64,000 nucleotides of DNA from Flectonema sp. DT1601. Lineage: Eukaryota; Euglenozoa; Diplonemea; Diplonemida; Diplonemidae. Location: positions 682,001 through 746,000 of the forward strand of contig OZ025787.1 in assembly GCA_964019425.1 (NCBI GenBank), read 5' to 3'. The stretch's first letter is position 1; each line of letters starts with the position of its first letter. The notes below the pieces were generated by a model, which was given only the letters and a program-made list of their open reading frames with translations, searched no databases and had not been told where the DNA came from. The translations under genes were made by a program, and so were the position numbers. Below are positions 1 through 64,000 of this stretch, piece after piece.

Positions 1-2
1 CA

Positions 3-281
3 TCACAGGGTAGAATTGCAGCACATTACAGAGATAAGTTCAATAAAGAACTTGATTGCTTTGGATTGATTCTTTTCAAAAGGAAACCTCAGCACAAGCA
101 GCAACCTCTGTCGAGTTTGAATTACTTTTCCAAATCCTGGCCTCTTACCTTCTAGCCTGGGGAATGTAAGAGAAGAGTTAGAATTAACATTCATCGTTAG
201 TGATATCTTCTCAACACCTGCACCCCTCCAAACTGTTGTGTATTCATCATTTGTAATAAAAGATCCCAACATTGAATCCAT
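3..281 (-). CDS. Doubtful small ORF or exon
   Basis: This is a 92-residue frame from ATG at 281 to TGA at 3-5. It has no recognised domain. A possible acceptor (CTGGCAG) precedes it, and a GTAAGAG donor-like site sits inside at about 148, so it could be an exon of a neighbouring minus-strand gene running off the left edge. The C-terminal part is hydrophobic but unremarkable. It may equally be chance. Confidence 0.2.
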   Translation of the reverse strand: MDSMLGSFITNDEYTTVWRGAGVEKISLTMNVNSNSSLTFPRLEGKRPGFGKVIQTRQRLLLVLRFPFEKNQSKAIKFFIELISVMCCNSTL

Positions 282-1400
282 TTTCCACTGCCAGTATTTC
301 TCATTGCCATCGGTTGTTTGCTTCGGTCTCTTTGTCTGTCTCTCTTCTTTCTAAGTTTTTCATAACCAATGCGTAGTATTCTTTATTCGGTGTAGCATAA
401 AGTGATTATTCCTCTTTCTTTATTAGACGTGAATAAACAGACTGCAGCATCTGTTGAAGAACTGCACACAGTGTGAAAGACTCCTGATGTTGATCCTACA
501 ACAGATTGGGATTCATCCTCATATCCACATGTAATAAACCTCACTTGATACGTCCCCCATCTGAGATGTTGGATACATTCTTGGCGTATGGAATCGAGTT
601 ATCAATTTCAAACAATCGTGAGACGAGCAATTACGTATGCTTGACAATAGCTACTTGATAGTTTTTCCATATCACTTGGAGGATGTCGCTGTAATAGAAA
701 ATACTCAGGTACTTGAATGAACATTGCACAACAATAAGCCACTGCTTTACAGTAGGCCTTGAGTGAGGCCGGGTAATTCCATAAATCAAAACATATACAG
801 CAGACTAAACGCTACATAAGTGTAAAAGAACGGTACTTGGTTGCTCCTCACAGGTTGTGACTCTGGGAAGCAACAATAATAGATTTCGTTTTTAAGCAAT
901 AATAGAATAGTAATCCTGACAACACCAAAACATATACTTCAAGACTTACCAGAATTGACCCCTTGCCCGCAGCTCGCATGAAAGTCGAGTGAAAAATAAT
1001 AAAAAACCATTCAGATTAGCCTTATATTTTGTTGAACGCAGACAAAATCCTGTCGCACGGGGAAAATAAATCATGACCATAAGAAATATCGGCTTTCAAT
1101 CTGAATAGTTTCTTCCCTGACTACGTCGGTACAAAAAAAAAAAAAAAAAACATTTGCTGCTTATTAGTTGGGCACGCGTTTATTATCTTTTTTTAAAAAA
1201 AAAAAAAGAAAGATCGTTATAAATATGGTATACTATAATAGGAAACAAGTAAACAAAACGAAGGACGACGTTTTTAAATAGTATGAGTGGCTGGACAAAA
1301 AAATTCAAAACTATAATGTGTGTTTTGTAAAGCAAAATTGCCTGACAAAGGCATAAAGTGTAAATGTAGTCCAGCAAGCTCGGATAAATATAATTTTTTT
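282..1400. other. AT-rich intergenic region, no gene recognised
   Basis: There are only short open frames without recognisable motifs or good splice structure on either strand. Apart from the homopolymer tracts and possible 3' UTR of the giant gene, I see no tRNA, ncRNA, transposon or repeat here. Confidence 0.5.
1133..1207. repeat. Two homopolymer A tracts
   Basis: A run of 18 A (1133-1150) and a T7A13 run (1188-1207) lie downstream of the giant gene. On the coding strand of the gene these are T tracts. They may mark a transcript end, or simply be low-complexity spacer. Run lengths may carry sequencing error. Confidence 0.7.
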
Positions 1401-1405
1401 AACGG

Positions 1406-1411
1406 TTTATT
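1406..1411 (-). promoter_or_regulatory. Candidate poly(A) signal AATAAA
   Basis: This is the first perfect AATAAA hexamer downstream of the stop codon on the coding strand, about 210 nt away. A second lies at 1179-1184. Whether this organism uses the animal-type hexamer is unknown. Confidence 0.35.
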
Positions 1412-1619
1412 CGTACAAAACAGAAACAGAACAGTGCAAAAGCTCGATCATGGTCGCAGTGAAGAATTATTTCAAACAAAATAAAACACCTAACGAATAC
1501 ATAAAACAAACTGTGATCGGGTTTCAAAAGAACTCCACTGTAGACCACTGGGCTAAAACGCCGACAATTATCTTCGAGAGGGGTCCGAAAAGAATAAATT
1601 ATAATAGAATTGCACCCTA

Positions 1620-2390
1620 CTAATCCACAGGGACAGGGGAAAAGTTCGATTGTCGTCCCGACGCGCAACTTGGTGACAACGGTGGAGACCAATCGTGGAT
1701 TTCGGAAGTAGAAGGGATGCTAACTCGGGAAACAGAGGAGGGGTGGGCCCCTCGAGACCCACAACTTGGAGATATCGGTGGTGACCAATCATGAACACCA
1801 GTTGTCGGAGTGACACTACATTGGGGAGGTGTGGATGAGTTGTCGGATCGTAGAGTGTGTATTTGATCACGCAAAGCGAAGCATTCCGTTGAGGGTAAGA
1901 ATTGACCAAAGTGGGAAGTAATTGGTGAAAGTGGTGGAGAGTAAGGGGTGAGCGGATTAGACAGCAGGACACTGTTTTCCCCAAATTGAGAACTCACACA
2001 AACGAGAGGACTATTAACCTCAACCAACAATGGGTTCGGTTCTAATGTTTCACCATAGCAAACTGGCCACCACTCCCCCAGCTCGTCCTGGGTAAAATTG
2101 CGACGCTGCGTTGAGTGCGTCTTGTGAGCTTTGTCGCAAAGGGCCTGGAGAATAGCAAAACGATTTTTAGCGTGTTTGGCATCCCTACAGTACTCTGACC
2201 AGTAACCGTACAAAGCCGTAGAATCTAAGAGTCTATTAGTTAATCTTTTATTTCGATAATTTCGTTGATTGATATCAACAGCCAACCAATTCTGCCTTCG
2301 TCCCATGTCACGAATTTCTCTCCTGACATCTGTCCTACTTTGCAAACAGTCAGGTTTCTTCTCATTCCATTTTAATATTGCGTAGTCGCG
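1620..2390 (-). other. Cytoplasmic Ser/Pro-rich tail with a 32-residue duplication
   Basis: After a basic helical segment the tail becomes Ser/Pro-rich. HDWSPPISPSC and HDWSPPLSPSC are 32 residues (96 nt) apart (DNA near 1667 and 1763), and a weaker PYSPPLSPIT lies upstream. SP/PP clusters are likely docking or proline-directed phosphorylation sites (inferred). Confidence 0.7.
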
Positions 2391-5300
2391 TATTTCTTGA
2401 CAACTCATGTTGCCGTCACCGTCTTTGTCCACAACCGCATAGATTTCCTTCAGGACCTCTCTGACTATGTTTATCACAAATGTGAGCAACACGATGACAT
2501 TTATTGCTAATATAAAATATGTCAGCAGATCTTCCTCCATCTTACTTAAGTCAGCAAAGTAAAACAATCCTAAATTAAGAGTCGTCATAATACAAACAAG
2601 AGAGAGGCTCTCCAACTTCCAAAGAACAACAAACTTAAAAGGACGTAGAAGCACATTCAGAGATAAGAAGAACGCTATTGTCCACATGGCAGCCCACATC
2701 TGGTATTCAGCATTTCTAGCGAGGAAAACGACTATGAATACAATAAGCATTTTCCTTATCATAATAATCATCTCCCAGTACCACCTCTTTAATCTGTATC
2801 CAGAGTATAAAAACCCTAACGTTGACATAACTTCTTTCGTACAAAGGGCATCTAAATTCCGATACAACAATGCAAGTCCCGCCAATGGTAGTCCAAATCC
2901 GTACAGGAAGAAGAAGAAGAATGATAACGTGCGGTACGTCTTGTATTTCGACTCTTCACAATCAATACTTGGATCTTCCTCAAGAAAGCGATGGCAGCGT
3001 TCCAGATCAACACAAACAGCGTCTGTGCATGTCAGCATCATGGCTAATTCTTTCATCAGGGAGGGATATATCAAGAAAATTATAACTAAAACAGTTACGG
3101 TATACACATCCATCGAACGTAAACCAACCGTCCCGCCTTCTTCTGCAAGCGGTGATAGCTTCGCGCGGGGCTTAAGTCGGATGTGGTTTGCTGCTTCGCC
3201 ATGCGAGTGAATCCCCTTATCACAAGCCTCACAGTAAAACTTATCGTGGTGAGCACAGTACCAGACAGCAAAGTCTTTGTTACAAAGATCGCACATCTCA
3301 GTTACGATTAAGTGCTTGTCTTGGTTTATGAGACGTTTCATTCGCTTTTTATCAGCCTCAAGGCGGGTCTGTAAATCCTCTTCAGTTTCGTGACTCTGTC
3401 CGATGAATGATCCCATCCCGGACTGATATCGAAGAGAGTCGTCTCTTAGTGGAATTGGAGTCTGACTTGGCACAGATGATGGTACTTGTGATCTCGTCTC
3501 TTGACTCGTTGCTGTTTCTGACATAACTGTTAAGCGAAGTTGGATTTCACTGTCTGTGAATCCCATTTGTTTCCACTTCAAGTACTTATCAGCTATCCTT
3601 CTCATTCTTGAAGCGGCGTATAATTGTTCGTATGAAAGGGTTCGAGCGAGAGTCTCAATTCCGTAAGCTGCTGTTATCCCATCAGCTGATGGCAGCGCCA
3701 CCATCTTTGGTCTCGCTCTACCAAATTCACCTCTGACGTAGTTAGAAAAGAACTCCGCAAACATCCATCTGGGAATGTCATTTGAAGGTGACAGAATATC
3801 AGAAGACTGCCTACCTTGATAAGGAGTAATATGAACCAACTCTGGTGCACGCGTAGGTGACCTGGGGGGTGTCAACGGAGCTGTACTGGTATTCCAGATT
3901 TTTATAGTTCTGCTAACTGCATCTATCTTCTCAATTGTCCAGACTCCGTCAGTTTTTACAGCTTTCAAGTAATCACTTGTTCTCCCAGAAAAGGATTGCT
4001 GCATTGACATGGTGCTGTGTTCCGCCAGAGCCTTTTCCCGCTTTACTGAGATGCTCAGATTAAGTGACGGATCGTACACGTCGCCTGTTGAATCAAAAAA
4101 GACTTCCCAGACGATGCCATGATCAGAACGCTCTACAAAATCTGAATCTCGAAAGTCAAAATGTTCGTGGTGCTTGACGGGGTACGGCGGGTAAACCGCA
4201 CAAGCAAGACGAGTTAAGTAAGAACCTCTCCCATCCATCGTTTCACCATCGTGTTCCTCAAGGATATCTTCGATAACTTCATCTTCCTCCATGTTATCAA
4301 TTTCGTATGTGATGATGTCTTTCTGTTGAGTGGCAGCGGATTCCCCCCGCTTTTTTTCTTTGTCCCTACTCGCTGGTAAGAAGCAATCGTGGAGTAGGAC
4401 ATCCAAGTCTTCTCTTGTTGGAAGGATTCCCCTATCTGTGTACGGTAATTTTATTGCTGTGAGTAGTTTGAATCTGGCAATGCAAGCCTCCAGTAATTCG
4501 TCTCTGAATAGAGCAAGAATTCTGTTATTGTTCAGCTCATGCTCAGGATGGTCACAAGTGATCCACTGGTTCATAACTAATTCTTGCAACTGGTCTTGCA
4601 CTCCAACACAACCAACTCCGGGAGTTGGGAAGAGTTGTTCGAGTATACAGCAGTGTTCACATAACCAGCAGCCGTGCTTGCCCAGTGTAAAACGAGCCTC
4701 AAATCGAGGTTCTCCAAACTCATCTCTTGCTTCTATTCGATAAGGTGAGTACTCTGTTTTAACAGTTGAATCTGGTTCACTCAAATCGGCCAGCGTCTTG
4801 AAAACGTTGTCTTTTGGGCTGGCTAATTCCCTCATTTGGATTGCTATTGTTTTTTCTCCATGTGAAAGTGAACTGTGCTCGTACAGTACAGCCCTCAAAT
4901 CCTTTCTGTCTCGTTCATTAACACACCAATCGTACATCCAGTGATAAGGTGACTGACACTCACATGCTGCTTCTTCAAATTCTTCTTTCATATCAACTTT
5001 TATCGATGCCTGAGTCAGTAGCTTCTTTAGAGCGAGGATCACACCTGGTACTACTATCACACAAACTGGAGCCTGTTGGAATTTATTTGAACATGCGTCA
5101 GCATAAATGAAAAAAGAAATCCCCTAATTCTTGCAAAAGGTAAGCGAGGAGGATAGGCAGCCTGGTAAAAATAGAACTCACATACCAGCATCCACGCATT
5201 GAACTTGTTGTAGTGATCCAGATTGTCGACTACACATTGAAGAGAAACAACTTTTGAAGTTGGCCCCGTTTTTATTTCCCCATCAAGGAATGATTGCATC

Positions 5301-8300
5301 GCTTCTCCCCAACGTACACTGAAGTCACCAGCGAGTGCACTAACATGAAGATGGTTCATAAACATTTTAATCATCACAGATGCGACAGGTGTTTCCTTCA
5401 CAGTCGAACCAAAATTAATATTCACCGCCACTAGAATGAGGACAATGATAATCAGTGCCAAGCATATGATTGCGATCATTATATAATTTGTCAAAACGGG
5501 ATAACATGCAACACATTCATCACCATTCTTTCCATAACCGTCTGGTGCAATGAGAGTACTTTCACGAGAACACAGAGAACAAAATGGTCCAGTGTGTCCT
5601 TCATTGCATTGTGTTTCAGATCTGATAGAGTCAGGGATGTTGATATCACCGAGTGGTGCAGCTTGACAACCAGCTTCACACTCGTGTGATTTGTATGTCA
5701 CTGGTTCCCTCCAATAACCTGCCTTGTTTACTAATATTGTCCCTCCATTACATTGTAACCCTGCTTCACACTCACCACACTGAGTCAAACAGAAGTAAGG
5801 ATCTGCAGAGGAGACGCCCACCAACGCCTGGCCACCTACAGGGTTTCTAGGCCCGAATAATACTTCGCCTAATAGGTGATTCCAGCAACCGTATTCAAAT
5901 GAATAAGCAAACTGGTTACAACCTGCTTCTATTGAAGTTGAAGTACAGCAATTCTTTGGAATGACTGTCGTGGACACAGAGGATGCCGCATTGATGGCTA
6001 ATTGAGACGACAAGTAGTCAGCACTTTGAGTATCTGCTGAGAACGATAACTTACACGACATTCCGTTCCAAACTTTAAATCTCCTTAACGTGAATCGAAT
6101 TAGAGTTGAGGAGCCACTCTCAAATGTGCTGTGTGACATAAAGCCAACCTCAGTCTGAGAGAGTACATAACTGCATGCCATATTTTCTAACTCCAATCTT
6201 CGATTTACGTCTTCCCAGTTTTCACCCCTCCTTGCGTAAAGAGCCGGCGATGTTTTCGGGTCACGTAGTTCTTTCACTTCTTTATCTAGCCTTACGTAGA
6301 ATGTCACACCTGACTCCGCCTCTACTTCACTTCCCTTGAGAACATTTCCAGCAAAGTCAAGAACCTGCACTATGTACTCAATAGTCTCAGAAAGATAATT
6401 TGTGACATCAGTTTTCGGCTCTGCCGCCCATCCCAAGTGGTGGGCTGATCCAACTGTCACATGAAACCTGTTTGTTAGTTTGTTTTGCTGAACTTGTAAA
6501 CTACTTCTCTCTTTGTTAAGTAGAAACATACTGTTGAATATGACGATATCCAAAAGCTGATCCAACTGCACACTTCCACGAATCGACGTATGGTAGCTGT
6601 TTATTGGCAAAGTTTAAAGTTGCGGAAAAAGTAATTCAACCGAAATAGTAAGAAGCAAACAAATAACATACTCCTCCGTAAAACGAATCGAGGCCAACGC
6701 AATTGTCGCGATTGGTGCAGGGACCAGCACATGACGGAAGCAAATCGAGAGAAGTTGAGATGTCGATTACTTGAATACCGTAGTCTCTAGCTCTAGGAGC
6801 ATGCAGGTAGAAAGTAATGTTGGCAGTACCATTGTGAATCATTGCTGAATCACCATCGGGGAATTCAACGCATTCGTTGGTAACATTCAGGCAGTTGTGA
6901 TGTTGTAGAATGAGAGGGCCATCCCAGTGGTTGCTGTCGGTAGTACTTCCTTCGATAAAAATCTTCACTCTTCTGTCTGTTTCAATATATCTGTTTAACA
7001 AATCATTTCCAACAACGTCTTTAATAGTAATTATAACAACAACAGGACCAACCCTCACATCAGATCTTAACGTTGAAGGAATTCGAGCAGTGCTGCCGGT
7101 AATTCCGAGCTGCGCAGCCTTCCCAACCTGACTTGGTCCTAAGACTGGTTCAACTTCACCAAGACCAGCGTTGCAGTTATTCGAGCTGAGGCAGTTTGAT
7201 GCCACAGCCACCGTAGTTGTTGCAGCGCTGCTCAGTACACCCTGGACACTGGCACTACCGGTGTTCTGCAAAACTTCAACCTGCCGTGCAGCTGCCCCCG
7301 TGCACGGTGACGAGTCCAGTCTTTTTCCACTATCACAGCAGCTTCTTCGATCCGCCAGATTATAACTTGGGAACAAGTTCTCGCACATATATTGACAAGT
7401 TGGTAAGATTGTACTAACAGAACAGGGGTCTCTGAGGACAGCGGGTACTTCACATGAAGTAGAACTACCGTTAACGTAAAAATTGTAACCGATACGGAGG
7501 CGTTCATCCGAGTACCCACTCAAAGCAAATGTCAGATAGTCGCCATAAATAATGAGATGCTTACCATAGGCAGTAGTCCCTTCGTTCTGTCCGAACGAAG
7601 GCGGATCGAATTCACAAATCTTACTACCAACACAGCCAGAAACACATCTGGAAGTCTCAATTGGGTTAGGCAGCGATAATGGAGCAATGTTGTAGTCGTA
7701 TCGATCAAGGGCAGTGCCGTAGAATTCGAATGTCACATCATACGACTCACCGAACTGCGCCCAAATGGACATCTGAGAACCCGTCGTACTGCTCTCTCCG
7801 TAGGTTGCAATACCAAAAGCGTTGAATTTAGGATCGTACCTTTGGCGTAATATCTTTGCCTGTGGTGACACATCTAACAGCCCTGGTGTATTCCACAAAC
7901 AGAAATTAACGCCGTCCTCTAATAGCGAACTGAACTGTTGACTGCTGCTACTTTGGACACCCCACATACCACTATCTCCCAAACGAGGGCATCCTGTCGC
8001 CAACTGCGCGCAATTTGCGACGTCTCTGATGCATCTTGGCCATGGGGATATAGACTTAATTCTAACGTATATGTCATGATTACTAGTAAAGTCACTCACA
8101 GGATTATCACTAATATCTAACATTATGAAAGAAGGCTGAGTCGTCAACGGTTCTTCCCTTGTCAGAGTTCGTGTAGGGATGCTTCCACGGAATCGAACCT
8201 TATTAGGAAGTCCCTCAATAATTTTAATGGTCACCTCAGCCGGCTTGATAGCAGAACCAACAGGAACGATTCGAAGGTTGTAGCGCCCAGCTGTTGGATA

Positions 8301-11300
8301 TTTCATTCTGATGATGGGATAGGTTCCAATATTGCTGTAGAATGTGAGGATTTGAGCCTGACGAGCAGTACTACCTCCGACTTCTAACAGGGGTGATATT
8401 CTCTCATTTTTAATGGAAGCGAGTTTAATGCTTGTTGAATTCAAGACGACTTCTACTCTGACTGTGGTACTGCTCGGGTTGATCTTTTCGAAACTGTTCT
8501 CATTTTGTAGTAGCGTTTCGTAGTCGGCTACCCACGCTCCTCTCCATCCGTAGACACCCGTACTTTCATCAACTAAAGCTACCCGAAGAGAAAAGTCTTT
8601 ATCTTCAGGATTTAATACTTCGAGCTTCCTGACAATGTCTGAGTGTTTCCATTCCTTCTCAACATCAGTCCAGAATTTCCCTCCTGCGAGTGTGACCCAC
8701 TCTGAGCTTCGCAATAGCGATCCCTCATTCAGAACTGACCTGGCAAGATGTAGTACAGAATAGTTAAAAACTTCATGTCGAGTCTGATCATGGAGGTAGT
8801 CATTAGAAGTTAGTCTCCTGATACCGAGAGCTTCTTTAGAATCTAATTCAACAAGTTGAGCTCTGTAGGTTTCTTCAGAAAGAGCTTTGGTGTAAGGTGA
8901 AAATTCTTTTCGATGAGGAGGTAGAAAAACTTCAGTATTCCACATGCGTATTTGAGTTGGGGGTCCGACGTAGCGGTGGTAGTAATCAATTTTAACAAGA
9001 GATTCGTTGAATGCCTGAACACCTTCTAGTTCTCGACAGTTCGCGTTATCTGAAGCATCTCCTCCAGAAGTGAAACATCTCAATGCTGGTGACACCAAAT
9101 TCATCTGAGGCCGACTGCGAACTTCTGCAGGAGGAAGATCGCATTCCAAAGTGCAACTGTCAATGAATGCCGCCTTCACCATTGAAACCAGGGATCGATC
9201 TTCACGGTTTTCCGTTGCCTTGCGAAACACGCAATAATATTGTCCAATAGGTTTATTAGTGTCGGAAACATTATAGAATTCCCATCCCTTTATTGTTAAA
9301 GGAACTGATGTTGTAGCAGGTTGTTCTTCAGGTTCAATCCAAGACAGTCTTCTAGAACCAACATAACTGTAACTACAGTCAGATATTGTCATTCGATGTT
9401 TTTTAGTCATTAATGAGATTGGTTCAGATCCTCGTGTTTGAACTGTAAATATCAGCCAGAAGAACATCTTCTGTAATGTATAAGGAGTGGTACTTCTATC
9501 AACCTTGTACTGCAAACCTCTACCACCTCCTCCTGAAGTGGAGGTGATAGTCAGGCGATCAAACTGATGAAGGATGAGGCTGCTGAGTACTGACGTTCCA
9601 AACTCTAACACCAGCTGATATTTTAAAAAGTGAATCTCACTATCAGTGTTTATTTCTGCTGTGACGTAGTACTGTTCATCATCATCTTCAATAGTGTTTC
9701 CTGCCCTGTCCATCAACTTGAATACTGGTTGTGTTCTGAGAGGGTTCCTGTTGTCACTGTAAGTCGAAGGTCTTGTTGCAAACTCCAGCGAAAATGGATC
9801 ACCTCCCGAAACATGAACGTGAATGGAGTCGACGAGTTGTTTAAATGAGAACGTCAGAGAGTAAACACCTTCCTTGGGAGTTTCAAAAGGGATAAATGAA
9901 TACGTGGCAGTACCGTTTTCAATAACAGCAGGTTCTATCGATCGCGGAGTGAAGCGGATGTTGCTGTCAATTCGCTCCCAAAGCCCAGTTACGTATGGTG
10001 ACGGGTCTGCTGGCCAAATATCACCCAAGACATTGTTGCGGATGTCTCGCAAGGTGAGATCGACACGGGGGAGGTGTTCACCAGAGCGGATTTTAACGAG
10101 TTTCCCACCATCACGACATTCTGTGCGTCTTTTGCCACAGATGACGAGAGCTTGCAATGACTTTGCAGGACCGACAGAGTTATAAGTTGTCACAGTACCA
10201 ACGATGTCGGAATATATCTGACCGTCCATTGTCAACTCAACTGTGGAAGTGAAAGGAACATCATGCGCCGGTTGTAAGCAGAGAGCCTTCATCGCTGTTA
10301 AGAACGTACCGTGAGATTCCACACCGTTAATACGACACCTCATAGTACTCGTTTTTAGAAAACCTGACCCTGACACTGTAATAACTACGTCAGAGAATGA
10401 TGGTCCATAACACCCTCCAGTTTCCCTCCGAACAATTATCGCCTCATTGTGATCACCCTTCTCGTAGAATGTTTCTGGTCCAGCTATAGACACCGTATCG
10501 GATATGGACTTCGACTTCCTGTCGAAGTGAGTGATGATGTGGTCCGTCGGATATTCCCCTTCCTCAACATGTGGGAATACCCAACTTCCAAATGTTGTTT
10601 TTGCTCCCAGATGAAGTATTGTTGGTGTTGATATGAAGCTCGCTTCGAGTCCTGATTCTGTCCAGCGGCCACGGTCATCAGCAGAAAGCTCTATTTTCAG
10701 TGATTGACAAGGGATGTATGTTACTGGTTCTCCTGTTGTACAGGCTACTGTTGTTAGAACTCCAGTTGATAGATATGTGCATGTAGTTGATTGTGTTTCC
10801 CCAATGATCATGATTGGCTTTGAGTTACTCTTATCAGGGAATCCGTAACCAGTAAGCTCCACTACTGTTCTTGCTTTCTGAGCATCCACAAATGTTGGTG
10901 TAACAGAAACAATATCGTACATATTCGCTACGAGTATTGCTACTCCATACTCTTCATTACTCACAGCAATGAATGCTGCTCTTCTGAACTGGTCAACTTC
11001 AATGCCGACGCAGATGCAATTTCTGGTCGTCTTGTCTTCTGACAGAACTCTAGTTGAAAGGGTTTCAAACTTAGAGATTGTGAGTAATATCAGAACAGAT
11101 CCCGTGGATTTTGTTCCGATCGAGAGATAGAGATTTCCCAAGGACTCATCAACACCGACTGCAGTAACTGTTGTTGTGAGGTGTGAGCCTTTAATTCGTT
11201 TCCAAGAATTGGTGGTAGTCAACTGTTTCTTTAGCTGAGAGCTGTCGAGTCTGTAGACGATGTAATGCTCAGGGTGTAAGATGGATGACAAGATTCTAAT

Positions 11301-14300
11301 AAAAAGTATTAAACCATATATTGAATCAGGTGAGCGAATCATCTTCTCAACTTTAACACATTGAACCTCACCAGAGTCACAGATACCGAGTGGCATTTCA
11401 AGTACAATACGATAGGAAGCTTCTACTCGTGTGGGTAAAAAAGTTTTTTGAATAATAAATTCCTTTAAGTGATTCACTCCCACGATAGCAAGAAAAGGAG
11501 CGCTGAGGTCATCATGAACATAAACGGTGTCAATAACAGATGTCAGCGCATTGAAGCTGATTAACTCTTTTTCTAAGCGATCCACATAAAAGCTCCCATC
11601 GTGACTAAGTACAACTTGCCTAACGTGGTATGCTGCAGGTGTACCCTGCCTGCTAGACAAGACCAGGAAGGTGAATTTTTGAAGATTCTCAGAAAAGACC
11701 CACTTGGCTATCGACACAGATACACCAATCTGATTGAATTCCAAGATATCCAACCTGACAACACAGGGGACTGGATAATAATATTCTGGTCTTACAGCAA
11801 CTGTACCATCTGAACATAATGAGCAATCTATGTATGTATTATGAGCTTCACACACCGAGCTGTTTACAAAGCGAACACAGTTCCAAGAAGCGTGCAGGCG
11901 AGAGACAACTACCCCTCGTTCCCCTTTAATAGAGATTATCTCAGTACCTGGTGGGCATTCAATAGCGACACCTCCCTCGTCTGATTGTTTATCACAAGTG
12001 AGTAGTTTATTAAATGGGTAGTCAGGGAAACCGTTGTTTTTTGGAGTCAACTCCATATCCGCAGAGGCGATACTACGAGCAACATATGGTATGCTACCGT
12101 TGACGATATAATAAATATACTTCCCAGAGTGAATTATTCCAACTACTTCACTTCCAAACACCTCCTCATTACGAGTTCGTGCGTGCACTGACCACCTACT
12201 CACATAGTGTGAATCTCTCCACGCCACAGAACTATCGAATGTCTTAGACCACATGTGAATTGGGATCTCAATACTGTCAGCATGTGATACACTAGTACTG
12301 GATAACAATATCTCTCGTTCATCAGCGCTGGGATGTGGTTCGTGGAGAGAACCCGATGTGAGCCGGAAAGCGCTTTCCACAACCCAAAGAAGGGCGCCAC
12401 CATCTCCTTCTCTTGCAGACTCCAACAGTGGTGGACGGGGTGGACTTGCCGAGAATGGGATTGAAATCTTTCGTTCAGTTACTGTTTGTGAGAAGAGACA
12501 ATTTCCATCATTTAAAACATAACCCTCAGAGCATCGATCACACTGAGAACCAGCCCAACCAATATCACACTGACAACTACCCGAGTCATCACAAACACCA
12601 TTTTGATAACAACGGCACTCGTCGATACAGTTGGGGCCCCAATACCTTCGATCACAAGTAGAACAGTTTGTAGAGGAGTCCCAGTAGCCATTAGTTCTGT
12701 CTTGATAACAAAAACATGGAAAACTACTTACAAATAGTAAACACGTACCATGAGAATTACAGAGAACTTCGGCATCACACTCAACACAAACGTCAGAAGC
12801 AGATGCATACGAACCTGCTCCACAAACGCAGTCCTGATTTAAGCAAATACCCCGCCGTTTAACAACACAGTCATGAAAACAATCCAACAGGCATGTGTCT
12901 CCGTAGAAACCATCTTTGCAAATATCACAATTTACACCTGCCCAGTTACTATAACAAGTGTCTGCTATGCAATTTCCACTTTCCCGATCACACGTTCCAT
13001 GCCTACAGCTGCAGTCATCAATGCAACTTGGACCAGACTTTCCCCGATAGCACACGTCACAGTTTTCTCCTGCCCAGTATCCACTCTTATCGAAGTTACA
13101 TTGGCAGTAACCATCCTCTGTACACTTCGCATTTCCCGTGCAAGAACATTCACGCTCGCAGAAGAGGCCAAAAAAGCCTTCAGGACATGCACATTTCTCA
13201 ACCGTATTGTCAACTGTTAAATCATTAGTGCAATGTCCCCTGTTGCAAATGTCGTTTGTACATTCCGTAAGTTTGTATGTCTGACAGTTAGTGTTGGTGG
13301 AAGTGAATCTGGCATCGCATTCGTTGCAAAACTTCCCTCTCCAATATCCCAACTCACTGTTTCCGGCACAGGAACCGTACTTTTGCTGATCACTAAATCT
13401 CCCAAAAGGAAACACCGTTGGAGTTAATTTGTATTCTGAAGTTGAGAAGCCGAGGATCCTAACAATAGTAAAGGCGCTGTTTAGCGGAGTAATGAGTCGA
13501 ACATGTTCACTCCTTTCAGAGCTAACAGATACCCAAGCAGCTTGCAACTGAATCTTATTAGCAGCTTCAGGAGAGAACTTTATTGTACTATACAACTGAG
13601 TGGCAGACAGCTGATAACTATCTTCGAGGGGTTTTATTGAACGCTCCGAAGAAAATATTTCTCCTGAGGTCTGAGCTGCCAAATTGCTAATGGGGCGGGT
13701 GTCTGCAGTCTTTGTCATCCTGATGGTGAGTCTTGGAGTATAATTATTGTTACCGACAGTCCTGGAGCCAGCATCTCCCACTCCGAGTCGCCTGCACCCA
13801 GACAGTTTAGAGCATTTTTCTTTCCATTCAGGAGAATACTCGCGTGGATAGAGTAATGTCATACAGCTGGGGGCAGCTTGCATCGGGATCGCAACCTCTC
13901 GCAGCGCGAGTGTTACTGTGAGTGCTTTGCTGCCTGCTATAGATGTAAAGAAACTAGTTACATCTAATATACGTTTGTTCCCAGAAACACTTGGAGTGTT
14001 GGTAGTGTATTCGGTTATTTTTGTCCAAATCAACCCCTCCGCTTTTGAAGCCGTTAGAGCTTCTTCCGGTTGGATTTCACTTTCGCCCTGCAAGTGGTAA
14101 AGTGCGACTGTGGTCGAACATGTCATCTGATCTCCTCCGGTTGCCTCAAAAACTTCAAAATGAATTTCAGACACCTCCTGCGGTATCGTCAAATCCCTCC
14201 ATTGAAATACCCCAGCACTTCCTTTAGATATTCTGTATGGAGAGAATCCACGTCCACAACATGAAACTGGTCGATTATCATGAGTGCAGAGTTGTCCCAG

Positions 14301-17300
14301 GCAATCTGTTACATCGGGTAGGCTATGATCAAATGAAAGAGATGTATCAGCTGATAACAGGATCACAGATACTTCATTTGTGTGATGCGTATCACAAGCA
14401 TCTCCGCCAGTGTGGAGGGGACACTTGCACTTCCCAGATCCGAATAGCCCATCATCACAAAGGAAGCCTGAGCAGATTTGATTTAAGGAATTCGCAGGAC
14501 ATCTTATGTTACATTTATGTCCGTAGTATCCGGGTTTACAATTTTCACAAAGTTTGCGAGGCGGCACAGTTTGCTCGTTCCATATGAACATCGTTTTCGG
14601 CCACGTAGATCTAAAGCCAAAGCCACCAGACTCATACCACTCTGAGCTATCGCGAGGGTCAGTCAGCTGCCAAATACTGTGATAGCCAGAGTACCACCAA
14701 CCGTTGGGTTGTGACCACTGCTGTGTAAGTGAATACTTGAGTAACCCCGTATAAGTTGTTATTGGATACTCAGCAGCACAACGCAAACACCCTCTGGGTT
14801 GCTCTACAACTGCACTCAGCTGACATTCAGCATCTCCTTCAGCACAGACATATCCAGCAGTGAACTTTCTATTTATATCACTAGGCCACTTTAGGCCCTG
14901 AAATGACTTGACGTTAAACGATTCACTTCGGCAACATTGCACTTGTGGTACTCCCATTCCACTGATGCTGCTCACAGATTGCAGCGATTTCATCACCCCA
15001 TTCGATAAGTCAATCTGGTGTAGGTATCTCTTGCAACCTTGAAACGCTGGGATGTTAATTCCTGTCAAAACTTTTAAAATTGTTCCACCGGCAGTCTGAA
15101 CATCTTGGATCCTGCCTGGTGGGTAGCAACTTGACTCGGAATCAAGTCTCAAGGCATTCTCTGTTTCAGTAACATCGTAACTGTAGAAGAGGAATAAACC
15201 TTTTTGTTCCCAAGAAGTCAGATCATATATTCCTGAGACATTCCACGTTGAAGTCTTCGAACTTCTCACATCATAGTGGACTAAAACTTGTTTTTCTGAT
15301 TCTCCGTACTGAGGGACTGGGTAGGGTTCACCAGAAGACGTCTTTCGCTTAACATGAAAACCGTAATTAGTAATACCTGAGCGGTGCATGACTGTGAACA
15401 GCCCATAGCTAACAGGTATGGTCCAAATCGGGTCCCGCAAGTCGGCAGTTTGTTTTGAATTAAATAGTTTCGTCACAATTGTTGTCGGCAGACCACTCCA
15501 CTCGTAAAGCACAACAGATCCTCTCTTGTCGGAAATGCATTCGAACGATTTCTGATAATCGTACTTTCGTCCTGGGCAATCCTGCTCTAAACAAAACTCA
15601 TCGTCTAAGAACGTATCATCCCCAAGTGGCATGATTAATTTATTGTTAGCAACAACAGGTTTTGAAAACCCTTTGTTGAGAGGCGGTATAAACGGCTTGA
15701 GCTGACGCACTCCATTAACAGATTCAAAAAGTTTCACATTCTCGACCTGATTCGAAGCAATCCTCCACGAGTACAGCTGCATTCCAATTTTGCCGTTTCC
15801 GTAGTAGAAATAAACAAAGTCCTTTAACCTCACAAAACCAGGATGTCCCTGTACGTGTGAACACATGTCGGGAACTGTACCTTCTGACTTGACAAGCTGG
15901 GTTGCGATTGCTGGTGCTTGAAGGTCAACCATCCAAATTCCGAGGTTTGCTGCAACGAGATGCCTTCGACCAGGTTTCTTACCAGCGTACCCAACAGAGT
16001 CAGGGGAGAACTGACCGTCCGGATAGACGTCTAACTTTTCCTCTGCCATCATCAAGAGCCACCTGTTAGCCACTAAGGTCACGTAGTGAGGGAATATCAC
16101 GTTCGCTGCAACAACTGCTGGTTGTCCTGTCGGGACATTATTTAATCCCGCAGCTAAGAAATACCTCCAAAGCTGTGGGACTGCTGTCGATTTGACAACT
16201 CCAGACGGGTCACCTCCTCCGGAAACTGCCGCAAACAGTAACATCTCACTGTGGTACTCCGACGCAAAGTTCGGAACTGCTTGCAATTCTTTGGCGCGGG
16301 TATAGACTCGCAAACCTGTCAGCGATTCCGTAGAATCTTTTGAGGGGTAAGTCGAGGATCCCAGCGGGTTGTTAATTTCAAAAGTGCGCTCAGAATATGA
16401 AAAGTCAGTAGTTTTGTATAAGATCTCACGAGATCCCTGAAATATCTCATCAACACCTCCCCAGATAGAACCACAAGGAGCTGCTGATCCTGATTGAGAA
16501 CTCCAGTCAGTTGTGGCTAAGAAGTAGAGTAAGCTTCCTACTTGAACGTAATCCGAGGGGTCTTGAAAAGCTGTTTCAGAATTGTAATCACATCCTGGGG
16601 TTGGATCTCTGGGACCCTTAGAAGGTCGATATCTCTTCGTATCCTTCCAAGACGATACCTCACTGGGAGTATCTGTAGAACGCATTACAAAGTACGGTTG
16701 GCCATCCTGAATAAGTGACATTTCCCTGTCTTCACTTGCAGTGTACAACAAAGAGGGTTTTGATGGAGCATCTCGCTCCAGTATTAGTTCCGCATTGGAT
16801 ACGTCCCCAGGGAGGGGGACAGTACCTAGAGTGTTGGATTCAAATGTGACTGCGAAGGAAAGATCGAATGGACTACTTTGCAAATTAGCTGCAAAACTAT
16901 TAATAAAATCTGTAATGTCAACAGTGACAACTCCAACATCTGAGAAGCTGCTTGCCACGCCAGCTGGCTTAAAAAATCTACGGGAGTCGCGTGTCCATCC
17001 GAACACTGATTCGTAGTCAACTCTTAACTTTTTATTATACTGACTGTCTTCCCAGTCGTATTGTAGAACAACATTACTAACACAGATGTGATCATTACAT
17101 ATTCGGGACTCTGACTTATCATTCTTATGTTGAATGTGAACACATTCACAAGTATTCTCTACAGACTTATGTAGTCCCTGTCCACATGTTTCCCCAGGTT
17201 GCAGTTCGATACCACAAACCTGAACCCTTCCATCACTCCGTGATAGGATGCATGCTCCCCTCGCACAGACATATCCGACACTGCATTGACACTTTAGTGT

Positions 17301-20300
17301 CGCAGTGTTCCATACTGAATTCACTACACAGTTAGATGACACTGTCTTCACGTTAAATGCTTCACAAGGAGTGCGATCAGACAACACTGCAGCAACTTCT
17401 ATATCTTCCGCATCAGTGGGTTGTGTTGCATATAAAACTAGTTTCTGAGATTCAGACACAACTCCCGAAAGGATTCCATCGATTCTTATTAAAGCACGAC
17501 GGGTCTTACCGAGGACAGGAATTCCTTTCCATTTCAGCCACGCGTTCTGATATATTTCAGACTTCACACTGCAAGGGTGAAACACTCCAGATGGGTTAGT
17601 GTATAGGCATTCCTGAGCTCCAAAGATGTCTGCGCCTCCCATGAAATTACACTCACCAGCGCAGCTGGGATCTGAAGGGTCACACGAACTCGAAGTGCAA
17701 AACGAATTCGAGTGTTCCCAGTAACCACGTTGTGGGTCTGATGAACAACTACTACATTGCAAAGGAAGAACAGCATCACATAACCCGTGACCGTTACAAC
17801 AGGAAGTACTGCAGTCAGAACTTGAATAGCCAGGATAGCACAGACAAGAAGTTTCAAAACTTTCATTTATAATACATTCACCTCTTCCATTACAAGGAAC
17901 CCTTAGACTTCCTGACTCGAGTTGACTACCCTCATCCTGACCAGGACATGATTTAAAAGCGACAAGGACATCAGAGTCACCTGACAGACTAACTATTTCT
18001 GCATCAAAAATCGTCTCTCCCAACGTGTTGAAAGCGTAAAATGTCTGCCCGCCAGTCTCTACCTTACTCGAAGATATTTCAATCGCGGTTCCGAGTGAGA
18101 ACTGCTTACACTCTTGTCCAGTGAATCCTGGCTTGCAGACTTGGCAATTTGACCCAGTTCGTTGATCGTAATAGCCGAGTTCTTCAGAAGCGTGGCAGTC
18201 ACATTTCGTAGGTTTCTCGTAGAGTGATGTAAACTGTTGATTCGTATGTTCTGTACATAAAGCATCTCCAGCACAACAAAGACCATTTCCATGACAACAA
18301 GGTTGGAACATGTTAACAGAAACCTTAAGTCTTGCATGATTCCGTACAGTTACTGAGAGTGATATCCAATTCTTGTTAGGACCGACGTGCAGTGTGCAGG
18401 TAGTTGATAACGATGTCACATTGCATATTTTATTACACTCATTGAAGTCGTCTGCTTCGAGAGAACTTTCTGGACAGGTTGCCGTCGTGACGTGAATTGC
18501 TTCCGATGTATCAGAAAGTCCAGTTTTTACATGAATGAATTTAAGGCGGTACCATCCTTGATGTGATATTCCAACAGAATTAATATTTATATCAGATACT
18601 CTCTCAGATATTATCGTTCCGTGGAGATGTCCGATAGGAGTCGCATCGCTATCAATGCAGTCATTCTCGTCAAGGAAGTAATCTTTAAAATTGCGTTCAT
18701 TCCCACCAAGCACTAATTCTTCAAGAAGGCTCCGCGCTTCTAACTGCTCTGCTGTTAGTGGAGTACTACACTTCTCAAGTCTGACGGATATGTAGTCGTT
18801 GCTCAGTACAACTTTTCTTCCGTGAACGTCTCTCATTTCTAAAGTGTACTTCAGAGTGTTGATATCAGAAGTCGGAACACTCATGGATTTGTTGTGGCCA
18901 GAGAGGATTTTGAATGAGTGCGGCATTGATAGCGACTCGGCACCTGGCAAGTCATCCCGAAGGACTGACGATATTAGAACTTCCTCCTGTAGTAGTTGGC
19001 CACTTATTACAGTCTGAGTAATAACCATATATTCAGAGAAGAATAATGTCGGATAGTTTGCAAAGTGTTCTCCAAACTGAGAAGGGTTAGCCACACCCAC
19101 AAGCTTTCCAGCATTTGTGAAATTAAAGCTCTCCGACATTGAAACAGAAGACATGATATCGTTGACGTATAATACTTTCCACCAATCAGGTCTGGGGTAG
19201 TGACTCGGGTACTCAAAGGTATCCTTGTGCTGTTGTTTAATAGCGTCCAGTATCTCAATTCCGCATTGACACCCTTCTGTTTCGGCAGCAGGAACACCAC
19301 CACAACAATACCAAATGTAGTTGGGAAACTTTCTTATTTCATTTCGAGAGAAGAGGTACAAAGCTATTGAATCTTCCTCAACAACCATCGCATCCCAAGA
19401 ATTGTCATCGAGACATCCGGAAGCAGCTTTCAATCCATGAGCAGCTCCACATAATGATGTCGGATCATAGACAAATCCAGCGTGAAGAGAATTCACTCTC
19501 TTCAACCCAAGGAATGATGGCAAGTCATAGTTCTTCGGGATCGCTGGAACTCCGAGTAGGTTGGAGAAATCAGCAGACAGCGTCTCGTCGAAGATCATCG
19601 GGTTTCCACTGGCGGTACAAATCCGCTTATTGTCAGGCGGGTCACCGAAGCTCTTTGAAATTATTAAAAAGTGACGTCCGCGAGACGTCCCTTCAGAGGC
19701 ATCCCTGGGATCTCTGATGTAAAGAACTGATGAGAAGTCTTCTGAAAACATGGGACCAAATATGGCTCTGCAATGAGACAGTTTGTACGATTCAAAATAT
19801 GAAGCAATTGTAGTTTGGCACGCTAAGGAAAATGCCGACCCACGAAACTCATAAACAAACATCAAAGCGCCACGCAGTACATGCAGGTAAACATGTTGAG
19901 ATTGAAGTATCCGAGTACACGAAACAGGAGAAGGAGTTGGAGGATATCCATAGTACACTGTGTCTATAGAATTAGGACTGAGTGGAATATCTGAATCTTG
20001 AATACTATTAACACCATCAGTGGCTCCAAGAGAGTCTTTAGCAGTAATTGTGAATGACTCGATGTCGGATGAACTCTCTATCTGAATTGTTACCTCAGAA
20101 GGTCCTGAAGCTGCCCACGGAGGTGGAGTGTACTGAAGATTGGTTACGGGAAGCAGCACCTCATAGTGGTGACTTAGTGGGGCAAAGGTTTCATTGCAAA
20201 ATTGACCAAAATATCTCGCTTCAGTTTGTGGACAAATATCACAAGTCCTACCTGTCCATTCACCCAGACAGTCACAACTATTACCAGAAATGCTGAGGTG

Positions 20301-23300
20301 ACCTTGGGCGACACCACCAGAGTTTATTTTACACTCTAAAGTACAACTATTTTCAGAACCAGGCTTTGGATGAGGGAATCTCCCTTCAGCACAAAGTCGG
20401 CAATCTATCGCACCATCGAGGTTGACTCCTCCAAAGCCGGGGTCACACTGGCAGGAGTCTGAAGGAATTGTTTTTCCTTCTAATTCACTGAGCCAGGGTT
20501 CTTGAAGAACACAGCTTCCGTGAGTATTGCCATCCACACCAATGCCGGAACAGGTGTCAGGACACTCTTTCCTCGGGTAGCAAACTCTAAGAGAAACACT
20601 ATTCTGTTCATGAGGACCAGCTTCTAATGAAATAGAAAACGACCCGCAAGCGTTCAAAATAGAAGTTTCATCACCATCACCTTCAAATACTGACCTGTAG
20701 TGATACTCTGAGCTGTTGGCAGAGCGATCCATGTTTGGAGTTCTTCCAATCATGATGCCCATTCGAATAGAACCCTTGGCAGCTATCTTCTCAACTAAAA
20801 TAGTTTTCGGTCGACCGTCTGAGATTTCCGGAACATTCTCACCAGTGGTAGCAACTGCACTGAGTGAGATTGTTTTTACTTCGTAAGGTTTCAACTCGAT
20901 TTCCAAGTGATCACAATACGAGGACAACACCTCCTCAAATCCTAACGTTTCCCGATTAAAGAGATACTGAGTGTCAAAATCACTAGTACACGGAAGCTGC
21001 GCACAGGGATCACACAATGCAAGTTGACCAGCATCATCGAAGTTTATAGGCATTAAACATTTATCACCAGAGACAGCTTTGCAAAGTGGATCAGGGACAG
21101 ATCTTCCTAATTCTATTGTTGTCGAGTACTCAATAGAGCGAACCCTCGGACGGAGTGATGAAAAAGCTGTTGCTGATATTGGTAACTTTGTAACGTAATC
21201 TTGAAACAGGGAGAGGGCCTCAGAAGCCGCATCAAAATCCATTTCAAACCGAACTTCAAATAGAGACCCCCCGTCTTCAGTACCCGTGATGGTGTCTCCC
21301 AAGTCTGCTCCAATCACATCAAAATCAATTTCGTTATATCCTCGGCATTCGCGTAGTGGTGTTTGGTCATCTTGTCGGAAGCAGGCCTTCCATATTCTCA
21401 TTGTGGCATCTCCGAAGGGATTGTGTAGCAACTTTTGAGTAATCAAAATATCCTGCAGGGAATCTCTTATACTACGAAGTGTATTCACTCCATTCATCGA
21501 TACGACTGAGTAAAGGTTTCGAATCATCGAATTCAGAGACGGAGCACTAATGTCGAATCGAAAACCAATGACAAGGTCCACTCTGACTCCAATCTTTTTC
21601 TTACAAACACAGGGATTCCGTACACTGCAGGTTTGAGTCGCCGCTCGGATGCATACCGTACCCGTGTCTACGCAGGTTTCTGGACACGATCCAGTCTGGT
21701 AAGAGTCACATGAAATATCAGATTTCTGATACCAAACTTTCACTGTAGACATATCAATACTACAATGTGGATATGGATTTATTCCTTGATATCTTCCAGC
21801 GTAGTACTCTAAAGGAGAATCACCAAGTGAATATCCCTTAAGGAGACAGACTGCGTGTCTGCACTCCGCCTCAGATGTGACATCGTCTGCTGCTAAGTGT
21901 GGAACCCTAGAAATTCCAAAAGGTGGAGATCCGACTTCGTAGTTCGGGTACCCAGTCAGAGATCCACATCGAGCACCGCTCGTACTCAAGAAATAAACAT
22001 CATCTTGAAAAAGAGAAGTTTTACAGCTCCGGGTAACTGTGACCAGTGGTCCCAGAGGTCTTTTGCACAGGCAGTAGTGTCCTGACTGAGCTCCTACTAT
22101 GCAAGACTTACTGCTCTCAGCGATTAGAGATGCTGTTGTGAATACATTTGACTGGTACGATGCAATACAACCTCTCGGGTAGTCAGCAAGTCTGGGAAAG
22201 TTTGATAAGATCCATTCTACATCTGAGGTTTGACAAAGTGCTTTCTTACATTCCTCTGATTTAGTGATAGTAATAAATCCAACAGATTCACAAGACGGGT
22301 AATCAGACATGATGACGTAGTCGTAAGTAGATGGAAGTTCTGAATGGTCTTCAATAAATCCAGATACACTCTCTTCGAATGATGGACTCGCTAATAAATT
22401 ACACACTGGCATGAAAGGAGGTTTTGATTCACAAGTAGATACACAAGGAAGTCCTTCGTGTTCACAAATACCTCCACTACTCAGCTCACACTGTTGAACT
22501 TCCAGCAGTGTCTGCTCTCCGTCTGCTGAAATCGTAAATTTACAAGAATCTAATGAACAGGAGTCCGCAACACTACAAGGTTCATATCTGTAATTCCAAC
22601 AGGCAGTTGAATAATCTCCATTGTGAAGTGATGAGGTAATTGGATTGATACTCGCACCCCTTTCAATTCTGGTGTACGTTATCTCACCCTCTGGGGGAAG
22701 AGTTGTTGTCTTTGAATCTGTTACAATTCGACACCATGGGAAGTGATACTCTAATCCAATAATTCCACACTTAGTCTTTCCATGTTTTGTACCATAAGCT
22801 CTACACTGTTCTTCAGACGTGACAGTTATCTCAAATACGGATTGTGTTCGTCCATTACTATCAACACATCTACCAGTTCCAATATAAGAACCAACTACAA
22901 TATTTCCATCCATTAACGGACCAGGTGTTGGGGCTGGTGTTGGGACAGGTGTTGGAGGATCTTTAAGACAGAGTCCTTTATCTTCGTCTTCTCCTCGACA
23001 GGTTCCAACTCTAAAGTTGAGGTTATTAGTGCAAACGCAGATATCATGATGTAGGAATGGAGAAGAATAAACTTCAATATTAGTATCTGTTGTAACCGAA
23101 GCACAGATACCTCCAATTGGTGGATGGTCACACCAACCTCTACGAGCCATTAACCAACATCTGTAGACTGAGTCAGGACAGACCACTTCGTGGATATCTT
23201 CAGGCTCATCAATGCATCGACAGCCACATGTAAACTCACCATTTATCAGATTATCAGTTTCCTTACAAAGGACACCTTCAGCACATGGTTTCAAACTGCA

Positions 23301-26300
23301 GTCAGTAGGACAACTGTTACACAATATAGGACACTTCTCATCAGCTGTGACTCCCGCAGGGAATGTGAGGAACTCTGAGCTACCCCACGCTCTACTTAAG
23401 TCTGTTCCAGTCCCACATAATGGAGTAAATTCATCGAGGCATCTCTTATCATCTGTACACTCATAAGAGACGCATGGAGGGTACAAACAGTCGATTGTTT
23501 TTGTGGAAACTGCATAGTCCTGACACTTGGTTCCAAATGAGATTGCTTTTGCCGTAGTTGGCGGGCAAGTTGCAAAACAACTCTCACCGGCAGACAAACA
23601 CTCTTCTGTACAGAGTGAGAATATCGCACTCTGATCATTGAAAGGCAGGGGTATCTCACCCAGACAATTACTTAATGTCGTAGGTTTGTGCAACGAGCAG
23701 CATCGACTGGCGTCTGCAGAAACGTAGTCTGCACAGTTCTGAGCTGATTCTTGTTGTAATTGACACTGACTGAAAGCATTGTTCTGAATTCTAATTCTCA
23801 TTAATGGTCTCTGACGAGACTTTCCATACCCCGCTTCGCTTGAAGTACACCAATTACATGTACCTGCACACAACGTGTTGTGATAGTTGTAGAAAACAGT
23901 CTCTGTTAAAGTTGTTGTTGCGAGAACTGGGACATTACTTGGAAGGTCTAAAGAGGTATCTCTGTTAAGACAGATTTTGACTATTAAATTTAAGTTCCCA
24001 TCCCAGCGAACAGGAGAGTAGAGTTCCAACTCCGTCCAGTGGTTCCCGGGACTGATCGTAAAATCATTTTGGATAGTAGTCGTAACAAACTTTATATCAT
24101 CTTCTGGAATAGGATTTATTGATCTGATTTGATCTGTTGATGTCCAGCCGATTGTAATTGTGTAGTTTGTTATAACTCTTTTAGATACCAAATTAGTTAC
24201 ATAAAATCCAATAGAAGTTATCTCTTCTCCAGACTTGAGACCTGCTAAGATAAGATCTTCTTTCGCCATTACAATCTGCATAAGCTGCTTGTCGGTTGAG
24301 AGGGCGAATGGCGAGACAACAGAACTCGAGAGCGCTTCCGAAGACGCATTCGTTCCCTGCAGAACTGCATATTTGCTCACCCTCTGTGGCGGGCAGTAGT
24401 ATCCAGCTGATTTGCATTCCGAAGGGCAAAGAGAATACATTGTGTCGGTTGCTAGCAGTGAGTCAGGGAATACACCCATACAGTTTTTAAGCTGACCATC
24501 AACTCTGCAACAACTCTCAGGAGATGCGTCAACGAACTGTTGACAAGTCAGCTGTGATCCCAACACATTAAACCAGTTACACTTTTCATAGCTACTCGGA
24601 CACGTAAGCCCGAAACTGTCACAAGCATCTTGACACAAAAAGAAAAGTGAAGAATGTGATTCCCAGGAGTGGCTTCCCTGACAGTCACTCAGTTTCTTTG
24701 TACAGCACAACTGCGGATCAGACTGAAGGTACTTCAGACATGTGAGGGTCGGATCACTAGTATGCTCTCCGTCAATGTCACACTTCTGAAAATCGCTCAG
24801 TAAATTAATTGAACTCCCACAAGGGGGGCTTTCACACTTAATTGACTGACCGCTACACGCGGAATGTGTGTTTGTAAGTAGTGGGTCTTCTGTACAACAC
24901 CAATGACCTGAATAGTAGTTGTGAGGGTAATCACCAGGGCATTCTCCTACAGTGGTAGCAGCTCCATAAGCATCCTGGTTGCTGCAACCGACGGTATCAA
25001 AATTGTCCGAAATCCGAGTTGCCCGAACTGAACACCAGCCTGCTGTTCCTGTGAGGATAGTTCTTTCCGAGTTTACCGTTAAAACAGATAAAGTGCTGAG
25101 CACAGGTGTGCCTACTTCAAGTCCATCCCAGTGGATAGACAGCGGGTTAGTTAAACCAAATAATTGTGAGAAGGTACCATCAGATGTGACTACTGATCCA
25201 TACTTTGTAATAGTTATAACTTTAGAAGTCTGCTGTTGGCAATTAGAAAAGGAGACTACGAAGTCTCCCGCAACATGACACCAAGCCGGCTTCACTAAAC
25301 AAACATTAGAATGAGAATCCCAATGGCAATCAGATATTAAGTTACAAGGTGATTCAGACAACGTATCCGGACAGGAAATCACTTCGCAACAGGTCGACGT
25401 GTCACACCCATTTTCTAGACACGTAACGCCAGCTTTCGAAGTCGATACTGGTTTTATAAAACAAACTTTTTCACTGGCAGTAGTTCTCTTCATCAACTCA
25501 GGCACTGCTGGCTCTCCAGGAGTCACCGTAATGGGAACAGACACAAAATGAGACCTTTCATTTCCATTGTTGTTGTAAATGGTGCAGGAGAGTGCTGCCA
25601 TGAAGTCGACTTCGAACGCTACACAACCGCCGTCCATTTGGCAATAATCCAGACATTCAGCAATACGACCAGGCTTTCCAACTGAAGATAAAGTAATCGA
25701 ATAATGTGAGACAACTCCATCGACTGAGGAAGTACAGCCTCCATCCTCAGACACGAAATTCCGAGCAATTGGAGCCGCGATTGGACAGCCTGCGAAGCTG
25801 TCGCAAGTTCGACAGCACATCTTCGCACTGCAAACACCATTTGGACAGCTGATTGAGAAAGGATTCAGAAATGGAGAGCAGCCTGCTGCTGTTGTGTCAA
25901 AGTCAGAACAAGTGATGGGATCACCAACACATAACCCGAATAGGCAACGATCATTCTTAGTTGCTGAGTTTTGATCATCACATGCGATATTAGAATCTCT
26001 TTCCATTTGTTGACACTCTCCTCCACCTTCAGATCCAGAGCACTGAGCAATGTGACACTGAGATTGAGATTGACAAAGTAGTCCTGAGCACGTGACTTCA
26101 CCAATACACTCTCCAGAGAGACATCTGTCATTTGCTGTTGAAATACTTGAGTCATCACAAACAGTGTTATCAGGTTCTATTTCTGAAGTACATTCTCCTG
26201 TCTGAATATCACAGCTGTAGGTAGTGCACTGCATTCGCTCCGGACACGCTATGATTGTACACCAGGATACGCAAGTCGTATCGTCACCAGAAGCATCAGC

Positions 26301-29300
26301 ACCCGGGTTAGAAGTCTGGTGAGACAAACAGTTAACACAATTATGAAATGATACGTACTGACCAGCAGCACACAGAATTGGGTTACAACTTCTGTCAGGT
26401 TCCGCAGCGAGGTATCCGCCAGGACTTGTCGTACCGGATGGACACGGAGTACAGAAGTGACCAGTGACGGTATAATTAGCACCGCACACAACAGGGAAGC
26501 AGTCAGTGTTTCCATTGACCACCTGCGGACCTTCAGAAATCTCACCAGGTGGACACGTGGTACAAGTAGACTGAGACACATGTTCAGCTTCACTGCAAAC
26601 AACAGACTCACATTCAGTATCTCCGAGTGAAGCATCAACTCCCTCAGCGTTGAAGAGATTGCTGAACGTTCCCTCAGGACAGGATTCACAAGTACCTGAA
26701 CGGGCTCTTTGATTTAAACCACAGATGACTGACGTCACAGGTGTTCCAATAGTGGCTGTCGGTACCTCTTGGAAACCGTTGGATGCGAATTGCTGTGCAA
26801 ACTGTCCATCACCGCTATTTATATCTTCTTGAAGTGTTGTTGTCATCGTTGACTCCAATTCACTTGAAATTGATGAATCAGATGACACAGACGACGACGC
26901 CACAACGAACTCCGTAGCTAAGGAGCTGATCTGACCTCTGTGAACTGATTGCTGTTTGTTTAATGTCACGAACGTCCTCTTCGCTGGAGATGAGGAAGAG
27001 AATCCACAGACAGTACTGATACCCAATTCAGAATGAATAGAAACACAGTTCGTCCTAACAATGCAATCACGAAGACCGTGAGGTTTGCAACCAAGAGATG
27101 CACTGATACCCTCTGTGATTGACCTCAAGAAACCATCGGAGAGAGCAACATTGTTTTCGGTAATAGAAAATTGGTTGTCAAGTGAGACAGTCTTTCTACA
27201 AGCTGCTTTCGACCTTCTTCCTATTCCAGTAAAACCTTCTGGACAGACACAATACCAGTCACCAAGATTAGTGACTGCGGTATTGCTGTCACTACAGAGT
27301 TGCTCCTGACAGATATTTGAGAAGGTCACACACTCATCTAATTTACATATTGCTCGTAAGGAATTAGAGTTTACTGATATCTGTTCTTGATCTCCAGGAC
27401 ACAAACATTGGAAAGTCCCCAGCGTCATAAGATCAGAATCGACGCAGTCTTGGTCTTGACAGACTGACGAAAACTCAGTATGCTCACATTCATCAACTTC
27501 ACAACGAGCTGGACCTCTAATAACATTCTCACCTGCTGTTGGAAACAAACACTCACAGTACCAGTCTCCCTGAGCGGGGTATGTCGGAGTTGGATCAACA
27601 CATCGTTGATAAGAACCACACAAAGCTTCGCTATCTGAATTACATTCATCAAGAGAACAACTACTTTGAATTACTCCTGTCGACGCTGTTCGAACGCAGT
27701 TGTCGCAGGTACAAGTGCATAAAAAGTCATCTGTAGACCAGTGAACATTCCGAGGGTTTTGATCAGTACAGGTCTGACCAGAAATGGATTCTACTCCACA
27801 AGGGAAAGCATCACCCTCAGCAGGAATACATTCATTAAGAATAGAATCACTGTAACAAGTGTTTAAATAACAGTCCTCATAACACAGTCTGCATGAGATG
27901 GAGGATTGTTGTTCCCAACATGAAAGGCAATTACTACTACATCCTTTACAGATGTATCCAGCGAAATAAGGAGACTCACAATCCTGACCATCGTAATTAG
28001 GATCCGACAATGAAGACTTTTGTAATCCTTCTCTTGAAAATCGGAGATTCCAATCACAAATACCATTCGATAGATGAGACTTGTCAACACACAATCCCTC
28101 ATTGTCTAGTATCTGTGATACTTGACATCCAATAAAGCAGTCTGATTCTTGACATGCTACTCTACAAGGTGGACATGCATTCAAATCACCGACAGAACAA
28201 AGCTCACAAGAGTTGTCTACTGAGCAAGACTGTCTTGAACATCGCAGTGCCTGCTGCTGTGTCGCCTTGATGATTGTTTCAGTTACAGAAATAGTCTTCG
28301 TAGCGGTAGGAAATATGTCACATCCATCCATACAAAACCCGAGATCATCAACAAAGATAATCGCACCCTCAGAAGCAATGAAACCAACGTGATAGACTTC
28401 CCCAGTAGTGGTGTAATTAACGCAGAATAGCTGCAGACACTTCTCGGAGGTTTCGAAACCAATGGTTTCCGAAGTAGCAATCTGCATCTTATCAAACAAT
28501 AAAATATCAACAGAATCAGTTCTAGTCTCTGCCGCAAACATTAGTTTCAGTCCCGTGACTGGGTGGGGACCAAAACTGATGAAGGTCATATCTGTGGTTA
28601 TGAGTAATCCAATCGTGTGGTCAATCTTTTCATTTAAAATCCCATTCTCAATAAATCTGATATTCCAATGTTGAAGTGCGTTTCGAGACAGCAGTAAACC
28701 GGAAGCAATTTGCTCCCCCGAGAGTCCTAAATAGTCGAAGTGCATATCCTGAAACCCAGGGCGGAAGTATGGTACAATTCCTCCATCAAAAGAGTATTGA
28801 ACATTATCAACAACAGACATCTCTTGGTTACCTTCACTAGACGTATGTGAAACAAGAACTGCTTTATTAAAGGAATCACCAACACCATTTTCAAGACTTA
28901 GTGAAATTGATATCGTAGTAGTTAATGGATTTGGGTACTCTGAGCTGCTAACTACCAGACGGTCAGAAGAAACATCAAAAACAGAATACTCACTAAGAAA
29001 CCTTCCTCTAGTATCATAAAGTAATAAGTCGTACCTCACAGAAATAGGTTCGTTTCCAACAAAATAGACGTCAAGAGAGATGCTGGTGACGGGGAATACA
29101 AAATCCATTGTAAAACCTTCAGCTGTAAGTCCTAAAGTCATATCAGGTGATTCAGATATCAGACTTGATGTTATCATCGAAGAATAAAGTTCTTCACCAT
29201 TAGTGACGGGTGAGCTACCTATCGTCCCATCCTCAAAGGAAATAGTGAAGACTCCTGTTGGTACTCCTGCACCAGAATTGTCAAAGTCGTACTTCAGGGT

Positions 29301-32300
29301 TTCCAAAAAAACTGTTCCAGAACTCGATTGTATTGTCAAGGAGTCATAACCTCCGTTAAAATCATTAAAATGACCCTGAAATACATCCTGTCTGTGTTCT
29401 ACAGGTACTACTCGAACCGATTCAAACCCAACCTGAACTCCCAACAAGTGCTTCGTTAAAATCAAATTCGACTCAACGCTATTTGAATAAACTGAAAAGG
29501 TCAGAGAAGTAACTTCCAAGTCGAATACTATTTTCTGAGAGTCAGACAACATCCATGCAATATTACCATCTAAAGGTGATGATGAGAGAAATCTATCTCC
29601 CGTAATGAGTGTGATGCCGCTCAGCTTGAATTCATCGTATACGAAATTAGTTATTGTTTGTTGCGTCTGAATAGCTCCCCTTCTTCCTAACGCTGATGTG
29701 AAATGAGCTACTTGAACACCACTAAAGCTACTCACTAATCTGATATTATCAAACGAGTATCTCAGTGATCCAATCAGTAATTGAGATGATGTTGACACAG
29801 TAATTCGGTTAAAGAACTGATCAGTGTTTCTGAACCAACCACATCGCCATCTTCCTTGAGAAGGATCCCCACAACTAGTAGAAATCAATACTTCTTTAGA
29901 CTGCAGAAGATCATTAAATAAAAATACTTCAATTGTGATTGTCTGTTCCGCTGTAGACACAAATCGAATTATTGCATTCGACAAGATGGTTTTAAATTGA
30001 AAAGTTTGATCCAAGTCGGGAGTTACTACGATGTACGTACCGCCATCGTGACTTTCAGAAGTAGTAGTAACGATGTCATTAGAAGATGAAAACAACACCC
30101 AATTACTTTTATATAAAGAGTCTTTTCTGATTAAGTCCCTCAAGTCCGGAACAACATTTCCAATCGGATAAATTCTCTCGGCCTCAGCGAAAGTTATTTT
30201 CATCTGGTTGAGGAAAACTGTTCCCACAACTGATTCCGGCACGCTTATCGTAAAAAGATTGACGTCAGTTGCGAAGACGGTAAAACACCGCAGACTTGGC
30301 AGTTCGTAACATGTTTCTGATAAACTGATTGTGACTGACTTCACCAGAGTTCGGTCTTTAAAAAACTCAATTATGACGCCACCCACATCATTAGCAGAAA
30401 TCAATTGCATTGAAATGGCCGTGGGCATCTGATGCAAGAACCTCACTGTAGTAGTTGTGGTTAACTGTGCTGCAGGAACTGTACCAACGAGAGATATTTG
30501 GATAGTTTCTGGTGACAGGGAGACGTAACAATTTGTAAGAGAAAGGTCAGAGACTGCAATGGAATTGCCTGCATTAAAAATTCTGAAATTGACTGTAAAC
30601 TCACCTTGAGAAACGGGTGTCAGTTCAGAACCATCATAAGAGTACATCAGACTGTTGATAAATATATCACCTGCTAGTTGGGGTTCAATGAAAACAGCAA
30701 CAACATTGTGAGCTGCCGTCAGTGATAAGCGACCACAGTACTTATTTTTGTTACTTCCACATGTCTGTGATATGAAGTGCTGCTCCGTAGTCCCCACACC
30801 ACTACTTGATAACACTCTAATAGGAACCTTTTGAACTGATTTCGTTGATATTAATATCTCAGCAGACGTAACAGACGTGAAGTCGAACACCAATCTCAAC
30901 CCTGTTGATGGATATAAGGTACCAATACCTGACTGATCAATACCTCCAACAGTATTGTACTCTCCAGAGATTTCGTATATGAAATCTGATTGAAGTTGAG
31001 AGGAATCCCAAAGTGTATCTGATTGAACAATCTGAGTAAACACTCCTCGAGGTCTAACAGATAGTTTTGTAAAAGTGTATCGAATTCTCGACATTATAAT
31101 ATCCGTAGAGGCTGGTGATTGAATAAGAAGTTGATCAACGTTACTGGAAGTGACAGTAACGCACATCATTGGAGATGAGTGTAATTCACAGGGAGTTACA
31201 ATAGCGAGAGTCTCACTGTTGAATAGCGACCTCCGTCTGTAAGTAACAATTACTTCTTCAACTGTTGACACTTCAGCAGACAATACGAATATGAAATCAA
31301 GAACGGGAACCTTTCCAGAAGCCGACTGGTCATCAAATGTCATCGTCAGCTTCTCTCCTTTTGGTATTAAAATACCGAAATCGACACCTGAAAAGTCAAT
31401 CTTTGTTTCAAAAGTATTTGAAGTCACTAAAACCTGAATAATCCAACTAGAAGTCCATTCCTCCTCACTGAAGGTTGTTGGCGGAACAGTCAACTCGAAA
31501 GCTTCGTTTTTCGGTATCACATTGCTGCCATCAAAGGAGTACGTGAATTGTGACACAACTGATATTTCAGTGACCGTAATCTTCAAACAGTCAAATCCTC
31601 CTTCTGGAAAGTGAAAGAACTTTGAAAACATCAAACTACTACCAGAGTCTTCATTAATAGAAATAGTTGTGGTTGATATTAATTCACCCCTCAAGAGAAG
31701 TACTACAACACAATCTGATTGTCTCAAACTGCTCAATTCAAATTTCAATTCCGTCACCTCAACATACGTAAATATTACAACGTGTTCACCGACTCCTAAC
31801 TGCCATCCGATATTTCCTTCGTAGTCAAGAGATGTGGTGTAGTCAGATGAAATGATTGCATTTATTAGTTTAGAAGAACCTTTAAATGATTCCTCATGAA
31901 AGATAGTAGTTGGGAATTGTAGAGACAACACACCAACAGGAACAACATCAGTACCATCAAAAGAGTAATTCAGATCATCGACACACAGAGTTGGACTGTC
32001 AAACTCTAAACTGATCTTATCAAATCCACTCCCCACAAAGCTACTCGCGTAGAATGTTGTTCCTTTATACATTGCATTGAGTATGATTGTTTCTGTGGAG
32101 GAACTCTCTTTATTAAATTTTGTAATTATGACGTTTGTGTTTGCAACGTCGGAGTACATTACCATCCTAAAGTTAGTTACTGTCACATACGCGAAAGTTA
32201 TTACTTTGGTGTCAGACAGTTCCCAGCAGTTGCTGTCGTACGGATTAGCAGAACTGAGAGTCTCAGTTGTGATTCCTAAAGACCCTCTGGTTGACATATC

Positions 32301-35300
32301 TTGAATGAATTGACTGAAGAAGGCATTCGATTGGAAAGACGATTCCTCGCTAAAAGATACATCAAATTCTCCTTCCAAAGAAGCTACTGTTTCCGGAGGG
32401 TTTGGAGAGAATGCGTACCACAAGTTGTCCACGTAGCAGTTAGTGGTGTCCATGCTGCTTCTTTCGACACGAAATCGATCAAAACCAACATCATTACTCA
32501 CAATCGTTGAACAATATCCAGAACCCGACTCCACGCAGGGTATCGTCATATCGTAGCTTTCTTCATTCAATAATATTTCATCAATAAAGCTTTGAGTAAC
32601 AACAGTAACAACATCACTACAAGAAATAGTAAACCTAATCCTCGATACGGTAGATGGAATTCTCAAAGAAGAATCTGCAGTGGGATTCGAACCAAACAAC
32701 ACTTCAAAGTTGTCGAATTGTTCAATAAGCCAGGCTGGAGACGAGTCATATGTCGAACTAGTCAGAATAGGAGTAATGACTTTCTGATCATTAGCAATCA
32801 ACTGATAGATGTAATGAGATTCTACGAGAGATGTCTGATCATTAAAAGGTACTTTTAAAATGTTGTCGCCTAAGCTGACTGTGACATCACTTTCAAATGT
32901 AAAGATAACATCGTCGATAAATATATTTGTTGACGAAGTTGGTTCAACCTCAACCTGATCAACGTCATTGAGAAGTATCTGAGTACAGTACCCAACTCTT
33001 CGAGTACCTCCTGAACACTCACAACAAGCTTCAGCAGCTGTAAATTCATTGCGAAATGCGTCATTCTGACCATCAGTGGCGCAGAGATTATCAGAGGCGT
33101 AAGTCAGACAAGTCCTCCCAACAGAGTCAACCCAGGCGCCTTGTAAGTTGATACATCTAGAGTCGCATGGGTAAGAGTCCGCACGACTTTTTGTCGTTTC
33201 TGCAACAACTGTTCCGTCAACAGTTCCGAGTACCCGAAACTCAAATTGTTCCTGAAAACAAATTACCACCAGTCTGAGAGCCCGAACAGGATAAAACATG
33301 AAATCAATTCCTGCAGGTGAGCCTACCAATCCTTCAAGTGCGTTATTCCCCCTGTTATTTCTGTTAGTTAATACACCATGCCAGAGGTAAACCCACAAAG
33401 ATTGATAAGAACTACTGTCTATTACATTACTAAATGACAGATACAGTCTTCCCTTTGGAATAACAACAGCCGTTGGATCGAATGAGAATTGAACTGAATT
33501 GAGGAACAGCTGATCAGTTCGAATCCAAACAGCTGTCGAGAAAATTCGAATCTCATCCACGTCCGTTAGGACGAGAGAGTCGCAGTAGATGAGATCAGTA
33601 CACGGAAGTCCAATAATTCCATTCAGAGATACTTTCTGATGACCTCTGCGGTAACCTTCAATAGCGTAACTCCTTTCAGAGATATCAGAATCTCGTGTAA
33701 TAGAAACGACCACAACAATCGTGTGGGCTACATCGTGATTAGGAAATGTTACTATTACTTTATCAGCAGAACTCCCAGAATTTGGAATCTGGACTGCAAC
33801 AGCAGGAGAACCATCCCAAGAAGAACCTTCGACTGGTTTTAGGTCAGCGTTGTTGTTTATAAGAACTAAAGAATTCACAGTGTTGAATCTCTCAGTTAAA
33901 ACCCCAAGAGGTCGAAGTACAGAATTATCGAAAGAATAGAACACATGAGACACACGCACTCGACTTTCTGATGTTTCTATTTCAATGAAATCGACAGGAG
34001 TGTCATCAGGAAGATAGAATTGAAAACATCTGAAGGATTCGTCAGAACAGAAGTCTTCTACGTTTACAGTACTTTCAAAGACAAGTGTTCCTAATCTCAT
34101 GGTAGTTACTTTAACTGTTGCTACTCTCTCTGATGAAAGTAGAAACTTTATCCCAGTTAGAGGAATGAATTCAAACGAAATTCTAAAGATTTCATTAGGC
34201 GCTATCTCAACAGCTTTATTCTCTCCGTCATACGCTGCAGTTACTTTCACTTCTGAAATAAAATTAATACGACGATGAATTGTATAAAAGTCATTGTTGT
34301 GAACAACATCTCCGATCTCATAATCCGAAAATAAAAGAGAGAGTACACCAGTTGGTATGACAGCAGTGTTTTGATTGAAAGAGTATTGAATGTCGTCAAT
34401 CACAACTTTAATACTTTCACCTAAAAATGTTGAAGACGATATTAAAATAGAATCAACACCAGTACCTTTGTAAATGATGTTGACACCGAACAAGTTTTTG
34501 AAATATGAGAACTCTGATGTGATGAACAACTCTCTAGTTGATACTGCTTTAGCGTAGTTAAGAACTTCAATTTCAACTGAAGGAGAACTAGTGTACAACA
34601 TAATAGAATACTCATAAACTGTTTGATGAGAGAATACAATTTGTATCATTTCAGAAGATACTTTCCAACCTGGTGACTGATAAGGAGTACCATCAGTTGT
34701 TACGATGACACTAGTTGATACTCCAATACCTAACTCAACACTACCGATGTGTAATAAATATCTTTTCTTGTTGAATGCATCAGATGGTACTTCAACATCC
34801 CCTTCAGGTATTTCCAGATCATTAAAGTTCAGTACAAACAATCCTCCGTTGTCAGTCGGGAGAGGGATCTTCTCTGCACCCGCAAAGCTGTAGCTGATGT
34901 CGTAAATTTGTAATTTTGGAGGAACTGAAACACTCTCAGTTGGATTGAAAGTAATCTCAACACCAGTAGCATATAAAAACATGTTATCAAATTGACTTGT
35001 GAGTGTCGAACACCACCAGTCAGACTCATCAGTTGCTAACGACAGGTAGCTGCATGGTAACAACTTAAATGAATTCGAAAGAGAAAATGAAACAGTTCCA
35101 TCAAAGAACAAGAACGTGAGAGATAAAGACTCCTCAAGCATCGCAGTATACTCATCAGAAGGTATACTTCCTCGGTATTGCGATATCTCTATCAAAACAA
35201 CAGATCTCAGAGAAGTAATAGGAAGTTTGTAATTACTTTGTCCGAATGAATAAGAAAGAACACTTTTCATATCATGAACCCATGTTGGTTTATTATAATA

Positions 35301-38300
35301 AGAATGTAATCCACTAGAAGATGGAATCTCAGACACAACACGAAAGGATTCAATGTTTATTAAATATGAACCAGAATGAACATCTTTATTAAACAACACG
35401 TCAACTCCAACAAAATCAATCACAAACTGCTGAGTTGGTAACACAACTGTTCCATCATAAGAGAATACGAAGTTGCCTAAGAATGCGGATCCGATCACGG
35501 GTTGGATGGAAATTATTTCAACGTCCTTCTCATGAAGTAGTACACACCAAGCAATTGGTCTGCTTGACTGCGACGAACAGTCAGATATGAATTCACTGTT
35601 AGCATTCTCACTACCATTAGAAGGATCGTACGAATAAACAGACATCTTCTTAACTCCAAATGACGTCGTAGAGACAGTCAAACTAAAAGCCTCGCTGTAG
35701 ACATATATTGTCGAAAATAATTCTGTCATTGGCGCGAACATTGAGCTGAGCAGTATAGCGTCACCTTCACTCGCTGAGAATTGTGAACTACCTGACAAAA
35801 GATCAACGAATATCTCGCTTGTTAAGACTTGGTACAAATTATAATCATTCCGAAACGAATCTAAATCAACGTAGTCAGCAGCGTCTACTACTCTGACACC
35901 ATTAAATGGAAGTGCTGAAGTACTATCAAATGAGTATCTGACATTATCAACTGTCCAGACGTCATCTTCAGAACTCGACACTATTATTACGATGCTGTCA
36001 AACTCTCCATTCGATAAGTGTTCGTCTGCAACAAATGACGAGCAATAAAAACCTAACTGATGACCACACTGAATGACTAAACTCTTTTCTATAGTCCCCA
36101 CTAGATGACCATAACGATATGTTTCAATCACGAATGTAGAAAACTTCGGAGCCGTACTTGAGACATCCACAACCATCGACTTCACCAACAGCTGATTAGA
36201 AAAATAGAATTCAACTCCACCGTTAATCACTAAAGCTTTTGATCCATCATAACTGTTGGTTGTTATTGTGTTCTTTGATATATCAACTGAGTGATCTCCT
36301 TGATTTCGGGTATTCAGTAATGGATTCTCCCCAACTTCATCTGCGTTGAAATCTATTATAAATAGTCCTTCAGGAACCAACGGAGTACCATCAAATGAAT
36401 ATGATAGCTCTGAAATACCTAACAGTTCAGAACTTGATAACTTCAAACAATCATAATCACCAATTACATACAACTCGTAGCAGTATGAGGTTTCTTCAGA
36501 ATTAGAGCATCTCGTTGATGGTGTATGTGTGGTGGTGGATATCAAATCACCTGATTGCAACAGTTTTATTGTCACTACGACTTCTGCCGAGCTGCTATAG
36601 ATTAGAACTCTCAATCTTTTAATTGAAAGGAAACTGAATATTATAATCACTTCCTGATCGAATTCCCATCCGTTACTCGAAACGAAGTTACTCTCACTCC
36701 CAACTGTTCCTATAAAATTAATTAGATAATCGTCAGTATCGTAGTCAGTGGGAGTAAATGATGACTGTTCTTGATTCTTAAATACAATTCTCACAATATT
36801 TTTTGGAATCACACTTTCAATCTCATCAAACGAATATTCCATCGAAGCAAAACAAACATCAGGAGAGTCAACAGGGACGGTTATTATCATCTTATCAAAT
36901 CCTACTTCGCTATATGACGCTGCGAATTCATTTTGACTTAAATACCCGCTTTTAATTGGCAGGTCAATCGAATGTAGAATTAACCCACGGCGTGTTGTCG
37001 ATACCTTTACAATTACTTCTTCAGATGACCACAGTATTACTCTAAAACTTGATACTTTGATAAACCCAAATGATAAAGTCATCACCGTACTTTCTGATTT
37101 GTCTTTACCGACAGCTATGCAGTTTGTTTTGAAATAATTTATATCATTCCTCAACGAAATTGATTCTGATTCTACACCAAAAAAATATGAATCCCAGAAA
37201 AAGTTAGCCGACAAACTACCCGGAATTTCTTTATTTAAATTTAATTTAAATCTTCCAGAAGAACTAACCAAAACAAAAGGGTCAAATGAGAACAAAATAT
37301 CCTCAACAAATAAAGTTTCTTCATCATCACTTCCTTCAATCTCAAGTTTGTCATGCAATCCAGTAAGAAATGTCCCGCAGAAATTAGTACTCCCACAAGG
37401 GACATCTATTACTTGTTTTACTACCACACTCGAATTTCTTTGATGCTGAATCAGAATTACTTCCCTCACAGTTGTTGCAATCAGAGTCAATCGTAGCGAA
37501 TACACATTCAGCGGAACAGCATTAAAGTCATCGATTGGCAGTCCAAACTTTACAATACCACCCACCTTGCTAACCTTCCACATTCTTGAATCACTTAATA
37601 AACTTCCTGTTCTATTCACAATTATCGGATTTGGACCAAATTTACTAATGAAATGAGAATTTCCAAATGACGACGAATGAATAAACAATCTGTTGAAATC
37701 CAATTTATATGGATTGTCAGTGGGGTTCACAGAAGTACCGTCGAACGTGAAGACGACATCGTCAATGTAGATCTCGTCTCCGGAGGACACCGTGACAGCA
37801 TCGGCACCGGTCCCAGTCAACTCGACACAGTAGACGTCAGGAGCGGTCCCAGCATTGCACGCACAACAAGCCTCGGACGCAATGAACGTGTTTCTATACG
37901 CCTCATCCACACCGGCATCACCGCAACTCTCCGCGGTCTCATAGTACACGCAATTATCCCCTTGGTTGTCGGTCCACTCCACCCCCGGTGACAATTCCAA
38001 GTCAGAGCAGGGAACCGACGGTGGCTTGACAATGTCGCTGCCTCCGCACACAGCAGCATCATCCCCAGTCACAGCACCCGATGACACAACAGCGCCATCA
38101 TTGGTGAAGGTGTACGAGGCAGAGAAGGTCGGAGAAAACGAAACAACAACGAACCTGAAGGTTGACATCGGGAAGAACATCGTGCGGAACACGAAATCAC
38201 CAGAAGCATCAACGGCAACCGACAGACTGTTGTCGAATGAGAAATCAGAATGCCTAGCCCCCCACTCATAGATGTGATTTCCGCGATATCCGGAACCGGA

Positions 38301-41300
38301 TTCCACATCGTCAAATGTCGCAGCCAACCTCCCGAGAGGAACAACCGCCGTGCCGTCGAAAGAGTAACTGAGATCATCGACATAAAACGTATCCCCGGAA
38401 GGGGTGATCACAATCGTATCAAACGGACTCCCGTTCACAAACGAGTCGCAGAACATCCCCTCGCCGCACGGAATGCTGGCCCGAGTGGTGACACTCTCAA
38501 CCACGATGTCCTTCAACTTCGTCACAACCTCATAAGAGCCCTCACTGCCAGCAGAAACGTCCATCTTGAAGTCCGTCACAGCATACCCACTAAAGAATAT
38601 GTGCACCCCACCGGCTCCAGGGGGAATAACGAGGGAAGGCGACGCCGCGTAGCTCGACGAGCTGATTTCTCTCGAACCCGACAGCGTCAAGTGACTACCA
38701 GCCACATGCTGAGGTACCTCCCCAACCCCGTCGCTGTAGCTGTTGAAATCCTCAGAAACCAAACCGACAGGAATCAGATCGCTTCCGTCGTACGAAAACA
38801 CGACAGAAGTCACCCAAATGTGTTCATCAGCATCGGGGATGCTGGGCGTGGTCAGGGAAACGAAGTCTACGTCAGTCTCAGTGACAAACTCGTAGCAGTA
38901 GAACGACTCCGCAGCCGAACAACGGTTTGCGATGGAAGGGGAAGCAGTCTCCACAACAACACCCTTGTTCCTCAGTGTTACCGATATTGTGCGCAACGGA
39001 GCCCCTCCCTGCTCCAGCGACGCAAACTGAATGCGAATTCCCCTCGTGGAACGAAAGGAGAACGAGATGCCAACCTCCGCATCAGACGGGAGTTCCCAGC
39101 CTCTGCGAGTCACAACAGCACCGCTCGCCACATCGAACAGCGCATAGCAATCAGATACAACGCTGGATACTCCGATCGCTCCAATTGAATTTACCATGTA
39201 CTTCAGATTATCAAATGTGGTGTGGTCAAAGTCTGATTCGAAAGGCAGTGTCAATCTCCCCTGCGGGATCACAATCGAGCCGTCGAACGAGTAAAACACG
39301 TCGTCGACGAAAATCGTCCCGACAGTCGGGACAGTGAGAATCAGCTTGTCGAACCCTGAACCCACCCAAGTGTGCGCGTACTTCGAATTCAAACCTGATT
39401 CGAACAGGGTGATTGTTTCCGAAAGTAGAACAGAGTCCTTCCGCATTCCCTCAATCGCAACCACGATATCCGTGTCCGACCAGATCGTTACGCGAAAGTT
39501 TGAAACCGGCATGAAATCAAACGACATTTCCTTCCGCGTGAAAGGCTCGATCTTCCAAGACTGAGTGTTCAATCCAGTGTCACTTCCGATAACTTCCGTA
39601 TGATCGCCAAGACGGTTGATGTACTGCCCGACAAAGTCTGTCGACTCGAACGTCGTGCCGTCTACCAAGTCAAAATTGAGCATCTTCACACCATCGGTCA
39701 GTTCCATGCCCCCCTCATCAAATGAGAACCAGATCGTATCGATGTGCAAATTGCCAGCTGCTTCATCGGCACCAGTGATGCGAACCTTGTCAGCTGAACC
39801 CACCACGAAGGTGGAGCAATACCAAGAACCTTCGCCAGTCACGCAAGGTACATCAAGCGTCTGCGTCACTACCTCAGTTGAGGACCGGCGATGCTCCGCC
39901 ACTGTCACCGCCGTCACAGATTCCGATGCAACAGTAACGCGAAGGTGCCAAACATCCAGAGGAATGGCGCGATGCTCATCAATCGGGAGCCCGAATTCGA
40001 ACTCGGCACCAGAAGCGGAGGACACTGTCCAGCTGTTGCTTCCGTCGTAACGGGTAGCTACGCCGCTGGATACGATCCTCGTCGGACCGATTGCGTGCAC
40101 AAAGTGGCTCTCGCTGAACTGCGTACTCGTGAATGAACTCAATCCGTTGAAATCCAATTTATATGGATTGTCAGTGGGGTTCACAGAAGTACCGTCGAAC
40201 GTGAAGACGACATCGTCAATGTAGATCTCGTCTCCGGAGGACACCGTGACAGCATCGGCACCGGTCCCAGTCAACTCGACACAGTAGACGTCAGGAGCGG
40301 TCCCAGCATTGCACGCACAACAAGCCTCGGACGCAATGAACGTGTTTCTATACGCCTCATCCACACCGGCATCACCGCAACTCTCCGCGGTCTCATAGTA
40401 CACGCAATTATCCCCTTGGTTGTCGGTCCACTCCACCCCCGGTGACAATTCCAAGTCAGAGCAGGGAACCGACGGTGGCTTGACAATGTCGCTGCCTCCG
40501 CACACAGCAGCATCATCCCCAGTCACAGCACCCGATGACACAACAGCGCCATCATTGGTGAAGGTGTACGAGGCAGAGAAGGTCGGAGAAAACGAAACAA
40601 CAACGAACCTGAAGGTTGACATCGGGAAGAACATCGTGCGGAACACGAAATCACCAGAAGCATCAACGGCAACCGACAGACTGTTGTCGAATGAGAAATC
40701 AGAATGCCTAGCCCCCCACTCATAGATGTGATTTCCGCGATATCCGGAACCGGATTCCACATCGTCAAATGTCGCAGCCAACCTCCCGAGAGGAACAACC
40801 GCCGTGCCGTCGAAAGAGTAACTGAGATCATCGACATAAAACGTATCCCCGGAAGGGGTGATCACAATCGTATCAAACGGACTCCCGTTCACAAACGAGT
40901 CGCAGAACATCCCCTCGCCGCACGGAATGCTGGCCCGAGTGGTGACACTCTCAACCACGATGTCCTTCAACTTCGTCACAACCTCATAAGAGCCCTCACT
41001 GCCAGCAGAAACGTCCATCTTGAAGTCCGTCACAGCATACCCACTAAAGAATATGTGCACCCCACCGGCTCCAGGGGGAATAACGAGGGAAGGCGACGCC
41101 GCGTAGCTCGACGAGCTGATTTCTCTCGAACCCGACAGCGTCAAGTGACTACCAGCCACATGCTGAGGTACCTCCCCAACCCCGTCGCTGTAGCTGTTGA
41201 AATCCTCAGAAACCAAACCGACAGGAATCAGATCGCTTCCGTCGTACGAAAACACGACAGAAGTCACCCAAATGTGTTCATCAGCATCGGGGATGCTGGG

Positions 41301-44300
41301 CGTGGTCAGGGAAACGAAGTCTACGTCAGTCTCAGTGACAAACTCGTAGCAGTAGAACGACTCCGCAGCCGAACAACGGTTTGCGATGGAAGGGGAAGCA
41401 GTCTCCACAACAACACCCTTGTTCCTCAGTGTTACCGATATTGTGCGCAACGGAGCCCCTCCCTGCTCCAGCGACGCAAACTGAATGCGAATTCCCCTCG
41501 TGGAACGAAAGGAGAACGAGATGCCAACCTCCGCATCAGACGGGAGTTCCCAGCCTCTGCGAGTCACAACAGCACCGCTCGCCACATCGAACAGCGCATA
41601 GCAATCAGATACAACGCTGGATACTCCGATCGCTCCAATTGAATTTACCATGTACTTCAGATTATCAAATGTGGTGTGGTCAAAGTCTGATTCGAAAGGC
41701 AGTGTCAATCTCCCCTGCGGGATCACAATCGAGCCGTCGAACGAGTAAAACACGTCGTCGACGAAAATCGTCCCGACAGTCGGGACAGTGAGAATCAGCT
41801 TGTCGAACCCTGAACCCACCCAAGTGTGCGCGTACTTCGAATTCAAACCTGATTCGAACAGGGTGATTGTTTCCGAAAGTAGAACAGAGTCCTTCCGCAT
41901 TCCCTCAATCGCAACCACGATATCCGTGTCCGACCAGATCGTTACGCGAAAGTTTGAAACCGGCATGAAATCAAACGACATTTCCTTCCGCGTGAAAGGC
42001 TCGATCTTCCAAGACTGAGTGTTCAATCCAGTGTCACTTCCGATAACTTCCGTATGATCGCCAAGACGGTTGATGTACTGCCCGACAAAGTCTGTCGACT
42101 CGAACGTCGTGCCGTCTACCAAGTCAAAATTGAGCATCTTCACACCATCGGTCAGTTCCATGCCCCCCTCATCAAATGAGAACCAGATCGTATCGATGTG
42201 CAAATTGCCAGCTGCTTCATCGGCACCAGTGATGCGAACCTTGTCAGCTGAACCCACCACGAAGGTGGAGCAATACCAAGAACCTTCGCCAGTCACGCAA
42301 GGTACATCAAGCGTCTGCGTCACTACCTCAGTTGAGGACCGGCGATGCTCCGCCACTGTCACCGCCGTCACAGATTCCGATGCAACAGTAACGCGAAGGT
42401 GCCAAACATCCAGAGGAATGGCGCGATGCTCATCAATCGGGAGCCCGAATTCGAACTCGGCACCAGAAGCGGAGGACACTGTCCAGCTGTTGCTTCCGTC
42501 GTAACGGGTAGCTACGCCGCTGGATACGATCCTCGTCGGACCGATTGCGTGCACAAAGTGGCTCTCGCTGAACTGCGTACTCGTGAATGAACTCAATCCG
42601 TTGAAATCCAATTTATATGGATTGTCAGTGGGGTTCACAGAAGTACCGTCGAACGTGAAGACGACATCGTCAATGTAGATCTCGTCTCCGGAGGACACCG
42701 TGACAGCATCGGCACCGGTCCCAGTCAACTCGACACAGTAGACGTCAGGAGCGGTCCCAGCATTGCACGCACAACAAGCCTCGGACGCAATGAACGTGTT
42801 TCTATACGCCTCATCCACACCGGCATCACCGCAACTCTCCGCGGTCTCATAGTACACGCAATTATCCCCTTGGTTGTCGGTCCACTCCACCCCCGGTGAC
42901 AATTCCAAGTCAGAGCAGGGAACCGACGGTGGCTTGACAATGTCGCTGCCTCCGCACACAGCAGCATCATCCCCAGTCACAGCACCCGATGACACAACAG
43001 CGCCATCATTGGTGAAGGTGTACGAGGCAGAGAAGGTCGGAGAAAACGAAACAACAACGAACCTGAAGGTTGACATCGGGAAGAACATCGTGCGGAACAC
43101 GAAATCACCAGAAGCATCAACGGCAACCGACAGACTGTTGTCGAATGAGAAATCAGAATGCCTAGCCCCCCACTCATAGATGTGATTTCCGCGATATCCG
43201 GAACCGGATTCCACATCGTCAAATGTCGCAGCCAACCTCCCGAGAGGAACAACCGCCGTGCCGTCGAAAGAGTAACTGAGATCATCGACATAAAACGTAT
43301 CCCCGGAAGGGGTGATCACAATCGTATCAAACGGACTCCCGTTCACAAACGAGTCGCAGAACATCCCCTCGCCGCACGGAATGCTGGCCCGAGTGGTGAC
43401 ACTCTCAACCACGATGTCCTTCAACTTCGTCACAACCTCATAAGAGCCCTCACTGCCAGCAGAAACGTCCATCTTGAAGTCCGTCACAGCATACCCACTA
43501 AAGAATATGTGCACCCCACCGGCTCCAGGGGGAATAACGAGGGAAGGCGACGCCGCGTAGCTCGACGAGCTGATTTCTCTCGAACCCGACAGCGTCAAGT
43601 GACTACCAGCCACATGCTGAGGTACCTCCCCAACCCCGTCGCTGTAGCTGTTGAAATCCTCAGAAACCAAACCGACAGGAATCAGATCGCTTCCGTCGTA
43701 CGAAAACACGACAGAAGTCACCCAAATGTGTTCATCAGCATCGGGGATGCTGGGCGTGGTCAGGGAAACGAAGTCTACGTCAGTCTCAGTGACAAACTCG
43801 TAGCAGTAGAACGACTCCGCAGCCGAACAACGGTTTGCGATGGAAGGGGAAGCAGTCTCCACAACAACACCCTTGTTCCTCAGTGTTACCGATATTGTGC
43901 GCAACGGAGCCCCTCCCTGCTCCAGCGACGCAAACTGAATGCGAATTCCCCTCGTGGAACGAAAGGAGAACGAGATGCCAACCTCCGCATCAGACGGGAG
44001 TTCCCAGCCTCTGCGAGTCACAACAGCACCGCTCGCCACATCGAACAGCGCATAGCAATCAGATACAACGCTGGATACTCCGATCGCTCCAATTGAATTT
44101 ACCATGTACTTCAGATTATCAAATGTGGTGTGGTCAAAGTCTGATTCGAAAGGCAGTGTCAATCTCCCCTGCGGGATCACAATCGAGCCGTCGAACGAGT
44201 AAAACACGTCGTCGACGAAAATCGTCCCGACAGTCGGGACAGTGAGAATCAGCTTGTCGAACCCTGAACCCACCCAAGTGTGCGCGTACTTCGAATTCAA

Positions 44301-47300
44301 ACCTGATTCGAACAGGGTGATTGTTTCCGAAAGTAGAACAGAGTCCTTCCGCATTCCCTCAATCGCAACCACGATATCCGTGTCCGACCAGATCGTTACG
44401 CGAAAGTTTGAAACCGGCATGAAATCAAACGACATTTCCTTCCGCGTGAAAGGCTCGATCTTCCAAGACTGAGTGTTCAATCCAGTGTCACTTCCGATAA
44501 CTTCCGTATGATCGCCAAGACGGTTGATGTACTGCCCGACAAAGTCTGTCGACTCGAACGTCGTGCCGTCTACCAAGTCAAAATTGAGCATCTTCACACC
44601 ATCGGTCAGTTCCATGCCCCCCTCATCAAATGAGAACCAGATCGTATCGATGTGCAAATTGCCAGCTGCTTCATCGGCACCAGTGATGCGAACCTTGTCA
44701 GCTGAACCCACCACGAAGGTGGAGCAATACCAAGAACCTTCGCCAGTCACGCAAGGTACATCAAGCGTCTGCGTCACTACCTCAGTTGAGGACCGGCGAT
44801 GCTCCGCCACTGTCACCGCCGTCACAGATTCCGATGCAACAGTAACGCGAAGGTGCCAAACATCCAGAGGAATGGCGCGATGCTCATCAATCGGGAGCCC
44901 GAATTCGAACTCGGCACCAGAAGCGGAGGACACTGTCCAGCTGTTGCTTCCGTCGTAACGGGTAGCTACGCCGCTGGATACGATCCTCGTCGGACCGATT
45001 GCGTGCACAAAGTGGCTCTCGCTGAACTGCGTACTCGTGAATGAACTCAATCCGTTGAAATCCAATTTATATGGATTGTCAGTGGGGTTCACAGAAGTAC
45101 CGTCGAACGTGAAGACGACATCGTCAATGTAGATCTCGTCTCCGGAGGACACCGTGACAGCATCGGCACCGGTCCCAGTCAACTCGACACAGTAGACGTC
45201 AGGAGCGGTCCCAGCATTGCACGCACAACAAGCCTCGGACGCAATGAACGTGTTTCTATACGCCTCATCCACACCGGCATCACCGCAACTCTCCGCGGTC
45301 TCATAGTACACGCAATTATCCCCTTGGTTGTCGGTCCACTCCACCCCCGGTGACAATTCCAAGTCAGAGCAGGGAACCGACGGTGGCTTGACAATGTCGC
45401 TGCCTCCGCACACAGCAGCATCATCCCCAGTCACAGCACCCGATGACACAACAGCGCCATCATTGGTGAAGGTGTACGAGGCAGAGAAGGTCGGAGAAAA
45501 CGAAACAACAACGAACCTGAAGGTTGACATCGGGAAGAACATCGTGCGGAACACGAAATCACCAGAAGCATCAACGGCAACCGACAGACTGTTGTCGAAT
45601 GAGAAATCAGAATGCCTAGCCCCCCACTCATAGATGTGATTTCCGCGATATCCGGAACCGGATTCCACATCGTCAAATGTCGCAGCCAACCTCCCGAGAG
45701 GAACAACCGCCGTGCCGTCGAAAGAGTAACTGAGATCATCGACATAAAACGTATCCCCGGAAGGGGTGATCACAATCGTATCAAACGGACTCCCGTTCAC
45801 AAACGAGTCGCAGAACATCCCCTCGCCGCACGGAATGCTGGCCCGAGTGGTGACACTCTCAACCACGATGTCCTTCAACTTCGTCACAACCTCATAAGAG
45901 CCCTCACTGCCAGCAGAAACGTCCATCTTGAAGTCCGTCACAGCATACCCACTAAAGAATATGTGCACCCCACCGGCTCCAGGGGGAATAACGAGGGAAG
46001 GCGACGCCGCGTAGCTCGACGAGCTGATTTCTCTCGAACCCGACAGCGTCAAGTGACTACCAGCCACATGCTGAGGTACCTCCCCAACCCCGTCGCTGTA
46101 GCTGTTGAAATCCTCAGAAACCAAACCGACAGGAATCAGATCGCTTCCGTCGTACGAAAACACGACAGAAGTCACCCAAATGTGTTCATCAGCATCGGGG
46201 ATGCTGGGCGTGGTCAGGGAAACGAAGTCTACGTCAGTCTCAGTGACAAACTCGTAGCAGTAGAACGACTCCGCAGCCGAACAACGGTTTGCGATGGAAG
46301 GGGAAGCAGTCTCCACAACAACACCCTTGTTCCTCAGTGTTACCGATATTGTGCGCAACGGAGCCCCTCCCTGCTCCAGCGACGCAAACTGAATGCGAAT
46401 TCCCCTCGTGGAACGAAAGGAGAACGAGATGCCAACCTCCGCATCAGACGGGAGTTCCCAGCCTCTGCGAGTCACAACAGCACCGCTCGCCACATCGAAC
46501 AGCGCATAGCAATCAGATACAACGCTGGATACTCCGATCGCTCCAATTGAATTTACCATGTACTTCAGATTATCAAATGTGGTGTGGTCAAAGTCTGATT
46601 CGAAAGGCAGTGTCAATCTCCCCTGCGGGATCACAATCGAGCCGTCGAACGAGTAAAACACGTCGTCGACGAAAATCGTCCCGACAGTCGGGACAGTGAG
46701 AATCAGCTTGTCGAACCCTGAACCCACCCAAGTGTGCGCGTACTTCGAATTCAAACCTGATTCGAACAGGGTGATTGTTTCCGAAAGTAGAACAGAGTCC
46801 TTCCGCATTCCCTCAATCGCAACCACGATATCCGTGTCCGACCAGATCGTTACGCGAAAGTTTGAAACCGGCATGAAATCAAACGACATTTCCTTCCGCG
46901 TGAAAGGCTCGATCTTCCAAGACTGAGTGTTCAATCCAGTGTCACTTCCGATAACTTCCGTATGATCGCCAAGACGGTTGATGTACTGCCCGACAAAGTC
47001 TGTCGACTCGAACGTCGTGCCGTCTACCAAGTCAAAATTGAGCATCTTCACACCATCGGTCAGTTCCATGCCCCCCTCATCAAATGAGAACCAGATCGTA
47101 TCGATGTGCAAATTGCCAGCTGCTTCATCGGCACCAGTGATGCGAACCTTGTCAGCTGAACCCACCACGAAGGTGGAGCAATACCAAGAACCTTCGCCAG
47201 TCACGCAAGGTACATCAAGCGTCTGCGTCACTACCTCAGTTGAGGACCGGCGATGCTCCGCCACTGTCACCGCCGTCACAGATTCCGATGCAACAGTAAC

Positions 47301-50300
47301 GCGAAGGTGCCAAACATCCAGAGGAATGGCGCGATGCTCATCAATCGGGAGCCCGAATTCGAACTCGGCACCAGAAGCGGAGGACACTGTCCAGCTGTTG
47401 CTTCCGTCGTAACGGGTAGCTACGCCGCTGGATACGATCCTCGTCGGACCGATTGCGTGCACAAAGTGGCTCTCGCTGAACTGCGTACTCGTGAATGAAC
47501 TCAATCCGTTGAAATCCAATTTATATGGATTGTCAGTGGGGTTCACAGAAGTACCGTCGAACGTGAAGACGACATCGTCAATGTAGATCTCGTCTCCGGA
47601 GGACACCGTGACAGCATCGGCACCGGTCCCAGTCAACTCGACACAGTAGACGTCAGGAGCGGTCCCAGCATTGCACGCACAACAAGCCTCGGACGCAATG
47701 AACGTGTTTCTATACGCCTCATCCACACCGGCATCACCGCAACTCTCCGCGGTCTCATAGTACACGCAATTATCCCCTTGGTTGTCGGTCCACTCCACCC
47801 CCGGTGACAATTCCAAGTCAGAGCAGGGAACCGACGGTGGCTTGACAATGTCGCTGCCTCCGCACACAGCAGCATCATCCCCAGTCACAGCACCCGATGA
47901 CACAACAGCGCCATCATTGGTGAAGGTGTACGAGGCAGAGAAGGTCGGAGAAAACGAAACAACAACGAACCTGAAGGTTGACATCGGGAAGAACATCGTG
48001 CGGAACACGAAATCACCAGAAGCATCAACGGCAACCGACAGACTGTTGTCGAATGAGAAATCAGAATGCCTAGCCCCCCACTCATAGATGTGATTTCCGC
48101 GATATCCGGAACCGGATTCCACATCGTCAAATGTCGCAGCCAACCTCCCGAGAGGAACAACCGCCGTGCCGTCGAAAGAGTAACTGAGATCATCGACATA
48201 AAACGTATCCCCGGAAGGGGTGATCACAATCGTATCAAACGGACTCCCGTTCACAAACGAGTCGCAGAACATCCCCTCGCCGCACGGAATGCTGGCCCGA
48301 GTGGTGACACTCTCAACCACGATGTCCTTCAACTTCGTCACAACCTCATAAGAGCCCTCACTGCCAGCAGAAACGTCCATCTTGAAGTCCGTCACAGCAT
48401 ACCCACTAAAGAATATGTGCACCCCACCGGCTCCAGGGGGAATAACGAGGGAAGGCGACGCCGCGTAGCTCGACGAGCTGATTTCTCTCGAACCCGACAG
48501 CGTCAAGTGACTACCAGCCACATGCTGAGGTACCTCCCCAACCCCGTCGCTGTAGCTGTTGAAATCCTCAGAAACCAAACCGACAGGAATCAGATCGCTT
48601 CCGTCGTACGAAAACACGACAGAAGTCACCCAAATGTGTTCATCAGCATCGGGGATGCTGGGCGTGGTCAGGGAAACGAAGTCTACGTCAGTCTCAGTGA
48701 CAAACTCGTAGCAGTAGAACGACTCCGCAGCCGAACAACGGTTTGCGATGGAAGGGGAAGCAGTCTCCACAACAACACCCTTGTTCCTCAGTGTTACCGA
48801 TATTGTGCGCAACGGAGCCCCTCCCTGCTCCAGCGACGCAAACTGAATGCGAATTCCCCTCGTGGAACGAAAGGAGAACGAGATGCCAACCTCCGCATCA
48901 GACGGGAGTTCCCAGCCTCTGCGAGTCACAACAGCACCGCTCGCCACATCGAACAGCGCATAGCAATCAGATACAACGCTGGATACTCCGATCGCTCCAA
49001 TTGAATTTACCATGTACTTCAGATTATCAAATGTGGTGTGGTCAAAGTCTGATTCGAAAGGCAGTGTCAATCTCCCCTGCGGGATCACAATCGAGCCGTC
49101 GAACGAGTAAAACACGTCGTCGACGAAAATCGTCCCGACAGTCGGGACAGTGAGAATCAGCTTGTCGAACCCTGAACCCACCCAAGTGTGCGCGTACTTC
49201 GAATTCAAACCTGATTCGAACAGGGTGATTGTTTCCGAAAGTAGAACAGAGTCCTTCCGCATTCCCTCAATCGCAACCACGATATCCGTGTCCGACCAGA
49301 TCGTTACGCGAAAGTTTGAAACCGGCATGAAATCAAACGACATTTCCTTCCGCGTGAAAGGCTCGATCTTCCAAGACTGAGTGTTCAATCCAGTGTCACT
49401 TCCGATAACTTCCGTATGATCGCCAAGACGGTTGATGTACTGCCCGACAAAGTCTGTCGACTCGAACGTCGTGCCGTCTACCAAGTCAAAATTGAGCATC
49501 TTCACACCATCGGTCAGTTCCATGCCCCCCTCATCAAATGAGAACCAGATCGTATCGATGTGCAAATTGCCAGCTGCTTCATCGGCACCAGTGATGCGAA
49601 CCTTGTCAGCTGAACCCACCACGAAGGTGGAGCAATACCAAGAACCTTCGCCAGTCACGCAAGGTACATCAAGCGTCTGCGTCACTACCTCAGTTGAGGA
49701 CCGGCGATGCTCCGCCACTGTCACCGCCGTCACAGATTCCGATGCAACAGTAACGCGAAGGTGCCAAACATCCAGAGGAATGGCGCGATGCTCATCAATC
49801 GGGAGCCCGAATTCGAACTCGGCACCAGAAGCGGAGGACACTGTCCAGCTGTTGCTTCCGTCGTAACGGGTAGCTACGCCGCTGGATACGATCCTCGTCG
49901 GACCGATTGCGTGCACAAAGTGGCTCTCGCTGAACTGCGTACTCGTGAATGAACTCAATCCGTTGAAATCCAATTTATATGGATTGTCAGTGGGGTTCAC
50001 AGAAGTACCGTCGAACGTGAAGACGACATCGTCAATGTAGATCTCGTCTCCGGAGGACACCGTGACAGCATCGGCACCGGTCCCAGTCAACTCGACACAG
50101 TAGACGTCAGGAGCGGTCCCAGCATTGCACGCACAACAAGCCTCGGACGCAATGAACGTGTTTCTATACGCCTCATCCACACCGGCATCACCGCAACTCT
50201 CCGCGGTCTCATAGTACACGCAATTATCCCCTTGGTTGTCGGTCCACTCCACCCCCGGTGACAATTCCAAGTCAGAGCAGGGAACCGACGGTGGCTTGAC

Positions 50301-53300
50301 AATGTCGCTGCCTCCGCACACAGCAGCATCATCCCCAGTCACAGCACCCGATGACACAACAGCGCCATCATTGGTGAAGGTGTACGAGGCAGAGAAGGTC
50401 GGAGAAAACGAAACAACAACGAACCTGAAGGTTGACATCGGGAAGAACATCGTGCGGAACACGAAATCACCAGAAGCATCAACGGCAACCGACAGACTGT
50501 TGTCGAATGAGAAATCAGAATGCCTAGCCCCCCACTCATAGATGTGATTTCCGCGATATCCGGAACCGGATTCCACATCGTCAAATGTCGCAGCCAACCT
50601 CCCGAGAGGAACAACCGCCGTGCCGTCGAAAGAGTAACTGAGATCATCGACATAAAACGTATCCCCGGAAGGGGTGATCACAATCGTATCAAACGGACTC
50701 CCGTTCACAAACGAGTCGCAGAACATCCCCTCGCCGCACGGAATGCTGGCCCGAGTGGTGACACTCTCAACCACGATGTCCTTCAACTTCGTCACAACCT
50801 CATAAGAGCCCTCACTGCCAGCAGAAACGTCCATCTTGAAGTCCGTCACAGCATACCCACTAAAGAATATGTGCACCCCACCGGCTCCAGGGGGAATAAC
50901 GAGGGAAGGCGACGCCGCGTAGCTCGACGAGCTGATTTCTCTCGAACCCGACAGCGTCAAGTGACTACCAGCCACATGCTGAGGTACCTCCCCAACCCCG
51001 TCGCTGTAGCTGTTGAAATCCTCAGAAACCAAACCGACAGGAATCAGATCGCTTCCGTCGTACGAAAACACGACAGAAGTCACCCAAATGTGTTCATCAG
51101 CATCGGGGATGCTGGGCGTGGTCAGGGAAACGAAGTCTACGTCAGTCTCAGTGACAAACTCGTAGCAGTAGAACGACTCCGCAGCCGAACAACGGTTTGC
51201 GATGGAAGGGGAAGCAGTCTCCACAACAACACCCTTGTTCCTCAGTGTTACCGATATTGTGCGCAACGGAGCCCCTCCCTGCTCCAGCGACGCAAACTGA
51301 ATGCGAATTCCCCTCGTGGAACGAAAGGAGAACGAGATGCCAACCTCCGCATCAGACGGGAGTTCCCAGCCTCTGCGAGTCACAACAGCACCGCTCGCCA
51401 CATCGAACAGCGCATAGCAATCAGATACAACGCTGGATACTCCGATCGCTCCAATTGAATTTACCATGTACTTCAGATTATCAAATGTGGTGTGGTCAAA
51501 GTCTGATTCGAAAGGCAGTGTCAATCTCCCCTGCGGGATCACAATCGAGCCGTCGAACGAGTAAAACACGTCGTCGACGAAAATCGTCCCGACAGTCGGG
51601 ACAGTGAGAATCAGCTTGTCGAACCCTGAACCCACCCAAGTGTGCGCGTACTTCGAATTCAAACCTGATTCGAACAGGGTGATTGTTTCCGAAAGTAGAA
51701 CAGAGTCCTTCCGCATTCCCTCAATCGCAACCACGATATCCGTGTCCGACCAGATCGTTACGCGAAAGTTTGAAACCGGCATGAAATCAAACGACATTTC
51801 CTTCCGCGTGAAAGGCTCGATCTTCCAAGACTGAGTGTTCAATCCAGTGTCACTTCCGATAACTTCCGTATGATCGCCAAGACGGTTGATGTACTGCCCG
51901 ACAAAGTCTGTCGACTCGAACGTCGTGCCGTCTACCAAGTCAAAATTGAGCATCTTCACACCATCGGTCAGTTCCATGCCCCCCTCATCAAATGAGAACC
52001 AGATCGTATCGATGTGCAAATTGCCAGCTGCTTCATCGGCACCAGTGATGCGAACCTTGTCAGCTGAACCCACCACGAAGGTGGAGCAATACCAAGAACC
52101 TTCGCCAGTCACGCAAGGTACATCAAGCGTCTGCGTCACTACCTCAGTTGAGGACCGGCGATGCTCCGCCACTGTCACCGCCGTCACAGATTCCGATGCA
52201 ACAGTAACGCGAAGGTGCCAAACATCCAGAGGAATGGCGCGATGCTCATCAATCGGGAGCCCGAATTCGAACTCGGCACCAGAAGCGGAGGACACTGTCC
52301 AGCTGTTGCTTCCGTCGTAACGGGTAGCTACGCCGCTGGATACGATCCTCGTCGGACCGATTGCGTGCACAAAGTGGCTCTCGCTGAACTGCGTACTCGT
52401 GAATGAACTCAATCCGTTGAAATCCAATTTATATGGATTGTCAGTGGGGTTCACAGAAGTACCGTCGAACGTGAAGACGACATCGTCAATGTAGATCTCG
52501 TCTCCGGAGGACACCGTGACAGCATCGGCACCGGTCCCAGTCAACTCGACACAGTAGACGTCAGGAGCGGTCCCAGCATTGCACGCACAACAAGCCTCGG
52601 ACGCAATGAACGTGTTTCTATACGCCTCATCCACACCGGCATCACCGCAACTCTCCGCGGTCTCATAGTACACGCAATTATCCCCTTGGTTGTCGGTCCA
52701 CTCCACCCCCGGTGACAATTCCAAGTCAGAGCAGGGAACCGACGGTGGCTTGACAATGTCGCTGCCTCCGCACACAGCAGCATCATCCCCAGTCACAGCA
52801 CCCGATGACACAACAGCGCCATCATTGGTGAAGGTGTACGAGGCAGAGAAGGTCGGAGAAAACGAAACAACAACGAACCTGAAGGTTGACATCGGGAAGA
52901 ACATCGTGCGGAACACGAAATCACCAGAAGCATCAACGGCAACCGACAGACTGTTGTCGAATGAGAAATCAGAATGCCTAGCCCCCCACTCATAGATGTG
53001 ATTTCCGCGATATCCGGAACCGGATTCCACATCGTCAAATGTCGCAGCCAACCTCCCGAGAGGAACAACCGCCGTGCCGTCGAAAGAGTAACTGAGATCA
53101 TCGACATAAAACGTATCCCCGGAAGGGGTGATCACAATCGTATCAAACGGACTCCCGTTCACAAACGAGTCGCAGAACATCCCCTCGCCGCACGGAATGC
53201 TGGCCCGAGTGGTGACACTCTCAACCACGATGTCCTTCAACTTCGTCACAACCTCATAAGAGCCCTCACTGCCAGCAGAAACGTCCATCTTGAAGTCCGT

Positions 53301-56300
53301 CACAGCATACCCACTAAAGAATATGTGCACCCCACCGGCTCCAGGGGGAATAACGAGGGAAGGCGACGCCGCGTAGCTCGACGAGCTGATTTCTCTCGAA
53401 CCCGACAGCGTCAAGTGACTACCAGCCACATGCTGAGGTACCTCCCCAACCCCGTCGCTGTAGCTGTTGAAATCCTCAGAAACCAAACCGACAGGAATCA
53501 GATCGCTTCCGTCGTACGAAAACACGACAGAAGTCACCCAAATGTGTTCATCAGCATCGGGGATGCTGGGCGTGGTCAGGGAAACGAAGTCTACGTCAGT
53601 CTCAGTGACAAACTCGTAGCAGTAGAACGACTCCGCAGCCGAACAACGGTTTGCGATGGAAGGGGAAGCAGTCTCCACAACAACACCCTTGTTCCTCAGT
53701 GTTACCGATATTGTGCGCAACGGAGCCCCTCCCTGCTCCAGCGACGCAAACTGAATGCGAATTCCCCTCGTGGAACGAAAGGAGAACGAGATGCCAACCT
53801 CCGCATCAGACGGGAGTTCCCAGCCTCTGCGAGTCACAACAGCACCGCTCGCCACATCGAACAGCGCATAGCAATCAGATACAACGCTGGATACTCCGAT
53901 CGCTCCAATTGAATTTACCATGTACTTCAGATTATCAAATGTGGTGTGGTCAAAGTCTGATTCGAAAGGCAGTGTCAATCTCCCCTGCGGGATCACAATC
54001 GAGCCGTCGAACGAGTAAAACACGTCGTCGACGAAAATCGTCCCGACAGTCGGGACAGTGAGAATCAGCTTGTCGAACCCTGAACCCACCCAAGTGTGCG
54101 CGTACTTCGAATTCAAACCTGATTCGAACAGGGTGATTGTTTCCGAAAGTAGAACAGAGTCCTTCCGCATTCCCTCAATCGCAACCACGATATCCGTGTC
54201 CGACCAGATCGTTACGCGAAAGTTTGAAACCGGCATGAAATCAAACGACATTTCCTTCCGCGTGAAAGGCTCGATCTTCCAAGACTGAGTGTTCAATCCA
54301 GTGTCACTTCCGATAACTTCCGTATGATCGCCAAGACGGTTGATGTACTGCCCGACAAAGTCTGTCGACTCGAACGTCGTGCCGTCTACCAAGTCAAAAT
54401 TGAGCATCTTCACACCATCGGTCAGTTCCATGCCCCCCTCATCAAATGAGAACCAGATCGTATTGAGGTGCATGTTACCAGTTTCTTCGTTAGCACCAGT
54501 GATGCGAACCTTGTCAGCTGTACCCACCACGAAGGTGGAGCAATACCAAGAACCTTCGCCAGTCACGCAAGGTACATCAATTGTTGGAGTAATTACTTCA
54601 GTTGATGATTGAAGAAAAGTTCGTAGTCGAATCTGAGTTATAAATGGAACTGAAACAGTCACGCGGAAATGCTGAATTACTAAAGAAAGAGAAAAGTCAT
54701 CGATTGGAAGCCCAAATTCCAATTGAAAACCCGTCATGATTGATGACTCCCACTCATTAAAAAGATCGCCGTTGGATACGATCCTCGTCGGACCGATTGC
54801 GTGCACAAAGTGGCTCTCGCTGAACTGCGTACTCGTGAATGAACTCAATCCGTTGAAATCCAATTTATATGGATTGTCAGTGGGGTTCACAGAAGTACCG
54901 TCGAACGTGAAGACGACATCGTCAATGTAGATCTCGTCTCCGGAGGATACCGTGACAGCATCGGCACCGGTCCCAGTCAACTCGACACAGTAGACGTCAG
55001 TTGCGGTCCCAGCATTGCACGCACAACAAGCTTCATTGGCAGTATAAACATTTCTATAATATTGACCATCAGATTCACATATTCCAGGTTCACTATATGA
55101 ATTACAGTTTTCACCACGGATATCTTCCCATTGGTTTCCAGAAGCAAATTTTAAGTCTGAGCAAGTGACAGAAGGAGGCTTGATAACAGAACTACCTCCA
55201 CAAATAAAAGCATCTGCTTCAGTAACATTTCCTATTGCGATAAGAGTTCCATCGTTTTCAATCTCATAGGTGGCGACAAATGAAGCAGAAAAAGATATGA
55301 TGTAAAGTCTAAATGACATTGGCATGAACATGGTTTGAAAATAAAATGAACTTCCAGAAGTAACAACGACAGAATCAGAATTGTCCCATGAGTAGCCTGA
55401 GAGAGTAGAACCCCAATAATATATAAATTGTGGTTGGTAGGCTGAAGATGATTCAATTCTCGTAAAAGACGCAAACTGCCTCCCAACAAGAACTGCAGAT
55501 CCTCCATCAAAGGTGTAAAATATATCACCAATATGTAGATCTCCCTTATTAGAAAGAATTTCTATTTCGTCAAAAACATCGTCAGCAGATGAGACGTACG
55601 TGTCACACACAAAACCATTGCATGGAATGGCAGCAGTAAAGGTTCGTTGTTGTTTTTGTCGTTTTTTATATTTATTGAAAATTGTGTATTGACAATTATC
55701 TAAAGACGCACAGGATACCGTTAGACGAAGAGAGGTCACTAAGAAACTTCTAAATGATAAAACTGATGATTGTCCCTCAGAAATAGAAAGAGAGCTGCGA
55801 GAGTTGTAGTCTTCAGTAATATCACGAGAACCCGACACTAACACGTGAGAGTCATGAATAGCAGTGTTGGGAATTGTATTAGGTCCCAGTTCGTAGTCTT
55901 TAAAATCAATAGTGTACAACCCTAACGGGATAATATTTGAACCGTCAAAGGAGAATGATATATCAATAATCATTATTGATGAATCAGTTGTTACGATTTC
56001 AATAAAACTGACTGATGACAAGTCAGTATCAACAAACTCATTACAATAGTGAGAAGTCGAACACTCGAGTGATATTGTTATTAAAGTCTCAACAGAACTA
56101 TAACGGATTAGAACTGACGATGATTTGATTGTTGACGAGAATTGAATTCGAATTCCTGAGATGTCAAGAAATGAAAAACTAATAACATTAATCTCATCTG
56201 ACAGCAACAACCATCCCATTTCAGTTGCAGTAGCAGTCTCAACGATTCCTCCAGAGAGAGATTCAGATCCAATGACGTCAATCAAAAACGAGTTGTAAAA

Positions 56301-59300
56301 ACTTCGATAATCGAAATTGCCATCAGAAAAAGATAGTTTCAACATACCACTCGGAACAATCGGACTATCAATTTCATCGTGTGAAAAAGTAATTTTATTT
56401 ACGTAAATATTCTGATCTCCAATAGGCTGAATTACTATCCTATCAAACGATTCTTTAATTCGAATAGTAGCGGCAAATAGAAAACCAAATATTGTTGAAT
56501 TCCTTGAGACGAGTTTAACGTCAATAGTTTTATCAGATTCTGATAATTTGAATAAAACAATAAGTTTAACATCTATTGCAGATTCTCCCCAAATGGTCAT
56601 TCTAATATCTTTAAATTCTAAGTATGAAAATGATAATACTTTTGAACTAGAAATCAACCAGCTGTTCGAAGACGCTGCTCCTTCTAATAAAGTTACCGTC
56701 TCTAAACCATCCCCTAGTGAGTTGACATACTGCTCCTTGAAATCATTTTTCTGGAAGGAACTGAGACCCTCAAAATCAATAGCATGCGGAGAGTCACTAG
56801 GAAGTCTCAAAGAATTATCAAACGAATAAAACAGGTCATCGACGTACAGTACAGGTGATACTTCACTATTTGAGGATATTGTCACTTCATTCATACCAAT
56901 TTCATATTCGTATGGAGTTACGTAACTCGACAGGACGAATGTTGCACAGAAGCCAATCCAGTCAAAGAAACCAACATCACAAGGGACTTCAAGTGTTTTA
57001 TGTTCAAAAACTGGATTTAGAACATCATAAGGACGTCTAATTCCTGAGACACTTACGTCTGCGAAGAAGTTGCTAGCGACAGTAAGACGGACTCTTCTCA
57101 CGTACATCCGAGAAGATGGAAGAGGACTTGAGAGACCGAATACAATACTACCACCTGTGAAGGTCCAAGAGTTCGTACCATCATATCGACCAGTCTCACC
57201 GATAGCGATAGTGGTTGGAGATATCGTTAGTAAGACTCCCAATAGATAATCATTTTTAAAGATATCATTATTAAAGTCAACTCTGTAAACACCTGCAATC
57301 CAATTGATCGAATTATCTCCGAACGATATGATCACATCATCGACGTAAATAGAAGAAACATCTACAGTCACAGACACCTCATCAAATACTGTATTAGATA
57401 TGTGTGCAATTGAGCAGAACACTTCATGTAGAGAACCTCCACCACAATCACAGCAAACTTCTGTTGCAATATAAATATTTCTTTTTGACTCGTCATCTCC
57501 TTGAGTGACGCATCTGTTTATAAAAGAGTACCAATGGCAATCGTTACCTGATGAGTCAACCCAGTCAGGATCTAAGTCTGTGCATGTTTGTCCATTCGTA
57601 TTACAGATGTAGCCGGTTGTTTCATCGACTTCAACCTCTGATACGAGACTTTGTTCTAAGTACGTTCTGATAGTTGCGTTGTATGAATTCATTAACGATC
57701 CGATTGTAAATCTGATACTTCTCGCAGGGAATAATGGTATTAATGTTAACATACTCGAATTAGAAACAAAAAGAGAAAATGAATTATCAAACGACTGCTC
57801 CTGTACCGAAGAACCTTCCCAAGAGTACAAGAAGTCTTGTATGTAAGAATGTTTATTATCCGTGGAGATGTCATCGAATGTATACAAATAACTCTGAGTA
57901 AATCTAAGAGAAGTCTCATCAAAAGAGTACGAAATATAATCAATATAAGCACCCTCACTGAAGTACTCGACTTCAATACGATCTGATAGTGTATTCTCCC
58001 TAGAGAAGAATGCACAATACTGCTCGTTTACTTTAGGACCAGAATGCTGATCTACATAAAGTAATTCATGATCTCTTAAGAGCATCGTAATAAAAACTGA
58101 TTGGTCTACTCCGCAGACTCTAAATTGAATATTAGTAATAATGTTGTTGTAGAACCATAATAATAATTTATTCCCTTCAGTTGGTATCAATAATGCTGGT
58201 GAGTCATCGTTTCCTAACACTATGTCTGTTGATCCTTTGATGAAAAGAGGAGAGACTTGTGAGTTCGAGAACTCGCCTACACCAACACCGAATTGGTTAA
58301 AGTCTTCTTCTAAGACACCAATTGGGACTATCGTCATGTTGGAATCAAATGTGTACGACATTTCAGTCAGTAGAATAGTTCCCAGGGAAAGAATAGTATT
58401 GATAGTGAGTGATGTGAAGACCTCATCATTTTGATAAAGAAGTTCAGAGCAATAACGAGAAGGAGTTACTGAGCAGGGTATATTAATTAACAGTCGAATA
58501 CTAACATTTGTATTACTAAAGTGATTTAGAATCACATCTACTTCTGTAATCTCATCAGCTGTGAATTGCATTTGAAGACCAGAAACCTCTTTGAAAGAGA
58601 ACGCAATACTGGTAGTCCCCAGGGCTGTAACATCCCATCCATAAACTGGTACCACAACACCGTTCATCACATCCAACACGTTGTGTGCGAATGTTCTCGA
58701 ATTCGAAGACGGAGGTGAAGCTCCAAAGTGATTTATAAGATATGAGTCTGTACTGAAAAGTGTGTTTCCAAAACTCTCTTCGACATCGGCAAATGAAATT
58801 GTCAGAATTCCAGTTGGGACAACACTTGAACTATCATATGAGAATGAAAATTCATCGATAAAGAAATCAGACTGGGAATCGAACTGGAGAAACTCGAAAT
58901 TTTCCTCAAGCTCGAGTTGGAAACCAAACATACCAAACATTGGTTTCGGTGTCATAATTGTGGACTCTGACTGTGAACCTTCCGTTGCTATGATTGTGAT
59001 GGGATTTTGTTCTTCACTCCAAATTGTGATTCGGAAGTTGGTAACTGACAGCCAACTAAATGAGATTGTTTCATTTCTTATTTTCCACATCACCGTTCCA
59101 ATAGTCGGGTGAACTTCTAAGGAATCTCTCGCTCCCAGTTTGCTGATAAAATAATTATCGCTGTAAACATTTGGAGGAAATGGACTTTCGAGATCTTCAA
59201 AATTCACATGAAATGTACCCACGGTAGATCCAACATCAACTGACTTAAAACTATAACTGAGATCATCTAAATAAAAGTAATCCACGTCACCAGATATTCT

Positions 59301-62300
59301 GGTGATCGAAATCTGTTCAACGTTTTTGATTGAAATCCTTGCGCAATATCTATCACTGAACTTAAGCACATCACAAACAGAGGATGTTGCTAATTGCTGT
59401 TCTGGATATGTGCTGGCCCCTATCTGTCCAGATAAACTTAACTGCAAAGGAACTGAAGATGAAATGATTGCGGTCACATATCTGGCAGCCATTAGGACGT
59501 TTTTTCCACTTGCAACTTGACCAAACTTAATCGAAAATCCCACACTGGAATTCCAAGCCACTGATCCATGATAACCTTCTCCCGTGTCCTGAGGACCTTC
59601 TCCTAACTGAAGGATAAAGTTGTCACTGAAGGCATCGGAGTCAAATGTTTTTCCTCCAAAATCGTTGAAATCGATAAAATATCTTTCTGAAGGGTTCACT
59701 GAACTACCATCAAAAGAATAAATAAAATTATCAATCGATAAATGCTTCTGAGGTGACTGCTGAATTATGAACAACTCCTGCACACTTTCACTAACAGAGA
59801 TATCAATACAGTAAACTGTTCGAGTAGTACCTCCATTGCAAGAACAACAAGCTTCAGAAGCTGTGAATGAGTTGCGATACTCATCAGAGTTTCGAACCAA
59901 ACAAAGTTCTGAGTTGTACATATCACAGTTCATTCCAACGGAGTCTACCCAGGTTGTGTTATCGTTGTTTGTTAAATCTGAACATTCAATTAAAGTATTC
60001 TTTACAACAGAACTCCATCCACACTCATAACTATCTTCTGATGATGAATACACTCTTGGTGTCATCGTGGAATGATCATCTGCTGAGATATTAACAAAGA
60101 AAGGAATCTCAGGACTGGACACAACAAATTGCATTGCAGTAATAGGAATGAAGATCATCTTTATATCACCATCCACTGTCGAGTCAATTCCAACTGACTT
60201 CGTATTATCAAACGAGTAGTTTGATAAGTATGGAATCCAATTAAAAACTATTCCATTCTCAAAGTTGGGATTTTTTTCATCGAAATCCAATTCAAGTTTT
60301 CCAGTCGGAACTACCTCAGTAATAAAGTCAAAGCTGTACACCAAATTACTAACGACTGCCGTCCCATTTGGCGACGATATTATTATTTTATCTATTCCGT
60401 GATTCAATTCCTTATGTGAGAATGCATAAGTGTGACAGCGCATTGAAGCCGCTTTTGAACACCAAACTGTAGGCGTTATTGATGAATTAGCGTGCGGGTA
60501 ATCTTTAAAATATGAAAAAACAGTAAAACTTGTTCCCGTCGTTGACACAGTAAACCGAATAGAAGAAACAGTGTAATCATTAAATGTAATAATAGTCCTA
60601 CTTCCTGTTGATATGTGTAATCCAAGTGAATCATCGTAAGTAGCGGCTATGGATCTTGATTCGGTAAATTGAATAGTGTTCTTATTAATTAATGTGTTTG
60701 GTAAGATACCCTCCACGTGATGTTCGTTAAAATCAAATGAAAACAACCCAACTGGAACAATATCACTGCCAGTGTAAGAGAACCAAACACCCGTCACAAA
60801 AACCTTTGATGTCGTAGTGATTCGCAGCATGGTCACTCCAGGAATTCCACTCACTAGTAGTTCACCACAATAATGTGATGAAAAACATGCTGTAACAACT
60901 GGTACTACTACAGAGTAAGTCGCATAATGAACTGTGACACTCGCACCTCCCTCTGTTGAGGACAGGGCTATCTTAAATCCAGTGATGTCAATAAAATTAA
61001 ATGAAATTACATTCAGATTAGAATCACTCAACTGCCAACCCTTATCAGTTGGGGTAGCTTGTTGAACAGTTCCACCTGTTAATAAGAATTCTTCTAATTC
61101 ACCGATGATGTTAATGGCAAAGTTTTCATAGAAGATTCCGCTACTAAACAAACCTACTTCATTAAACTTGATATGAAGTAGTCCAACAGGAAGGACATCT
61201 GATCCATCAAACGAATAATGAAAATTACTAACGTACACAAGGACTTCAGGGGAGATTCTAATAGCGTCAAACAGATATCCATTCGCTTGTAGAGTGTAAG
61301 CATAGTTAGGTCCGTCAAATACATCGTTATCCTATTTAAGTAGTTGCGTTTTCTTTTTTTTTTTTTTTTTTTTTTGTAACTGAACAATGTAAGAAATAAA
61401 ACCATACCCGCTCAATAAGATTCACTGTGACGCTGTACACTTCGATAGTTCCTTGCATCATAGAAAAGGAAACAGCAACAGCTGCATCTGCCCAAAGGGT
61501 TATTCGAAAATTAGAAACCATCATATAACAAAAGGATATCACTGTAGGTGATTGGACTGACCACACGCCTCCCTTGTTTCCTTGGTTACTAACCATTTCA
61601 GATTCAGAACCGATGCTACATAAATAATTATGAAAGAAGTCAAACTGTTGGTCTCCTAATCGTGAGATGGCGAATTCAACTGACAGATGACCATCAGGAA
61701 GAACAAGTGAATCATCAAATGAATAAGACACGTCATGAACGTAAACCGATCCTATTCCGTTAGTATGAAATCCAACAGATTCAACTGCATCAGAAATAAT
61801 AATCGTCGCACACTCACCACCTTCAGGATGATCAATAGAACAGAGTGCTCGAAATGATATCAAATCATTAAAGGTTTTGGTATTTGGACGTGATTGAATC
61901 CATTTCCCTAAATATAATGCAGCCACTGATAAGCTTCTTACAGTTAACCTAACTCTTCTTGCAATCCACGGTACTTGAATATAGAAAGAAGCATCCTTGA
62001 CTGATATACCAAAGTTTATAACACCACTTTGTGTTACCCAAGCATTAGTTCCATCTGCTGCTATTCCGAGTTCGAATGATGAATCAAAGAGAACATACGA
62101 GTCTACGAGAGATGAATAGACTAAGGAGGAAGGCATTCCTTTGAATCTTAAAAAAACTGCATCCACTGGAGGACCATTTTGTGGAATAAAATTATACACC
62201 ATATTATCAACGTAGATGATATCATTTGATGTTATTCTTATCTCAGGTAATGATTTAGATAAGACAGTTATCGAAACACAGTAGACGTTTGGACTACTTC

Positions 62301-64000
62301 CTGCTCCGCAATCACAACAGGCTTCAGTTGCGATGTACGTTTTTCGATTAGATTCTTCTAATCCTTCAATAAAACATTGATTATTATCTAAATAGTAATA
62401 ACAATCATCACCGTGAATATCCTTCCAAGGTTCGTCTCCATCTCTTAAGTCAGAACATGGAACGTATTTGGGTTTCGTAACAATGAAACCTCCGCAGACG
62501 AATGAATCTGTTTCCGTATATAAATTAGATTCAAATTCGAAAGAGAATGATTTATTGAATGAGAAGACAACAAACGATAAATCAGAAATATATCCATATT
62601 TTGGAAGTATTAAAACATCAGTACCTTCAGTAGAAAAACTATACTCATCCACGGCGTATGAAAACGGCGCGACCGTTCCCATCTTTTTGACGATGTTTTG
62701 TTCGTCAAAAACAGTCGACGGATTGAATTCTAAGAATTGACGATAAGCGACAATTGGATTACTTCCATCAAATGAGAAAGTAATTTCTTCAACAAACCAC
62801 GGCCCACCAACAGCTTTAATTGTGAAACTTGTAATCTCATTTGGGTTATCAACACTCAAGTATGAAACTCCTTCTCCGATATTTGATTCGCAATCTGATG
62901 ATGACCACGATTGTTGAGATATTACTTTACCGCGGAAAAGTGTAGTCAAATCAAAAGTAGAAAACGGACTGACAGTTGTGGCGTAGAATCTCAGGTTACT
63001 TACAGGTGCACTAATCGGACCAAAAGTAAACTGAACAGTCTCACCGTCAGCTATCAACAACGAAAGGGTTCCCGTTGCTTCAGATGCTTCAATCCTACAG
63101 CTACTGACGAAGATCTTCCCACCATCAACAGGCTCTTCAACATTAGAACCCGATGCGAGTTCTTGCCCTTCTTCGTAAGAAGTAAAAACAACAGTTTGAA
63201 GACCCGAAGGTCTTAAAACTGTATCATCAAAGGTATAGTACATCTCACTGAGCACAACTGTTTCTGTTGACTCCAATGTAAAGTAAGTAATTCCAACGGA
63301 TATGTAAAGTTCTGCACAATAAAAGCCTCCAGAACTTCCACAAGTACTAAGAAGATCTATTTGGTGGACTACTGTTTCAGAATCATCACTGTAAGCAGTT
63401 AGTGTCACAAAGGACTCAACTGTGCTCACTAGAACGATGAAAAGCTCTTTGATGGAAATAAAATTAAACGACACCCCTGAAACTATTGTTGGAGGCAATT
63501 CCCAACCAAATAAATTATCGAAAACAGCAACAACATTCTGAGGAACTCCAACTTTACCAACAGAGAATATCATGTGACTGTTATAAAAGTCTTTTGGATC
63601 AAAGCTACCCACTTCAGTAAATAATAATCGTTGAATTCCATTAGAAACTACCGAGGGAACGGTAAACGAGTATTTCAAACTATCAACAAATACAGTACCT
63701 GACTCCACAGACATTGTTAACCAGGTGATGTCATCAGTTAGATATGCGTAGTAAAACAAGTTGGGGGCCCACTTGGCTTGATGAAGAACAAAGTTTTCAT
63801 TATTCACTATAACTGTTGCTGGTGATGTGCTTGTGAAGATTACTCGCAGATTCAGTACAGTCAGATATGAAAAGCAGATGTCGTACTCTTCCTCACCTCC
63901 GAGTTTCCACTTACCATCTAAAATAACCCCACCTGATGAGGCTATTGCAAACTGATTAATGTAGTCGGAGTTGAAATTATTTGGAGGCGGGCCGTCAGGC
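1620..64000 (-). CDS. Giant multidomain surface protein with TRP-like membrane domain (5' end missing)
   Basis: Join on the minus strand: >64000-61408, 61331-6672, 6565-5186, 5072-1620. The parts encode 864, 18,220, 460 and 1,150 codons, at least 20,694 residues. The frame is open at base 64000, so the start codon and any signal peptide lie outside the window. Methionines near 63807, 61238, 6610 and 5060 are not real starts, because the frames run on upstream to the edge or to splice acceptors. Domain order is: about 70 beta-rich repeats, a cysteine-module mosaic, EGF/laminin modules with probable propellers, a TIG/filamin-like stalk, a cysteine-rich juxtamembrane domain, a multi-pass TRP-like module with a B-box in a loop, an EF-hand and a Ser/Pro tail ending SPVPVD. 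This resembles the giant EGF/TIG/TRP-like membrane proteins known from protists. A role in surface adhesion, ligand or force sensing is inferred. Unity of the gene rests on splice signals and domain continuity, not transcripts. Confidence 0.88.
2395..2430 (-). other. EF-hand calcium-binding loop
   Basis: DKDGDGNMSCQE is a canonical 12-residue EF loop: acidic D1, D3 and D5, G6, and E12. It follows the last helix after EVLKEIYAVV and precedes RDYAILKW, so a helix-loop-helix is credible. Only one EF-hand is seen. It suggests calcium feedback on the membrane module. Confidence 0.85.
3160..3315 (-). other. B-box-type zinc finger in the membrane-module loop
   Basis: The ligand pattern is CDLCNKDFAVWYCAHHDKFY, then CEAC, then HSHGEAANH. 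It fits the B-box (C-x2-C...C...C-x2-C...H...H), with all ligands apparently present. B-boxes are intracellular protein-interaction modules in known proteins. Its presence puts this loop in the cytosol and suggests a signalling partner there. Confidence 0.75.
5073..5185 (-). other. Intron 3 (113 nt, phase 0), splits transmembrane helix 2
   Basis: The donor is GCG TGG ATG CTG|GTATGTGAG and the acceptor is TTCCAACAG|GCT CCA GTT. They join YNKFNAWML to APVCVIVVPGVILAL, which makes a continuous hydrophobic helix across the junction. A CTGAC branch-point-like sequence lies about 30 nt before the acceptor. Read-through would give about 42 foreign codons and then stop just inside the next exon. Confidence 0.9.
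5495..6565 (-). other. Juxtamembrane beta domain and cysteine-rich domain
   Basis: The first part continues filamin-like strands (YIVQVLDFAGNVLKGSEVE). The second (5495-5960) is cysteine-rich: CGECEAGLQCNGGT, NKAGYWREP, ECEAGC and CNEGHTGPFCSLC. GYWR followed by GHxGPxCxxC directly before the first helix is the usual layout in protist proteins with this TRP-like membrane domain. It is therefore the family-specific neck of the receptor. Confidence 0.65.
6566..6671 (-). other. Intron 2 (106 nt, phase 0)
   Basis: The donor is TAC GGA GGA|GTATGT and the preferred acceptor is GTGCAG|TTG GAT. They join DSFYGG to LDQLLDIVIF in phase 0, like the other two introns. The unspliced frame stops 12 codons past the donor. 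A second AG (AACAG, exon would start at 6596) lies 31 nt upstream but would shift the frame with this donor. The donor is therefore firmer than the acceptor. Confidence 0.75.
6672..10905 (-). other. TIG/IPT and filamin-like stalk
   Basis: TIG-like cores are VTPTF...VVELTGYGF (about 10.85 kb), GPSFSDVVITVSGSGF with CRINGVES (10.35 kb), PLTIKGWEF (9.3 kb) and PSFGQN...HLIIYGDYL (7.55 kb). Filamin-like cores carry TQPVFKLMDRAGNTI (9.7 kb), TTQPSFIMLDISDNPV (8.1 kb) and VVIITIKDVVGNDLL (7.05 kb), and an ENGTATYSFIPF strand lies at 9.9 kb. This is an immunoglobulin-like stalk that holds the ligand-binding parts away from the membrane. Intron 2 falls just after its last cysteine cluster (CAGPCTNRDNC). 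Confidence 0.65.
10905..12480 (-). other. Second propeller-like region
   Basis: Repeated short strand blocks such as GKYIYYIVNGS, FLAIVGVNHLKEFII, SIYGLILFIRI, VDESLGNLYLSIGT, and FIAVSNEEYGVAILVA are spaced at about 50-60 residues, as in beta-propeller blades. The region lies between an EGF rod and TIG domains, where propellers commonly sit. No family-specific motif was seen. Confidence 0.4.
12495..13375 (-). other. EGF/laminin-type cysteine array
   Basis: About seven modules carry repeated CxxGxxGxxC cores: CPEGFFGLFCERECSC, WAGENCDVCYRGKSGPSC, CDICKDGFYGDTC, CDRRYWGPNCIDECRC and CDIGWAGSQC. Alternating EGF and laminin-EGF spacing gives a stiff rod in known proteins. It sits between the DNRLRE-like domain and the second propeller-like region. 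Confidence 0.75.
13715..14385 (-). other. DNRLRE-like beta-sandwich
   Basis: The order of elements is IHFEVFEATG, then VALYHLQGE, LIWTKITEYT, KRILDVTSFF, LTVTLALREV and finally YTPRLTIRM. It follows the DNRLRE/CBM96-like plan (V.LY......W.E......W...DVT..V....L.L......RPxLxI). In bacteria and archaea these domains occur on carbohydrate-active surface proteins. A CENCKPGYYGHKC laminin-type EGF (14400-14560) comes just before it in the protein. Confidence 0.45.
14900..16800 (-). other. Probable beta-propeller with preceding beta-sandwich
   Basis: About six segments carry a hydrophobic readout strand preceded by a short turn: VGSLLYFLATTD, RWLLMMAEEKLD, DFVYFYYGNGKIGMQLYSW, NKLIMPLGDD and GLFTVMHRSGI. 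KTTD and similar phrases recall bacterial LYFxAxDGxxGxELWKTD blades. At 16.75-17.05 kb a segment reading VVTVDITDFINSF and NAELILERD looks like a DNRLRE-type beta-sandwich. Both calls are by eye. Confidence 0.4.
17640..18335 (-). other. EGF-like modules, second cluster
   Basis: The repeating core is CNGHGLC/CHGNGLC/CNGRGEC followed by CxCxPGYxxxxC. Examples are CCHGNGLCCAG, CKPGFTGQEC, PCNGRGECI, CYPGYSSSDC and CCNGHGLCDA. These are tenascin/EGF-2-type modules common in protist adhesion proteins. Confidence 0.65.
18340..21690 (-). other. Middle ectodomain, mostly unrecognised, with one EGF cluster
   Basis: Positions 20190-20580 hold EGF-like modules (CPDTCSGIG, CQCDPGFGG, CDCLGEWTGRTCDIC). 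On either side are long beta-rich, cysteine-poor stretches that I cannot assign. One of them includes VRVDLVIGFRFDISAPSLN at about 21.55 kb. A proline-rich piece (PPTPSPVSC) lies near 19.93 kb. The frame is open throughout and codon use matches the flanks. Confidence 0.45.
21690..22890 (-). other. Three apple-like CxxA/GC repeats
   Basis: Three segments share a core of (I/V)TSEExC..A.........Y..(P/F)..C. They lie near 22.8 kb (ITVTSEEQCRAYGTKHGK), 22.2 kb (ITITKSEECKKALCQTSD, then DYPRGCIASY) and 21.85 kb (VTSEAECRHAVCLLKGYS). This resembles an unassigned repeat frequent in dinoflagellate, haptophyte and oomycete surface proteins. The function is unknown. Confidence 0.45.
22916..22962 (-). 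other. Pro-Thr hinge
   Basis: This is a short low-complexity linker, PPTPVPTPAPTPGP. It separates the N-terminal cysteine mosaic from a set of apple-like repeats. Such hinges are typically extended and often glycosylated. Confidence 0.75.
23485..24700 (-). other. Three cysteine repeats flanking an inserted domain
   Basis: Three repeats have the form (D/N)C.G........LC...C.S.G..C followed by C..(F/Y).......CC. Their cores are LCQDACDSFGLTC, LCPSECKSAGYYC and LCTEECLSAGESC. The inserted beta domain (23785-24345) sits between the middle C-S-x-G-x-x-C part and its closing C..Y...CC, which suggests a domain captured inside a repeat. Confidence 0.55.
23785..24345 (-). other. Domain resembling a Bacteroidetes surface-protein module
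   Basis: The run has the order (Q)IVMAKEDL..AG.....ITSIGFYVTNL, then NYTITIGWTS, then FVTTTI, WTELELYSPVRWDGNLNLIV, and C.NRDTS. This is the layout of a beta-sandwich I know from type IX-secreted and other extracellular proteins of Bacteroidetes, whose members read ITSLxFxVTN, FTIKIGxTS, and WDGxSNLIVEVCF. It is unusual in a eukaryotic receptor and may be an old transfer. The match is by recollection and needs a profile search. Confidence 0.55.
25560..25765 (-). other. PAN/apple-like domain
   Basis: The order GRIAECLDYCQMDGGCVAFEVD followed by LSCTIYNN fits the apple core (C..C....C.aF......C.(l/i)y). In known proteins apple domains bind sugars or proteins. The outer disulfide is less clear, so the assignment is moderate. 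Confidence 0.5.
25905..26262 (-). other. Two C-x-C...NDRCLxGxCxG repeats
   Basis: Two copies share the layout C......C......G.C......(D/S)N..CDD......NDRCL.G.C(I/V)G. The closing phrases are TANDRCLSGECIG and TKNDRCLFGLCVG. The motif occurs in many protist extracellular proteins, and I know of no assigned function. Confidence 0.55.
26265..26725 (-). other. Ephrin-receptor-like (GCC2/GCC3) cysteine repeats
   Basis: Four short repeats of the form C.xC(P)xGxxSxxx......D..CxxVxC are present: CESCPEGTFSN, CTTCPPGEISEG, CTPCPSGTTSPGG and CVNCLSHQTSNPG. These match the tyrosine-kinase ephrin-receptor-like repeat that is common in large protist surface proteins. A Ser/Thr-rich spacer of about 150 residues (26750-27190) separates them from the EGF modules. 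Confidence 0.65.
27190..27665 (-). other. Three EGF-like modules, calcium-binding type
   Basis: Three consecutive modules begin LDECNSD, VDECEHT and LDECVTF, each with a ..C.D..C.D......G.(W/F)(Y/Q)C.CP core. The leading D-E-C is typical of calcium-binding EGF domains, although the usual hydroxylated Asn position is not clear. The third ends EGFTGIGRRSKAAC. Confidence 0.65.
27975..28085 (-). other. Lin-12/Notch-type repeat (LNR)
   Basis: HLSNGICDWNLRF followed by DPNYDGQDC is the usual LNR ending (CD......YDGxDC). In known proteins this small calcium-binding fold is held by three disulfides. It sits in a cysteine-rich linker (27690-28240: CSVDNSCELC, CKGCSSNCLSCW, CRLCYEDC) directly after the beta-repeat region. 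Confidence 0.6.
28300..37686 (-). repeat. Diverged super-repeats C-terminal to the array
   Basis: About 20 beta domains keep the YSFDG-type closing signature but are more degenerate than those upstream. Only one full cysteine module remains, at 32985-33170. At the expected site near 35.5 kb only a remnant (CSSQSSRPIAWC) is seen. The final domain closes with VDDLGFCMDGCDIFPT before the cysteine-rich mosaic begins. Confidence 0.8.
32985..33170 (-). other. Cysteine module, last diverged copy
   Basis: The layout is CINL..AWVDSVGRTCLTY...C...TAAEACCECSGG...GYC. It is about 4.84 kb, or two periods, from the nearest array module (37828), so one intermediate module has been lost. Confidence 0.7.
37687..54846 (-). 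repeat. Homogenised tandem array: seven super-repeat units (6 x 2454 bp, 1 x 2436 bp)
   Basis: Units start at 37687, 40141, 42595, 45049, 47503, 49957 and 52411 (plus-strand order). The first six are 2,454 bp (818 codons) and have identical translations. I found no base difference in the stretches I compared. The seventh is 2,436 bp and diverges from about 54463, with an unrelated-looking patch at 54580-54773. A further partial copy runs from 54847 to about 55030. Each unit holds five beta domains (about 160, 145, 165, 145 and 205 residues) and one cysteine module. The array is visibly richer in G and C than the coding sequence on either side. Both ends fall inside a domain, near the LDFN strand, not at a domain border. 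Confidence 0.95.
54847..55030 (-). repeat. Partial eighth copy at the array edge
   Basis: This stretch matches the array unit almost exactly from the KLDFN strand into the cysteine module. It has a few base changes (for example GATACC for GACACC near 54946, and a change giving TATDVYC for TAPDVYC). Identity then drops sharply after about 55030 into AT-rich diverged sequence with the same protein layout. It looks like the end of a conversion or duplication tract. Confidence 0.85.
54985..55175 (-). other. Cysteine module spanning the array edge
   Basis: The C-terminal half (ACCACNAGTATDVYC) is nearly identical in DNA to the array units. The N-terminal half (TCSDL...WEDIRGENCNSY) is in the diverged AT-rich style. 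The module therefore records the homogenisation boundary in its own middle. Confidence 0.75.
57412..57600 (-). other. Cysteine module, diverged copy 3
   Basis: The layout is TCTDL...DWVDSSGNDCHWY...C...IATEVCCDCGGG...VFC. It lies about 2.4 kb from its neighbours on both sides and has the same position within the five-domain unit. Confidence 0.7.
59808..59995 (-). other. Cysteine module, diverged copy 2
   Basis: It has the same layout as the copy at 62278: ECSDL...TWVDSVGMNCDMY...C...TASEACCSCNGG...VYC. It lies about 2.47 kb further along the gene, which sets the super-repeat period outside the homogenised array. Confidence 0.7.
61332..61407 (-). other. Intron 1 (76 nt, phase 0)
   Basis: The donor is GAG CGG|GTATGG and the acceptor is TTAAATAG|GAT AAC. 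Splicing joins VTVNLIER to DNDVFDGPNYAYTLQANG. This restores a beta repeat whose other copies have the same layout (SETITLFESGLNSKYAHTW, then FDKL, then VDDVFYSFDG). Without splicing the frame ends within about 20 codons in poly-lysine. The sense strand carries a run of 22 A (61354-61375) instead of a pyrimidine tract. CTACTTAAAT just before the acceptor may hold the branch point. Confidence 0.9.
62278..62470 (-). other. Cysteine module, diverged copy 1
   Basis: The pattern is CSDL...W.DIHGDDCYYY...C...ATEACCDCGAG...VYC, about 63 residues with seven or eight cysteines. The C-D-x-W-x-D-x-x-G-x-x-C...ACCxCGGG layout is one I know from secreted proteins of diatoms and other algae. It is inserted in the fifth domain of the super-repeat, just before the final YVDNMVYNF strand. 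Confidence 0.7.

Follow-up and report, generated by a model that had tools for sequence, protein, structure and literature searches.

We find that a 64,000-nucleotide stretch of DNA (the window; G000:C8:682001-746000, from an assembly whose 92 contigs total 89.5 Mb) very probably holds nearly the whole of one diplonemid nuclear gene, which is spliced and specifies a single membrane-anchored chain. Our corrected model comprises five exons and four introns on the minus strand (exons 68040-61408, 61331-6672, 6596-6532, 6467-5186 and 5072-1620 in window coordinates) and encodes 22,030 residues (2.42 MDa). The original prediction of one gene for a giant protein that has a stalk, a neck and a membrane part is supported by the joined frames, a signal-like N-terminus and two collinear homologues. 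The giant size that it gave, at least 20,694 residues in the window, also holds; the exact count becomes 20,683 (by subtraction) after correction of an intron. That the protein is produced as one chain and enters the secretory pathway is what we infer from its sequence.

Gene structure

Four minus-strand frames lie in order across the window. Three run from stop to stop, at 1620-5123 (1167 aa), 5057-6613 (518 aa) and 6636-61331 (18,231 aa), and the fourth, at 61336-63999 (887 aa), is open at the right edge. From the local base composition, some 999 stops would be predicted over a stretch of 18,231 codons (log10 P of about -446), and the other two frames across the same stretch contain 874 and 1,540. 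The gene had been thought to leave the right edge in frame, and the adjoining DNA bears this out: the exon 1 frame reaches 68043, with an ATG at 68040 beside an upstream stop, and a different frame terminates upstream of this ATG. Extension to the right has thus supplied both a start codon and a signal-like peptide 4 kb past the window. The N-terminus, MKLVKGWLDLRSSCSKVLVILLYCVNGCVS, is signal-like as judged by eye; the hydropathy scan did not flag it, and returned weak peaks within exon 1 (1.7-1.97 at residues 247-274, 608-626 and 1519-1545).

Exon 1 encodes 2,211 residues in total, its in-window part occupying 61408..64000 (minus strand, as are all exons and introns below) and running on to the ATG. 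Exon 2 (6672..61331; 54,660 nt, 18,220 residues) carries most of the stalk, the Cys-rich/EGF-like stem and the TIG region. The neck, a Cys motif and the first membrane helix (at about 5426-5482) are encoded by exon 4 (5186..6467), and exon 5 (1620..5072, including the stop codon) contributes a hydrophilic segment, membrane helices, an EF-hand-like motif and the tail. Stalk and neck share a single open frame, both here and in the paralogue C36. Two GTATG..ACAG stretches lie in frame within the coding sequence (residues 3745 and 18385), and 61 residues of the model depend on them.

Introns and a micro-exon

All four donors read GTATG and three of the four acceptors CAG, the exception being the TAG of intron 1 (61332..61407; 76 nt, GTATGG...AATAG, phase 0, with a long A tract inside). 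Introns 2 (6597..6671; 75 nt, phase 0), 3 (6468..6531; 64 nt, phase 2) and 4 (5073..5185; 113 nt, phase 0) all have the form GTATGT...AACAG. Three phase-0 introns with GTATG donors had been proposed; the donors stand, and the number rises to four, of which three are in phase 0 and one is in phase 2. For Diplonemidae, PMC12621601 reports a (G)/GTATG 5' splice site and a CAG 3' end in L. lanifica, D. japonicum and R. humris, with median intron lengths of 41-107 nt across these species.

The first junction (61331/61408) is confirmed by the protein itself. Residues 2000-2449 of the joined sequence align with its own residues 3599-4059 at 31% identity (E 1.7e-49), without a gap at the junction, and a hidden Markov model (HMM) of the stalk domain places a complete domain at 2097-2237, spanning the join (E 1.2e-30). 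A homopolymer error in place of intron 1 is disfavored, as both frames stop before the junction and the repeat alignment is ungapped.

The middle of the model required revision. A single intron at 6671-6566, as first proposed, fails: the paralogue protein is matched only after this interval is split around a 65-nt exon, and it is for this reason that we count four introns rather than three. All four loci read across the region (C36, C9, C14 and C35) lack an intron there, and the counterpart of a paralogue segment (LPYIDSFKC...RHIHNF in C36) is the micro-exon 3 (6532..6596; LPYVDSWKCAVGSAFGYRHIQ) between two GTATG...AACAG introns, as seen in the alignment with these four intronless paralogues. 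The single-intron version, with its model of 22,041 residues, is ruled out by the same four; its numbering equals the corrected one up to residue 20,431.

Intron 4 interrupts a conserved helix, and the joined sequence matches the relatives P0002 and P0003. C36 shares the position of this interruption and C9 has one no more than about 12 residues away, and C14 and C35 are uninterrupted. The paralogues confirm the last intron (5072/5186), for which restoration of a transmembrane helix had been claimed.

Paralogues and other relatives

Exon 5 (P0001) matches 37 stretches of the genome, itself included, and stalk matches fall on C8, C36 and C9 only (26 of 30 candidates scored). At C36 (G000:C36:550171-630307), one 26,712-codon frame opens with a signal-like ATG (630307) and closes with a stop (550171); with downstream exons we estimate a whole protein of about 27,800 residues, larger than that of the window gene. 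A 13,139-residue frame is present at C9. Both loci resemble the window gene in having stalk domains, a neck and a membrane module (44-45% identity in the module), and C36 also shares the signal-like start and a tandem array of its own, in frame, with a period of 4,878 nt (a 1,626-residue unit) and five equal-scoring copies. Both differ from the window gene in lacking introns 2 and 3 and in carrying another interruption in the exon 4 part, and C9 is also shorter.

A like membrane module is found at C35 (the source of P0003), C14 and C84, with no stalk match at any of the three. The neck is also present, collinear with the window gene, in P0002, C35 and C14; unlike the window gene, C14 and C35 are missing the last intron. 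P0002, which stems from a EukProt transcriptome, has an assembled length of 2,013 residues; its match covers 86% of exon 5 at 33% identity and continues through the neck. Both it and P0003 are collinear through the exon 2 tail and the exon 4 and 5 parts. Because P0002 comes from a transcriptome, the membrane module is transcribed in some relative. A separate locus, C18 around 817363, has a 21,670-residue TIG-bearing open frame with no listed membrane-module match and is possibly a giant gene of other make-up.

Diplonemid traits of the genome

Judged by its spliced leader, GTATG donors and unidirectional gene cluster, the genome is of diplonemid type. The 20-base 3' part of the diplonemid/kinetoplastid spliced leader, ACAGTTTCTGTACTWTATTG, has 727 genome matches at no more than one mismatch, against 0 for the reversed control; the motif is compared with the D. 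papillatum leader. The end of the motif is also common to kinetoplastids. The leader read at three loci is CCAACGATTCTAAAGCTACAGTTTCTGTACTTTATTG, which is of the diplonemid type. A dinoflagellate origin was rejected, as the dinoflagellate spliced leader gave 0 genome matches even with two mismatches allowed. Of 34 closed frames with at least 300 codons in 184 kb, 33 lie on the minus strand, counting the four of the giant gene and excluding the antisense frames of the array; PMC10161547 describes one-way gene arrays in D. papillatum. Among the matches listed, the spliced-leader motif is often spaced about 610-623 bp apart, and this spacing extends over about 14 kb at C16 and at least 38 kb at C20, which are probably large arrays of spliced-leader RNA genes. 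A neighboring gene at 72897-75749 (window coordinates) appears, by eye only, to be of receptor type with two cyclase-like domains.

Stalk domains and predicted fold

The stalk (28398..64000, minus strand, by HMM count, the first domains lying beyond the right edge) is a tandem series of jelly-roll-like domains. An HMM derived from the protein's own sequence detects 81 domains, each some 150 residues long, over residues 181-13,189 (E <0.01). They are grouped in blocks, and the Cys-rich insert that marks these recurs at intervals of 760-818 residues, apart from a single double step of 1,614. The predicted fold seems nearest to carbohydrate-binding and adhesin modules and ties with many jelly rolls, including an esterase, reelin and the receptor-binding domains of binary toxins; the Foldseek TM-scores are low (0.24-0.42, query-normalized) and indicate the fold only. 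Among the alignments listed, identity to CBM27, 29 and 61, MAM and gingipain cleaved-adhesin domains is 6-13%. In view of this fold, we propose glycans or other surfaces as the probable binding partners of the stalk domains.

No carbohydrate-binding or MAM-like Pfam family matched the scanned exon 2 pieces at E 0.1, and the best PDB profile hit was to an unrelated chain (E 0.45). Among 7,625 candidates for a 2,242-residue query piece there were 0 relatives, and an 818-residue alignment query recovered, among 8,000 scored, only P0004, which is the same array in another deposit; both searches reach proteins of 0.55-1.75 times the query length only.

An array of identical units inside the stalk

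Within exon 2, 37692..54463 (minus strand; residues 4502-10091) is an array of 6.83 copies of a 2,454-bp unit, each block of 818 residues comprising five domains. The copies are identical in DNA over 14.3 kb at a lag of 2,454. Against the unit, the adjoining blocks score 68% and 63% (array edges included) and other blocks 21-29%. At fourfold sites the array has a GC content of 57-59%. The value is 37% over the 201 codons immediately preceding it, 24-31% in more distant parts of the stalk and 29-36% in the remainder of the gene; GC-biased conversion is a possible source of the high array values. Several Pfam matches in the array (DUF7317, LexA, PriCT and others) were set aside: some exceed whole-protein cut-offs because identical copies add up, and no single stretch passes. 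On the plus strand, at 38241-53912, each unit carries one antisense frame of 315 codons, seven in all; these probably arise as a side effect of the GC-rich repeat.

P0004, from a separate deposit (ENA), equals the array unit over 830 residues with a shifted frame start, and consists of 841-residue frames, three members on one 406-kb contig. Either indels have entered that assembly at a difficult repeat, or the array is not intact everywhere. As the other assembly breaks the frame here, the copy number and exact protein length that we give are provisional. PMC10161547 describes for D. papillatum a dispersed repeat of ~20 kb with about eight tandem motifs of 2.5 kb, each with a 283-residue frame that is apparently not transcribed; by this description, it resembles the stalk array in form.

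Stem, neck and membrane module

Between stalk and neck lies a Cys-rich stem with EGF-like segments (12465..28247, minus strand; residues about 13,240-18,500), delineated by Cys counts and sequence. The EGF-like Cys spacing is recognized by eye only, EGF_laminin (PF00053) scoring 17.8 bits under a cut-off of 21. An IPT/TIG domain at 10206..10406 (minus strand) exceeds its cut-off (PF01833, 25.4 bits against 20.9). The membrane module has about seven clear hydrophobic helices, an approximate count from hydropathy, with those of exon 5 at 2442-3113 on the minus strand. On the same strand, a B-box-like zinc motif within the large hydrophilic segment (3183-3296) and an EF-hand-like motif after the last helix (2385-2453) are both below the Pfam cut-off.

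With respect to family, the module gave weak matches to the TRP model PF06011 in P0001, C36 and C9 (21.3-22.1 bits against a cut-off of 28.5) and none at E 0.05 in P0002 and C14, two of the five proteins. Neither an adhesion-GPCR 7tm domain nor a GAIN/GPS domain was found at E 0.1 in six scanned pieces (exons after the first). A predicted structure of the module had a pLDDT of 40, too low for a reading of the fold.

The ectodomain is poor in glycosylation sequons. With the array counted once, it has 44 NxS/T sites against 135 (sd 10) in shuffled sequences, fewer than the lowest of 300 shuffles (109), and the reversed motif is present 121 times. In the region that starts with the first membrane helix the count is 6, with 5.3 expected. 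The depletion would be consistent with selection that keeps unwanted glycosylation sites out of a secreted chain.

Proposed function and alternatives

The likeliest role of the giant protein, to which we give about an even chance, is that of a very long adhesion receptor. On this proposal, the signal-like start would direct a single chain into the secretory pathway, to be anchored in the cell surface. A filament of about 81 jelly-roll domains would stand on the Cys-rich/EGF-like/TIG stem and, assuming about 4 nm per domain, would measure a few hundred nanometers. The stalk may contact glycans or other surfaces along its length, and contact or tension on the filament may pass through the neck to a membrane module with zinc-motif and EF-hand-like parts. 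The stalk could lengthen or shorten by unequal exchange or conversion of the 818-residue five-domain blocks, a process that would keep the seven copies identical and may have lifted the GC content of the array. A broader reading, to which we give about the same even chance, is that diplonemids possess a family of giant surface receptors, three or more of them encoded here (about 14,000, 22,030 and 27,800 residues; the smallest and the largest value are estimates), whose CBM-like stalks have been lengthened and homogenized in frame by exchange or GC-biased conversion.

Two alternatives bear on whether there is one long chain at all. One is that separate genes or frames happen to follow one another along the same strand of a polycistronic cluster; since diplonemids have unidirectional gene arrays (PMC10161547), frames that neighbor each other on one strand are in themselves no proof of a single gene. 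Homology across each join, the fusion of the exon 2 tail, exon 4 and exon 5 parts in P0002 and the paralogues, and the ATG and signal-like peptide that open the first frame all argue against separate genes, which we consider very improbable. A less remote concern, though still unlikely, is that the array is partly an assembly product, such that the copy number differs or frame-ending indels make the protein shorter or break the gene in some alleles. The identity of the copies over 14.3 kb would be consistent with this, as would the 841-residue frames with shifted start that are all P0004 shows. Against it, every array copy is open in the present assembly, and C36 behaves similarly with a different period in its own frame, from which it follows that long in-frame arrays recur; with a single copy retained, the protein would still have ~17,260 residues (by subtraction). 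One long chain remains our preferred model.

The other two alternatives accept that chain and differ as to its role. The repetitive jelly-roll stalk would equally suit a structural coat or glycocalyx filament whose membrane module is just an anchor, and giant coat-like or adhesive proteins have been proposed in Omnitrophota (PMC10066038). The many-helix module, with its long conserved hydrophilic segment and 44-45% identity between giant paralogues, and the related stretches at many other genome loci suggest more than anchoring; we hold the coat rather unlikely. Slightly less probable still is a TRP-like ion channel gated by force on the stalk, that is, a mechanosensor. The weak PF06011 matches and the EF-hand-like motif behind the last helix point that way, but those scores fall under the cut-off, P0002 and C14 have no TRP match, and the model of the membrane module gives no usable structure. 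An adhesion receptor is the role that we carry forward, one that the sequence separates only poorly from the coat and the channel.

Significance and relation to known systems

To our knowledge, little molecular detail is available on how diplonemids meet prey. If the gene yields one chain, a unicellular eukaryote would build a surface filament of several hundred nanometers from a single 2.4-MDa polypeptide and one 66-kb coding sequence, which raises the question of how an mRNA is spliced, and a protein translated and secreted, at such length. The array would then also show clearly how blocks can be amplified in frame, accompanied by a local shift in GC. If the family reading is true, few known single-chain membrane receptors would be longer than its members, which would give the cell a tunable reach of several hundred nanometers for prey or surface contact. 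PMC12621601 describes diplonemids as abundant in the ocean. Automated annotation could split or lose giant genes of this kind.

In terms of known systems, TIG/EGF-type protist receptors with a polytopic membrane module are one comparison, and here the TIG domain is over its cut-off while EGF/laminin is under. Titin, a sarcomere protein, and PKZILLA-1, a polyketide synthase, are likewise giant single eukaryotic chains, and both are larger than the 22,030-residue protein. To count the latter among the largest known proteins, as originally predicted, is thus fair, and a record it is not, given these two and a larger Omnitrophota protein. PMC10066038 puts that protein at 39,678 residues, and PMC11573180 lists Euglenozoa among the phyla with a higher share of huge proteins. 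Among the top-ranked matches in the open-licence literature, and in PMC12697944 as searched by terms, we found no description of giant proteins or receptors in diplonemids. The giant surface proteins of Omnitrophota similarly combine tens of thousands of residues, membrane helices and adhesion-like parts in one gene; they are bacterial, and their likeness to the diplonemid protein is one of description. We place the protein in a known kind, that of giant adhesive surface proteins, in which the new elements are a spliced eukaryotic gene family and a homogenized jelly-roll stalk.
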